NCBI GenBank assembly: GCA_030037755.1
Contig: JASHQD010000774.1
Coordinates: 1-44,162, forward strand
Direction: 5' to 3'
DNA from: Terriglobia bacterium
Lineage (GTDB): Bacteria; Acidobacteriota; Terriglobia; UBA7540
DNA: 44,162 nt
Shown here: one piece after another, positions 1-44,162 of the stretch
How the letters are laid out: each line of letters opens with the position of its first letter
How positions within the stretch are numbered: position 1 is the first letter of the stretch
Program-made: the position numbers and the translations under genes
The notes under the pieces: model-generated
The model's input: only the letters and a program-made list of their open reading frames with translations
Database searches by the model: none
Told to the model about the DNA's origin: nothing

Positions 1-63
1 GAGATCACACTCGCGAGCGCCAGGTCGGCGCAGCGACTTGGCGGCCAGAGAAGGATTAGAAGA

Positions 64-234
64 ATGCGACGAGTTCTTCGCCGATTGTGGCATGAGGAAG
101 CAGGTCAGGACCTGACAGAATACGCCTTGGTGATCGTTCTGATTGCTCTGGTGTGTGTGACCGCCATGAACAGTCTCGCCAGTGGCATCGAAACCGTTTT
201 CAACACAGCGTCGAGTAATCTGAGCGTCAGCTAA
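64..234 (+). CDS. flp: Flp-type pilin (Flp/Fap family), 56 aa
   Basis: Major pilin subunit of a Tad (type IVc) pilus, inserted in the inner membrane and processed before assembly. The frame runs from ATG at 64 to TAA at 232, giving 56 residues, which is normal for Flp pilins. Residues 1-13 are a short basic leader (MRRVLRRLWHEEA). GQDLTEYALV follows: prepilin peptidase cuts after the Gly, and the Glu-Tyr pair is the Flp signature. A hydrophobic helix (about residues 22-38) comes next. A purine-rich Shine-Dalgarno (GAAGGA) precedes the ATG. It is the first gene of the run of tad genes that follows on the same strand. Secure from motif and context, though too short for most gene callers. Confidence 0.9.
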   Translation: MRRVLRRLWHEEAGQDLTEYALVIVLIALVCVTAMNSLASGIETVFNTASSNLSVS

Positions 235-313
235 GGCGCTCGGCAGAATTTCATAGTCGATCATACCGGACCATTCCGGGGAGACCGCGGCGCGCAAAAG
301 CGTTATGGGGTGA

Positions 314-370
314 CGCGTTGCGCGTTGCGGACTCTGACTTTCGAATCCCTCTTTTTTCAACACCCCATTC
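314..370 (+). repeat. Weak heptamer tract with 8-bp inverted flanks
   Basis: The spacer between flp and the prepilin peptidase gene contains CGCGTTG twice in tandem (314-327), followed in the same 7-nt phase by CGGACTC, TGACTTT and CGAATCC. The block is bracketed by ATGGGGTG (305-312) and its exact complement CACCCCAT (361-368). This looks like a degraded member of the heptamer hairpin family seen elsewhere in the window. It could also act as an attenuator that separates pilin expression from the rest of the operon. I am unsure of both readings. Confidence 0.35.
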
Positions 371-416
371 ACAAGTTGCCTGGTCGGAGTTTTGCTGCGG
401 GAAAGGAGTTCGCGAA

Positions 417-971
417 GTGGCCGACGCGCTCTGGAAAGAGTTCGCAATATCAATTCTGGGCCTGCTGTTCACCGGCTGGGCCGGCTGGCTCGATTGGCGG
501 ACACGCCGCATTCCAAATTGGTTGACCGTACCCGCGCTACTCGCGGGCCTCGCGATCAATACACTCCTGTTCGGCTTGACCGGGACGAAATCGGGCCTCG
601 AGGGCGCCGGCCTCGGCCTGGGCCTGTTGTTGCCCTTTGTTCTGGCGCGCGGTCTTGGCGCGGGTGACTGGAAGCTGATGGGCGCGCTGGGCGCTCTGTT
701 GGGACCGCAGAAGTTCGTGGCGGTTCTGCTGGGTACGGTTTTTATCGCGGGGATCATGGCGGTTGTGGAGATGGTTCGCAGGCGGCGCGTTAAACAAACT
801 CTCGCGAACACCGTGGTGCTCATTCACGCTTTCGCTACCTTCGGCCTGCGTCCCAAGAAGGAAAACATCACCCTCGATAATCCGGGCCTGATGGCGCAGC
901 CCTTCGGGGTCGCGGCGGCGCTGGCCATGACAATCTTTGTCTGCGCGCAATCAGCTCTGAGGGCGGTCTGA
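417..971 (+). CDS. tadV: Prepilin peptidase of the Tad system (A24 family)
   Basis: Membrane aspartic protease that removes the leader of Flp pilin. I chose the GTG at 417 because AAGGAG lies at 403-408, eight bases upstream; the frame is open further back but the residues there are not hydrophobic or family-like. The 184-residue product has several membrane segments. It carries both A24 catalytic aspartate motifs: GWLDWRTRRIPN near residues 22-33 and GAGDWKLM near residues 81-88. The length matches single-domain CpaA/TadV enzymes that lack the N-methyltransferase domain of PilD. It lies between the pilin gene and cpaB. Calling it cpaA would be equally valid. Confidence 0.88.
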   Translation: MADALWKEFAISILGLLFTGWAGWLDWRTRRIPNWLTVPALLAGLAINTLLFGLTGTKSGLEGAGLGLGLLLPFVLARGLGAGDWKLMGALGALLGPQKFVAVLLGTVFIAGIMAVVEMVRRRRVKQTLANTVVLIHAFATFGLRPKKENITLDNPGLMAQPFGVAAALAMTIFVCAQSALRAV

Positions 972-994
972 CCCTGAACACGGGATAAGAGGTT

Positions 995-2209
995 ATGAAC
1001 AAAAGAAGGATTTGGATTGGAATGGGCGTGGCGCTCGTGATCGGCTTCATCACCAGCCGGTTTGTCTATCACGAGATGACAACCGTCGCGACAGTCAAGA
1101 CGGTTTCGACCATGCGCCTGGTGATTGCCACGGTTCCGATGCCGCTGGGCACCCGTCTTCAAGCAAGTCAACTGGCCGTGATCGAATGGCCGAGCGCGGC
1201 ACCGCTGCCCGGTTCGTTCAGCCGCATTGAAGACTGTGCGGGACGTGCTTTGCTGACGAATGTGGTGCCCAGCGAGCCGATCCTCGATCAGAAGCTGGCG
1301 CCGCGCGAAGCGGGTGCCGGACTTCCTGCCGTCATTCCCGAAGGCATGAGGGCGCTGTCGGTGCGTGTCGATGACGTCGTCGGTGTGGCGGGCTTTGTGG
1401 TGCCCGGCACCATGGTAGACGTGCTGGCCACGGGCGACGCCGGCGGCACGAATGGGGGCGACGTGCTGACCCGTACGATCCTGGAAGACGTGCGGGTGCT
1501 GGCTGCAGGCCAACAGACCACCCAGGACAAAGACGGCAAGCCCCAGACGGTGGCCGTTGTCACTCTGCTCGTGGATCCGGACCAGGCGGACCGGCTGACG
1601 CTTGCCAGTAACGAAGGAAAGCTGCGTCTGGCCCTGCGCAACACGATCGACACCAAGCAACTGGATCCTCCCCCGGTGTACCGAAGCACAGTTTTCTACG
1701 GGCGCGCGGCCACGCCACCGAGGCTGGTCGCCGTAAAGCACAGCGCGCCCCCGAAACCGGTGGCCGATCCATACACCGTGGAAGTGATCAAGGGCGACAA
1801 GGAGGAGACACAGACTTTCGGCGCTTCTGCTTCTCAGCCGGCAGCACCGTCAGGCGTTGCCGCTGGCAGACCGGCGCCTCCCGCAACCGCCGCACCCAAA
1901 GCGCCGAGTCCGCCAGTATCTGAAGCCCCCGTCGCACCGGGTGCGCCCGTCACCCGCAGCGTCTGGAGCGCCTTGCAACCTCTTGGATTCAGCGGCGGCA
2001 AGACGCTGGAACCGGCCCCGGGCGCTGGTGTCCTGGTGCCAAGTGAGCTTGCCGGCTTCACGGGCCGGATCGGAATCAAGATCGACCCGATGTCGTCTGC
2101 GATCGCGAAGCACCTCATCCAGATCGCGCAATACCCGACGATGGGCTATCGGGACGTGCCGCTGCCCAACGGTCACTTCGACGCTACAGCGGGCAGCGCT
2201 TTCAAATAG
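995..2209 (+). CDS. cpaB: Flp pilus assembly protein CpaB/RcpC
   Basis: Periplasmic Tad component thought to work with the secretin. An N-terminal membrane anchor (about residues 5-23) is followed by a SAF-like region (VIATVPMPLGTRL...QLAVIEWP, about residues 43-66) and the RcpC core (ALSVRVDDVVGVAGFVVPGTMVDVL). At 404 residues it is longer than many CpaB proteins. The excess is a Pro/Ala-rich stretch (about 275-320) and a C-terminal tail of about 75 residues that I do not recognise. ATG at 995 is preceded by AAGAGG. It starts 23 bp after the peptidase gene and ends 19 bp before cpaC, so co-transcription is likely. Confidence 0.9.
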   Translation: MNKRRIWIGMGVALVIGFITSRFVYHEMTTVATVKTVSTMRLVIATVPMPLGTRLQASQLAVIEWPSAAPLPGSFSRIEDCAGRALLTNVVPSEPILDQKLAPREAGAGLPAVIPEGMRALSVRVDDVVGVAGFVVPGTMVDVLATGDAGGTNGGDVLTRTILEDVRVLAAGQQTTQDKDGKPQTVAVVTLLVDPDQADRLTLASNEGKLRLALRNTIDTKQLDPPPVYRSTVFYGRAATPPRLVAVKHSAPPKPVADPYTVEVIKGDKEETQTFGASASQPAAPSGVAAGRPAPPATAAPKAPSPPVSEAPVAPGAPVTRSVWSALQPLGFSGGKTLEPAPGAGVLVPSELAGFTGRIGIKIDPMSSAIAKHLIQIAQYPTMGYRDVPLPNGHFDATAGSAFK

Positions 2210-2228
2210 GGGGTTCATTGAGGCCAGG

Positions 2229-3644
2229 ATGTCGAAATCACGAGCAATTCGGAGTGCAGGCCGGCTCCTGATCGGAGCGATCCTGTTGGCGTGGTCCGCG
2301 GTTCCCGCCATCAGCCCTGCGCAACAGAAGCCGGCGAGTGGTGTGACGATGGCGGGGACGACGTCGGTAAGTGACGCCATCGCCGTTCAGCTTCCCGGAT
2401 CTCCCGAAAGCATGCACATGGTCGTCGGGCGATCCATGGTAATCACCTCGGAGGCGCGCATCCGGCGGATATCTATCGCTGATCCTACTGTGATTGACGC
2501 GCTTGTCATGAGTCCCCAGCAGGTTTTGCTGAACGCCAAGGCCCCGGGCGCCTCGTCACTCGTGATCTGGGACGAAGCGGGCCAGAGCCGGACTTTCGAC
2601 GTCGTCGTCGATCTCGATGTGGCGGGAATCAACAACAGAATCCGCCAGGTGCTTCCTCGCGAGCAGGTGGATGTGCAGGCGACGCGCGATGTTTTGACGG
2701 TTTCGGGGAAGGTTTCGTCAGAGGCGGTTGCGCAAAAAATCGTGGAGATGCTCCAGGCGGTCGCTCCCAAGAAGGAAAACGTCGTCAGCCTGCTCGATGT
2801 GCCCGCGGTACCGGGCGGCGAGGTGTTGCTCCAGGTCAAGTTTGCGGACGTCGACCGCACAGTCCTCAGCCAGCTTGGCTTTAACCTCCTCAGTCTGCCG
2901 GGCGCGAAGAACATTGGTACGATCAGTACGCAGCAGTTCTCGCCTCCTCAAATCGCGGGTACGGCCGCGGGTGCGGGATTCAGCCTGAGCGACCTTCTGA
3001 ATATTTTTATATATCGGCCCGACCTGAATCTCGCGGCCACCATCGAGGCGCTGGAAAGTAGAAATCTCATTGAGATACTGGCAGAACCGAATGTACTGGC
3101 TGAGACCGGCAAGGAAGCCAGCTTTCTCGCCGGCGGTGAATTCCCGTATCCGGTCGTGCAACCGTCGGCCGGGTACAACGCGATTACCATTCAGTTCCGG
3201 GAGTTCGGCGTGAAGTTGAACTTTACACCCGTGATTACGTCCGACGGCCTGATTCATCTTAAAGTCAGACCCGAAGTGAGCTCGCTCGATTACTCAAACG
3301 CCCTGACGATTTCAGGCTTCACGGTGCCGGCTCTGGACACGCGGCGTGTGGAATCGGAGATGATCCTGAAAGACGGGCAGAGTTTCGCGATCGCCGGCCT
3401 TGTGAACGACCAGGTGACGGAAGATCTCGCTAAGATCCCTGGCGCCTCCAATATCCCGATCCTGGGAAAACTGTTCCAGAGCCGAAGTCTCGAGAAGAGC
3501 AAGGATGAGCTGCTGGTGATGGTTACGCCGCGGATCGTGCGTCCGGGCGTTGAGACGCCGGCCCCACGCGTTCCGGGACTTCCGCAGCCGGTGCTGCCCC
3601 CGGCTTCCGCTCCCCACACACCGGTGTCAGGCGGCATGCGCTAG
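2229..3644 (+). CDS. cpaC: Tad pilus secretin CpaC/RcpA
   Basis: Outer-membrane secretin that forms the channel for the Flp pilus. The frame is open far upstream, overlapping cpaB, but ATG at 2229 begins a proper signal peptide (basic SKSRAIRSAGR, hydrophobic LLIGAILLAW, then cleavage near AQQ). The product is 471 residues. The pilus-formation N-terminal domain (MHMVVGRSMVITSEARIRRI) comes first, then a BON-like segment, then the secretin core from about residue 200. The core ends with the hallmark NIPILGKLFQSRS near residues 410-422. A Pro-rich tail follows. It lies between cpaB and cpaE. A lipoprotein pilotin is not evident in the window. Confidence 0.92.
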   Translation: MSKSRAIRSAGRLLIGAILLAWSAVPAISPAQQKPASGVTMAGTTSVSDAIAVQLPGSPESMHMVVGRSMVITSEARIRRISIADPTVIDALVMSPQQVLLNAKAPGASSLVIWDEAGQSRTFDVVVDLDVAGINNRIRQVLPREQVDVQATRDVLTVSGKVSSEAVAQKIVEMLQAVAPKKENVVSLLDVPAVPGGEVLLQVKFADVDRTVLSQLGFNLLSLPGAKNIGTISTQQFSPPQIAGTAAGAGFSLSDLLNIFIYRPDLNLAATIEALESRNLIEILAEPNVLAETGKEASFLAGGEFPYPVVQPSAGYNAITIQFREFGVKLNFTPVITSDGLIHLKVRPEVSSLDYSNALTISGFTVPALDTRRVESEMILKDGQSFAIAGLVNDQVTEDLAKIPGASNIPILGKLFQSRSLEKSKDELLVMVTPRIVRPGVETPAPRVPGLPQPVLPPASAPHTPVSGGMR

Positions 3645-3706
3645 ATGGGGAACGAAAAGCATCGTCTCAGGGGCCGGCATTCGAAACCCGTGAAAGGTGC
3701 CCAGCC

Positions 3707-4879
3707 ATGTTGACGGCGGCCGTCGCGGCATTGGGTCCGGAGAGCAGCGCTTATCTGCGGGCTTGTCTTCAGCAGTCCGGACTCGTCCAGTCGGTGGCAG
3801 AGTGGGGTGTTTCGGCCGACCAGTATCCGGCGCCCGGCGAGTCGGTTCCCGACATGGTTCTGCTGGAACTGGGTCCGAGCGCCGAGCTTTGCTTCGCGTT
3901 CTCCGCGCACCTGCGACGGCTGAGGCCGTCGGTTTGCACCATGGTGTGCTCCGCCAAGGAACCGCGGCCGGAGGTGCTGATCGAGGCCATGCGGAATGGC
4001 GTGCGGGAGTTCCTGGGGCAGCCTCTGGACCCGCAGGTGCTGCAAGGGGCTATCGAGCGCCTGATTCAGGAGCATGGTAACGGAAGCGGCCAGCCGGAGG
4101 AAAAGCTGGTGGTGGTGATGGGATCGAAGGGCGGCGTCGGCACGACGACAGTGACGGTGAATCTCGGCGCTCAGCTTGCCCAAACCGGCGACAGACGCGT
4201 TCTGTTGCTCGATCTCGGACGCCCGATTGGTCATGCCTCCCTGATGCTTGACCTCCAGCCGCGCTTTTCGGTGGTTGACGCAGTGGAGAATCTGCAGCGC
4301 TTGGACGCGCATTTCCTGGCCGGGCTCCTGACCCGGCATGAAAGCGGGCTCGAGGTCCTCGCCGGAAACTCGAACGCGGAACTCTGGGCAAAGCTCTCGG
4401 CGCGAGCCCTTTCCCGGATCGTGAATGTGGCACAGGGAAGTAACGATTTTGTGCTGATGGATCTCGGTTCCGTATACCCCTGGGAATGGAACGTGGCGCT
4501 GAAATCGGCGCGAATGGTCATGGTCGTAACCGAAGCGAATGTCCCCGGGCTCTGGACGCTGGAAAAGCAACTCCTCGCCCTCACGGCAAGCGGGATCGAC
4601 CCTCATCGGTTTCGCGTGATCGTGAATCGCTGGCACAAGGCCGACGAGGAAACTCTGAAGTCCGTGGAGAAAAGGATCAAGTGCAGCATTTATGCGCGGC
4701 TGCCCAACGATTTTCGACAGGTCAGCCAGGCGGTCAATACGGGCGCGCCGCTTTCGCGCAACCACAATGATCCGCTGACCACGAAATATCGAGAGATCGC
4801 CGCCGAGATCGCGGGAGTCGCGATCGAAAGCAAACCCAAGAACAAGCCTCTCTTCGGCTTGTTCTCCGGGCGCTCGTAA
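3707..4879 (+). CDS. cpaE: Pilus assembly ATPase CpaE/TadZ (ParA/MinD-like)
   Basis: Probable localisation factor of the Tad machine. Residues 1-125 look like a degenerate response-regulator receiver fold, as is usual for CpaE. A MinD/ParA-type ATPase follows. Its deviant Walker A, KGGVGTTT (about 141-148), keeps the signature lysine but has Thr where the usual GKT lysine would sit, which is common in TadZ/CpaE. The downstream LLLDLGRPIGHAS occupies the switch I/Walker A' position. ATG at 3707 has AAAGGTG eight bases upstream. It lies 62 bp after cpaC and 15 bp before cpaF. The 390-residue length is normal. Confidence 0.9.
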   Translation: MLTAAVAALGPESSAYLRACLQQSGLVQSVAEWGVSADQYPAPGESVPDMVLLELGPSAELCFAFSAHLRRLRPSVCTMVCSAKEPRPEVLIEAMRNGVREFLGQPLDPQVLQGAIERLIQEHGNGSGQPEEKLVVVMGSKGGVGTTTVTVNLGAQLAQTGDRRVLLLDLGRPIGHASLMLDLQPRFSVVDAVENLQRLDAHFLAGLLTRHESGLEVLAGNSNAELWAKLSARALSRIVNVAQGSNDFVLMDLGSVYPWEWNVALKSARMVMVVTEANVPGLWTLEKQLLALTASGIDPHRFRVIVNRWHKADEETLKSVEKRIKCSIYARLPNDFRQVSQAVNTGAPLSRNHNDPLTTKYREIAAEIAGVAIESKPKNKPLFGLFSGRS

Positions 4880-4894
4880 CGAGGTCACCGAAGC

Positions 4895-6196
4895 ATGGGA
4901 ACGGTTCTGATGCCGGCCACGAGGCCGGACTTTAACACCGTAAAGGTCGCGATTCACCGCAAGTTGATCGCGCGGCTCAACCTGGATCGCGTCGCCGAAC
5001 TCGGACGTGAAGCGGCGCGGGAGGAGGTGGGACGGATCGTTGAGGAACTGGCGGCAGGCGAGAACACGCCGATGACGCTGCAGGAAAGGGAGCGCCTCGC
5101 GCAGGAGGTTCTGGACGAGGTCTTCGGACTCGGTCCGCTTGAGCCTCTGCTGAGGGACTCGTCGGTCTCCGACATTCTCGTGAACACGCACAACCGCGTC
5201 TACGTGGAGCGAAACGGCCTGCTGGAGCGGACCAGCGTGCAGTTTCGCGACGATTCGCACCTCATGGCGATCATCGATCGCATCGTTTCGGCGGTCGGGA
5301 GGCGCGTCGACGAGTCTTCGCCCATGGTTGACGCGCGTCTGGCAGACGGCTCGCGCGTGAATGCGATTATTCCGCCGCTGGCCATCGACGGACCATGTCT
5401 GTCCATTCGCCGTTTTGGCCATGACCCGCTGACGGCGGAAAACCTGCTGAGAAACAACTCGCTGACGCCCGAAATGCTGGAACTGATGCGCGGCTGTGTT
5501 TATGCCCGCCTGAACGTTCTGGTGTCCGGCGGTACCGGCGCGGGCAAGACCACCCTGCTCAACGTTCTGTCGTCATTCATCTCCGACCGCGAGCGCATTG
5601 TAACCATCGAGGACGCAGCCGAACTCGCTCTGCACCAGGAGCACGTCGTTCGCCTGGAAACGCGTCCACCGAACGTGGAAGGCAAGGGCGCGGTGCGGCA
5701 GCGGCAACTCGTGATCAACAGCCTCAGAATGCGGCCCGACCGGGTGATTCTGGGCGAGGTCCGCGGCGAAGAAGCGCTCGACATGTTGCAGGCGATGAAT
5801 ACGGGCCACGACGGTTCATTGGCCACAATTCACGCCAACACTCCGCGCGACGCGCTTGGCCGCCTCGAAACCATGGTCGCTATGGCGAACCTGAACATTC
5901 CCGAAAGCGCAATCCGGCGCCAGATCGCTTCCGCCATCAACGTGGTGGTGCAGGTCTCGCGTCTGAGCGATGGAAAACGGAAAATCACCACGCTTGCCGA
6001 GGTTACAGGCATGGAAGGCGAGGTGGTCACGATGCAGGACATCTTTAGCTTCAGGAAGCAAGGTATCGGTGAAAAGGGAGAGGTGCTGGGTGAGTTTGTC
6101 CCAACCGGGATCCGGCCGAAGTGCGCCGAAAAGCTCTTCACCGCAGGGATTCGATTGCCGATGGGCATGTTTGAAAGTCCGCACATGCGCGGGTGA
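4895..6196 (+). CDS. cpaF: Tad secretion ATPase CpaF/TadA
   Basis: Cytoplasmic hexameric ATPase that powers Flp pilus assembly. The 433-residue protein has the CpaF N-terminal domain ([26 protein letters not shown]) and a Walker [10 protein letters not shown] near residues 211-219. An Asp box ([12 protein letters not shown]), a Walker B ([15 protein letters not shown]) and a His box ([17 protein letters not shown]) follow. All catalytic motifs are intact. The start at 4895 follows GAGGTC; an in-frame ATG at 4910 is possible. It is close-packed with cpaE and ends 9 bp before tadB. Confidence 0.95.
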
Positions 6197-6205
6197 GGGA
6201 TTGGA

Positions 6206-7174
6206 ATGCAATATCTTGTCGCTGGCATGGCGTTCATGGTCATCGTGGGTGTCGCCGCGATGGTTCTCTATCTGGGCAAGGAGAACCAGCAGCAAAAGAC
6301 CGTCCAGAGAAGATTGGACGCGATCGAGAAAGGGGTACGACGCGGCTCCGAATCGCTGGAACTCAAATTGGTTCGCGACGAACTGCTGAGCGGGGTTCCG
6401 GCGCTGAACCGGCTGATGCTGCAATGGCGCTGGGCGACGAAATTGCGCGACTTCGTCGGCCAGGCTGGGCTCGACATCAAGCCGGGCAAGCTCGTACTGC
6501 TGAGCGGCGTGCTGGAATTAGCGGGATTTCTGATTGCTCGCGAACTTACAGGAAACCTGATCATCGCGCTCGCCGGTGCTCTGGTTGGCGCAGGCGGCCC
6601 TTTCCTGTTCGTGGCATTCATGCGAAGCCGGAGGCTTCATGCTTTTGAAAAGACTTTCCCCGAAGCAATCGACTTGCTCGGTCGCGCTGTACTGGCCGGC
6701 CACTCATTCACGACGGGACTTGAGATGATCGGAGCCGAGCTCTCCGAGCCCGTGTCAGGCGAGTTTCGCACGGTTTTTGACGAGCAGAACTTCGGCCTGC
6801 CTTTGAAAGACGCGCTGCTCAATCTCGCCGACCGCGTATCGCTGATGGACGTGCGCTTCTTTATTACCGCGCTGCTGGTTCAGAGGGACACCGGCGGCAA
6901 CCTGGCGGAGATTTTGAGCAACCTGTCACACGTGATCCGCGAGCGTTTCAAGCTGCGCGGCGAGGTCAGGACGCGCACCGCACAGGGACGGCTTACGGCG
7001 GGCATTCTGATGGCGCTGCCGCCGATCATGATGGTGGTTTTACGGTTTATGAACCCGGACTACGAAGGGCTGCTCTTCACGGATCCCCTCGGCCCGTACA
7101 TCCTCGGATTGGCAGCCGGACTGCAAGTCCTGGGAGCAGCGCTGTTGTGGAAAATCGTGAACATCGAAGTCTGA
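6206..7174 (+). CDS. tadB: Tad inner-membrane platform protein TadB
   Basis: Polytopic platform protein that partners with CpaF. The 322-residue product has an N-terminal membrane helix, a cytoplasmic stretch and a pair of helices around residues 95-135. A type II secretion F domain follows (FPEAIDLLGRAVLAGHSFTTGLEMI, then LPLKDALLNLADRV and RDTGGNLAEILSNLS). Two C-terminal membrane helices close it. GAGGG lies just upstream of the ATG. It is followed 18 bp later by the paralogous tadC, the standard order. Confidence 0.93.
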   Translation: MQYLVAGMAFMVIVGVAAMVLYLGKENQQQKTVQRRLDAIEKGVRRGSESLELKLVRDELLSGVPALNRLMLQWRWATKLRDFVGQAGLDIKPGKLVLLSGVLELAGFLIARELTGNLIIALAGALVGAGGPFLFVAFMRSRRLHAFEKTFPEAIDLLGRAVLAGHSFTTGLEMIGAELSEPVSGEFRTVFDEQNFGLPLKDALLNLADRVSLMDVRFFITALLVQRDTGGNLAEILSNLSHVIRERFKLRGEVRTRTAQGRLTAGILMALPPIMMVVLRFMNPDYEGLLFTDPLGPYILGLAAGLQVLGAALLWKIVNIEV

Positions 7175-7192
7175 GCGAGTGAGAAGGTCCGA

Positions 7193-8119
7193 ATGCTGTT
7201 TGCGGCTTGCGCAGTTACGTTTTTGGCAACGGTTATGATCGTTTTGGCTCTGCTTTACACAGTGTCGCCTTACGTGGACCACGCCGTCTCAGAACGGCTG
7301 GTGCGTCTCTGGCGCCCGGCCGGCACCGGAGCGAAGGCCGGATTCCGGCAGAAGCAACGGCGCACTCTGCAGCGGATACTGGTCGACATAGGGAAGCTGG
7401 TCCCGTCTTCCACCAAGGGCAAGGGATATACCCGGCAGATGCTGGTGCGGGCCGGCTATCGCCGCCCCGAGGCGATCACAGCAATGCAGGGCGCGAAGAC
7501 GATTCTGCCCATTATCTTTCTCAGCGCGGTCTACTTCACCCACGTTTATGAGAAGAATCCCCTGTTCATTCTCGCCTTCGCAGGGGCGCTTGGATACCTG
7601 TTGCCCGAGTTCTGGTTGGGAGCCAAAGTACGAAAGCGGCAGAAGATTCTGCGCATCGCGTTGCCCGATGCTTTGGACCTGATGGTGGTGTGTGTCGAGG
7701 CCGGTCTCGGGATCGACCAGTCCCTCATGCGGGTGGCGCAGGAATTACGCATCGCCCATTCCGCGCTCTGCGACGAACTCGACCTGGTCGCCGCCGAAAT
7801 TCGCGTGGGCAAGACCCGGATCGAGGCCCTGCGCGAACTGGCCTCACGCACCGGTGTGGACGACATCAAGTCCTGGGTCGCAATGCTGGTGCAGACGGAC
7901 CGTTTCGGTACCAGCGTGGCCCAAGCCCTGCGCGTGCACTCGGACGACCTCCGAACGAAGCGGCGCCAGCGCGCCGAAGAGCTGGCCGCCAAGACCACCG
8001 TGAAAATGGTTCCGGCGCTGGTCTTCTTCATCTTTCCCGCGCTGTTCGTGGTGATTCTCGGTCCGGCGGCGATCAGCATCATGAGGATTTTTGTCAAGAC
8101 CATGGCCGGCGGTGGCTAG
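7193..8119 (+). CDS. tadC: Tad inner-membrane platform protein TadC
   Basis: Second platform protein of the Tad motor, 308 residues. N-terminal and central membrane helices surround a type II secretion F domain with ALPDALDLMVVCVEAGLGIDQSLMRV, FGTSVAQALRVHSDDLRTKRRQRAEELAAKT and a C-terminal hydrophobic segment (VPALVFFIFPALFVVILGP). The last two are TadC hallmarks. GAAGG precedes the ATG. It is the last recognised pilus gene; the next reading frame is a microprotein 47 bp downstream. TadD, TadE, TadF and TadG are absent from this side of the locus. Confidence 0.93.
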   Translation: MLFAACAVTFLATVMIVLALLYTVSPYVDHAVSERLVRLWRPAGTGAKAGFRQKQRRTLQRILVDIGKLVPSSTKGKGYTRQMLVRAGYRRPEAITAMQGAKTILPIIFLSAVYFTHVYEKNPLFILAFAGALGYLLPEFWLGAKVRKRQKILRIALPDALDLMVVCVEAGLGIDQSLMRVAQELRIAHSALCDELDLVAAEIRVGKTRIEALRELASRTGVDDIKSWVAMLVQTDRFGTSVAQALRVHSDDLRTKRRQRAEELAAKTTVKMVPALVFFIFPALFVVILGPAAISIMRIFVKTMAGGG

Positions 8120-8166
8120 AAGCGCCGGAGAACTGAGCAGTGAAAACCAATATCGAGGAGAAAACA

Positions 8167-8262
8167 ATGGACGCAACAACGATTCGAATTATCTCAGGCA
8201 TCGGAGCCCTGATCGTGCTGGCAGTTATCATCTGGCGCCGCAAGAGCCGCGCCGCGGAGTGA
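8167..8262 (+). CDS. 31-aa single-span membrane microprotein
   Basis: ATG at 8167 has a strong GAGGAG at 8155-8160, six bases upstream, and the frame closes at TGA 8260. The peptide has a short polar N-terminus (MDATT), one hydrophobic helix (about residues 6-22, IRIISGIGALIVLAVII) and a basic C-terminus (WRRKSRAAE), so the positive-inside rule places the C-terminus in the cytoplasm. It lies between tadC and the DUF192 gene, in the same direction. I do not recognise a family. Good ribosome binding and the amphiphilic design argue for a real gene, perhaps a small Tad or membrane-complex subunit. Function unknown. Confidence 0.6.
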   Translation: MDATTIRIISGIGALIVLAVIIWRRKSRAAE

Positions 8263-8324
8263 GCAGAGGTCATCCCGGAACGTTGGACGGCTACCGGATC
8301 GGCAGGCCGGGAAGTGTGGTTACC

Positions 8325-8723
8325 ATGGCAACGAACAATGCGAGTCGCAACGGGCACGTGTACGTCTACAACCGGACCCGGGAGACATTCGTGGCCACCG
8401 AGGCCAAGGTGGCCAACGGATATCTCGCCCGGCTCATCGGGCTTCTCGGGAAAACCAGGCGCTGGGCGCGTCCCGGCCACGGCCTTTGGATCGTTCCCTC
8501 GCACGGGGTTCATACCATCGGCATGTTGTTCGCCTTGGATCTCGTGTTCCTCGACCACAGCAAGACCGTGGTTCACATCGAGGAACACGTGCGGCCTTTC
8601 CGGATTTCGAGGGTTAGCCTGAAAGCGAACAGCGTCCTCGAGCTTCCGCCACACACCATCTTCCGTTCCGGAACGCAGGTGGGTGACCAGCTCGAGATCG
8701 CTTCGGCTCGCTCCGGCAAATAG
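8325..8723 (+). CDS. DUF192 family protein
   Basis: The 132-residue product matches the DUF192 pattern: an N-terminal strand (VYVYNRTRETFVATEAKVANGY), RLIGLLGKT, then GLWIVPSHGVHTIGMLFALDLVFLD and a C-terminal SVLELPPHTI...VGDQLEI. Family members are small beta-rich proteins of unknown function, often with an export signal; this copy lacks one. The frame is open upstream to 8091, but ATG at 8325 with GGGAAG ten bases before it begins the conserved region best. It follows the microprotein by 62 bp and may belong to the tad operon. It recurs near Tad loci in acidobacterial genomes as far as I recall, which I cannot check here. Confidence 0.8.
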   Translation: MATNNASRNGHVYVYNRTRETFVATEAKVANGYLARLIGLLGKTRRWARPGHGLWIVPSHGVHTIGMLFALDLVFLDHSKTVVHIEEHVRPFRISRVSLKANSVLELPPHTIFRSGTQVGDQLEIASARSGK

Positions 8724-8981
8724 CTCGTTAGCAAGCCCGGTGGCGTCAGGCTGTCGACGGTGCCGGCGGACGACCGTCCGCGTGGGACTTTTGTCTTGCG
8801 GCCCCGCGCGTTTGGGCAGAGCCAGGGGGCGGCTCATTTTCTCCACGGAGCGCTTCTCAACCCCATCCGCGGAGTATGACCGGCCTCTGGCCCTGCCCGA
8901 ACGCGAAGCCGTGGCTTGGCCAGTCGGCCCGAGCCCTCCGGTCCGTTGGAGCGTCGTCGGGAGCATGAAGGTGTAATCGCC
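8724..8981 (+). other. 258-bp spacer, no convincing gene
   Basis: Short open frames cross this spacer on both strands but their translations are Arg/Pro-rich shadows with no family-like sequence. The only structure I see is GCGGACG-AC-CGTCCGC at 8766-8781, a perfect 7-bp inverted repeat with a 2-nt centre, followed by a short T-rich run. It might be a weak terminator for the tad operon or a protein-binding dyad. Confidence 0.4.
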
Positions 8982-9278
8982 GTGAAGCAGCGTGCCCGAG
9001 TACCGTTGCTGCCCATCTTCATCATTCTGGTGGCGGCGCTGGCGGTCTTCTATCCGATCATCAGCAGGCTCTTTCCGTTGCTTCCTTATCGTTTGCAGGC
9101 GCGACCGGGAAAGCGGCGGGCGGACGATAACGTCAAAGTCTGGGTTAATCCGCGCTCGGGATTCTACTACTGTCCCAGCAGCGCCATGTACGGCAAGCTG
9201 AGCCCAGGCGTGACTATGACACAGGAAAAGGCGCTGGAGGCGGGCTATAGCCCTGCGCAGGAGAAGCACTGCCGGTGA
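8982..9278 (+). CDS. Small membrane-anchored protein, unknown function
   Basis: The product is 98 residues from GTG at 8982, which I chose because the residues before it are low-complexity and the ones after it form a clean N-terminal anchor (VKQRARVPLLPIFIILVAALAVFYPII). A basic linker leads to a C-terminal domain beginning VWVNPRSGFYYCPSSAMYGK and ending EKALEAGYSPAQEKHC. That 'VWVN..SG.Y.CP...YG' pattern with a following 'A...GY.PA' resembles a small domain found in many bacterial secreted proteins, and its two cysteines could bind metal or form a disulphide. The domain likely faces the periplasm. No function can be assigned. Confidence 0.6.
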   Translation: MKQRARVPLLPIFIILVAALAVFYPIISRLFPLLPYRLQARPGKRRADDNVKVWVNPRSGFYYCPSSAMYGKLSPGVTMTQEKALEAGYSPAQEKHCR

Positions 9279-9326
9279 TGTCGATGGCCGGCTTGGGCGG
9301 AGGCCGGGCTTGGCGCGAACCAAGGT

Positions 9327-10619
9327 ATGGCTTATTGGATGGAAGAAGCGATAACCGATGACGGAATCGGCGGGCGGGCGCCGGAGACGATCGAGGAGAC
9401 AGGTCTTTCCAGAAGTCTGCTCGAAGGTCTCGCCCTTAAAATCGTATTCCTGGAGGGCCAACTTTCGCTGGTCGACCTCTGCAAGCGTATGCGTCTGAGT
9501 TACGCGGTGATGGACAAGATTTTCCGGCAACTCCGCACGGAGCAGTTGTGCGAAGTCACCGGGATGGACGGTATGGTCCATCGTCTTACGACGACTTCGC
9601 GAGGCAAAGACAGAGCGCTGGAATTGCTGGCCAAGAGCCAGTACTCCGGACCGGCTCCGGTCGGCCTGAAGGACTACATCGAGCGCGTGGAGTCTCAGAG
9701 TATTCGCGCCAGCGAAGTCCGCCCCGCCAATCTCCTCAGGGCATTCGAGCCGCTGGTCCTCAGTGAGGAGACGCTGACGCACTTGGGAACCGCTGTGGTC
9801 TCCGGCAGATCGATCTTCCTTTACGGCCCAAGCGGCACCGGCAAAACGGCCATCGCCGAAGCGCTGCCGGACATCTACCAGGACGAGGTTTGGGTTCCGT
9901 TCGCCGTGGAGGTCGACGGCCAGATCATCAGCGTTTACGACGAAGGCGTGCACCGGACCGTGGATAATGGCTCGGCCGACGACGATGACACCGACAGCTC
10001 GGTCGATCGCCGCTGGGTCCTTTGCAAGCGTCCGCGCGTGGTCGTCGGCGGTGAACTGACCATCGAAATGCTGGAGCTGCAGTCCGACCGCCTGTCCTCG
10101 CACTATTCGGCGCCCGCCCAGATGAAGGCCAACAACGGCGTGCTCATCATCGACGATTTCGGCCGCCAGCGCGTGCGCCCGGAAGAGTTGCTGAACCGCT
10201 GGATTATCCCCCTTGACCGCAGGATCGACTTTCTGTCGCTGCCCGGAGGCAGGAAATTCCAGATTCCCTTCGATCTCTTTGTGGTATTTGCCACCAACCT
10301 CGATCCGTCCTCGCTGGCGGATGCCGCTTTCCTCCGCCGCATTCAGACGAAAATCAAGATCGATTACGCGTCGCGCGCGCAGTTCCACGAAATCTTTCGC
10401 CGGGTTTGCCGGACTCAGGGCCTGAAGTATGACGCTGACGTGGTGGCCGCTTTGATCGACGATCTGGCCCGTATCAATGAACCGCTGCGGCCCTGCTATC
10501 CGCAGGACATCGTGCATCAGATCCTCTGGTCGGCGCGCTATCAGTCCGTCGCGCCCGAACTCACCCGCGAAACCATTGCCGCCGCGTGCCGCAATTATCT
10601 GCTCGGATATGTAGCTTAG
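9327..10619 (+). CDS. AAA+ ATPase with N-terminal winged-helix region
   Basis: The 430-residue protein has two parts. Residues about 25-100 look like a winged helix (LSLVDLCKRMRLSYAVMDKIFRQLRTEQLCEV). An AAA+ module follows with Walker A GPSGTGKT (about 167-174), Walker B GVLIIDDFGRQ (about 269-279), sensor-1-like VFATNLDP and arginine-finger-like FLRRIQTK. The central part is acidic (DDDDTD near 217). It is probably a chaperone-like or MoxR-related ATPase; no partner VWA protein is adjacent. The start could be 9327 or the in-frame ATG at 9339. It lies downstream of the tad cluster in the same direction, so a link with piliation is possible but unproven. Confidence 0.75.
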   Translation: MAYWMEEAITDDGIGGRAPETIEETGLSRSLLEGLALKIVFLEGQLSLVDLCKRMRLSYAVMDKIFRQLRTEQLCEVTGMDGMVHRLTTTSRGKDRALELLAKSQYSGPAPVGLKDYIERVESQSIRASEVRPANLLRAFEPLVLSEETLTHLGTAVVSGRSIFLYGPSGTGKTAIAEALPDIYQDEVWVPFAVEVDGQIISVYDEGVHRTVDNGSADDDDTDSSVDRRWVLCKRPRVVVGGELTIEMLELQSDRLSSHYSAPAQMKANNGVLIIDDFGRQRVRPEELLNRWIIPLDRRIDFLSLPGGRKFQIPFDLFVVFATNLDPSSLADAAFLRRIQTKIKIDYASRAQFHEIFRRVCRTQGLKYDADVVAALIDDLARINEPLRPCYPQDIVHQILWSARYQSVAPELTRETIAAACRNYLLGYVA

Positions 10620-10648
10620 ATACGTAAACGGTCGCGCGCCGTAGGGGA

Positions 10649-10702
10649 GGTGTCCTCATCGCCGCAGGCAGATCATGGTTGTTTCGGCGCTGAGGAGACA
10701 CC
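10649..10702. terminator. Bidirectional terminator between convergent genes
   Basis: Between the converging ATPase gene (ends 10619) and the secreted hypothetical (ends 10707), GGTGTCCTCATCGCCG at 10649-10664 pairs with CGGCGCTGAGGAGACACC at 10685-10702, leaving one mismatch and a 2-nt bulge. The loop of about 20 nt contains GTTGTTT. There is no long U tract on either side, so it may act by structure or with Rho. Position and symmetry support a shared terminator. Confidence 0.55.
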
Positions 10703-10706
10703 GGTG

Positions 10707-11642
10707 CTATAGTCCCGGTCCGGGGTCCCTGCGGCCGAGGTCTGGTCCGGAGGAGTCGCTGGCGGGCGATGCGAGGTCGTCTTCGTCGTACGTCAGCGGA
10801 ATCGCCAGCGTAACCTCGAGCGTCGTGCCGGCAGGGAGCACCACCTCTTTGCCGCGCGACGCCAGCACGTAAACCAAACCTCCCAGCGCGCCGCCCGCGC
10901 CACCGACTCCCGCGCCCAGGCCACTATGATGGCTGCTGATTCCAGCGATCGACCCGATGCCGGCCCCTTCCGCACCTGAAACCGCCACCGTCTCCGCGTC
11001 TTTGCCCTTCGTCCCCTCGCCCTGAATCTTGCCTTCCTTCGAGTTGAATCCTTCGTTGCCGCTGCCGCCGTATCCTGACAGGCTGGCATTGCGCAGCGAC
11101 TTGGTCACGCCGTTCGGCAGCGTAATCTCGTCGAAGGTCACGGCGAGTTCGGCTTTGCCCTTCACGCGTCCCGGCCTCTTCACCTCGGTCACCTTGCCCT
11201 TGACGTAGGTGCCCACGGGAAGGATGATCCGGTTCTCGACGACAACCGGATAGACGGTGGTGCAGTAAACGGACTGGCCGGGCTGCGCGGTACGCGTGTT
11301 GATCGTGCTGCGAAGCTCGAGGGGAATCCTGGTATTGGCCGGAACGGTCAGTTTTCCAGCAGTCGAACCTGTGGACGTGGATGGCGCGACGGGCTGCGTC
11401 GCGCTCGGCGCAGGAGCGGAATCCGGTGGAGGAGACTGCACGATGGGCGCCGGCGATTGGCTCTGCGCATTGGAGACCGCCGTAGAGGCTAGCAACACCG
11501 CCAGCGCCAGGGCCCCACCAAAAGCTGCGGTTCGCCCGAGCCTGAATCGCCTCAAGCTGCCGTGACCGGGCGCGGCTGCTCGAAGTCGCGGATCGGCCGG
11601 TCTCGGTCTGTGATGACCCCAAGGTTCGAGGATGTCGAACAT
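10707..11642 (-). CDS. Secreted hypothetical protein with TrbI/VirB10-like features
   Basis: The 311-residue product starts at 11642, where GGGAGG lies nine bases upstream; an in-frame ATG 21 bp earlier overlaps that Shine-Dalgarno and is less likely. After a basic arm, a hydrophobic stretch (AAFGGALALAVLLASTAVSNAQ) gives a signal peptide or anchor. A Pro/Ser-rich linker follows, and then VPANTRIPLELRSTINTRTAQPGQSVYCTTVYPV...LPVGTYVKGKVTEVKRPGRVKGKAELAVTFDEI. The C-terminus has a Gly-rich helix and LPAGTTLEVTLAIPL. The 'lP.GT.v.g.v' and 'lpaGT.l.v.l' pieces recall TrbI/VirB10 beta-barrels, but no conjugation genes are near. Periplasmic location is likely, function unknown. Confidence 0.65.
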   Translation of the reverse strand: MFDILEPWGHHRPRPADPRLRAAAPGHGSLRRFRLGRTAAFGGALALAVLLASTAVSNAQSQSPAPIVQSPPPDSAPAPSATQPVAPSTSTGSTAGKLTVPANTRIPLELRSTINTRTAQPGQSVYCTTVYPVVVENRIILPVGTYVKGKVTEVKRPGRVKGKAELAVTFDEITLPNGVTKSLRNASLSGYGGSGNEGFNSKEGKIQGEGTKGKDAETVAVSGAEGAGIGSIAGISSHHSGLGAGVGGAGGALGGLVYVLASRGKEVVLPAGTTLEVTLAIPLTYDEDDLASPASDSSGPDLGRRDPGPGL

Positions 11643-11959
11643 GGCCTGTACCCTCCCGGTCAAACGCTTGGTAATCGTAACACAGGCCTGTTTCAGCAGG
11701 GAGCGGTCAGCGGCTGAACTCCTCCGGCAGGCTGCGCCGCCTCCCTTGGCGCCGCGACAGGTTCCACTGCTTCCTCTCCTACGATGCCTGTCGACTGTCG
11801 ACTTTTCCAGCCCGCCAGCGTGAGTTTCGACACGAGCGCGTTATGACTGATCAGTTTACGTCCGCAGCCGATCTGGGATTTTCCCGGCAAACCGTTGATT
11901 CCAAGCCACATTCCAGCTCTGATTGTAGGCATGTTTTCGTCCCCCGGTCGCTGGCGCAT

Positions 11960-11995
11960 CACGACCTGTGGTGACGGTGAGCACGACATGTCGTG
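11960..11995. promoter_or_regulatory. Paired dyad operator sites
   Basis: CACGACATGTCGTG at 11982-11995 is a perfect 14-bp palindrome. A second, imperfect version, CACGACCTGTGGTG, lies at 11960-11973, with its centre 22 bp away, about two helical turns. Two same-face copies of one dyad suggest cooperative binding by a dimeric regulator. The regulator is not identifiable from the window. The nearest gene that could be controlled is the secreted hypothetical ending at 10707. Confidence 0.45.
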
Positions 11996-12278
11996 ACGGG
12001 CGGACGACAAGCAGCGATTTCGAGAGCGTTGCACTACCCTTTTGCTGAAAAACGCCCTTTCTTCGAGGTTAAACTGCTGAAAACAAGTGAGATAGGCGAA
12101 GTGGGTTTGGCAATCACTATTTCGGGGATAAGCCGCTGATTCTATGGCCTTTAAACCCAGTGGCTTTGCTGGCTTTGGCGTCTTGAGACGAAAACTGCTC
12201 GATAGGCTGCTGGCGAGAACCGACTGAGAGCGCGTCTGCACGATTAACAGAGTCGATATCATTCCGTTAATTGACTAT

Positions 12279-12306
12279 ATTATACACCCGATCGGCCCAA
12301 AGTCAA
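12279..12306 (-). promoter_or_regulatory. Strong sigma70-type promoter, leftward
   Basis: On the minus strand TTGACT (complement of 12301-12306) is separated by 16 bp from a perfect TATAAT (complement of 12279-12284). This is the best housekeeping promoter match I see in the window. Transcription would start near 12272 and run left through 630 bp without a recognisable gene before reaching the secreted hypothetical at 11642. Confidence 0.6.
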
Positions 12307-12430
12307 GCTTTTTTGACGCGCCATGGCTGTTGGCCTCGCCCTTCCGCCCCTCCTGTTGCTACCCACCGGGCGGCCGATTCCGGGGCACCTCAGGGCCGAT
12401 ACTGGCTGCCAGAAGGCAACGCGCAAGTAA

Positions 12431-12568
12431 TACGCGATGCCGTCCAACTGGCTTGCCACCGTCGGGTACCAGGGGTCGAGCAGCCACGACCTGCCGAGGA
12501 TCCGGAACCTGCAGTATTCTTATCCGCAGCCGAGCCCGCAAATCGGCGCGCTGTTCAATTTCGCGCTC
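12431..12568 (+). pseudogene. Fragment of a TonB-dependent outer-membrane receptor
   Basis: Read from 12431 in frame, the sequence gives YAMPSNWLATVGYQGSSSH, then DLPRIRNLQYSYPQPSPQIG and ALFNF. This strongly resembles a beta-barrel segment of the large carboxypeptidase-regulatory-like TonB receptors of Acidobacteria (pattern 'NW.ATVGYQGSSSH.L.R..N..'). A stop codon lies immediately upstream (12428-12430) and only about 45 residues survive, where the intact protein has around 1,000. It is therefore a relic. It runs up to the 3' end of the opposing lytic transglycosylase gene, whose last dozen residues may derive from the junction. Confidence 0.55.
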
Positions 12569-12579
12569 GAAATGGGCGC

Positions 12580-14880
12580 TCAGGATTGCGGACCGCATTG
12601 CCGGAACTTCGGTTGGCCGGTCATGAGTCGCCGGTAAACGGCGGCATCGCGCAGGATGGTCTCGACGTAAGCGCGGGTCTCGGGGAAGGGAATGCTCTCC
12701 ACAAATTCGGCATTTTCCGAATACGTGTGGCCGTTCACCCATTCGTGCACGCGGTCCGGACCCGCGTCGTAGGCGGCCAGCGCCTGCTCCAGGCTGCCGT
12801 TGAACTCGCGAATGATCTGGGCCAGGTAGCTGCAGCCCGCGCGCAGGTTATAGCTCGGGTTGAACAGATTGCCGGCGGCGCGCCGATGGCTGAGCCGGCG
12901 TCCGTTGCTGCGGGTTACCACGCGCGCAGTCGGCGGAAGCAGCTGCATCAGCCCGCGCGCGCCCGGTCCTGACGCCGCCTTGGGATTGAACCCCGACTCC
13001 TGGCGAATGAGCGCCATAACGAGGTATGGGTCGAGGTGATTCAGAGCGGCATATCGCTGGACTGCGGTCCAGAACTCCCGGGGATAAAGCAGTGTCCAAA
13101 CGTCGGCCGGCAACGCCGCGAAATCGTACTCAGTGTAGCCGGGAACTGCTCTCTTGGCGTTATAGGTCGCAAGATCGTATTTCGAATCGTCGCGCTGGAC
13201 GCGCGCCATCGCCAGGTGCAGCCGCATTGTCTCCGGCCCTCCGCTCGCCGCCTGCAGCCGGAGGCGGAGATCGTGCTCCGCGAGATCGTCGAGGCCCAGC
13301 GCGGCCAGAATGAGCGCAGGCCGCTCGTCGGCTCCGGGCAAACGCGCGCACACGAGCGCGTAGTCAGGGACCGCGGCGGCTTGATTACGGACAGCCTCAA
13401 TTTCGGGGGGCAGGGGAGTGGTGGCGAGCGATGCGTTGACGATCCGCGCGGCACTAAGCCGCTTCGCCGCCTCGACAGCGTAATAATCGCTCCGAAACAT
13501 CCGGCTCAAAAGCGCATAAATCGCCTGGGCCTCGGCGGTCTGGCCCTGCAGATCTTCAAGCCGCCCGACCCAGTAGAGTCCGGCGGGAACTCGGAAGGAA
13601 TTCGGGTAACGCCCGAGGTACTCCAGGAACCGCCGCTCCGATCCTTCACGCTCGCCGGCGACATAGGCGGCCCATGCCGACTCCCACAGCGCGCGCGGGG
13701 CCAGATCCGAATCGGGAAAGCCGCCGGCCAGCCTCTGGTTGTAAACCGCGCTCGGCCCCCAGTCTTCCTGGCGCGTGTAAAAGAAGGCGATCGAATTGAG
13801 CGCGGCCGCGTAGGATGGCGACTGCGGATAAAGCTGCGCCAAACGATCGACTTCGGCTTTCGCCGCCGTCTCATTGTTGTTGCCCTCCGCCAGCCGGAGC
13901 ACCAGTAGTCCGCGCCCGGCATCGACTTCGCCCGAAGGCCAGCCCGCAGCCGCAAGGTCCGCCGAAGCGTCGCTCGAGTGGCCGAGATGAGCCCAGCACT
14001 GGTCGCGTCCCAGCCTCCAGGCTGCCGCTGAAGCCGCACTGGGATCGTCGTGCAGCAAGGCCTCATATTCCGCGAGTGCCGCCTCGTAACGTCCGTCGGT
14101 TTCGAGCGTCCGCGCGCGTGTGGCGCGCAGCTCTTCGGATGGTGCGGGATAAGACGCGCCCATCTTCTGCTCGAGACGCTTCAGCGCCGTCGCAGCCACG
14201 CCGGCCTCCGGCGCCGTTGACGACCGATAGTACAGCTCCTGGTACGCATCGGTCGCCCCGCGGAGGTCTCCCGAGTCTTCGCGAGCCTGGCCGAGCAGCA
14301 ATTCGAGCGGCGGATGTTTGGCAACGTCGGCGACTGTGCCAAGCAGGGCCACGGCGTCCGCGGCGCGACGCGCGCCGAGCAACGACCACGCCAGCAGACG
14401 CGTAGCCTCGGGCCGCAGCACGCTGGACGGGTACCCTGTCCCGAAGTCGGACAGTGCCTGGACGGCAATCTCGGGTTCATCGGCAAGGCTCGCGGCTGAC
14501 GCGCGATAGTAGCGGGCATAATCCGCGAGCAGGAATCGGGTGGTCTCGGCGCGGCTCAGATCACTCATCGCTGCGGCGTAGTCGCCGGCCTTGTACTCGC
14601 GATAGCCGAGCGCGAGATACGCGAGACCCTTGGTTTCGCGATCCTTCGCTGCGGCCGCATAGCGCGCCAGCGGCGCCCAACCCGGCTTACGATCCGCGTG
14701 AGCCGCGAGCGCTTGGAGCGTCGGTGGGATGAGAGCAGGACCTGCGGGAGCGGGCGCAAGCGCCGGAGAATCCGCCACTGCGGTCATCGGCGTCGACGCC
14801 AGCGCAGCGAGTATCACGCAGAATCCGATGAGCAGCGCGCCTGCGCGGCGGAAGCAGCAATGCATAGGCCCTTTGTTCAC
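12580..14880 (-). CDS. slt: Soluble lytic murein transglycosylase (Slt70-like)
   Basis: Periplasmic enzyme that cleaves peptidoglycan glycan strands, forming 1,6-anhydro-muropeptides. The 766-residue protein begins with a signal peptide (ALLIGFCVILAALASTPMTAVA). A long helical, TPR-like superhelical region follows (residues about 60-590, with many A..YY.A..YP..P.A..AL units). The SLT domain is at about 615-745: YLVMALIRQESGFNPKA carries the catalytic Glu, and GARGLMQLLPPTA and NLRAGCSYL follow. The start is GTG at 14880 or the ATG at 14865; both keep the signal peptide. The gene lies downstream of the bactofilin and methyltransferase-like genes on the same strand, fitting a cell-wall role. 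Confidence 0.88.
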   Translation of the reverse strand: MNKGPMHCCFRRAGALLIGFCVILAALASTPMTAVADSPALAPAPAGPALIPPTLQALAAHADRKPGWAPLARYAAAAKDRETKGLAYLALGYREYKAGDYAAAMSDLSRAETTRFLLADYARYYRASAASLADEPEIAVQALSDFGTGYPSSVLRPEATRLLAWSLLGARRAADAVALLGTVADVAKHPPLELLLGQAREDSGDLRGATDAYQELYYRSSTAPEAGVAATALKRLEQKMGASYPAPSEELRATRARTLETDGRYEAALAEYEALLHDDPSAASAAAWRLGRDQCWAHLGHSSDASADLAAAGWPSGEVDAGRGLLVLRLAEGNNNETAAKAEVDRLAQLYPQSPSYAAALNSIAFFYTRQEDWGPSAVYNQRLAGGFPDSDLAPRALWESAWAAYVAGEREGSERRFLEYLGRYPNSFRVPAGLYWVGRLEDLQGQTAEAQAIYALLSRMFRSDYYAVEAAKRLSAARIVNASLATTPLPPEIEAVRNQAAAVPDYALVCARLPGADERPALILAALGLDDLAEHDLRLRLQAASGGPETMRLHLAMARVQRDDSKYDLATYNAKRAVPGYTEYDFAALPADVWTLLYPREFWTAVQRYAALNHLDPYLVMALIRQESGFNPKAASGPGARGLMQLLPPTARVVTRSNGRRLSHRRAAGNLFNPSYNLRAGCSYLAQIIREFNGSLEQALAAYDAGPDRVHEWVNGHTYSENAEFVESIPFPETRAYVETILRDAAVYRRLMTGQPKFRQCGPQS

Positions 14881-14913
14881 ACGCCTCGGAGCCAGTTTTC
14901 GAAGCCTCCGACG

Positions 14914-14948
14914 TTTGACTGTTGACTGTCAACTGTCAACTGTTAACT
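14914..14948. repeat. Heptamer tract E1
   Basis: Five contiguous 7-nt units: TTTGACT, GTTGACT, GTCAACT, GTCAACT, GTTAACT. The first two are near-complements of the next two, so the tract folds on itself around a single central T (GTTGAC-T-GTCAAC). It occupies half of the 72-bp spacer between the methyltransferase-like gene and slt. Confidence 0.8.
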
Positions 14949-14952
14949 GAAC

Positions 14953-15570
14953 TCACTTCACCACCAACACCTCGCGCCAGCCCGAGCGCGTGAGAAACGT
15001 CTTCACGCTGCCGGTTGGCAACAAGCGATCGATCTCACGATTGCTCAGGGCAGGGTAAGGAAATGCTGCCATGCCGTCATGCGTGCGCGTCAATCCAGTG
15101 AGACCGTCAAGCTGCCATAGACAATCGGCGCCCGTCTCGAGGCGCGGCTCGCGCAGCAGGCAGAACAGGACCGCTCCGGTCTCCATCAGCTTATGGATCT
15201 GCAGCAGCACGTCGGCGAGCGCTTCACGCGGCAGAAGATCGAGCAGTTGCCAGCAGAATACGATGGAAAGCGACGAGGGAGCGACGGACGGCAATTCCGC
15301 GAGCAGCAACTCCGTGCGAAACACCGGAGTCTTGCGGGTGCGATCCCACAGTTCGGGCCGCTTCAGAGGAGAGATAAGATCGCCGCGATAGAGCCGGCCG
15401 CTGCGTCCCAGCAGAACGTTGAGCGTGGCCGAGCGGATGGGACCACAATCGAGCACGTAAGGGCGCGGGATGTCCTGAGCGTACTCCCAGAGCCATCGTA
15501 GACCGAAGCTGGAAGCGGGGGCGTTCTGGGAACCGATCCCCGTATCCGAGCGACCCGGTCTTGCCTGCAT
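14953..15570 (-). CDS. SAM-methyltransferase-fold protein, divergent
   Basis: The 205-residue protein has the layout of a class I methyltransferase. A first strand with YVLDCGPIRSATLNVLLGRSGR stands where the glycine-rich SAM loop would be, then YRGDL at the acidic end of strand 2, then SIVFCWQLLDLLPREALADVLLQIHKLMETGAVLFCLL for motifs IV-V. The glycine loop is not canonical, so catalysis is doubtful. The start ATG at 15570 is 4 bp from the bactofilin stop, so the two are co-translated or tightly coupled. Substrate unknown. Confidence 0.6.
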   Translation of the reverse strand: MQARPGRSDTGIGSQNAPASSFGLRWLWEYAQDIPRPYVLDCGPIRSATLNVLLGRSGRLYRGDLISPLKRPELWDRTRKTPVFRTELLLAELPSVAPSSLSIVFCWQLLDLLPREALADVLLQIHKLMETGAVLFCLLREPRLETGADCLWQLDGLTGLTRTHDGMAAFPYPALSNREIDRLLPTGSVKTFLTRSGWREVLVVK

Positions 15571-15574
15571 GGGT

Positions 15575-16096
15575 TTAGCTCGCGCGCTGGCTCACTGCCG
15601 GACGCGCCTGCGCCGATTCTGCGCGTCCTTCGCGGAGAATCTCGATGCTGCCCTTGAAATAGGCGCCGTCCTCGATCGCCACGCCGGCCGCCTGCAAGTC
15701 ACCCGTCACGTTGCCGGTGCGACGGATGTCGATCTTCTCACGCGCGCTGATTTTCCCGTTCACCGAACCATGGACGATCACCTGTCGCGCCCGGATCTCG
15801 GACTTCACCTGGCCTTGTGGACCGACGGTCACGGTGTTCTCCGCCACATCGATGGTGCCCTCGAACTGGCCCTCGATGACCAGGTCCTCCTTGGCGGAGA
15901 GCTCTCCCTTGATGGACATGGACCGTCCCAGCGTGGACGATGCTTGCCCGCTGCTCGGGGCGGGAGGACGCGGAGTGACATCTGCCATAGGTTTCTCCAT
16001 TCGAGGAGGCTCGGGCGGAGGCGGAACAGCTTCGGGACCGGGAACTGTCGGGCTCGAGCTCACACTTTCGGGTTTCTGTTTCTTATCCCACAACAT
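15575..16096 (-). CDS. Bactofilin (polymer-forming cytoskeletal protein)
   Basis: Bactofilins form nucleotide-free filaments at the membrane that recruit cell-wall enzymes. The 173-residue protein has a Pro-rich disordered N-terminus (1-60). The right-handed beta-helix core follows at about 60-155, with repeated 'G....v.G.v.G.i' turns (MSIKGELSAKEDLVIEGQFE, VTVGPQGQVKSEIRARQVIV, HGSVNGKISAREKIDIRRTG, VTGDLQAAGVAIEDGAYFKG). A short tail closes it. It is the first gene of a minus-strand cluster with the methyltransferase-like protein and slt. A candidate promoter lies at 16145-16173. Confidence 0.92.
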   Translation of the reverse strand: MLWDKKQKPESVSSSPTVPGPEAVPPPPEPPRMEKPMADVTPRPPAPSSGQASSTLGRSMSIKGELSAKEDLVIEGQFEGTIDVAENTVTVGPQGQVKSEIRARQVIVHGSVNGKISAREKIDIRRTGNVTGDLQAAGVAIEDGAYFKGSIEILREGRAESAQARPAVSQRAS

Positions 16097-16144
16097 TGGA
16101 TCTTGCTTCGCAAAAGCTGGCGATTAAGGCTCGCCAGTCGAGCT

Positions 16145-16173
16145 ATGTTACGACAATCGTTCGCCGATGGCAA
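16145..16173 (-). promoter_or_regulatory. Candidate bactofilin promoter
   Basis: On the minus strand TTGCCA (complement of 16168-16173) and TAACAT (complement of 16145-16150) are 17 bp apart. Transcription would begin about 42 bases before the bactofilin ATG at 16096. The -10 match is only moderate. Confidence 0.4.
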
Positions 16174-16183
16174 TCGTCAGGCG

Positions 16184-16320
16184 GTCAATCCGTCAGTATG
16201 TCAGTACATCAGTAGGTCAGTACGTCGGATTTCAGAGCTGACCGATCGGCGTAAAGTACCGAGCAACTTGCTGGCGCACTGACTTACTGATGTACTGACA
16301 TGCTGGCCGACTGACGTACT
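16184..16320. repeat. Octamer hairpin tract E2
   Basis: The left arm has five contiguous 8-nt units (GTCAATCC, GTCAGTAT, GTCAGTAC, ATCAGTAG, GTCAGTAC; 16184-16223). The right arm has six complementary ones (GCTGGCGC, ACTGACTT, ACTGATGT, ACTGACAT, GCTGGCCG, ACTGACGT; 16270-16317). The segment ATGTCAGTACATCAGTA at 16198-16214 is exactly complementary to 16285-16301, giving a 17-bp perfect stem inside a longer imperfect one. The 46-nt core between arms is non-repetitive. It fills most of the spacer between msrB and bactofilin. Confidence 0.85.
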
Positions 16321-16325
16321 CGAAA

Positions 16326-16916
16326 TCAAGTGTTCTTCACAAACTTGAGCGCCGCGGAATTCATGCAATAGCGCAGGCCTGTCGGCGGCGGGCCGTCGTC
16401 GAAAACGTGGCCGAGATGCGCGTCGCACAGCCTGCACTTCACTTCCGTGCGCTCCATGCCCAGGCTCGAATCGGCTCCGGTCTCGATGTTTTCCTCGGCA
16501 ATCGGCGCCCAGAAACTCGGCCAACCGGTTCCGGAATCGAACTTGGTCTTCGAGTCGAACAGCGCGTTGTCGCAGCAGATGCAACGGAAGATTCCCTTGT
16601 CATGCAGATTCCAGTACTGCCCGGTGAACGCTATCTCGGTGCCGGCGCGACGGGTCACATTGAACTGCTGCGGCGTAAGCTGCTTCTGCCACTCGGCGTC
16701 CGTCTTTACGACCTTTTGCATCTTTACGGCTCCTTCGCGCTTGCCCGCGTCTGTGAACTGGACAATCTTAACCGGTTTCAGATCGCGGGAGCCGGCGTCC
16801 GCTTCCGCTGCGGACGTTCCGGCGGCGATCGCCCTCTTGCGTGCGAACCACACGGCCGCGCCTGCAACCGCGCCCAACGATGCCAGGAATTCGCGGCGCG
16901 TTCCGGAAATCTTCAT
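16326..16916 (-). CDS. msrB: Peptide-methionine (R)-S-oxide reductase, Tat-exported
   Basis: Repairs methionine-R-sulfoxide in proteins. The 196-residue product begins with a twin-arginine signal ([19 protein letters not shown]), so it acts outside the cytoplasm. The MsrB domain starts near residue 75 ([20 protein letters not shown]). It has zinc-binding CxxC pairs in [11 protein letters not shown] and [14 protein letters not shown] and the substrate motif SGTGWPSF. The catalytic Cys is in [11 protein letters not shown]. All key residues are present. The gene is transcribed divergently from the glycoside hydrolase at 17048. A thioredoxin-type partner would be needed in the periplasm; none is adjacent. 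Confidence 0.93.
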
Positions 16917-16979
16917 GACCGACGCCCTCCCGAGGCGTCCATTGTATCAGATGCGGCGCGCCGGTCCGGCGCTACTCGC

Positions 16980-17002
16980 GAGCGGGCAGGATGCCCGCGC
17001 TC
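16980..17002. repeat. REP-like GC hairpin, copy 1
   Basis: GAGCGGGCA and TGCCCGCGCTC flank a GGA loop, forming a 9-bp stem with a 2-nt bulge. Read on the minus strand the core is GAGCGCGGGCATCCTGCCC, closely matching the second element at 20058-20112. It lies in the divergent spacer between msrB and the glycoside hydrolase, just upstream of a candidate promoter. Confidence 0.55.
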
Positions 17003-17006
17003 CAAA

Positions 17007-17015
17007 TGATATGAT
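17007..17015 (+). promoter_or_regulatory. Candidate extended -10 upstream of glycoside hydrolase
   Basis: TGATATGAT fits the extended -10 pattern TGnTATnAT and lies 33 bp before the ATG at 17048. No good -35 is visible, because the preceding bases belong to the REP-like hairpin. Similar words occur before the heptose adenylyltransferase and aceE genes. Confidence 0.35.
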
Positions 17016-17047
17016 CGCAGGCTCGTACGCTCCTTTGAGGTGACCGA

Positions 17048-18892
17048 ATGAATCGTCCGCTGCGCGTTCTTCTTGTATTGGCCGCCATTCTCGGATTTGT
17101 TCTGCCTTGCGCGACGGCGCAGCAGCCGAGCCGCGGAGCCGATCGGGATGCCGCGCCGGTTCCAACCGAGATCCCGCCGCGCCGCTCCTCGCAGATCCAC
17201 GACGGATTCGGCATCAACTCCGATCTTCCGCGCGACCCCTACCTGCCCTGGAACCGCTGGTGGTGGACTCGCATGTTTGACGCGGGCGTGAAATGGATCC
17301 GCATCGGCCAATATGAGAACAGCTCCGACCAGACGAGCTGGGACTGGATCGAACGCAAGCGCGGCGTGATGGAGGTCTCGCCGGAAGTGGACGACTACGT
17401 GGATTCGCTCGTCGACAACGGCGTCGAAATCCAGGTGCAGCTTCTGTACGGCAATCCGATGTACACCTCGCCCGCCGGCCGGAAGCCGGATTCGATCACT
17501 CCTGAGCCCGGCTCGTTTCACAATTCCGATCGCAGCCTCTACTCGGTTTTCTGGCCGCCCAAGACGCCGGAGCAGATCGAGGCTTTCACGCGTTACGTGA
17601 AGTTTATGGTGAGCCACTTTCGCGGACGCATTCGCTACTGGGCGCTGTGGAATGAGCAGGACATCGACTATTGGAATCCGGACCCGAGTCCGGAAGAGTA
17701 CGGCAGGCTGCTGAAGGCCTTCGTGCCGGCGGTGCACGAGACCGATCCCGAAGCCAAGGTGATCTACGGAGGACAAGCCTGGCCGCTCTCCCGCGACTTC
17801 ACCCGGCGCGCGCTCGCCACCTGTCAATGCGCGTCCGGAATCGACGTGTTCGCCTATCACATCTATCCCGACTACGGTCACAACCTGAATCCCGAGGCGG
17901 TTGACGACCGCGCCCACGCGGCTGGCGGCGGCAAAGTCGAGCGTGAATTGATCCGGCACACGCCCGGCGTGCGTCCGGACGCGCAATTCTGGTGCGACGA
18001 GTTCAACTCCATCCCGACCTGGACCAACATGGACGACTCGGTTCAGGTGAAATACATTCCGCGCCAACTGGTCTACAACTGGGCCGCTGGCGTAAAGACC
18101 TTTGTCTGGCTTCTTGCCTCGGGCACCGACGGCAACGAATACGACGACTTCGGCATGATCCACGGCTTGCGCTATCTGCCCGACGATTTCACGCCGCGGC
18201 CGGTTTACGCCGCTCTCGCGCACACCAATTGGCTCTTCTCGGATACGCGTCCGGACGATTCGATCAAGATTTCCAGTGCCGACTTTGAGGAGATCAGCAG
18301 GCGCGCCGGCGGTCAGGTGCTCACCTACGGATTCCGATCTCGCACCGGCAAGCCGATCGTCGCTTATTGGCTCGCCGTGCGAAGTCAGCCTGGCAATCAC
18401 TTCCCAACTTACACGGCCGATGTCCGCCTGTCAGCGACCGGCATCCGCCGTCCCGTTCTGATCGACGTGGACTCGGGCAGTGTCACCGCGCTCGCCTGGA
18501 AGGACGAATCCACGGGCGAACTTGGACCTGTGCCGGTGCGCGACAGCGTCATGGCGATTGCCGATGCGGACTACTTCGACTGGTCCACGCTGCCCGAAGC
18601 GCCGAGCTCGCTGATCGTGACCAACGAGGGCAACAGTTCGAGGCTGAGCTGGGAGCTGCATGGCGGCAATCCGACCAGCGTTGTCGTCGAGCGGCGTCTC
18701 GATAGCGAATCGGCCGGCTCGGGCGATGCTAACGGCACGGCTTCCTGGCAGAAGATCGCCACGCTTCAATCCGGAGCTTCGACTTATACCGATTCCGCGT
18801 TGCCGGACGGCGCTCGCGCGTCGTATCGTGTCAGGGCCTTGAACGCCAGCGGTGAATCGGCGTATTCCAACGTCGTTCGTTGGCCGCGATAA
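17048..18892 (+). CDS. Secreted clan-A glycoside hydrolase with C-terminal Fn3-like domain
   Basis: The 614-residue protein has a signal peptide ([19 protein letters not shown]). A TIM-barrel hydrolase of GH39/GH5-like (clan GH-A) type follows, with [11 protein letters not shown] near residue 80. The likely acid/base Glu is in [13 protein letters not shown] (about residue 202) and the likely nucleophile Glu is in FWCDEFNS (about residue 318). A beta-sandwich and an Fn3-like domain (about 515-614, ending [19 protein letters not shown]) close it. Substrate cannot be read from sequence. GAGGTGA precedes the ATG. It lies alone, divergent from msrB, so it is probably a monocistronic secreted polysaccharide-degrading enzyme. 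Confidence 0.8.
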
Positions 18893-19129
18893 AGTTAAAC
18901 TGTGCTGTCACGGTTGGCAGTGCCACAATTTCGGATCGTTCTCGCTGGTTGTCCCACGCTTGCTTCTTCAAGCGGCTATTGAGCGGCTGATGCGGATCAC
19001 CCGACTCCGCCGATATCGACACAGCGTCGTCGGTCAGCCATATCCCGATCAACTCCTCAAAAGCAGACCGCTGTGCTGGATTTTACGAAGAGGCCCTCCC
19101 CATATCTGGCGACCAACCTGCATCTTACA
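18893..19129 (+). other. Spacer with no recognisable gene
   Basis: The 237 bp after the glycoside hydrolase hold only open-frame shadows. A GTG-initiated frame at 19073 ([12 protein letters not shown]...) could be the displaced N-terminus of the DUF433 relic that follows in another frame. No terminator is obvious. Confidence 0.35.
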
Positions 19130-19357
19130 AGATTATCGTTGGATAGTTGCCGATCCCCGGCTTCTCGGCGGGAAGCTGGTGGTTCACGGCACGCGCCTTT
19201 CTGTGGCGCTGATTCTCGAGTGCCTGGCCAACGGCATGTCGCTCGAGCACATCGATGAGGCGTTCGATCGTGCTTTTCCTCACGAAGCCCTGCCTGGGGT
19301 CTTGAGGCTCGCGTCCGAGTTGACCGGTTCCTTCCATGTGGCTGCTTGGTACCAACA
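19130..19357 (+). pseudogene. Decayed DUF433 (antitoxin-like) gene
   Basis: Translation gives [20 protein letters not shown], then [40 protein letters not shown] and [11 protein letters not shown]. This is a full DUF433 domain, a helix-turn-helix family that includes VapB-type antitoxins. No start codon lies in frame nearby: the plausible GTG at 19073 is in another frame. The expected stop after HVAA is replaced by a TGG codon, so the frame reads on into the heptose adenylyltransferase gene. No PIN-like toxin partner follows. I read it as a frameshifted relic; a sequencing error could mimic this. Confidence 0.55.
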
Positions 19358-19490
19358 TGGACGTGTTGACCTTGAAGAGGGCTCTGCCTCACAAGAGCCT
19401 CGGAGGAGCAGTTCGAGAAGCGACGCCTTCCGCGGTTCGCGCGCCATCCCCGCACCCATGCAGGAACGACTCAGCGAAGAAGTACAGCTC

Positions 19491-19499
19491 TGCTATCAT
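19491..19499 (+). promoter_or_regulatory. Candidate extended -10 before heptose adenylyltransferase
   Basis: TGCTATCAT fits TGnTATnAT and is followed by CGAGG. It lies only 6 bp from the ATG at 19506, so either the message is nearly leaderless or translation starts further downstream. The same nine bases occur upstream of aceE (35321-35329). Confidence 0.35.
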
Positions 19500-19505
19500 C
19501 GAGGT

Positions 19506-20030
19506 ATGCAGGTCGGCAGCGCTCAAAGCACAGGTCGCCGCCGTAAGGTCCTGTCTCTCGATGAAGCCGTGGACCGCGTCCACGAGCTCAAGCGCCAGGG
19601 CGAGCGCGTGGTGTTCACTAACGGCTGCTTTGACCTGATCCATCCCGGACACACACGGTACCTCGAAGCCGCTCGCGCTCTCGGGGACGTGCTGGTGGTG
19701 GCGGTGAACAGCGACCGGACGGTGCGTCTGCTGAAGGGTCCCGGCCGGCCCGTGATCCCCGAGGCCGAGCGTATGGAGATGCTGGCGGCGTTGCGCGCCG
19801 TCGATTACGTCACGGTGTTCGACGATCCTACGCCGCGCGAAGTGATCGCCCGAATGCTGCCGCAAATTCTGGTGAAGGGCGCGGACTGGGGTCCGAACGC
19901 GATTGTTGGACGCGAAGAGGTTGAGGCGGCGGGCGGCGAAGTGGTTTCCATGCCCGTAGCCGAGGGCTTCTCGACCTCGGCGATCATCGAGAAAGTGAGA
20001 ACAGGGCAGCAGTCGACAGTCGACAGTTGA
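19506..20030 (+). CDS. rfaE2: D-glycero-beta-D-manno-heptose 1-phosphate adenylyltransferase
   Basis: Transfers AMP to heptose-1-phosphate to make ADP-heptose for lipopolysaccharide core synthesis. The 174-residue product is a nucleotidyltransferase. [20 protein letters not shown] contains the HxGH motif, and [19 protein letters not shown] and the C-terminal [11 protein letters not shown] follow. It is the stand-alone second domain of HldE; no kinase domain is attached or adjacent. ATG at 19506 is chosen because family similarity starts soon after; the frame is open upstream through the DUF433 relic. Its last residues (STVDS) are encoded by a heptamer repeat. Confidence 0.88.
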
Positions 20031-20031
20031 C
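20011..20031. repeat. Heptamer tract E3
   Basis: Three contiguous units AGTCGAC, AGTCGAC, AGTTGAC. They overlap the end of the heptose adenylyltransferase gene (stop at 20028-20030) and so encode its C-terminal residues. The first two units are self-complementary around GTCGAC. This is the shortest clear member of the family. Confidence 0.65.
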
Positions 20032-20057
20032 AGCCGGCGACCTACGAGTCCCGGTGT

Positions 20058-20112
20058 GTAGCGTGCGTGCCTGTCCCAGGCGCTCCGGGCGAGGGCGAGA
20101 CGCCCGCGCTAC
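20058..20112. repeat. REP-like three-way-junction element, copy 2
   Basis: GTAGCG (20058-20063) pairs with CGCTAC (20107-20112) as a closing stem. Inside it are two perfect hairpins, GCCTG-TCC-CAGGC (20069-20081) and GGGCG-AGA-CGCCC (20093-20105). The minus-strand core GTAGCGCGGGCGTCTCGCCC is a close relative of copy 1 at 16980-17002. It lies in the spacer between rfaE2 and mfd, 25 bp before the mfd start. Confidence 0.65.
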
Positions 20113-20137
20113 AGCGATTCGCGGTAGCCAGCAGATC

Positions 20138-23100
20138 ATGTCTGTCATTGAAACCCAAATCGAAGCTGCGCCATCAGCGCGAGATACCTTGCGCGCGAGG
20201 TTTGCTCCTCTTGTCGAGCATCCGGCGATCCGCGCGGCGCGCGAGGCCGTAGCCGCGACCAAAGGCGAGCTGACGATCTCCGGCATCGTGCCCGTGGCCA
20301 AGGGCTTCGTCCTGGGGGCAGTTGCTCTGGATGCGAAGCGGCCCCTACTGGTCCTTACGCGCGACAACGAATCGGCGGACCGGCTTGCCCGCGCCGCGGC
20401 GACTTTTCTGAGCTGGCTGGGTGGCAAGCCCGGAACCATCGCGGCGCTCCCGGCGTTTGACTGCTCGCCTTATCAGGGACGGTCGCCCCACCCCGAGATT
20501 CTGGAGCAGCGAGCTCTGGCCCTGTGGAACATCGCTCGCGGACGCACGCGCGTGGTGGTCGCGCCTTTAGCCGTGGCTCTCGGGCGGCTTTCCGATGCCT
20601 CCTACTACCGTTCCCTTGCGCTCGAACTCAAGGCCGGCGATGAAGTTAGCCTTGCGGATTTCGCCGAGCACCTGGTGGGCATTGGTTACGAATCGACGGA
20701 GCCTGTCGCGGCGCCCGGTCAGTTCTCGGTCCGCGGCGGCATTGTGGACGTCTTTCCGCCGGAATCCGAGTGGCCGGTTCGGATCGAGTTCTTCGGAGAT
20801 GAAATCGAGTCGCTGCGCGAATTTGACGCGAGCAGCCAACGGTCGCGTCGGGCCATTACGTCCGCTCTCATCCTGCCGTTGTGCGAAGTGAAGCGTTCGC
20901 CCGGCTTATTTCAGATTCTGATTCGGAAGCTCGCAGCGCGCGAGGAGTCCGCAGGCGAACCGGCATGGGCTGCTGAGTATTCCGTGCCCTTTCCGGGATG
21001 GGAATTCTTCGCTTCACTGGCGGAGCCACGTCCGAACACTTTGGCTGCCCTGCTGGCGCAATCCAACGAAGGCGGCGACCCGCGACACAGCGGGACGTCG
21101 ATTCCGGCCGTGGTCTGGGATGAGCCTCTCGACCGCGAGCGCGATTTGATCGCGCTCGAGCAAGACTGGGCCGCGGGTTTCGATAGCGTTCGCGATATGA
21201 GCCCGCCGCGCCCTCGTCCGGAGGACGTCTTCCTGACTGAGCCTGAGTTCAGGGCTTCGGGTGATTCCGGCCCGCGGCTCGGACTGAAAGAGCTGGGGGT
21301 CGGGTTCATCCCGGCGCTCTCTGACACGGGTCCAGACGGTGACTCAGAAGTGCAAGCTGCACCGGCGGAGCCTGCGGCGGACGTCGAGCACAACGGCGAT
21401 GCTCCGCCAGGAAGTCTCTCTGGGCAAAGCACGGAGGTCCAGCTCAATTCACAGCCCGCGCCGCGCTATCAGGGCTCGCTCAAAGCCTGGACGGACGACG
21501 TGCGAAACCGCGTCAATGCCGGCGAGAGCGCGATCCTGGCGCTAGCGGCGTCGGGCAGAGCAGAGCGCCTGCACGAGATTCTGGGCGACTACAAGGTGCC
21601 CTATGCGGACGCCACCGGCCGGTTGGGCGCCTCCGCTCCGCTCAGCGAAGCCCAAAGCTCCGAAGGCAGGCTGCCCCTGCTCATCGCGCGCGGGGATGTC
21701 GATGAAGGCGTCTACTTTCCGGACCTGAAACTGCTGATTGAGAGCGAGAGCGACGTTTTCGGCGGATTCGATTGGGGACGCCCGGGCCGCCGCGACAAGT
21801 CGAGCGTCATCTCGACTTTCATTTCCGACCTGAGCGACCTGAAGGTGGGCGATTACGTGGTGCACGTCGACCACGGGATCGCGGTCTATCAAGGCCTGCG
21901 CCAGCTCGAGGTGGAAGGCAAGTCGCGCGATTTCATGCTGCTGACTTACCAGGACGACGCCAAGCTCTACGTCCCTCTGGAGCGGCTTGACCTAGTGGAG
22001 AAATACCGTTCCGGCGGCGACGGCGTAAAACCCACGCTCGATCGCCTGGGCGGCGTGACGTGGGAGCGCACCAAGACGCGCGTCAAGAAGGCGCTGCGCG
22101 ACATGGCTCAGGAGTTGCTTCAGCTCTATGCGCAGCGCAAGACCAGCGGCGGAGTCGCCTATAGCCCCGATACCCCCTGGCAGAAGGAATTCGAGGAGGC
22201 ATTCGAGTTTGAGGAGACGCCGGACCAGTTGCGCGCCCTGGTCGAAATCAAGCGCGACCTCGAAACGGCCGAGCCGATGGACCGCCTGCTGTGCGGCGAC
22301 GTGGGCTACGGCAAGACCGAGCTTGCGATGCGCGCGGCGTTCAAGGTCTTGCAGGACGGCCGCCAGGTGGCCGTGCTGACGCCCACAACGGTGCTGGCCT
22401 TCCAGCACACCAGCACCTTCCGCAAGCGCATGGCTTCGTTCCCTGTCCGCATCGAGATGCTGAGCCGTTTCCGGGCGCCCTCGGAGCAGAAGTCGGTAGT
22501 GGCTGAGGTGCAGGCCGGCAAAGTGGACATCGTGATCGGCACGCATCGCCTGCTTTCGAAAGACGTGGCATTTCATAATCTCGGACTGCTGATTGTGGAC
22601 GAAGAGCAGCGCTTCGGTGTGGCCGCCAAGGAGAAGCTCAAAAAACTGCGCGCCAATGTGGACGTCCTGACCATGAGCGCGACGCCGATTCCGCGCACGC
22701 TGCACATGTCGCTGGGCGGATTGCGCGACCTGTCGGTGATCGAGACGCCTCCGCGCGGGCGGCTGGCGATCCAGACCACGGTGGCGCCCTTCAATGACGC
22801 CGTGGTGCAGTCGGCGATCCTGCAGGAGATGTCGCGCGAAGGGCAGGTCTACTTTGTGCACAATCGCGTGGAGTCGATCTTTGCCATCGCGGCCCTGATC
22901 CAGCGCCTGGTGCCCACCGCGCGTATCGGCGTCGGGCATGGGCAGATGGGCGAAAAAGAGCTCGAGCGCGTGATGCTGAAGTTCATCGAATACGGCTACG
23001 ACGTGTTCGTTTCGACCACGATCGTCGAGAACGGCCTCGACATCCCGCGCGCCAACACGCTGATTGTGAATCATGCCGAGCGCTTCGGCCTTGCCGATCT

Positions 23101-23833
23101 CTACCAGTTGCGCGGTCGCGTGGGACGCTCTGACCGCCGCGCCTACGCCTATCTGCTGATTCCGGCCGAGGATTCGCTCACGCCGATCGCCCGGCGGCGG
23201 CTGGCGGCGCTCAAGGAGTTTTCCGATCTCGGCGCCGGATTCCGCCTGGCCGCGCTCGATCTGGAACTGCGCGGTGCCGGGAACGTTCTCGGCGCCGAAC
23301 AGTCGGGTCATCTTAATGCGATCGGGCTCGATCTCTATCTGAAGATGCTGGAGCAGACCGTGGAGGAACTGAAGGGCAATGCTCCGGCGCCCGAGGTGCA
23401 CACCACTCTCAACCTCGGATTGGACATCAAGATTCCCGACAGCTACATTGCCGACGAGATGCAGCGGCTGCGCATGTACAAGCGCATTTCGGGCCTGGCC
23501 AACGAAGCCGAGCGCGCGGACCTGGAGGCGGAACTGGCAGATCGTTACGGCCTCCTGCCTGCGCCGGTGACGACCCTGCTGGGCTACGCGGTGCTCAAGT
23601 CCGCAGCCGAGCAACTGCGGGTGCAATCGATCGAGCGCAAGGGCGACGAAGTATGGATTCGCTTTCATACCTTGTCGCCGGTCGATACGGACAAGTTGCG
23701 GCAGTTCATGCGCCGGCATCGCGAGGCGGTGCTGCGTCCGGACGGCTCGCTCAAGTTCCACGCGCGCGCCCAGGACTCGGCGCTGCTGGCGGAGTTGGAC
23801 GCAACCTTGCATGAGCTTCGCGCTTCGAACTAG
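20138..23833 (+). CDS. mfd: Transcription-repair coupling factor Mfd
   Basis: DNA translocase that removes stalled RNA polymerase at lesions and recruits UvrA. The 1,231-residue product has the UvrB-homology module (GTIAALPAFDCSPYQGRSPHPE, FSVRGGIVDVFPPESEWPVRIEF) and the RNA-polymerase interaction domain (VGDYVVHVDHGIAVYQGL). The RecG-like helicase follows with Walker A GDVGYGKTE (about 719-727), DEEQRFGV (about 821) and TATTIVENGLDIP-like VSTTIVENGLDIPRAN. The C-terminal TRCF domain closes it. It is longer than typical Mfd (about 1,150) because of a low-complexity Pro/Asp/Ala insert at about 355-440. The ATG at 20138 has only a weak Shine-Dalgarno. Confidence 0.95.
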   Translation: MSVIETQIEAAPSARDTLRARFAPLVEHPAIRAAREAVAATKGELTISGIVPVAKGFVLGAVALDAKRPLLVLTRDNESADRLARAAATFLSWLGGKPGTIAALPAFDCSPYQGRSPHPEILEQRALALWNIARGRTRVVVAPLAVALGRLSDASYYRSLALELKAGDEVSLADFAEHLVGIGYESTEPVAAPGQFSVRGGIVDVFPPESEWPVRIEFFGDEIESLREFDASSQRSRRAITSALILPLCEVKRSPGLFQILIRKLAAREESAGEPAWAAEYSVPFPGWEFFASLAEPRPNTLAALLAQSNEGGDPRHSGTSIPAVVWDEPLDRERDLIALEQDWAAGFDSVRDMSPPRPRPEDVFLTEPEFRASGDSGPRLGLKELGVGFIPALSDTGPDGDSEVQAAPAEPAADVEHNGDAPPGSLSGQSTEVQLNSQPAPRYQGSLKAWTDDVRNRVNAGESAILALAASGRAERLHEILGDYKVPYADATGRLGASAPLSEAQSSEGRLPLLIARGDVDEGVYFPDLKLLIESESDVFGGFDWGRPGRRDKSSVISTFISDLSDLKVGDYVVHVDHGIAVYQGLRQLEVEGKSRDFMLLTYQDDAKLYVPLERLDLVEKYRSGGDGVKPTLDRLGGVTWERTKTRVKKALRDMAQELLQLYAQRKTSGGVAYSPDTPWQKEFEEAFEFEETPDQLRALVEIKRDLETAEPMDRLLCGDVGYGKTELAMRAAFKVLQDGRQVAVLTPTTVLAFQHTSTFRKRMASFPVRIEMLSRFRAPSEQKSVVAEVQAGKVDIVIGTHRLLSKDVAFHNLGLLIVDEEQRFGVAAKEKLKKLRANVDVLTMSATPIPRTLHMSLGGLRDLSVIETPPRGRLAIQTTVAPFNDAVVQSAILQEMSREGQVYFVHNRVESIFAIAALIQRLVPTARIGVGHGQMGEKELERVMLKFIEYGYDVFVSTTIVENGLDIPRANTLIVNHAERFGLADLYQLRGRVGRSDRRAYAYLLIPAEDSLTPIARRRLAALKEFSDLGAGFRLAALDLELRGAGNVLGAEQSGHLNAIGLDLYLKMLEQTVEELKGNAPAPEVHTTLNLGLDIKIPDSYIADEMQRLRMYKRISGLANEAERADLEAELADRYGLLPAPVTTLLGYAVLKSAAEQLRVQSIERKGDEVWIRFHTLSPVDTDKLRQFMRRHREAVLRPDGSLKFHARAQDSALLAELDATLHELRASN

Positions 23834-23883
23834 AATCAGAACGAAGCGGCCCGGGGCCGCAGTCAGCGAAGGAAGATCTGAAA

Positions 23884-24912
23884 ATGAGAAAACCAGCCGC
23901 GTCATTCGCCGCCATCCTTGCCGGGATTATGCTCGGATCAATGCCCGCGCCCGCCGCACCCAAGATCATCAACCGCGTCATCTGTCGCGTGAATAATGAA
24001 ATCATCACGCAGATGCAGTTCGAGCGCGAGCAGCAGAAACTGCGGACAGACCTCGGCGAAAAGTACTCCGGCGCCGAGCTCGAGACCCGCGTGCGCCAGC
24101 AGAGCGCGGACCTGTTACGCTCGATGATCGACGAGGATCTGCTGGTTCAAAAAGCCAAAGACGAGAACATCAACGTCGAGACCGACATCATCAAGCAACT
24201 CGATCAGATTCGCCAGGCCAACCACCTCGACAGCCTGCAGGACCTGGAAAAAGAAGTCGAAAAACAAGGCATGGTCTGGGAAGACTTTCAGGACCGCATC
24301 CGGCGGCAGATTCTGGTGCAGCAGGTGATCGAGCGCGAGGTCGGCTCGCGCATCACCATAACCCGCGAAGACTGCCGCAAGTACTTCGACGCGCATCGCG
24401 AGGAGTTCAATTCTCCCGCCGGCAAACGCCTGGGCGAGATTCTTGTCGGCATGAATGACAAGCGTCCGCAGGCCGACGCGGAAAAGCGCGCCCAGGATGC
24501 GATCGCGGAGCTGAAGGGCGGCGCGAAATGGGAAGACGTGGTGAAGAAATACTCGGACGATACAGAAAACGGCACGATGGGCGACATTGGATTCGTCAAA
24601 GAGGGCACGATGGCGCCGGTTGTGGCCGATGCGATCGCCAAGCTGGATGTGAACGACTACTCGGATGTCATCAGGGTCAGTTCCGGGTATCTGATCCTGC
24701 GGGTGCTCGAAGTGCGCAGCGCCGGCACGCCGAAGTTCGAAGAGGTCGAGCAGCACATCAACGAGGAGCTTTACAACCAGCAGATGCAGGGTGCGATGCG
24801 CAAGTACCTGAGCGAGCTGCGGACGCAGAGTTACATCCAGCTTGCTCCCGGCTACATCGATACCGGCGCGGTGAAGGGCGAGTCCGTCTCGCCTGTGGAC
24901 ATTGATGAATGA
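23884..24912 (+). CDS. SurA-like periplasmic peptidyl-prolyl isomerase
   Basis: Probable outer-membrane-protein chaperone. The 342-residue protein has a signal peptide (AASFAAILAGIMLGSMPAPAAP). A SurA N-terminal domain follows (IINRVICRVNNEIITQMQFE, LLRSMIDEDLLVQKAKDENI, FQDRIRRQILVQQVIEREVG). One parvulin domain occupies about 180-285 (RLGEILVG, WEDVVKKYSDDTENGTMGDIGFVKEGTM, YSDVIRVSSGYLILRVLE). E. coli SurA has two parvulin domains, so this is the single-domain form. GAAGGAAG precedes the ATG. Its stop overlaps the next start (ATGA), showing translational coupling. Confidence 0.88.
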   Translation: MRKPAASFAAILAGIMLGSMPAPAAPKIINRVICRVNNEIITQMQFEREQQKLRTDLGEKYSGAELETRVRQQSADLLRSMIDEDLLVQKAKDENINVETDIIKQLDQIRQANHLDSLQDLEKEVEKQGMVWEDFQDRIRRQILVQQVIEREVGSRITITREDCRKYFDAHREEFNSPAGKRLGEILVGMNDKRPQADAEKRAQDAIAELKGGAKWEDVVKKYSDDTENGTMGDIGFVKEGTMAPVVADAIAKLDVNDYSDVIRVSSGYLILRVLEVRSAGTPKFEEVEQHINEELYNQQMQGAMRKYLSELRTQSYIQLAPGYIDTGAVKGESVSPVDIDE

Positions 24913-25940
24913 AGGACAGCTTTGTCGCCGATCTCAAGCCGGGATCGCTCATTCACGCCACTTTTCTCGTCCAAAGCAAAGAGTTGAAAAAGGGCCGGTC
25001 CGGCCGCAGCTATCTCGACGTGCGCCTGCAGGACTCGACCGGAAGCATCCCGAGCCGTTATTGGGACGCGGACGGCGTCGCGTTTGACTTCGAAATCGAC
25101 GACTTGGTCCTCGTCAAGGCGCAGGCAGAACAGTATCAGGATGGCCTGCAGCTCCGGCTGGGAAGCATCGCCCGCTACGCCGGGCCGTTCGACCTCCGCG
25201 ATTACCTGCCGCGCACTCCCCACGATTCCGAGCAGCTTTTCGCCTCGCTGGTCGCACGAGTGTGCCGGATGCCGGAAGGCTATATCCGGCAGCTTCTGCT
25301 CGCCGTCCTCGAGGATCCCGAAATCGCGCGCCGTTACAAGCTGGCTCCGGCGGCGACGCTCTATCATCACGCCTATCTTGGCGGTCTGCTCGATCACGTG
25401 AGTTCCCTGGCCGGGATTGCCGACCTGGTCTCGGACCATTACCCGGTCTTGAACCGCGAGTTGGTGCTCGCCGGGCTGATTCTCCACGATCTCGGGAAGA
25501 TCGAAGAACTGCAGTACGACGCGGCTTTTCGCTACTCCACGCGAGGCCAGTTGCTCGGCCATATTTTTCTCGGCCTGGAGATGGTGCGCGAGAAGATCCG
25601 GCAGATTCCGGGGTTTCCTCCAGCCCTGCGGGACAGAATCGAGCACATCATTCTGGCTCATCACGGTAAACTGGAATTCGGTTCGCCGAAGGAGCCGCTC
25701 TTTCCCGAGGCCCTCGTGGTCCATTATCTTGACGATCTCGACTCGAAGCTCGAAAGCATGCGCGCGCAGTACGCTGCCGAAGGCGCGCGTCCCGGAGACT
25801 GGACCACGCGGAATCGCGCGTTGGGACGCGAGTTACTGAAAGCCATGCTCGGTGAGGACAGCGAACCGGCTGCGAGCGGATCTCCGGGCCCGCGCGATGA
25901 GCCCGAACCGCCGCCGGCGCAGGGCGATCTGCCGCTGTGA
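24909..25940 (+). CDS. OB-fold/HD-domain protein, YhaM-like 3'-5' exoribonuclease family
   Basis: The 343-residue protein has an N-terminal OB-fold (ATFLVQSKELKKGRSGRSYLDVRLQDSTG and IDDLVLVKAQAEQYQDGLQL). An HD phosphohydrolase domain follows (LYHHAYLGGLLDHVSSLAGI and LAGLILHDLGKIEEL; later IIEHIILAHHGKLEFGSP-like IEHIILAHHGKLEFG). This arrangement matches the YhaM/CBF1 family of RNA and DNA 3'-5' exonucleases of Firmicutes, though activity here is inferred. Metal ligands H..HD..H appear intact. A Pro-rich acidic tail ends it. It overlaps the SurA-like gene by 4 bp. Confidence 0.85.
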   Translation: MKDSFVADLKPGSLIHATFLVQSKELKKGRSGRSYLDVRLQDSTGSIPSRYWDADGVAFDFEIDDLVLVKAQAEQYQDGLQLRLGSIARYAGPFDLRDYLPRTPHDSEQLFASLVARVCRMPEGYIRQLLLAVLEDPEIARRYKLAPAATLYHHAYLGGLLDHVSSLAGIADLVSDHYPVLNRELVLAGLILHDLGKIEELQYDAAFRYSTRGQLLGHIFLGLEMVREKIRQIPGFPPALRDRIEHIILAHHGKLEFGSPKEPLFPEALVVHYLDDLDSKLESMRAQYAAEGARPGDWTTRNRALGRELLKAMLGEDSEPAASGSPGPRDEPEPPPAQGDLPL

Positions 25941-25946
25941 TTCGAT

Positions 25947-26387
25947 ATGCCGCGAAAGACCCGCAACCATCCGCTGGACTTGCCGCCGCTCGAGCTCGAT
26001 TGCATGCGGGCTTTGTGGGCGCTCGGCGAAGGCACGGTCCACGAGATTCGTGCCCGGCTGATGCCCGAGCGCGCGCTCGCTTACACCACCGTGACCACAG
26101 TCATGGATTACCTGTCGAAGAAGGACCTGGTCGCGCGCCAGAAGCGCGGACGAGCTTTTGTCTACCGGCCCCAAGTCAGCGAGCAGACTGCCCGGGAGCA
26201 CGCCGTCGGCCGCCTGACTCGCAACTTCTTCCAAAGCTCGCCCGAGCGCTTGCGCGCGTACGTGCTCGCTGACGCCCGGAGTGCGCCGCCGCTTCCGGGC
26301 AACGGCTCATCGTCCGCAGTTGCAGAAAATCGCCAAGCCAGCGATCCGGCCGAGCGCGCGGAATCCATCGATCCAAGCCTGCTGTGA
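25947..26387 (+). CDS. BlaI/MecI/CopY-family transcriptional repressor
   Basis: The 146-residue protein has the penicillinase-repressor winged helix: LELDCMRALWALGEGTVHEIRARLMPER, LAYTTVTTVMDYLSKKDLVARQKRGRAFVYRP and a dimerisation segment (VSEQTAREHAVGRLTRNFF). A poorly conserved 40-residue tail follows. In classical systems a BlaR1-type membrane protease lies next to it; none is present here. It starts 6 bp after the HD-domain gene and fabZ follows 16 bp later, so it may control or merely travel with that operon. The binding site is not apparent. Confidence 0.85.
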   Translation: MPRKTRNHPLDLPPLELDCMRALWALGEGTVHEIRARLMPERALAYTTVTTVMDYLSKKDLVARQKRGRAFVYRPQVSEQTAREHAVGRLTRNFFQSSPERLRAYVLADARSAPPLPGNGSSSAVAENRQASDPAERAESIDPSLL

Positions 26388-26403
26388 TTCAGGAGTTCAA
26401 AGA

Positions 26404-26892
26404 ATGAGCGAGCCTGGTCCTGAGACGATCCTGCCGCACGCGGCCGTCGAGCGCATCCTGCCGCATCGCTATCCGTTTCTGCTCGTCGATCAGGTGACGG
26501 AGCTTGTACCCGGCGTGCGAATCGCGGGCGTGAAGCATTTCAGTGTCGACGATCAGCCGGTCCAGGGGCATTTCCCGGGCATGCCCGTTGTTCCCACCGC
26601 GATCATGCTGGAACTGGTGACGCAGCTTGGCGCCGTGCTGGTGCTCGAACGGCCCGAAATGCGCGGCAAGATCGCCATGATTCTGCAGATACCGTCGGCG
26701 CGCATGATCGAGCCGGTGTTCCCGGGCGAGACGGTTCACGTCGAGGCCGAGGTGATTCGATTGCGCGAGACCTTTGGCGAGCTGAAGGGAACGATCTATC
26801 GCGACGGGGCGGTTGTGGCCGAAGGTCAGATGCGATTCGCGATCGCCAACGCCGCCGATGTTTTGCCTGACAATCGGCCGCCGGCGTCATAG
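26404..26892 (+). CDS. fabZ: 3-hydroxyacyl-ACP dehydratase FabZ
   Basis: Dehydrates 3-hydroxyacyl-ACP in type II fatty acid synthesis. The 162-residue hot-dog protein shows ILPHRYPFLLVDQV near the start. The catalytic signature follows, GHFPGMPVVPTAIMLELVTQLG, holding the His and Glu. The usual PGV is PTA here, a mild departure. IPSARMIEPVFPGETVHVEAEV follows. The frame is open upstream, but ATG at 26404 gives the normal length. It converges with dusB, only 22 bp away. Confidence 0.9.
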   Translation: MSEPGPETILPHAAVERILPHRYPFLLVDQVTELVPGVRIAGVKHFSVDDQPVQGHFPGMPVVPTAIMLELVTQLGAVLVLERPEMRGKIAMILQIPSARMIEPVFPGETVHVEAEVIRLRETFGELKGTIYRDGAVVAEGQMRFAIANAADVLPDNRPPAS

Positions 26893-26914
26893 GCGGTCCG
26901 GTTGAATTCTGGCG

Positions 26915-27949
26915 TCAGGCACAAGTGTCCGATTCGGCTGCTACGAGTTGCTCTGTGGCCGGCTCGCATGGCACTGTTTGCGGCGTGCTGAAGAAATCGT
27001 CGACGCGATCCAGAACCTCGCGCGGCGTGTTCGCGCTTTGCACGCGATGACGCAACTCGGCGCCGTTGCGCACGCCATGCGTAAACCAGCTCGCGAACTG
27101 TTTCATCTTGCCGATCGATCCCGGAATGTCTTCGGCCACGAGCATCGCGTAGTATTCGCGGATAAGCGCGTAACGATCCGCTTCCGTCGGCTCGCGATAG
27201 CTGCCGCTGGCGAAGTAATCCGCCATCTGGCGGAATATCCACGGATTGGTGGGCGCGGCACGGCCGATCATCACCGCGTCGCAGCCCGTGGCTGCGGCCA
27301 GCGCTTCGGCATCGCGCGGATTCATAACGTCGCCGTTGCCGATCACCGGAATCCGCACCGCCTGCTTGACCTCACCGATCACATCCCAACGCGCGCGCCC
27401 GCTGAAGCCCTGAACGCGCGTGCGCCCGTGGACGGCGATCGCTTCCACCCCGCAATCCTCCGCCATGCGCGCCACCGGCACCGCCACAATCTCGTCGTCA
27501 CTCCAGCCGATGCGGATCTTGATGGTGAAGGGAATTGTCACCGCGGCGCGAATCTGGCGCAGGATCGTCTCCAGATTCGGCAGATCGCGCAGGAGTCCCG
27601 AGCCGCCGCACTTGACCACTTTCTTCGCGGGGCAGCCGAGGTTCAGATCGATCAGGTTGAAGCCCAGATCTTCGATCATCGCCGCGGCTTCCGCCAGCCG
27701 GTCCGCGTCGGCGCCGAAAATCTGCGCCGTGATCGGCCGCTCCTCCCCCGTGTAGTAGAGGAAGCGCTTCGACTTGAGATTCTGCCGCAGCATCCCCTCG
27801 CTCGAGACGAACTCCGTCATGATCAGACCGCAGCCGCCCAGCCGCTTGATGAATCGGCGAAAGACCGTATCCGTAATGCCGGCCATCGGCGCCAGAATCT
27901 GGGCCGGACACACTAGGACATCTCGGATTTGCAGTTGTTCGAACAGCAT
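26915..27949 (-). CDS. dusB: tRNA-dihydrouridine synthase (DusB-type)
   Basis: FMN enzyme that reduces uridines in tRNA. The 344-residue TIM barrel shows LAPMAGITDTVFRRFIKRLG at the N-terminus. The catalytic Cys is in LIDLNLGCPAKKVVKCGGSGLL, and TIKIRIGW and IAVHGRTRVQGFSG bind the flavin phosphate region. IPVIGNGDV and MIGRAAPTNPWIF follow. The helical RNA-binding domain ends it. It lies downstream of rsmI in the same direction, a joint grouping of RNA-modification genes, separated by heptamer element E4. Confidence 0.92.
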   Translation of the reverse strand: MLFEQLQIRDVLVCPAQILAPMAGITDTVFRRFIKRLGGCGLIMTEFVSSEGMLRQNLKSKRFLYYTGEERPITAQIFGADADRLAEAAAMIEDLGFNLIDLNLGCPAKKVVKCGGSGLLRDLPNLETILRQIRAAVTIPFTIKIRIGWSDDEIVAVPVARMAEDCGVEAIAVHGRTRVQGFSGRARWDVIGEVKQAVRIPVIGNGDVMNPRDAEALAAATGCDAVMIGRAAPTNPWIFRQMADYFASGSYREPTEADRYALIREYYAMLVAEDIPGSIGKMKQFASWFTHGVRNGAELRHRVQSANTPREVLDRVDDFFSTPQTVPCEPATEQLVAAESDTCA

Positions 27950-27954
27950 TTGAA

Positions 27955-28183
27955 GTCAGTTGTCAGTGGTCAGTCGTTGGTTGGCGGCTGTCGGCCGGTC
28001 GCTGGTTGTTGGTTTCTGTTTGTCCCTTCGATTCGTAGGTTCTGGATCGTTGACGCGCGTTCACGATCTACGAACGACCATCTACGATCTACAGCCAAAC
28101 GAACTTCCGGGAACTGATCACCGGCAACCGCCAACCGGCAACCAGCAACTGACAACCACTCGCCACCTGTCACTCGCCACTAC
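27955..28183. repeat. Composite heptamer hairpin element E4
   Basis: The left arm holds ten contiguous heptamers (27955-28024), starting GTCAGTT, GTCAGTG, GTCAGTC, GTTGGTT. The right arm holds nine (28121-28183), including CCGGCAA, CCGCCAA, CCGGCAA, CCAGCAA, CTGACAA. The arms are broadly complementary (GTTGG/CCAAC type). The core has its own heptamers (ATCTACG, AACGACC, ATCTACG, ATCTACA at 28066-28093) and a 7-bp stem TTCGTAG/CTACGAA. It fills the rsmI-dusB spacer and encodes the last residues of RsmI. Confidence 0.8.
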
Positions 28184-29057
28184 TCTTCTCACTCTGCCAC
28201 TGGCGATAGGCCTCGCTTTTGGAGAGCCCGCGCGTCTTCGCGACCAGCTTTAGAGCCGCCTTTTCGCTGAGCCCCTGCGCCATCGATTCGTCCAGTTCCT
28301 CCTGGATCGACCGCGACACGATCTCTCCCGAGCGCTCAACGCCATTCTCGGGGGGGCCTAGCAGAATGGTGACTTCACCCTTTACCCCTTTGCCCTTGAG
28401 CCGCGCCAGAACCTCCGACACGGTGCCGCGCAGAAACTCTTCGTGCAGCTTGGTGATCTCGCGAGCCACGACCAACGGGCGATCTCCCAAAACCTTGAGT
28501 ACGTCTTCCAGAGTTTCGGCGGCGCGCTGGGGCGATTCGTAAAACACCAGCGCGCGCTCACCCTTCAATTCGTGCAAGAAGCGCTGCCGCGCCAGGCGCT
28601 TCGCGGGCAGGAAACCGACAAACCGGAATTCCTCCACCGGAAGCCCGCCGGCGGCCAGCGTCGCGACCAGCGCAGACGCCCCCGGCACCGGAATCACGGT
28701 CACGTTATGCCGTACCGCCAACTTGACCAGGCGAAATCCGGGATCGGAGACGAGCGGCATCCCCGCGTCTGAAACCAGCGCGATGTCCTCGCCCTCCTCC
28801 ATCCGGATCATCAATTCCGGCGCGCGCGTGAATTCGTTGTGCTCGTGGTAGCTGATCGTGGGTGTTGTGATGCCATAGTGATCGAGCAAGGTACGGGTGC
28901 GCCGCGTGTCCTCACACGCCACCAGATCGACCTCTTTGAGCACTCGCAGCGCTCGCAGGGTGATATCCTCAAGGTTGCCGATCGGGGTACCCACCACGTA
29001 GAGGTGGCCCGGCGGAGAAGCAAGATCACGAGCTGCAGGCGCGTTCACTTTTGCCAT
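28170..29057 (-). CDS. rsmI: 16S rRNA (cytidine1402-2'-O)-methyltransferase
   Basis: Methylates the ribose of C1402 in the decoding centre. The 295-residue protein has the tetrapyrrole-methylase fold with GHLYVVGTPIGNLEDITLRALRVLKEVDLVACEDTRRTRTLL, the SAM-binding ALVSDAGMPLVSDPGF, and VIPVPGASALVATLAAGGLP. RALVFYESPQRAAETLEDV and EVTILLGPP follow. All family motifs are intact. The last four residues (SSGE) lie in the heptamer element E4. It is divergent from the adenosine-kinase-family gene at 29203. Confidence 0.94.
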   Translation of the reverse strand: MAKVNAPAARDLASPPGHLYVVGTPIGNLEDITLRALRVLKEVDLVACEDTRRTRTLLDHYGITTPTISYHEHNEFTRAPELMIRMEEGEDIALVSDAGMPLVSDPGFRLVKLAVRHNVTVIPVPGASALVATLAAGGLPVEEFRFVGFLPAKRLARQRFLHELKGERALVFYESPQRAAETLEDVLKVLGDRPLVVAREITKLHEEFLRGTVSEVLARLKGKGVKGEVTILLGPPENGVERSGEIVSRSIQEELDESMAQGLSEKAALKLVAKTRGLSKSEAYRQWQSEKSSGE

Positions 29058-29166
29058 CTTAGAACTCCGAACCTGACGGTCACGCCAAAGACGCTCCGTC
29101 AGAGTTCAGTTTACATGGCCTTTAGCAAGGGAGCAATAATCCGGGCGGGAGTGGCCTGACTTCGAC

Positions 29167-29181
29167 GTAGGGTGGCCCTAC
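29167..29181. promoter_or_regulatory. Small dyad upstream of adenosine-specific kinase gene
   Basis: GTAGGG-TGG-CCCTAC is a perfect 6-bp inverted repeat with a 3-nt centre, lying 21 bp before the ATG at 29203 in a divergent spacer. It could be an operator or a leader hairpin that partly controls access to the GGGAG ribosome-binding site. Confidence 0.35.
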
Positions 29182-29202
29182 TCGAAAGGGCGGGAGCAGG
29201 TT

Positions 29203-29685
29203 ATGGAGATCAAAATCGTTCGTATCGACAAGCCGACTGATCTCAATTTCATTCTCGGGCAAGCGCACTTTATCAAGACCGTCGAGGACCTCTACGAAGC
29301 CATCGTGCAGACCGTGCCGGGAATGAAGTTCGGAATTGGCTTTTGCGAGTCCTCGGGCGCGACTCTGGTGCGATACGCCGGCAACGATCCGGCCCTGATC
29401 GAGCTCGCACAGCGCAATGCGCTCGCGCTCGGCACCGGGCACGCGTTCATCATCTTCATTGACGGCGGATTCCCGATCAACATCCTGAACACCATCAAAA
29501 ACGTGCCGGAAGTCTGCGGGATCTACTGCGCCACAGCCAATCCCGTGGAAGTGATCGTGGCGGAGACCGAGCAGGGTCGAGGGATTCTGGGCGTGATTGA
29601 CGGCGCCAGGACGAAGGGGATCGAGACCGAGGAAGATATCAAGGGCCGTAAAGAGCTGCTGCGACGGTTTGGATACAAGTTGTAA
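29203..29685 (+). CDS. Adenosine-specific kinase family protein (DUF355)
   Basis: The 160-residue protein matches the DUF355/adenosine-specific kinase family along its whole length: LNFILGQAHFIKTVEDLYEAI, PGMKFGIGFCESSGATLVRYAGND, IFIDGGFPINILNTIKNVPEVCGIYCATANPVEVIVAETEQGRGILGVIDG. It was first characterised in archaea and occurs patchily in bacteria. GGGAG lies eight bases before the ATG. It stands alone, so context adds nothing to its role. The catalytic assignment comes from the family name, not from motifs I can verify. Confidence 0.88.
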   Translation: MEIKIVRIDKPTDLNFILGQAHFIKTVEDLYEAIVQTVPGMKFGIGFCESSGATLVRYAGNDPALIELAQRNALALGTGHAFIIFIDGGFPINILNTIKNVPEVCGIYCATANPVEVIVAETEQGRGILGVIDGARTKGIETEEDIKGRKELLRRFGYKL

Positions 29686-29953
29686 TCGGCACCGGGTTCA
29701 ACGCAGAGGCCACAGAGGAGGCCGAAAACGTGACAGCAGTGCAATCAGCCCCGCAGGCTGCTTTCCGGCAAACATGTGCCCTGTCCGGCACTTTCGGGGC
29801 CGAATTGTTTCTCGGCGCTCCCATCCGCAGGCTTGCGCCTTCGGCTAGTCGAGGTGTTGTCCCCGGGCAACGAGTCGGGGTGTTGCCCTTCGGGCAACGG
29901 GCGGACGATTCACCGAGCACAATCGCATCACGTCCCGGCGTTCCTCGATCCCA
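29686..29953. terminator. Convergent spacer with clustered GC hairpins
   Basis: This 268-bp spacer lies between the converging kinase-family and xseA genes. It contains GTTGTCCCCGGGCAAC (29856-29871) and GTTGCCC-TTC-GGGCAAC (29882-29898), two related stems 10 bp apart, plus CCGCAGGCT twice (about 29751 and 29825) and the repeated word CAGAGG near 29704-29717. No gene is credible here. The stems could end transcription from both sides. Confidence 0.5.
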
Positions 29954-31312
29954 TCACGTCTTCGCGTTCCTCACTTCCGCTTCCAACTCCCCGCTGGCAA
30001 GCCTGATTGAGATCTCGCTTCCCGCGGAGACCTGCCTCGCGTCACGCACGATGCGTCCGGCGGCGTCGCGCGTGATCGAGTATCCGCGCCTGAGAATCGC
30101 CATGGGATTCCGCTCCTCGAGCAACGCCCGATCGTGCGCGAGGCGATTCCGCTGCTCGCTCAGGGCGCGATCGATGGCCGCGTCGAGACAGCCCGCGCGC
30201 TCCCGAACGGTTCCGCGGCGGATCTCGAGGAAGCGCTCGAAGTCGTAGCGGACCAGTCCGGGCGCAATCTGCATCAACTGACGGCGCGCCGCGCCCAGCC
30301 GGCGCGCCATGGACGCGTTCAGTGCCGCGGCAGCTTCGTCGATGCGCTGCGCCCGTTGCACGATGCGCGTTGCCAGCGTTTGAAACACGCGATGCGCGCT
30401 CATTTCGCCGAGCCGATGCCGAGCTTCGGCAAGACGCAAGCGTACGCATTGCCCGAGATGGCGCGCTCGGCTCTCGACCTCGGATTCGAAATCGGAGCGG
30501 CGCCGAACCACCAGTTCCGCCGCTGCCGACGGCGTCGGCGCGCGCAGGTCAGCGACAAAATCGGCGATGGTGAAGTCGGTCTCATGGCCCACGGCGGAAA
30601 CCACAGGCACTCGCGAAGCGGAGATCGCCCGCGCTACACTCTCCTCGTTGAACGCCCATAGGTCCTCAAGCGATCCGCCGCCGCGCGCCACGATCAGCAC
30701 GTCCACGCCGGGCCAGCGGTTGATACACCGGATCCCCTCCGCGATCTCCGCCGCCGCGCCTTCGCCCTGTACGCGCACGGGATAGAGTAGCGCGTTGATG
30801 TTCCGAAACCGGCGGCGCAGAACCCGCAGAATGTCGCGAATCACCGCCCCGGTCGGCGAGGTCACGATCCCGATCGTCCGCGGCAGCACCGGCAGCGGCT
30901 TCTTGCGGGCCGAATCGAACAGGCCTTCAGCGGCCAGCCGCGCCTTGAGCTGGTCGAAGGCGAGCTGCAGCGCACCAAGTCCCGCGGGCTCCAGAAGCTC
31001 GACGATCAACTGGTATTCGCCGCGCGCCTCGTAGACGCTGAGCTGTCCGCGCGCGATCACCGAGAGCCCGTCGGCCGGCTTGAACTTCAGATATCGCGCC
31101 TGGCTGCGGAAACAGACAGCGCGGAGCTGGGCCTTGGAGTCTTTCAGCGTGAAGTACAGGTGACCGGAGCTCGCGGGACGAAAATTCGAAATCTCGCCCG
31201 TAACCCATACGTCCGGGAATTGCTCCTCGAACAGAGCGCGGATCTCTTCGCTGATCTCCGAGACGGTGAAGATCTTGCGCTGCGGTTTAAAGTCGAGAAG
31301 AGCTTGTTCCAT
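29954..31312 (-). CDS. xseA: Exodeoxyribonuclease VII large subunit
   Basis: Large subunit of a single-strand-specific nuclease used in repair. The 452-residue protein has an N-terminal OB-fold ([42 protein letters not shown]). The catalytic domain follows with [44 protein letters not shown] and [32 protein letters not shown] long coiled coil and a C-terminal [14 protein letters not shown] segment end it. The small subunit gene xseB does not follow. The ATG at 31312 lies beside heptamer element E5, leaving a weak Shine-Dalgarno. Confidence 0.94.
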
Positions 31313-31321
31313 AGCAAGCTT

Positions 31322-31406
31322 TCAGCCATCAGTTATCGGCCGTCAGCCATCAGCTCTCAACCATGTTTCTCGGCTGAAGGCTGAGTGCTGAGAGCTGAAG
31401 GCTCAT
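31322..31406. repeat. Heptamer hairpin element E5
   Basis: The left arm is TCAGCCA, TCAGTTA, TCGGCCG, TCAGCCA, TCAGCTC, TCAACCA (31322-31363). The right arm is GGCTGAA, GGCTGAG, TGCTGAG, AGCTGAA, GGCTCAT (31372-31406). CAGCTCTCA at 31351-31359 is exactly complementary to TGAGAGCTG at 31389-31397. The element spans nearly the whole spacer between the DUF2905 gene and xseA and includes the DUF2905 stop codon. Confidence 0.85.
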
Positions 31407-31648
31407 GGTTTCCTCAAATAGGAAATCAGCCACATCACTGCGGTGATGACGGCGCTGAGCACGAGGCACGTGACGAGCGGAAAATAGAATGAAACGTGCC
31501 TGCCCTTGTAAGCGACGTCGCCGGGCAGGCGGCCGAAGTGCAGGAATCCGAGCCGCGTGACCCCCATCAGCAGCAACCCGATCACTACCAGCACCGTGCC
31601 CAGGGTCACCGCTATTTTGCCGAGCTGATACGTGATCGGATCCGCCAT
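31403..31648 (-). CDS. DUF2905 family small membrane protein
   Basis: The 81-residue protein has two membrane helices (about residues 10-30 and 55-77) around the family signature LGFLHFGRLPGDVAYKGRHVSFYFPLVTCLVLS. DUF2905 proteins are widespread and uncharacterised inner-membrane proteins, often close to ruvB or queA; here the neighbour is xseA, 90 bp downstream. It is divergent from padR. The C-terminal residues come from the heptamer element. Function unknown. Confidence 0.88.
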   Translation of the reverse strand: MADPITYQLGKIAVTLGTVLVVIGLLLMGVTRLGFLHFGRLPGDVAYKGRHVSFYFPLVTCLVLSAVITAVMWLISYLRKP

Positions 31649-31791
31649 CGCGCTTCGAATTCATGGTCAGTCACCGCGGCGGTAGTGTCAAGGCTGCCCG
31701 AAGGCGCCGCCATAAAGGCGAGTGACGGTTACTGGGCTAACCCCCAGAACCGGGAGCTCGGCCCGTTTCGGCAAAGTTCGCCGTCCTCCCC

Positions 31792-31846
31792 TTGACATCT
31801 AGGGTATGGCAGCGTTACGCTCTCCTTCACCTCGACGACTAGGGTA
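31792..31846 (+). promoter_or_regulatory. padR promoter with paired CTAGGGTA motifs
   Basis: A perfect -35 TTGACA lies at 31792-31797 and a weak -10 TACGCT at 31816-31821 (18-bp spacing). The word CTAGGGTA occurs at 31799-31806, inside the promoter spacer, and again at 31839-31846, just before the padR ATG. The 40-bp separation is close to four helical turns. An 11-bp dyad AGCGT-T-ACGCT overlaps the -10 (31811-31821). These would suit autoregulation by PadR. Confidence 0.5.
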
Positions 31847-31852
31847 ACGTTG

Positions 31853-32179
31853 ATGGCAAAAAATGACCTGCAGGGCGCGCTCGATCTCCTGATCCTTAAA
31901 ACTCTCTCGCAGTTGGGATCCATGCACGGCTACGGCATCCTGATGCACATCCGCCGCGTAAGCGACGAGATTCTCATCGTCGAAGAGGGCTCCCTCTACC
32001 CGGCATTACACCGCATGCAGCAGCACGGTTGGGTGCGGTCGAACTGGGCGGTAACGGATTATGGGCGCCAGGCCAAGTGGTACGCGCTCACGCGCGCGGG
32101 CCGCGAGCAGCTTGCCAGCCGCGAAAAGAATTGGGCTCAAGTGGTCAAAGGCGTCGACGCGATTCTGCGTTTTGCGTGA
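31853..32179 (+). CDS. PadR-family transcriptional regulator
   Basis: The 108-residue protein is a minimal PadR winged helix: LDLLILKTLSQLGSMHGYGILMHIRRVSDEILIVEEGSLYPALHRMQQHGWVRSNW, then KWYALTRAGREQLASREKNW. ATG at 31853 is used; a TTG one codon earlier is unlikely. It lies 8 bp before the ADOP permease gene. In Acidobacteria such PadR genes usually precede duplicated orphan permeases, so it probably represses this operon and itself. Ligand unknown. Confidence 0.92.
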   Translation: MAKNDLQGALDLLILKTLSQLGSMHGYGILMHIRRVSDEILIVEEGSLYPALHRMQQHGWVRSNWAVTDYGRQAKWYALTRAGREQLASREKNWAQVVKGVDAILRFA

Positions 32180-32187
32180 GGGGAATC

Positions 32188-34866
32188 ATGGCACTGTTGC
32201 GGAGAATTCTGTCACTCGGCCGGCGCGCGCGGGTGGAGCATGAAATCGACGCCGAGCTGCGCGAGCACATGGCCATGTCGGTCGACGACGACATGGCCCG
32301 CGGGATGAGCCGCGAACAAGCGGAGCGCGACGCGCGCCGGCGCTTTGGCAATCCCAGAGCGATGCGCGAGCGCGTCTCCGAGGAGGATGCCGCGCTCGGG
32401 CTCGAGAATCTCTGGTATGACGTGCGCGGCGCCTTGCGCGTGTTCGCCAAGAGTCCGGGCTTCGCGCTGGTCGTCCTGCTGACGCTCGCGCTCGGAGTCG
32501 GCGCCAACACCGCAATCTTCGAGCTTCTCGACGCGGTGCGATTACGCACTCTTCCGGTTTCGAGACCAGCCGAATTAGCGGAGCTGCGAATCACCGGAGG
32601 CAATCGCGGATTCGGAATCACCGACGGTTTGTTCGCCGCTTTCACGGTCCCCATGTGGTATGAGGTCAAGGAGCATCATGACCCCTTCTCGGGCATCTTT
32701 GCATGGCGCACCAACGGTGTTAATGTCGGTCCTTCTAACCGGTCCCACCAGGCGTACGGGCTCGAAGTCAGCGGAGACTTCTTCAGCGTGCTGGGCATCG
32801 CTCCTCTCCAGGGGCGCCTGATCGAACCTCAGGACGTGACCGCCAACTGCCAGATGACCAGCGGCGTCGTGGTCAGTTACTCCTTCTGGGAATCAGAGAT
32901 GGGAGGCCAACCGATCACCGGCGGCTCCACCCTTGTCGTCGAGGGGAAACCGGTGCAGGTTTTCGGCGTCACGCCGCCGTCCTTCTTCGGCATGATCGTG
33001 GGCGATCGCTTTGACCTCGCCTATCCGACCTGCGCGCCTCCGCATCCTCCCGCCGAACAGTTCACCTACTCCGTGATGGGACGCCTCAAGCCGGGATGGA
33101 ATCTCAAGCAGGCGTCCGACTATTTCGGCTCGCTCAGCCCCGGCCTCTTCGAAAAGACCGCGCCCACAGGCTACAGCTCCCAGGCTCTCAAGACCTACAA
33201 GGCCTTTCGCCTGGCGGCATATCCAGCCGGCGCCGGGGTCAGTTGGCTGCGCGACCAATACAACTCCTCGCTCGATATTCTGCTCGGGATCACCGGACTG
33301 GTGCTTTTGATTGCGTGCGCCAACCTTGCCAACCTGATGCTGGCCCGGGCCAGCGTGAAGAGCCGCGAGGTCGCGGTCCGCATGGCGCTGGGCGCTACGC
33401 GCGGCCGCCTGATGCGCCAAACCCTCCTGGAAAGCGCGCTGCTCGCGGCCTGCGGGGCAACTCTCGGCGCTGCCCTCGCGCAACCACTCAGCCGGGTTCT
33501 GGTGAGCTCTCTTAACACCAGCCAGGGCACGATTCATCTCAGCATCGTGCCGGACTGGCGGGTGCTCCTGTTCGCGGCCGCCGCCGCCGCCGCAACTTGC
33601 ATCGTCTTCGGCACGTTCCCGGCTCTGCGCAGCACCGGCGCGCAGCCGCTCGCGTCACTCAAATCTGGCGAACGCGGTGTGGTGGGCAACCGCGAGGGAT
33701 TCTCCGTACAGCGTGGATTGGTGATTGCCCAGGTCGCCGTCTCGATGGTGCTTCTGGTGGGTGCTTTGCTCTTTGTGCGCAGCTATCGCAACTTGATGAC
33801 GCTGAATCCAGGAATACGCGAGAGCGGCATTACGGTCGCGTTTTTCGGGTTTGGATCGGCGCATGTTAAGCCCGAAAATCTCGCGGAGTACAAGCGGCAA
33901 CTGGTGGACGACGTGCGCTCCATTCCAGGCGTCGAAAATGCCGCCGCGACCACGAATATTCCTCTGGGCGGCAGCAGTTGGGGCCATCACGTCGACGTGG
34001 GAGCGGCCGACGGCGAAAGCAGGTTTACCTACGCCAGCCCAACCTTCTTCGCGACCCTGGGCATTCCGCTGCTCGAGGGACGTAAGTTCACTGAGAGCGA
34101 CACCAACATGAGCCCCTTGGTGCTCATCGTGAACCAGGCCTTTGTCCGGAGGTATGTCAGTGCGGCCTCGCCGCTCGGGGTTCAGGTCCATGTGCGTCCT
34201 GAGCCGCAGTATCCGGAACGCACCTACGAGATCGTCGGTGTGGTTCCCGATACGAAATATGGCGACCTGCGCGAGCCGCCGCCCACCCAGGCGTTCGTGC
34301 CCGCCGCCCAGCTGCCCGTGACAGCGCAAGCCCCGTGGACAGGGATGCTGATCGCTTCAGGCGATCCCGCAGCGGCGCAACAGGCGGTGCGACGCAGGCT
34401 GGAAGAGAGCTTTCCCGGCATCCAAATGCAGTTCTTCGATTTCCAGCAGGGCATTCTCGACCGTCTGGTCGGCGATCGCATGATGGCAAGGCTGTCGGGT
34501 TTCTTTGGCGTCCTCGCCGCGCTGCTCGTTGTCGTCGGGCTGCACGGAGTCCTTTCGTACTTCCTGGCCCAGCGACGCGGAGAGATCGGCATTCGGATGG
34601 CGCTCGGAGCGACCCGTGGCCGCGTGGTCGCTGGCATGCTCCAGAGTGCCTGCGTCATGCTGGCAGGCGGCTTGGTGGCAGGAACGGCGCTGTCCCTGAT
34701 CGCCACTCGCGGAGCCAGCACCCTGCTGTTCGGCCTGAAGCCGTGGGATCCGGTAACTCTCGTCGGCGCCGCCGTGCTCCTGGCAGTGGTGACCGTCGTG
34801 GCAAGCCTCATCCCGTCGGTGCGCGCGGCAAACGTGAATCCGGTCGACGCTCTCCGTGCCGAGTAG
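32188..34866 (+). CDS. ADOP-type ABC transporter permease (MacB/FtsX-like)
   Basis: The 892-residue membrane protein has a short N-terminal helical region with ARVEHEIDAELREHMAMSVDDDMARGMSREQAERDARRRFGN, typical of the acidobacterial duplicated orphan permeases. Two tandem units follow, each with a MacB-type periplasmic domain and an FtsX domain. The first has the TM segment VVLLTLALGVGANTAIF and LMLARASVKSREVAVRMALGATRGRLMRQ near 405-435. The second ends LAQRRGEIGIRMALGATRGRVVAGML and VNPVDALRAE. No ATPase gene is adjacent, hence 'orphan'. ATG at 32188 follows GAGGGG; the frame is open upstream inside padR but not used. Substrate unknown. Confidence 0.9.
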   Translation: MALLRRILSLGRRARVEHEIDAELREHMAMSVDDDMARGMSREQAERDARRRFGNPRAMRERVSEEDAALGLENLWYDVRGALRVFAKSPGFALVVLLTLALGVGANTAIFELLDAVRLRTLPVSRPAELAELRITGGNRGFGITDGLFAAFTVPMWYEVKEHHDPFSGIFAWRTNGVNVGPSNRSHQAYGLEVSGDFFSVLGIAPLQGRLIEPQDVTANCQMTSGVVVSYSFWESEMGGQPITGGSTLVVEGKPVQVFGVTPPSFFGMIVGDRFDLAYPTCAPPHPPAEQFTYSVMGRLKPGWNLKQASDYFGSLSPGLFEKTAPTGYSSQALKTYKAFRLAAYPAGAGVSWLRDQYNSSLDILLGITGLVLLIACANLANLMLARASVKSREVAVRMALGATRGRLMRQTLLESALLAACGATLGAALAQPLSRVLVSSLNTSQGTIHLSIVPDWRVLLFAAAAAAATCIVFGTFPALRSTGAQPLASLKSGERGVVGNREGFSVQRGLVIAQVAVSMVLLVGALLFVRSYRNLMTLNPGIRESGITVAFFGFGSAHVKPENLAEYKRQLVDDVRSIPGVENAAATTNIPLGGSSWGHHVDVGAADGESRFTYASPTFFATLGIPLLEGRKFTESDTNMSPLVLIVNQAFVRRYVSAASPLGVQVHVRPEPQYPERTYEIVGVVPDTKYGDLREPPPTQAFVPAAQLPVTAQAPWTGMLIASGDPAAAQQAVRRRLEESFPGIQMQFFDFQQGILDRLVGDRMMARLSGFFGVLAALLVVVGLHGVLSYFLAQRRGEIGIRMALGATRGRVVAGMLQSACVMLAGGLVAGTALSLIATRGASTLLFGLKPWDPVTLVGAAVLLAVVTVVASLIPSVRAANVNPVDALRAE

Positions 34867-35149
34867 GCAAGACGTTACTACAAGCTAGAATTCCCCAAGC
34901 CGCCTAGGGAACGAAGCCACCACCAAAGCTGTCATTCGCTGGGCCTTGCCGGTGGCGCACGGCAGTTCTTGAACCCGCCCGCCGGATCCGAAACCTGGTT
35001 GCTCAAACCTACTGAAAGCTCAAGCTCCGGTACGGTTTCCGGGCCAGTGAAGGCACGCCTCCGAGCCATTTCTCAAGGGTCCGCGCCAAGCACTCGTCGC
35101 GCAGAATACCTTCGAGGACGTGCTGGTGAGCGATATGGCGGAGGCGTTC
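34867..35149. other. Spacer after ADOP gene, possible coding relic on minus strand
   Basis: No intact gene is visible. On the minus strand a 50-codon stretch ending at a TAG (35009-35011) reads HQHVLEGILRDECLARTLEK followed by WLGGVPSLARKPYRSL, which looks protein-like but has no start codon and no family I recognise. It could be the tail of a lost gene. The rest, 34867-35008, shows nothing notable. Confidence 0.3.
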
Positions 35150-35307
35150 GTTGTCAGTGGTCCGCTATTGTCGGTTCTCGGTTGGAGGTTCGTAAATCGT
35201 CGATCGTAGCTCGTGGTTCTAGCGATCCGCGATCTACGGTCCAACCGAAGCCGAACGATCCACAACCACGACCGGCAACCGACAACCAAGAACCGGCGAC
35301 TGTCACC
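35150..35307. repeat. Composite heptamer hairpin element E6
   Basis: Ten contiguous heptamers form the left arm (35150-35219), among them TCGGTTC, TCGGTTG, GAGGTTC, GTCGATC, GTAGCTC, GTGGTTC. Ten form the right arm (35231-35300), among them GATCTAC, CCACGAC, CGGCAAC, CGACAAC, CAAGAAC, CGGCGAC. The inner left words GGTTC/GGTTG are complementary to the GAACC/CAACC of the right arm. Words such as GATCTAC are shared with the core of E4. It lies between the ADOP permease and aceE. Confidence 0.8.
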
Positions 35308-35320
35308 GCCCGCGGAAGGG

Positions 35321-35329
35321 TGCTATCAT
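35321..35329 (+). promoter_or_regulatory. Candidate extended -10 upstream of aceE operon
   Basis: TGCTATCAT matches TGnTATnAT, identical to the word before rfaE2. A partial -35 (CTGTCA, 35300-35305) is 18 bp upstream and overlaps the end of repeat E6. The leader to the aceE ATG would be about 200 nt, and I see no gene in it. Confidence 0.4.
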
Positions 35330-35534
35330 CGGGTTTGACATCTGCAAAGCAGTTGCCGGCAGTGCTCCGTTAACCTCAGTAGCACATTCGAGGTTGCCTC
35401 CCCGGGACGAAGCGAGCCAACCAGCCTTTCGTCTCCGCACGTCCAAGTTGGAGGTCACACGTGTTCTGCCTCAGGCGGTACCGCGCGCAGTTTGAGATCA
35501 TCCGGCGGCTTTGGGGCGAAAGGAAAGCAGACAA

Positions 35535-38219
35535 ATGAGTGAGGCTGATCTTCTCCAGGCGCAAGCCTCGGATATCGAGACCCAGGAGTGGCTGGAGTCG
35601 CTCGATTACATCATCCACAACGACGGCGGAACCGAGCGCGCCGGCCAGATCCTGCAACGGCTGCGCTTGCACGCCGCCGAGGCCGGCGTCACCCTGCCTT
35701 ACCGTGCCACGACTCCTTACCTGAACACGATTCCTGCCGATCAGGAGCCGCCGTTTCCGGGCAGCCGCGAGATTGAGCGACGCATCAAGAGCCTGATTCG
35801 CTGGAATGCCATGGCGATGGTGGTGCGGGCGAATCGCGAAGAGAGCGGCATTGGAGGTCACATCTCCACTTATGCCTCGCAAGCCACGCTTTTCGAAGTT
35901 GCGTTTAACCATTTTTTGCGCGGCAAGACTCCGGATCATGACGGCGACTCGGTCTACTTCCAGGGCCATGCGGCGCCGGGCGTTTATGCGCGCGCTTTTC
36001 TCGAAGGCCGGCTTTCGCTCGAGCGGCTGCAGAATTTCCGCCGCGAGACGCGTCCCTCCGGCGGACTCTCGTCCTACCCGCATCCCTGGCTGATGCCCGA
36101 TTTTTGGGAATACCCCACCGTCTCGATGGGCCTCGCGCCCATCATGGCCATCTATCACGCACGATTTGTGCGCTATCTGCAGGATCGCAAGCTGAAGAAC
36201 CACTCCGACCCCAAGGTGTGGGCGTTCCTGGGGGACGGCGAAATGGACGAGCCGGAATCGCTGGGCGCGGTGTCGCTCGCGGCGCGCGAAAAGCTCGACA
36301 ATCTGATTTTCGTGATTAGCTGCAACCTGCAACGGCTGGACGGTCCGGTGCGCGGCAACGGCAACATCGTGCAGGAACTCGAGGGCGTGTTCCGCGGCGC
36401 AGGCTGGAACGTGATCAAGGTCCTGTGGGGCACGGATTGGGATCCGCTGCTGGCCAAGGACCGTGACGGGCTGCTTGCCGATCGGATGGGCCAGGTGGTG
36501 GACGGTGAACGCCAGAAGTTCAGCGTCGCCTCGGGCGCGTATATCCGCCAGCACTTCTTCGGGACCGATCCGGGGCTGCTCGAGATGGTCAAGCACTACT
36601 CGGACGAGCAACTTGCCAAGATGCGGCTCGGCGGTCATGACCCGCAGAAGGTCTATGCCGCCTACAACTCAGCTGTGGAGCATAAAGGCGCTCCCACGGT
36701 GATCTTGGCGCGCACCACCAAGGGTTACGGTCTCGGCGAGGCGGGCGAAGGCAAGAACATCACCCACCAGCAGAAGAAGCTCAACGAGGCTGAGTTGCGG
36801 TCATTCCGCAGCCGATTCGGCATCCCGATGTCTGATGAGGAGGTAGCGGGTGCGCCGTTCTACCGGCCCTCGGAGTCGAGCCCTGAGATCGAGTATATGC
36901 GTGAGCGCCGCAAGGCTCTCGGCGGCTACGTGCCCACGCGCGCGGTGCGCGTCGAGCCGCTTGATCCGCCCGCGGAATCTCTTTTCGATGAGCTTTACAA
37001 GGGCACCGACAACCGGGAAGTCTCGACCACAATGGCGTTCGTGCGGCTGCTGAGCAAGTTTTTGCGCGATCCGATGCTGGGCAAGCTGATCGTGCCGATT
37101 ATTCCGGACGAGGCGCGCACGTTCGGGATGGAATCGCTGTTCCGCGAAGTGGGCATCTACTCGCACGTTGGCCAGCTCTACGAGCCCGTCGATCGCGACA
37201 CGCTGCTTTACTACAAGGAAGCGACGGAAGGGCAGATTCTCGAAGAGGGAATCACGGAGGCGGGCAGCATCTCGTCGTTCATCGCCGCCGGCACCGCTTA
37301 CGCGACGCACGGCGTGAATACTATTCCGTTCTTCATCTTTTACTCGATGTTTGGACTCCAACGCGTGGGCGATCTGATCTGGGCGGCGGCGGATTCGCGA
37401 TGCCGCGGCTTCCTGCTGGGCGGCACGGCCGGCCGGACGACGCTGGCCGGCGAGGGCCTGCAGCACCAGGACGGCAACAGCCACGTGCTCGCCTATCCGG
37501 TGCCGAATCTGATGGCGTACGATCCCGCGTTCGCGTACGAAATCGCGGTCATCATCCGCGACGGCATCAAGCGCATGTATCACGACGGCGAGAGCATCTT
37601 CTACTACTTGACGCTCATGAACGAGCCGTACGCGCAGCCGCCCATGCCCAACGAGCCTGGCGTGCAGGAAGGCATCCTCAAGGGGCTTTACCGCTTCCGC
37701 GCGTCGGCGCATCCGCGCGCCAAGCTGCGTGCGCAACTCTTCGGCAGCGGCTCGATCCTGAATGAGGCGCTGAAGGCGCAGGCGTTGCTCGATGAGAAGT
37801 ACAACGTGGCCGCGGATGTGTGGAGCGTGACCAGCTACAAGCAACTCTATCGCGACGGGCACGACGCGGAGCGCTGGAATATGCTGCATCCGGACGGGGA
37901 GCCGCGCGTTCCGCATGTGACGTCCTCCCTCGCCGATGCGCCTGGCGTGCTGGTGGCGGCCAGCGACTACATCAGGGCACTGCCGGATTCGATCGCGCGC
38001 TGGTGCCCGCGTCCGCTGGTCGCGCTCGGCACCGACGGATTCGGCCGCAGCGACGGTCGCGCTGCGCTGCGGAACTTCTTCGAGGTCGATTCGCGCTTCA
38101 TCACGCTGGCGACGCTGGCGGCGCTCGCGCGCGAGGGCAACCTGCAGGCCAAGGTGGTCCAGCAGGCGATGAAGGATCTGGACATCAGCCCGGAGAAGCC
38201 GAATCCGGTCACGTCGTAG
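35535..38219 (+). CDS. aceE: Pyruvate dehydrogenase E1 component, homodimeric type
   Basis: Thiamine-diphosphate enzyme that decarboxylates pyruvate and acetylates the lipoyl group of E2. The 894-residue length and sequence match the single-chain AceE class: EWLESLDYIIHNDGG at the N-terminus, SGIGGHISTYASQATLFEVAFNHFL, and the ThDP motif FLGDGEMDEPES...NLIFVISCNLQRLDGPV. ARTTKGYGLGEAGEGKNITHQQKKL and PDEARTFGMESLFREVGIYS follow. AGGAAAG lies upstream of ATG 35535. It is first of three consecutive subunit genes. E. coli controls its operon by PdhR; no such regulator is nearby. Confidence 0.96.
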   Translation: MSEADLLQAQASDIETQEWLESLDYIIHNDGGTERAGQILQRLRLHAAEAGVTLPYRATTPYLNTIPADQEPPFPGSREIERRIKSLIRWNAMAMVVRANREESGIGGHISTYASQATLFEVAFNHFLRGKTPDHDGDSVYFQGHAAPGVYARAFLEGRLSLERLQNFRRETRPSGGLSSYPHPWLMPDFWEYPTVSMGLAPIMAIYHARFVRYLQDRKLKNHSDPKVWAFLGDGEMDEPESLGAVSLAAREKLDNLIFVISCNLQRLDGPVRGNGNIVQELEGVFRGAGWNVIKVLWGTDWDPLLAKDRDGLLADRMGQVVDGERQKFSVASGAYIRQHFFGTDPGLLEMVKHYSDEQLAKMRLGGHDPQKVYAAYNSAVEHKGAPTVILARTTKGYGLGEAGEGKNITHQQKKLNEAELRSFRSRFGIPMSDEEVAGAPFYRPSESSPEIEYMRERRKALGGYVPTRAVRVEPLDPPAESLFDELYKGTDNREVSTTMAFVRLLSKFLRDPMLGKLIVPIIPDEARTFGMESLFREVGIYSHVGQLYEPVDRDTLLYYKEATEGQILEEGITEAGSISSFIAAGTAYATHGVNTIPFFIFYSMFGLQRVGDLIWAAADSRCRGFLLGGTAGRTTLAGEGLQHQDGNSHVLAYPVPNLMAYDPAFAYEIAVIIRDGIKRMYHDGESIFYYLTLMNEPYAQPPMPNEPGVQEGILKGLYRFRASAHPRAKLRAQLFGSGSILNEALKAQALLDEKYNVAADVWSVTSYKQLYRDGHDAERWNMLHPDGEPRVPHVTSSLADAPGVLVAASDYIRALPDSIARWCPRPLVALGTDGFGRSDGRAALRNFFEVDSRFITLATLAALAREGNLQAKVVQQAMKDLDISPEKPNPVTS

Positions 38220-38222
38220 TAG

Positions 38223-38339
38223 GGGTCAGGGATCAGGGGCCAGGGACATTGTCACGGACCAGGGACGAAGGCCATGAACGACGCATCGGACGGGCAACTG
38301 ACCACTGACAACCACTGACAACTGACGACTAACCACTGT
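38223..38339. repeat. Heptamer element E7
   Basis: The left part has GGGTCAG, GGATCAG, GGGCCAG (38223-38243) and then looser GG-ACC words. The right part has CAACTGA, CCACTGA, a 3-nt interruption, CCACTGA, CAACTGA, CGACTAA, CCACTGT (38295-38339). The arms are only partly complementary (GGTCAG/CTGACC). It separates aceE from aceF inside the pyruvate dehydrogenase operon and stops 10 bp before the aceF ATG. Confidence 0.75.
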
Positions 38340-38349
38340 TTGGAGAGAC

Positions 38350-40092
38350 ATGTCGACGGAATTCAGACTGCCGGAGCTTGGAGAGAACGTCGCGAAGGGC
38401 GACCTAGTGAAGGTGCTGGTGTCGGTCGGTGACGTTATCAGCAAAGACCAGTCCGTCATCGAGCTTGAGACGGAGAAGGCCACGCTCGAAGTGCCTTCTT
38501 CGGTCGGCGGCAAAGTGGAATCGATTCTCGTCAAGCCCGGCGAACAAGTGAAAGTCGGTCAGGTAATCCTCACCGTGAGCGACGGTACGCAGGACGCGGG
38601 ACGGTCCGCGGCGGACGCCCAGGTTGCGCCAAGCTCGCGGCCCGAGCCGTCCAAGCTGAAGGTCAATGGCGCGGAGGTTGCCGCGAGCGCGGATCCGGCG
38701 GCTGCTGAACCGGCGCAGCAAGCGCCCGAAACTCCGATGCGAGTGCAGCCGGCGGGCGCAACCTCGGAATTCAGACTCCCAGAGCTTGGCGAGAACGTCG
38801 AGAAGGGCGATCTGCTCAAGGTGCTGGTCTCTGTTGGAGACGTCATCAGCCAGGAGCAGCCGGTATTGGAACTCGAGACCGAAAAGGCGACGCTCGAAGT
38901 GCCATCCTCGGTCAACGGGCGAGTGAAAGAGATTCACGTGAAGGCCGGCGACAAGGTGAAAGTCGGCCAATTGATCTTCACGGTCGAGGGCGGCGCAACC
39001 GGCGGCGCGGCGGGTAAGGCGAAAATGCCCGCGGCCGAGAAGTCATCTGCGGCGCCGCCCGTATCCACGGCGCCGGCTGCGGCTGCCGCTCGAGCAGATG
39101 TACCTCCGCCTGCTGTTCGAGAGGCGCCTTCTGCGGCCCCGGCGGTTCCGGCGAGAGAAGCTGTTCCTGCGACCGCGACGGGCGAGAAGCGCCTGGTTCC
39201 CGCGGCGCCTTCCGTGCGGCGCATGGCGCGTGAACTCGGGGTGGATATTGCGCAAGTGCCGGGCAGCGGTCCTCGCGGACGCATTTCGGCCGAAGACGTA
39301 AAGGCGTATGTCCGGAACCTCAACACCGAGCGCCGGGCAGGCGGAGTGCGGATTGGCGCGTCCGTACCGATGCCGGATTTCTCGCGTTGGGGCGCCGTCG
39401 AGCGCGAATCGATGAGGGCCGTGCGGCGCGCGACAGCGTCACACCTGGCTCACGCCTGGGTCACGGTTCCACGGGTGACGCAGCATGATCGCGCCGACAT
39501 CACGCACATCGAGGGTCTTCGGAAGCAGCATTCGAAGAGAGTGGAAGGGCAAGGCGGCAAGCTGACGATCACGGCGATCGCCCTGAAGATCGTCGCCTCG
39601 GCGCTGCACAAGTTTCCGCAGTTCGCGGCCAGTATCGATCCGGAGCGCGAGGAGATCATCTACAAGAAATATCGCCACATCGGCGTCGCCGTAGACACGG
39701 ACCGCGGGCTGCTGGTGCCGGTCATCCGCGATGTGGACAAGAAGAACATCGTCGAGCTTTCGGTGGAACTCGCGCAGGTGGCCGAGAAGGCGCGCAATCG
39801 CAAGCTCGCGCCCGAGGAGATGGAAGGCGGCGTCTTCAGCATCAGCAATCTGGGCGGCATCGGAGGCACGTCGTTCACGCCGATCGTGAACTGGCCTGAG
39901 GTCGCGATCCTGGGCATGTCGCGATCGAATCTCGAGCCGGTTTACGTCGACGGCCAGTTCCAGCCGCGCCTGATGCTTCCGCTGTCGCTGTCCTACGATC
40001 ATCGGTTGATCGATGGCGCCGACGCGGCGCGCTTCCTGCGCTGGGTCGCGGAGGCGTTGGAACAGCCGTTCCTGATTCCTTTCGAGGGCTGA
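38350..40092 (+). CDS. aceF: Pyruvate dehydrogenase E2, dihydrolipoamide acetyltransferase
   Basis: Forms the core of the complex and transfers acetyl groups to CoA. The 580-residue protein has two lipoyl domains (about 1-78 and 137-215). Each begins EFRLPELGENV and carries ELETEKATLEVPSSV with the lipoylated Lys. Ala/Pro-rich linkers separate them from the peripheral-subunit-binding domain (SVRRMARELGVDIAQVPGSGPRGRISAEDVKAYV, about 283-318). The catalytic domain ends with LSLSYDHRLIDGADAARF, containing the active His. GGAGAG precedes ATG 38350. The two lipoyl domains are highly similar to each other, suggesting recent duplication or gene conversion. Confidence 0.96.
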   Translation: MSTEFRLPELGENVAKGDLVKVLVSVGDVISKDQSVIELETEKATLEVPSSVGGKVESILVKPGEQVKVGQVILTVSDGTQDAGRSAADAQVAPSSRPEPSKLKVNGAEVAASADPAAAEPAQQAPETPMRVQPAGATSEFRLPELGENVEKGDLLKVLVSVGDVISQEQPVLELETEKATLEVPSSVNGRVKEIHVKAGDKVKVGQLIFTVEGGATGGAAGKAKMPAAEKSSAAPPVSTAPAAAAARADVPPPAVREAPSAAPAVPAREAVPATATGEKRLVPAAPSVRRMARELGVDIAQVPGSGPRGRISAEDVKAYVRNLNTERRAGGVRIGASVPMPDFSRWGAVERESMRAVRRATASHLAHAWVTVPRVTQHDRADITHIEGLRKQHSKRVEGQGGKLTITAIALKIVASALHKFPQFAASIDPEREEIIYKKYRHIGVAVDTDRGLLVPVIRDVDKKNIVELSVELAQVAEKARNRKLAPEEMEGGVFSISNLGGIGGTSFTPIVNWPEVAILGMSRSNLEPVYVDGQFQPRLMLPLSLSYDHRLIDGADAARFLRWVAEALEQPFLIPFEG

Positions 40093-40164
40093 GACTTTCC
40101 TCGGATCCTCAATCCCGAAAGCAGCACAAGCGCGCATACCCGTCGAGGAGGCAACGGACTCACC

Positions 40165-41586
40165 ATGGCTGAGCAGGCAGACAAAACTCAACTGGTCGTG
40201 ATCGGAGGCGGACCTGGAGGCTACGCAGCTGCGTTTCTCGCTGCCGATCTCGGAATGCGCGTCGCGCTCGTGGACGTGGAGGTGAATCCCGGCGGTGTTT
40301 GCCTCTATCGCGGCTGCATTCCGTCGAAAGCGCTGCTGCACGCGGCGCGCGTGCTGACGGAAGCGCGCGAGGCAGCACACTGGGGAATCGAGTTCCAGCC
40401 ACCTAAGATCGATATCGACAAGCTGCGCGAGTGGAAGACGGGCGTCGTCAGCAAGCTGACGGGCGGGCTGGGCCAGGTCTCAAAGCAGCGCCACGTGGAC
40501 TACATCCGCGGAACCGCATCGTTCGTCGACCCGAACACGGTCAGCATCGAGACCGCGAAGGCCGAACGCCGCCTCACCTTCGAGCACGCGATCATCGCGA
40601 CGGGATCGCTCCCGGCGATGCTGCCGGGTCTCCCGAAGAGCGAGCGCATCCTCGACTCGACGTCCGCGCTCGACATCGCAAACGTGCCGAAGACGCTGCT
40701 GGTGATCGGTGGAGGCTACATCGGGCTCGAGATTGGCACCGTGTATGCGGCGCTCGGCAGCGAAGTGTCCGTCGTGGAAATGCTCGACGGACTGCTGCCC
40801 GGAGCCGACCGCGATCTCGTAGCGCCGCTCGGCAAACGTGTCGAGAAGATCTTCAAAAAGGTCATGCTCAACACCAAGGTTGCGGAGATGAGAGAAGAGG
40901 AGAACGGTCTGAGTGTGAAGTTCGAAGGCGCGGGCGCGGAGGGCGGCGAACAAGTCTATGAGAAGGTGCTGGTCTCCGTCGGCCGCAAACCGAACTCGGC
41001 GATTGCCGGACTCGACAAGACGCGCGTGCAGAAAGACGCGAAGGGCTTCATCCAAATCGACCCTCAGCGCCGCACCGCCGAACCTTCAATCTATGCCGTC
41101 GGCGATGTGGCCGGCGAGCCGATGCTGGCGCACAAGGCGTCGCACGAAGGACGCACCGCCGTCGAGGCGATCGCCGGACACAAGGTGGCGTTTGAACCGC
41201 GCGCGATTCCGGCTGTAGTCTTCACCGATCCCGAAGTGGCATGGTGCGGCCTTACGGAGACTCAGGCCGCGAAGGAGAATCGCCCCATCAAGGTGGCGCG
41301 CTTTCCCTGGGCAGCGTCGGGACGCGCGACCACGTTGGATCGCACGGACGGCGTCACCAAGCTCATTCTCGACCCCGAAAGCGAGCGCGTACTCGGAGTA
41401 GGCATTACCGGTGTAGGCTCCGGCGAGCTGATCGCCGAAGGCGTGCTGGCGGTGGAGATGGCGGCGCTTGCTTCTGACATCAGCCTGACCATCCATCCGC
41501 ATCCCACGCTTTCCGAGACGGTGATGGAAACGGCGGAAGTGTTCTTCGGGACTGCGACCGATATTTATCGGCCGAAGAAAGCTTGA
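40165..41586 (+). CDS. lpdA: Dihydrolipoyl dehydrogenase (E3)
   Basis: FAD enzyme that reoxidises the lipoyl groups of E2. The 473-residue protein has the FAD-binding VVIGGGPGGYAAAFLAADLG and the redox disulphide in GGVCLYRGCIPSKALLHAARV. The NAD motif is LLVIGGGYIGLEIGTVYAALGSEVSVVE, and IYAVGDVAGEPMLAHKASHEGRTAVEAIAG follows. The C-terminal active-site segment is SLTIHPHPTLSETVMETAE. GAGGAGG lies 13 bp before the ATG, longer than usual. It is the third gene of the operon, 72 bp after aceF. Confidence 0.96.
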   Translation: MAEQADKTQLVVIGGGPGGYAAAFLAADLGMRVALVDVEVNPGGVCLYRGCIPSKALLHAARVLTEAREAAHWGIEFQPPKIDIDKLREWKTGVVSKLTGGLGQVSKQRHVDYIRGTASFVDPNTVSIETAKAERRLTFEHAIIATGSLPAMLPGLPKSERILDSTSALDIANVPKTLLVIGGGYIGLEIGTVYAALGSEVSVVEMLDGLLPGADRDLVAPLGKRVEKIFKKVMLNTKVAEMREEENGLSVKFEGAGAEGGEQVYEKVLVSVGRKPNSAIAGLDKTRVQKDAKGFIQIDPQRRTAEPSIYAVGDVAGEPMLAHKASHEGRTAVEAIAGHKVAFEPRAIPAVVFTDPEVAWCGLTETQAAKENRPIKVARFPWAASGRATTLDRTDGVTKLILDPESERVLGVGITGVGSGELIAEGVLAVEMAALASDISLTIHPHPTLSETVMETAEVFFGTATDIYRPKKA

Positions 41587-41604
41587 GGAGGACCAGGAGT
41601 AGCA

Positions 41605-41622
41605 AGCCTAAAGCTTGAGGCT
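41605..41622. terminator. Palindrome at convergent gene ends
   Basis: AGCCTAAAGCTTGAGGCT is an 18-bp palindrome with one mismatched pair. It sits where lpdA (ends 41586) meets the opposing carbinolamine dehydratase gene (ends 41608) and overlaps the latter's final codons. It has no U tract, so termination activity is uncertain. Confidence 0.35.
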
Positions 41623-41952
41623 ATCGATTCGAACTGCCAGAATAAAGTCGTTTTCGGTCAGGCCGCCCGCCGCGTGCGTCCACAGCGCAATCTCGACCTT
41701 TCCCCAGCCAACCGTGATGTCCGGATGATGCCCTTCCGATTCAGCGACTTCAGCCACGCGATTCACGAAGGCTAGCGCAGTCTTGAAATCCGGGAATTTC
41801 CAGGACTTACGCAGATGATGTCCGTTTACAATCTCCCAGCCCGGAACCTGCCCCTGGAGTGAGTCGATAGCCTGTGGGTCGAGCGGCTTCACGCCGCCTT
41901 CGCAGGGAACGCAGTGGCGGCTGGCAAGAGCCGAAGTGGAAGTGTTGCTCAC
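41608..41952 (-). CDS. phhB: Pterin-4a-carbinolamine dehydratase
   Basis: Recycles the tetrahydrobiopterin cofactor after aromatic hydroxylation, or acts in pterin metabolism. The 114-residue product matches the DCoH fold: WKFPDFKTALAFVNRVAEVAESEGHHPDITVGWGKVEIALWTHAAGGLTENDFILAVRID, with the catalytic His-His pair. I chose GTG at 41952 because GGAGG lies about eight bases upstream; the frame is open further but the extra residues are not family-like. It follows the Hfq-like gene by 25 bp on the same strand. No phenylalanine hydroxylase is visible. Confidence 0.9.
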   Translation of the reverse strand: MSNTSTSALASRHCVPCEGGVKPLDPQAIDSLQGQVPGWEIVNGHHLRKSWKFPDFKTALAFVNRVAEVAESEGHHPDITVGWGKVEIALWTHAAGGLTENDFILAVRIDSLKL

Positions 41953-41977
41953 AGCCGTGCCCTCCGCGACAGAGTGT

Positions 41978-42325
41978 TCATTCTCCGTGTGAATTCTCTC
42001 CCGCCCCGTTCTTGGCATCGCTCTGCTTGTAGATATAGCGGATGCATGACTTGAAGATGAGCAGATTGGGCTCGCCGTTGCGATGCACCTTGATGCAGTT
42101 CCGGTCGTACCACTCAATCACGCCGCGGATCGTCTCTCCAGTGTCCAGCACCACCACCATCGGCGTGCGCGCCTGCATTTGCTTGACGTAATAAAAGCTC
42201 TCGGCGTTCGTCTGATCAGGGGGCGTCGGCTTGCGGCGGCCCGTGCGCCCGCCCTGCATCTGCTCCTGGATCTCCGACAGGCTGGGCCGGATTAGTTTAC
42301 GATTCACGCTCACAACGTCCTTCAT
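41978..42325 (-). CDS. hfq: Hfq-like RNA chaperone (Sm fold), divergent
   Basis: The 115-residue protein has a basic N-terminal arm (KLIRPSLSEIQEQMQGGRTGRRKPTPPD). An Sm-like domain follows: AESFYYVKQMQARTPMVVVLDTGETIRGVIEWYDRNCIKVHRNGEPNLLIFKSCIRYIYKQ. It has the Hfq Sm1 shape (strand, G..I.G.I...D...I). At the Sm2 site, FKSCI replaces the usual YKHAI, losing the conserved His. Hfq normally forms a hexamer that pairs small RNAs with mRNAs; altered Sm2 residues could change U-tract binding. GAGG lies about eight bases before the ATG. A candidate promoter is at 42489-42517. Confidence 0.75.
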   Translation of the reverse strand: MKDVVSVNRKLIRPSLSEIQEQMQGGRTGRRKPTPPDQTNAESFYYVKQMQARTPMVVVLDTGETIRGVIEWYDRNCIKVHRNGEPNLLIFKSCIRYIYKQSDAKNGAGENSHGE

Positions 42326-42488
42326 GCGAGTACCTCAGGCCGGGTCCGCCTCCGAGACTGTCTCTCAAAGAAATGCGTAACCGGTTTTCTGTGCATTGGA
42401 TCGGATCTATGCCGACTCCCCAGGCAGATCAACAAACTCTGTGAAGATCAAACCTGAAGTTAATCTAGCACGCATCGCGATACCGGGC

Positions 42489-42517
42489 AATATCCTTCAA
42501 CTGATATTTCAAGTCAA
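42489..42517 (-). promoter_or_regulatory. Candidate promoter for hfq-like gene
   Basis: On the minus strand TTGACT (complement of 42512-42517) and GATATT (complement of 42489-42494) are 17 bp apart. The start would be about 155 nt upstream of the hfq-like ATG. The surrounding 213-bp spacer (42326-42538) is AT-richer than the genes, and otherwise shows only the dyad CTGGTT-A-AACCAG at 42546-42558, inside the end of holB. Confidence 0.45.
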
Positions 42518-42538
42518 GCGCAATCTTGTGCGGTATGT

Positions 42539-43648
42539 TTACAATCTGGTTAAACCAGTTTGCCCGGCGTCGCGGCGGCTTGATACCATGCCGACCGCGA
42601 GCGAGTCCAGGCCCAGCTGCTGATTCACGTTTCTAATCTGCAGCCGATGAGCTTCGTCGAGCCCCTCCTTCAGCGCCACGATGCCCGCGAATCCAAACGT
42701 CGATGCCCAGGTCTTCAGGCGCGGAATCAGGTCCAGGTGCGAAACCTGCGCGCCTTCACCGCGTTCGAGCACCAGCAGCAAATCGCGCAGCAACTCCGTG
42801 CCGGTGGCCAGCATGTCATCGAAGCTGTCGCGATCGCCGCTCAGCTTGCGCGTGGAATCAAACAACTGCTGCCAATCCGGAGCGCGCGCGCGTGGACCAA
42901 GCCCGGCGCTCAGGCTTTGGAAGAACTCCAGCCAGACATCCCGTCGCGCGAGGCAGGCGGGCAGATCGAATCCGAGTGCCCGACCCACGCTGCCATGCGA
43001 AAGCCTGGCCACCAGCCGCTGCTTCGGTTCCGGAACGTTGGTACGATCTTTGATCAACTCGAGAATCAGCTCTTCATCGACGGGCGAGAACGCCAGCCGC
43101 TGGCAGCGCGATCGGATGGTGGAACGCAGCTCCCCTGCATTGGGACACACGAGGATGAAGGTTGTCGTTTCGGGCGGTTCTTCCAGGACTTTCAGCAGCA
43201 GGTCCACCGCCTGCCAGTGAATATCCTGCGCCTGATCGATGATGAAGAAGCGGCGAGGCAACTCGAACGGCCGCGTATATGCCACCTGCCGCAGCACGCG
43301 GATTTGTTCACTCAGGATGTAGCGCGTAATCGGCGCGATCACCTGCAGGTCGAAGTAGACCAGTCCTTCGACCCGCCGCGCCGAGTCCTTCGCCTCGCGC
43401 CGCTTCGCAAGGTCTTCCTGAGCGGATGCGATCATCTCGGCAGCGCGGCGGCAATGCCGGCACTCGCCACAGAAGTCGTCCTTCAGACGCTCGCAAACCG
43501 CAGCTTGCGCCAGCATGAGTGCCAGCGTCTTTTTGCCCACGCCTTCGGGACCGGTGAAGAGCAGCGCACCGGGCAAACGGTCCGCGTGTAACATCTCGCG
43601 GACGGTCTGGACGGCGGACGGATTTCCGATGAATCTTTCGAAGCCCAT
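42539..43648 (-). CDS. holB: DNA polymerase III delta' subunit
   Basis: Clamp-loader subunit. The 369-residue protein starts GFERFIGNPSAVQTVREMLHADRLPGALLFTGPEGVGKKTLA, with a Walker A at about 33-40. The zinc-binding cysteines are in CERLKDDFCGECRHCRRA. FFIIDQAQDIHWQAVDLLLKVLEEPPETTTFILV and LRSTIRSRCQRLAF, holding the SRC motif, follow. E. coli delta' has lost its P-loop; this one keeps it. It lies downstream of tmk, as in many bacteria, with heptamer element E8 between them. Confidence 0.92.
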   Translation of the reverse strand: MGFERFIGNPSAVQTVREMLHADRLPGALLFTGPEGVGKKTLALMLAQAAVCERLKDDFCGECRHCRRAAEMIASAQEDLAKRREAKDSARRVEGLVYFDLQVIAPITRYILSEQIRVLRQVAYTRPFELPRRFFIIDQAQDIHWQAVDLLLKVLEEPPETTTFILVCPNAGELRSTIRSRCQRLAFSPVDEELILELIKDRTNVPEPKQRLVARLSHGSVGRALGFDLPACLARRDVWLEFFQSLSAGLGPRARAPDWQQLFDSTRKLSGDRDSFDDMLATGTELLRDLLLVLERGEGAQVSHLDLIPRLKTWASTFGFAGIVALKEGLDEAHRLQIRNVNQQLGLDSLAVGMVSSRRDAGQTGLTRL

Positions 43649-43662
43649 GGTTCAAGTTAGAA

Positions 43663-43771
43663 GTCTGAAGGCTGAAGTCTGAAGGCTGAAGTCTGAAAGC
43701 TGAAGCCAAAACTGATTCTGTTTTCATATTTCAGCCTTCATACTTCATACTTCATACTTCACACTTCAGCC
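43663..43771. repeat. Heptamer hairpin element E8 (clearest example)
   Basis: The left arm is six perfect-phase units: GTCTGAA, GGCTGAA, GTCTGAA, GGCTGAA, GTCTGAA, AGCTGAA (43663-43704). The right arm is six complementary-type units: TTCAGCC, TTCATAC, TTCATAC, TTCATAC, TTCACAC, TTCAGCC (43730-43771). The 25-nt core is AT-rich. It fills the tmk-holB spacer and encodes the last five residues of Tmk (LKCEV). Confidence 0.9.
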
Positions 43772-44162
43772 TTCTCCTGTCGAGCACCTCATCCACAATT
43801 CGCGCGATGTCCGCCTCCACGTCGCGCGGACGGCGTGCCGCGTCGATCACGCGGACGCGCTCGGGTTCGCGGCGGGCCAGAGCGAGGTAACCGGCTCGCG
43901 CTCGCTGCTGAAACTCGAGACCCGCAGCTTCGAAGCGCGACGTGCCTGCTTTGGCGTCGCGACCCAAGGCGCGTTTGAGCGCCAGCTTCGGATCGAGATC
44001 GAGCACCAGCGTAATATCGGGCTGCGTCGAATCGCAGATAGCGCGGTCGAGCAGCCGCACGGTGCGCGTGCCGAGTCCGCGCGCGTAGCCTTGGTATACA
44101 AAACTGCAATCGTTGAACCGGTCGCTCACCACGATTTCGTTCCGTTCCAGGGTCGGCCGGAT
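43752..44162 (-). CDS. tmk: Thymidylate kinase, partial (N-terminus beyond window)
   Basis: Phosphorylates dTMP to dTDP. The visible 136 residues cover the second half of the enzyme and run off the window edge. VVSDRFNDCSFVYQGYARGL contains the DR motif and the YQGYARGL substrate loop. LVLDLDPKLALKRALGRD and FEAAGLEFQQRARAGYLALARREPERVRVIDAARRPRDVEADI follow, with the lid-region residues. The P-loop is outside the window. The C-terminal LKCEV is contributed by heptamer repeat E8. It is upstream of holB on the same strand. Confidence 0.88.
   Translation of the reverse strand: MRPTLERNEIVVSDRFNDCSFVYQGYARGLGTRTVRLLDRAICDSTQPDITLVLDLDPKLALKRALGRDAKAGTSRFEAAGLEFQQRARAGYLALARREPERVRVIDAARRPRDVEADIARIVDEVLDRRRLKCEV

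Follow-up and report, generated by a model that had tools for sequence, protein, structure and literature searches.

Facing arrays of degenerate heptads in intergenic spacers of a Terriglobia genome, with a unit core common to two bacterial phyla

Introduction

Heptameric repeats are known from cyanobacteria, Beggiatoaceae (TAACTGA), and Xanthomonas (GGGANTN), and most of the Xanthomonas heptamers are flanked by the same gene pairs in two species, with changes in both length and sequence (PMC4679880, PMC4692102). An over-representation of heptamers in bacteria was noted in 2007 and tentatively ascribed to polymerase slippage, as cited in PMC4692102. In the Nostoc trnL intron, the P6b stem carries heptamers of Class I (TDNGATT) and Class II (NNTGAGT); the two motifs can serve one role, and the stem changes by 7-nt repeats, in some cases on just one of its sides (PMC4476775). 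Heptads also serve as protein-binding sites in parS of pSM19035, where WATCACW heptads are bound by the ribbon-helix-helix (RHH) protein ParB/omega and full activity requires at least four contiguous heptads (PMC9499535). REP and REPIN sequences are palindromes tagged with GTAG and CGTC (PMC3733652, PMC3116915).

Here, we describe heptad arrays in the acidobacterial MAG GCA_030037755.1 (Terriglobia bacterium). The window is the whole stretch analyzed, positions 1-44,162 (44,162 nt) of contig JASHQD010000774.1, and autocorrelation scans also covered 156 kb from other contigs of the same genome.

Results

Heptad arrays in the window and its genome

An initial annotation had placed back-to-back 7-nt units in eight spacers of the window, one of them with 8-nt units. 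All eight tracts were found where it had put them (Table 1), and the single 8-nt tract is 16184-16320. Most of the spacers were also said to hold two-armed hairpins. RNA folds of each tract, compared with dinucleotide shuffles, bore this out for five of the eight, which fold significantly; 38221-38339 gave no significant hairpin, and 14910-14949 and 20010-20033 are lone arrays. The inverted scores of the elements at 16184-16315 and 43649-43774 were 29 and 32, against a shuffled maximum of 9 for each.

Table 1. Heptad and octad elements of the window, with the z score of the RNA fold and the tract folded
Element	Position	Units and setting	RNA fold z (tract)
Lone heptad array	14910-14949	TTGACTG units turning into TCAACTG; lag-7 score 23; short single array, not two-armed	-2.9 (14910-14949)
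Octad hairpin	16184-16315	5' arm 16184-16224 (GTCAGTNN), core, 3' arm 16275-16315	-9.4 (16184-16320)
Lone AGTCGAC array	20010-20033	Extends over the final codons of an ORF that ends at 20030 and includes its TGA stop; short single array, not two-armed	-2.3 (20010-20033)
Composite hairpin	27955-28183	Outer GTCAGTN/GTYNGTN heptads 27955-28021; inner ACGATCT-type 28063-28092; 3' arm 28120-28181; occupies the whole spacer that separates genes for a dihydrouridine synthase and a tetrapyrrole-methylase-family protein	-3.9 (27955-28183)
TCAGCNN hairpin	31313-31408	Adjoins the start-codon end of the gene for the exonuclease VII large subunit	-4.9 (31317-31408)
GTYNGTN hairpin	35150-35307	Lies upstream of aceE; inner units of the CGATCTAC type	-4.2 (35150-35307)
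Two facing arrays	38221-38337	GGTCAGG-type 38221-38245; NACTGAC-type 38290-38337; fill the aceE-aceF spacer	-0.9 (38221-38339)
GAAGNNT hairpin	43649-43774	Adjoins the start-codon end of a DNA polymerase III delta'-like gene	-7.8 (43654-43774)

Autocorrelation scans showed period 7 to be dominant and period 8 to rank second. Lag-7 match segments numbered 9 in the window and 23 in the 156 kb from other contigs, compared with 0 in Markov shuffles, and lag 8 gave 7 segments in those 156 kb. Lags 4 to 6 and 9 to 13 gave 0 to 2 segments each, lag 14 being a harmonic. In the window's genome there are about 15 period-7 arrays per 100 kb (0 in shuffles), and we put the total for this genome at roughly a thousand intergenic heptad arrays, many of them paired as hairpins. 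Sampled elements were intergenic in 91 of 111 cases, spacers making up 18% of the sampled DNA, and array-bearing spacers in the sample include every gene-pair orientation. Contiguous 7-nt units above chance and mostly intergenic placement are both features of heptameric STRRs and SSRs.

Unit families shared between two phyla

The annotation had assigned each spacer a unit sequence of its own. This is true spacer by spacer, but for most of the window's tracts the exact consensus unit also occurs in further spacers that were sampled (AACTGAC in 10 further arrays, ACAGTCG in 13), and often in other genomes too; no exact recurrence was found for the 14910 array, the left arm of 31317, or the left arm of 43654. 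The units are recurring degenerate families, not private to each spacer, and the sample holds 120 consensus unit classes. Deviations between units pile up in certain columns, with 396 invariant columns against 338 ± 7.5 expected under a lag-score-matched null; column concentration of variation gave no signal relative to a multinomial null.

The best-resolved family is GTC[A/C]GT[N], with about four units per arm. Across G000, G001, and Lacipirellula limnantheis, position 4 is A at.53-.63, C at.28-.35, and T at no more than.02, position 7 is T in about half of the units and A in at most.09, and the modal array length is four units. The GTCAGT core also appears in octad arrays, where it is joined by two free letters.

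L. limnantheis, a Planctomycetota isolate with a complete genome, holds GTC[A/C]GT[N] hairpins like those of the window's genome (about 105 matches to the GTC-type pattern), and the two have in common the fixed letters, a similar free-letter bias, a mode of four units per arm, and the polarity of the arms. Misassembly of the MAG was rejected as a source of the hairpins because the same hairpins are present in the isolate's complete chromosome. Within the window's phylum, the pattern occurs in 50 of 396 genomes, with few matches to a reversed-pattern control.

Arms face each other as GTC..GAC in 13/13 cases in G000, 2/2 in G001, and 22/22 in L. limnantheis. Among same-unit hairpins of the window's genome and its relatives, polarity was the same in 605 comparisons and opposite in 45 (93%), whereas random flips gave 50 ± 3% with a maximum of 66%. 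Between phyla, comparisons with G000 gave 947 same and 32 opposite, and outside the GTC family 24 unit classes were concordant against 8 that were not (p = 0.007); the AAGGCTG family differs in polarity between the two phyla. A GC-rich 5' arm (60 of 73) was dropped as the polarity rule: the TCAGCC family breaks it, and family identity fits polarity better.

Change between related genomes

Two Lacipirellula genomes, G061 and G071, have flanks that are 74-96% identical. In 14 orthologous arms, 41 of 84 free letters but only 1 of 252 core letters had changed, the G071 arms being strings matched by a pattern search that lists intact cores only, so that any core changes in the remaining 12 arms go unseen. 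Thirteen spacers, located through matching flanks (on one side only in some cases), provided 26 orthologous arms, of which at least 14 have an intact core, with half of their free letters differing. This count has p = 3e-8 at a core divergence of 12% and p = 5e-6 at 10%, but it is no longer unusual at 5% (p = 0.10). Taken together, these comparisons point to a core under sequence-specific constraint and to free letters that are probably renewed by slippage and unit exchange. G000 and G001 have a unit common to both in only one of seven spacers with arrays in both genomes, a mismatch that is turnover rather than conservation, and their spacers have diverged too far to show changes of unit number in 7-nt steps; the G001 spacer orthologous to that of 31313-31408 carries the same TCAGCNN unit.

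Independence of the two arms

Growth templated across the hairpin had been suggested for these elements. In the GTC[A/C]GT[N] family, however, the free letters of opposite arms are independent: matches were 0.42 versus 0.49 expected at position 4 and 0.23 versus 0.30 at position 7 in Lacipirellula, and 0.35 versus 0.47 and 0.42 versus 0.40, respectively, in G000. Cross-hairpin copying is therefore unsupported for this family. Arm pairing was 21.6 with the arm's own partner and 20.0 with an arm of another same-unit element (p = 0.26). In-register pairing does exceed that of unit-permuted arms (1422 versus 1240 ± 22), but this excess does not establish templating, since most of it disappears in the cross-element control. 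Zones mirrored in both arms were seen in two elements (L217:5277-5432 and L195:3192-3369), and some coordination between arms possibly persists.

These results bear on the explanation that the arrays are neutral heptanucleotide repeats, in which 7-nt replication slippage and hairpin template switching (quasipalindrome correction) keep the arms complementary. Signs of slippage, which the annotation had expected, are present as a 14-nt higher-order repeat at 43660, in the left arm of 43649-43774, and, in other genomes, as identical units repeated in a row, e.g., GTCAGTA or GTCCGTT. The dominant 7-nt period, the in-register excess, the mirrored zones, 7-nt indels between Cyanothece strains (PMC4679880), and a polymerase-footprint idea for heptamers, cited in PMC4692102, are also consistent with it. 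Neutral slippage, however, accounts neither for arms whose free positions are independent and whose own-partner pairing is barely better than that with other same-unit arms, nor for orthologs with intact cores and redrawn free letters, and it does not predict one core, free-letter bias, and polarity in two phyla; we regard it as unlikely.

Independent arms would be predicted if the arrays were written at DNA ends, with a polymerase adding heptads (a templated core and one or two untemplated letters) to both 3' ends of a break before joining. Such writing would likewise predict the fixed facing polarity, unrelated loops, and a single core in both 7-nt and 8-nt arrays. We know of no bacterial enzyme that extends break ends with heptads, and by itself this process leaves the intact ortholog cores and the recurrent loop-proximal TTGC/GCAA ends unexplained, making it improbable in our judgment.

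Placement and interiors of the hairpins

Hairpin edges lie mostly about 20 nt or less from the neighboring stop codon. Of 37 hairpins in Lacipirellula, 30 are flanked by co-directional genes and 1 is in a convergent spacer (34 of 235 spacers). This placement, along with the strong folds, would suit an element acting in RNA as a transcript stabilizer, processing site, or inter-cistron insulator, as proposed for some REPs. Structure alone, however, accounts neither for a primary sequence common to two phyla nor for the lack of matching between free positions of the two arms, and few of the hairpins are in convergent spacers. Intrinsic terminators (a stem and then a T run) were not enriched in 14800-44162 (17 versus 15.3 and 7 versus 8.2 in shuffles), and that identity was rejected. 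Such an RNA-level role seems quite unlikely.

Head-to-head doublets, high copy number, and intergenic location recall REPIN- or MITE-like mobile elements with arrays as their arms. Lacipirellula copies, however, differ in their free letters, their loops are unrelated (mean identity 0.28), and the arrays do not follow the presence of RAYT genes. Across 28 genomes, no relation between RAYT genes and array abundance was apparent: G011 and G041 have 9 and 5 RAYT matches, though the samples of both are almost array-free, and G135 has none above the cut-off despite 851 pattern matches. In the Lacipirellula GTC family, target-site duplications of at least 4 nt were found in 0 of 18 elements, and the outer flanks carried GTAG in 2 of 36 and CGTC in 1 of 36. 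MITE identity was rejected, there being no target-site duplication and no conserved interior, as was REP/REPIN identity, with neither tag nor RAYT link; mobility of this kind is highly improbable.

Discussion

Somewhat short of an even chance, our preferred reading is that the arrays form several degenerate heptad and octad families whose core is read sequence-specifically, with selection retaining the core and the facing arrangement. Arrays often consist of two facing clusters able to form a hairpin, each family having a fixed core and free positions, and the core would be read by a putative factor stepping along the array at 7-nt pitch. By analogy with the ribbon-helix-helix ParB/omega of pSM19035, the reader would most likely be a DNA-binding protein stacked on contiguous heptads; alternatively, it may be a factor acting on the transcript. 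Selection for reading would preserve the core and facing arms, and whole-unit slippage and exchange between copies could alter unit number and redraw the free letters. Turnover may be further along in the window's genus, leaving the orthologous spacer usually with another family. Against a single reader, 120 unit classes would require several readers or one loose one, and against a protein stacking strictly at 7 bp, octads with the GTCAGT core and two free letters would go unread.

That the arrays represent a previously undescribed sequence-specific system, patchy in several phyla, which reads or writes a 7-nt-phased degenerate code of fixed core and free letters in directional, facing arrays between genes, is possible but doubtful. 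The fixed polarity, cross-phylum core and letter bias, arm independence, and intact ortholog cores make the slippage idea sharply testable, and L. limnantheis offers a cultured organism in which to seek a reader or writer of the code.

Among known systems, REPs and REPINs resemble these elements in being small palindromes, numerous and intergenic, that often face each other in pairs and often follow coding regions, whereas here there is no tag and no RAYT link, copies are not near-identical, and the arms are heptads. Like pSM19035 parS, the arrays are made of 7-bp units that abut without gaps, in both direct and inverted orientation, and each unit combines a fixed core with letters that vary at its edges, as the RHH/omega comparison calls for. 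The WATCACW consensus is not that of these units, whose cores are GTCMGTN and others, and parS is plasmid-borne and bound by one protein. With Nostoc P6b (PMC4476775) they share a hairpin stem built from degenerate heptamers, but P6b is part of a group I intron, an identity rejected here, the window having no Rfam match at gathering score.

The likeness drawn in the initial annotation to cyanobacterial heptanucleotide STRRs and trnL P6b stems holds in the shared 7-nt period over many unit sequences. As in STRRs and SSRs, the 7-nt units are contiguous and intergenic, with degenerate positions and some inverted pairs. Unlike them, the elements described here comprise many families per genome, with facing pairs of fixed polarity accounting for about half of the elements, a core and letter bias common to two phyla, and free letters that are independent between arms. 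They belong with the heptameric bacterial repeats, as a variant of them.

Heptad arrays in intergenic spacers

The window constitutes an entire contig of a 6.68-Mb assembly of 802 contigs, and the closest named relatives of its aceE belong to Acidobacteriota. All eight spacer tracts of 7-nt units (heptads; 8-nt in one tract) reported in the initial annotation are present. In a lag-match scan, the window yielded nine period-7 segments and 156 kb from other contigs yielded 23, against zero for shuffled sequence, confirming the claimed periodicity; period 8 came second and the remaining periods were nearly absent. The whole genome (G000) extrapolates to about 1000 period-7 segments. Because half of the loci sampled from it had been picked for GTCAGT matches, densities are quoted from unselected contigs only. 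Across 1.53 Mb of mixed loci, 39 period-7 segments were found, versus 1 to 6 for periods 4, 5, 10, 11 and 13. With genes called by a simple script, 91 of 111 sampled elements were intergenic, though spacers make up 18% of the DNA.

The 232 arrays fell into 120 rotation-and-strand classes, with recurrent classes on top, and variation within arrays was concentrated in particular unit columns. An inverted pairing score of at least 14 was reached by 79 of 164 elements and by no shuffle. The proposed hairpins were borne out for five window elements, which fold far better than shuffles, but not for the aceE-aceF element. Identification of the heptad elements as tagged REPs or as MITEs with target duplications was rejected, and scans rejected terminators. 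Individual loci are collected in the table.

Features observed in the window and in compared loci
Locus	Coordinates	Observation
Window	995-8119	Putative Tad/Flp-type pilus gene cluster (CpaB-, CpaC-, CpaE-, CpaF-, TadB- and TadC-like), by ORF reading
Window	29847-29972	26-bp repeats in two tandem pairs, next to the exonuclease VII gene and unlike heptads in kind
L160 (G001)	10777-11405	aceE-aceF spacer of the sister species, ~630 bp, with other heptad arrays and an apparent small HicB-like gene
L217	5277-5432	Composite element, same zone order in both arms
L195	3192-3369	Composite element, same zone order in both arms
L258 (Lacipirellula)	5540-5611	CTTTGCGC/GCGCAAAG octad (8-nt unit) hairpins, found in both polarities, unlike heptad families
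L259 (Lacipirellula)	4455-4539	As L258
L262 (Lacipirellula)	12088-12163	As L258

Distribution and the GTC family

Array density resembles that of the window's genome in its genus sister (G001) and in G004 of the same family; samples of four other family members (G002, G007, G011 and G015) held almost no arrays. Contigs from Vicinamibacteria, Anaerolineae, Desulfobacterales and Pirellulales (L089, L093, L126, L149) carry period-7 arrays too. Our in-depth analysis concerned the GTCMGTN (GTC) family, other families being treated less deeply. Its pattern is present in 50 of 396 genomes of the window's phylum, with few control matches. Several of these genomes have arrays whose free letters (positions 4 and 7) do not vary from unit to unit, the outcome expected of slippage. 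RAYT genes do not track arrays across the genomes examined. The richest carrier found, G135 of the window's phylum, has 851 GTCMGTN matches and no RAYT gene above the cut-off.

Lacipirellula limnantheis (Planctomycetota), an isolate with a complete chromosome, carries ~105 matches to a GTCNGTN-type 24-mer pattern versus one to the reversed pattern. Its elements span ~75-110 bp and usually consist of four heptads, then TTGC, then a loop unrelated in sequence, with the facing arm last. At position 4 the letter is A or C, with G rare and T almost absent, and position 7 follows T > G > C > A. These frequencies are nearly equal in G000 and are unaffected by the core-requiring seeds, which inflate core constancy.

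Polarity and independence of the arms

In hairpins sharing a unit, the 5' arm nearly always carries the same strand of that unit (605 comparisons concordant, 45 discordant), and concordance under random flips never exceeded 66%. Between G000 and Lacipirellula, the rule stood at 947 versus 32 comparisons, most supplied by the GTC family; outside it, polarity agreed in 24 unit classes and disagreed in 8, AAGGCTG being the main exception.

The initial annotation suggested that slipped-strand copying, perhaps templated across the hairpin, keeps the arms complementary. Such templating was not supported: in the GTC family, facing units agree in their free letters about as often as letter frequencies predict, in both phyla, and arms that share a unit but come from different elements pair almost as well as arms of one hairpin. 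Base-by-base templating is not the rule for the GTC family. Some coordination between arms is possible, since in-register pairing exceeds permutation expectation and two composite elements mirror their zone order.

Comparison of relatives

Among 37 orthologous G000/G001 spacers, arrays occupy 12 in G000 and 8 in G001, with 7 spacers occupied in both genomes (Fisher p = 5e-4, spacer length uncontrolled), but only one of those seven shares a unit. In 14 orthologous arms of L. limnantheis (G061) and a related genome (G071), free letters differed at 41/84 positions and core letters at 1/252, the latter figure biased because only intact cores are represented. Retention of 14/26 intact arms is improbable at 10-12% core divergence and not improbable at 5%. 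Changes were mainly transversions (29 vs 13), a picture resembling a fresh draw of letters from a pool, and orthologous arms resembled each other at free letters only slightly more than random pairs did (permutation p = 0.03).

Discussion

A sequence-specific constraint best explains the division of units into fixed and free positions, which is common to two phyla and retained in many orthologs. Length change and re-drawn letters probably still stem from slippage and unit exchange. Heptamer repeats are already known from spacers of cyanobacteria, Beggiatoaceae and Xanthomonas, and as P6b stems of trnL introns; within the open-access literature that our search covered, no paper was found to describe the polarity rule, the independence of the arms or the cross-phylum consensus. 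The closest worked example is ParB of pSM19035, which stacks on contiguous WATCACW heptads and needs four units, and by analogy, protein stacking along contiguous heptads could impose the constraint.

Follow-up and report, generated by a model that had tools for sequence, protein, structure and literature searches.

Heptamer arrays are widespread in bacterial genomes and are usually treated as products of slippage. REP, REPIN and BIME sequences are dispersed intergenic palindromic elements that are often found near gene ends, and REPs in particular are palindromes of 20–40 bp with GTAG/CGTC tags and a RAYT. Arrays of short tandem units that occur in pairs have been described in Xanthomonas, where, according to Rehm et al. 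(2015, PMC4692102), GGGAATC/GGGANTN heptamers form 70–75 convergent pairs per genome, always with one array per strand. These arrays are intergenic, lie near the end of the upstream ORF, are few between divergent ORFs and occupy sites that vary among species; their heptamers are G-rich and form G-quadruplexes in vitro. In Geobacter metallireducens (PMC2700814), class 1 sites consist of four tandem GTTGCTYN octamers, with the last base free, and class 3 sites of MTYCTGA heptamers. Most of these sites are pairs on opposite strands separated by a variable distance, with about 8–24 pairs per class; the facing octanucleotide and heptanucleotide sites were proposed as sites for global regulators (IHF/HU), and the same slot of a sister species can carry a different repeat, as at proBA. 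The TAACTGA repeats of Beggiatoaceae, cyanobacteria and Bacteroidetes (MacGregor 2015, PMC4679880) have a period of 7, are direct, with one inverted pair, and are located just upstream of start codons. A literature search on octanucleotide inverted repeats in Acidobacteria returned no direct report.

The element analysed here is present in a 44,162-nucleotide stretch of DNA (the window), which corresponds to contig C613 of a genome of 6.68 Mb in 802 contigs (G000). It lies 5 nt past the stop codon of msrB (16326–16916, reverse strand; SelR domain, peptide methionine sulfoxide reductase B, PF01641, E = 1.1e-51), ahead of the bactofilin gene (15575–16096, reverse strand; PF04519, E = 4.3e-26), which is the next gene downstream and co-directional. 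The nearest named relatives of this MsrB belong to Acidobacteriaceae and Acidicapsa. The octamer, GTCAGTAN, is composed of the core TCAGT and three free bases, and about six copies of it are found in each of two inverted arms (16184–16320). In the left arm (16177–16231, forward strand), TCAGT-type cores follow each other at an exact pitch of 8 nt, with one further degenerate unit upstream, and the units read, in order, GTCAATCC, GTCAGTAT, GTCAGTAC, ATCAGTAG, GTCAGTAC and GTCGGATT. After an inter-arm spacer without periodicity (16232–16274), the right arm (16275–16320, reverse strand) carries the same octamer reversed, with ACTGA cores on the forward strand, facing the left arm; reverse-complemented, its units are GTCAGTCG, GCCAGCAT, GTCAGTAC, ATCAGTAA, GTCAGTGC and GCCAGCAA. 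TRF detected period 8 at 16191–16226, and the right half of the element is a lag-8 array with a score of 12; arrays as strong as this were absent from locally shuffled sequence. The inverted repeat pairs 16184–16224 with 16275–16315 (41 nt, 85% complementary, 50 nt separating the arms), and the exact 17-bp complement consists of ATGTCAGTACATCAGTA at 16198–16214 (forward strand) and its partner at 16285–16301 (reverse strand). The period of eight in both arms, the positions and the 17-base complement are as reported in the initial annotation; its count of five and six units becomes about six in both arms if the degenerate end units are included. The length of the 17-bp run is unsurprising once both arms share the octamer, the expected longest match between two such arms being 12.3 (p = 0.087). 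Elsewhere in the window, the intergenic region 29847–29972 contains two 26-bp direct duplications.

Like REP, REPIN and BIME sequences, the element is dispersed, intergenic, palindromic and near a gene end; unlike REPs and REPINs, its arms are tandem arrays without a GTAG/CGTC tag. With Geobacter metallireducens classes 1–3 it shares multicopy tandem units in opposite-strand pairs and a slot whose repeat changes between relatives, but it differs in the unit, TCAGTNNN, in the up to nine units per arm of this family, in its Acidobacteria-related host and in its placement at gene ends. The Xanthomonas heptamers resemble it in being intergenic convergent pairs near the upstream ORF end with conserved and variable unit positions, but the TCAGTNNN octamer has no G-tract, and octamers are not reported for the Xanthomonas repeats in the available part of that source (PMC4692102). 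Reverse-complemented, TAACTGA reads TCAGTTA, so its core is related to that of the element, and both are intergenic and multicopy (PMC4679880); in contrast to those repeats, the element has a period of 8, forms an inverted pair and follows a stop codon. The features of the convergent paired arrays of Xanthomonas and Geobacter, namely 7–8-nt units arrayed on opposite strands, a fixed convergent polarity and dispersed intergenic positions near the upstream ORF end, were all found here. In Xanthomonas the GGGAATC heptamers, and in Geobacter metallireducens the paired octanucleotide sites, are the closest precedents, and the element is a variant within a class that is known but poorly understood.

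Sampling 547 kb of the genome irrespective of repeat content (the window and 60 contigs), we found 73 period-7 and 10 period-8 tandem arrays, compared with none in locally shuffled sequence. The genome contains 55 occurrences of three consecutive TCAGTANN copies; the reversed control gave 8. Other unit families of like architecture in the same genome include GATTGCC, GGTTGCC, AGTGGCG, AGTTGAC, GAAGTCT and TCAGCNN, and a second octamer family, ATTGAGTN, is present both in this genome (L060 4815–4878, L085 7078–7147 and L109 13431–13471) and in three other family members (G004, G010 and G020; loci L262, L266 and L272). Adjacent octamer units agreed at 0.90–0.93 in the core (about 92%) and at 0.39–0.49, near random, in the three spacer positions; both values decayed little up to four units apart. 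Columns were significantly uneven (p < 0.05) in 60 of 80 octamer arrays and 83 of 172 heptamer arrays, and in three genomes adjacent units were not clearly more alike, nor identical spacers clearly commoner, than in non-adjacent units. The arrays thus combine a constrained core with free spacers, and this pattern is not that of recent slippage. The ends of contigs C350 and C486 (L035 1–190 and L036 19–210) bear what is apparently one octamer hairpin in opposite orientations. Since the assembly seems to break at octamer hairpins, the array counts are lower bounds. L036 was left out of the core–spacer agreement and the column counts, and of the spacer-sharing test, the stop-codon distances of paired elements and the G·U counts given below.

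Orientation was strict. Adjacent pairs of TCAGT-family arms were convergent in 43 cases, divergent in none and on the same strand in 6, the C350/C486 locus probably being counted twice; the left-arm motif polarity of heptamer pairs was skewed likewise (30:6). In this genome, 126 of 140 arrays are intergenic, the remainder lying inside called genes, and paired elements between co-directional genes start a median of 2 nt after the upstream stop codon (36 of 45 within 20 nt). Per kilobase, arrays were rarest between divergent genes (0.41 vs 1.56 and 1.14), a deficit that shrinks once gap length is matched; genes were called with a home-made caller, so that the start codons underlying these context counts are approximate.

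We compared the periods of neighbouring 7- and 8-period arrays (≤200 bp apart) in three genomes: G000 itself, a congener (G001) and a member of the same family (G016). Period was concordant in 91 of 102 pairs and discordant in 11, with the C350/C486 locus probably entering twice, compared with the 19–50% discordance expected if periods were independent; the discordant pairs were mostly directly oriented adjoining arrays or unrelated neighbours. When the check proposed in the initial annotation was run, 69 of 70 inverted neighbouring pairs had equal periods in both arms, and the sole discordant case was weak. This concordance is partly built in, because only arms with equal periods can be aligned, and the count over all neighbours is the fairer test. 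Since neighbouring arrays share their period beyond expectation, the arms are not accidental neighbours, as the initial annotation had maintained; they share it because both come from one unit family.

The same annotation proposed that the arms are copied from each other or under joint constraint. Inverted copying would predict a unit-by-unit match of the variable positions, and the controls revealed none: compared with column permutation, in-register matching had a median p of 0.46 in 40 heptamer pairs and of 0.55 in 28 octamer pairs (the C350/C486 locus probably included twice), and spacer triplets were not shared within elements above the level between elements (p = 0.06, 0.22 and 0.95 in the three genomes). 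An arm on contig C326 (L032) matches the left arm of the element as well overall as its own partner does, with a longest exact run of 22 bp vs 17 bp. For the element at 16184–16320 the best arm alignment shows a weak, marginal in-register excess of matches (p = 0.024). Inverted duplication with register was accordingly rejected overall across the 68 pairs tested and is marginal for this element, so that copying is unsupported. Joint constraint is possible for the core motif and its orientation and does not extend to individual base pairs.

The distribution of the repeats among relatives is uneven. G000, G001 and G016 contain octamers of the TCAGTANN type in abundance, and the remaining 58 genomes have few or none; CAGTNNN heptamers are patchy across the class, the control pattern being raised too in repeat-rich genomes. 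In the congener, the msrB–bactofilin slot is occupied by an interrupted array of heptamers, (AAAGTCR)n, and not by the octamer (p = 0.0005 vs shuffles). Of the occupied G000 slots, 10 were also readable in the congener; arrays were present in both species in four of these and in G000 only in six, as determined by an automatic scan that missed the interrupted array at the msrB–bactofilin slot, one of the six. Two slots retain octamers in both species with an altered number of units, and a third has a heptamer hairpin in both with different units: GAAGTCT/GAAGGCT at 43654–43774 of the window, and GTTCGTA/GATCGTA at the same gene boundary of the congener (L162 14737–14964). Individual loci thus gain and lose elements rapidly, which makes a gene-specific function unlikely. 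The congener region L162 8774–9409, the counterpart of window positions 38222–38332, is longer by about 500 bases, which lie between heptamer arrays and by eye look like a putative HicA/HicB-type toxin–antitoxin pair. In another Acidobacteriota genome (JAFAZX010000045.1, L252 3444–3530), a GAAGGNN heptamer hairpin lies about 40 nt past an msrB match.

Our leading, still tentative, reading is that the element belongs to a set of dispersed paired recognition arrays at gene ends and most likely serves as a DNA-level docking platform for a putative protein. In each arm, TCAGT cores recur every 8 nt with three free bases between them, and the two rows always face each other; lying directly past stop codons, the element leaves promoters and reading frames undisturbed. 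The putative protein, recognising a short directional motif, would occupy one core after another along both arms; between the two genes, the facing rows might be joined by a bridge or form an extruded hairpin. The existence of many unit families with one architecture means that a single specific protein is not an easy explanation. The placement right after stop codons and the very stable predicted fold (z-score of −7.4 for the msrB-sense RNA) would also suit a 3′-terminal hairpin in the msrB mRNA with a role in message stability or transcription termination, but we consider this unlikely. The antisense strand is predicted to fold better than the sense strand (−75 vs −67 kcal/mol; z-scores of −9.0 for the antisense RNA and −7.1 for DNA), variable positions do not pair in register, and octamer pairs occur between divergent genes also. 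No intrinsic terminator was recognised at the element, no U-tract follows its stem on the transcribed strand, and U-tracts were few in general (TTTT in 6 of 135 flanks). Sense-strand G·U pairs were not in excess over A·C (68 vs 74, p = 0.67). With no G·U bias, few U-tracts and an antisense strand that folds better, RNA-level selection is not visible; a search of the window against Rfam 15 at the gathering score gave no match.

The core–spacer contrast, the register and the polarity bear in turn on a neutral origin, in which polymerase slippage would generate the tandem repeat and template switching the inverted arm. Many bacteria have more heptamers than any other long simple repeat, and slippage has been invoked to explain them (work cited in PMC4679880); the weak in-register excess at the element also agrees with such an origin. 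However, slippage predicts alike neighbours and equal divergence everywhere, while cores are conserved and spacers are not, and template switching predicts arms in register and both polarities, neither of which was observed. Because these three observations are at odds with it, we regard this origin as quite improbable. Only slightly less probable than the docking reading is a repeat family that is selfish or spreads passively: a putative mobile or recombination mechanism (REPIN/RAYT-like) would place copies at further gene ends, host function would be absent, and polarity and period would go back to the founder of each family. The occurrence of one octamer consensus at many loci in three genomes and its rarity or absence in most other family members, the slots that differ between congeners and the two octamer slots with changed unit number are all consistent with it. 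On the other hand, arm length, spacer length and spacer sequence vary from element to element, and neither fixed ends nor near-identical copies of whole elements were seen among the elements read. Within the family, the number of Y1 (RAYT-type) transposases did not clearly follow that of the repeats (rho 0.22, p = 0.18); over all 61 genomes the correlation (rho 0.39) was no stronger than that with genome size (rho 0.44). G000 has five Y1_Tnp matches, and the repeat-rich G016 has a single weak one. What remains is a short directional core recognised at a fixed pitch in facing rows, as a docking element or as a selfish family. It is also conceivable, with low probability, that facing fixed-pitch arrays of many 7- and 8-nt cores form one sequence-flexible class, in which a single directional machinery would read or write the arrays and swap the unit, and even the period, at gene ends between close relatives while keeping the architecture.

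To the precedents in Xanthomonas and Geobacter, the present data add the contrast between core and spacer, the lack of register between arms, the 43:0 polarity and the difference between octamer and heptamer in one slot. A conserved core, free spacers and arrays that always face each other contradict both simple slippage and simple inverted duplication and point to recognition. The presence of an octamer in one species and a heptamer in its congener at the same slot constitutes a natural experiment on the making and loss of these elements.
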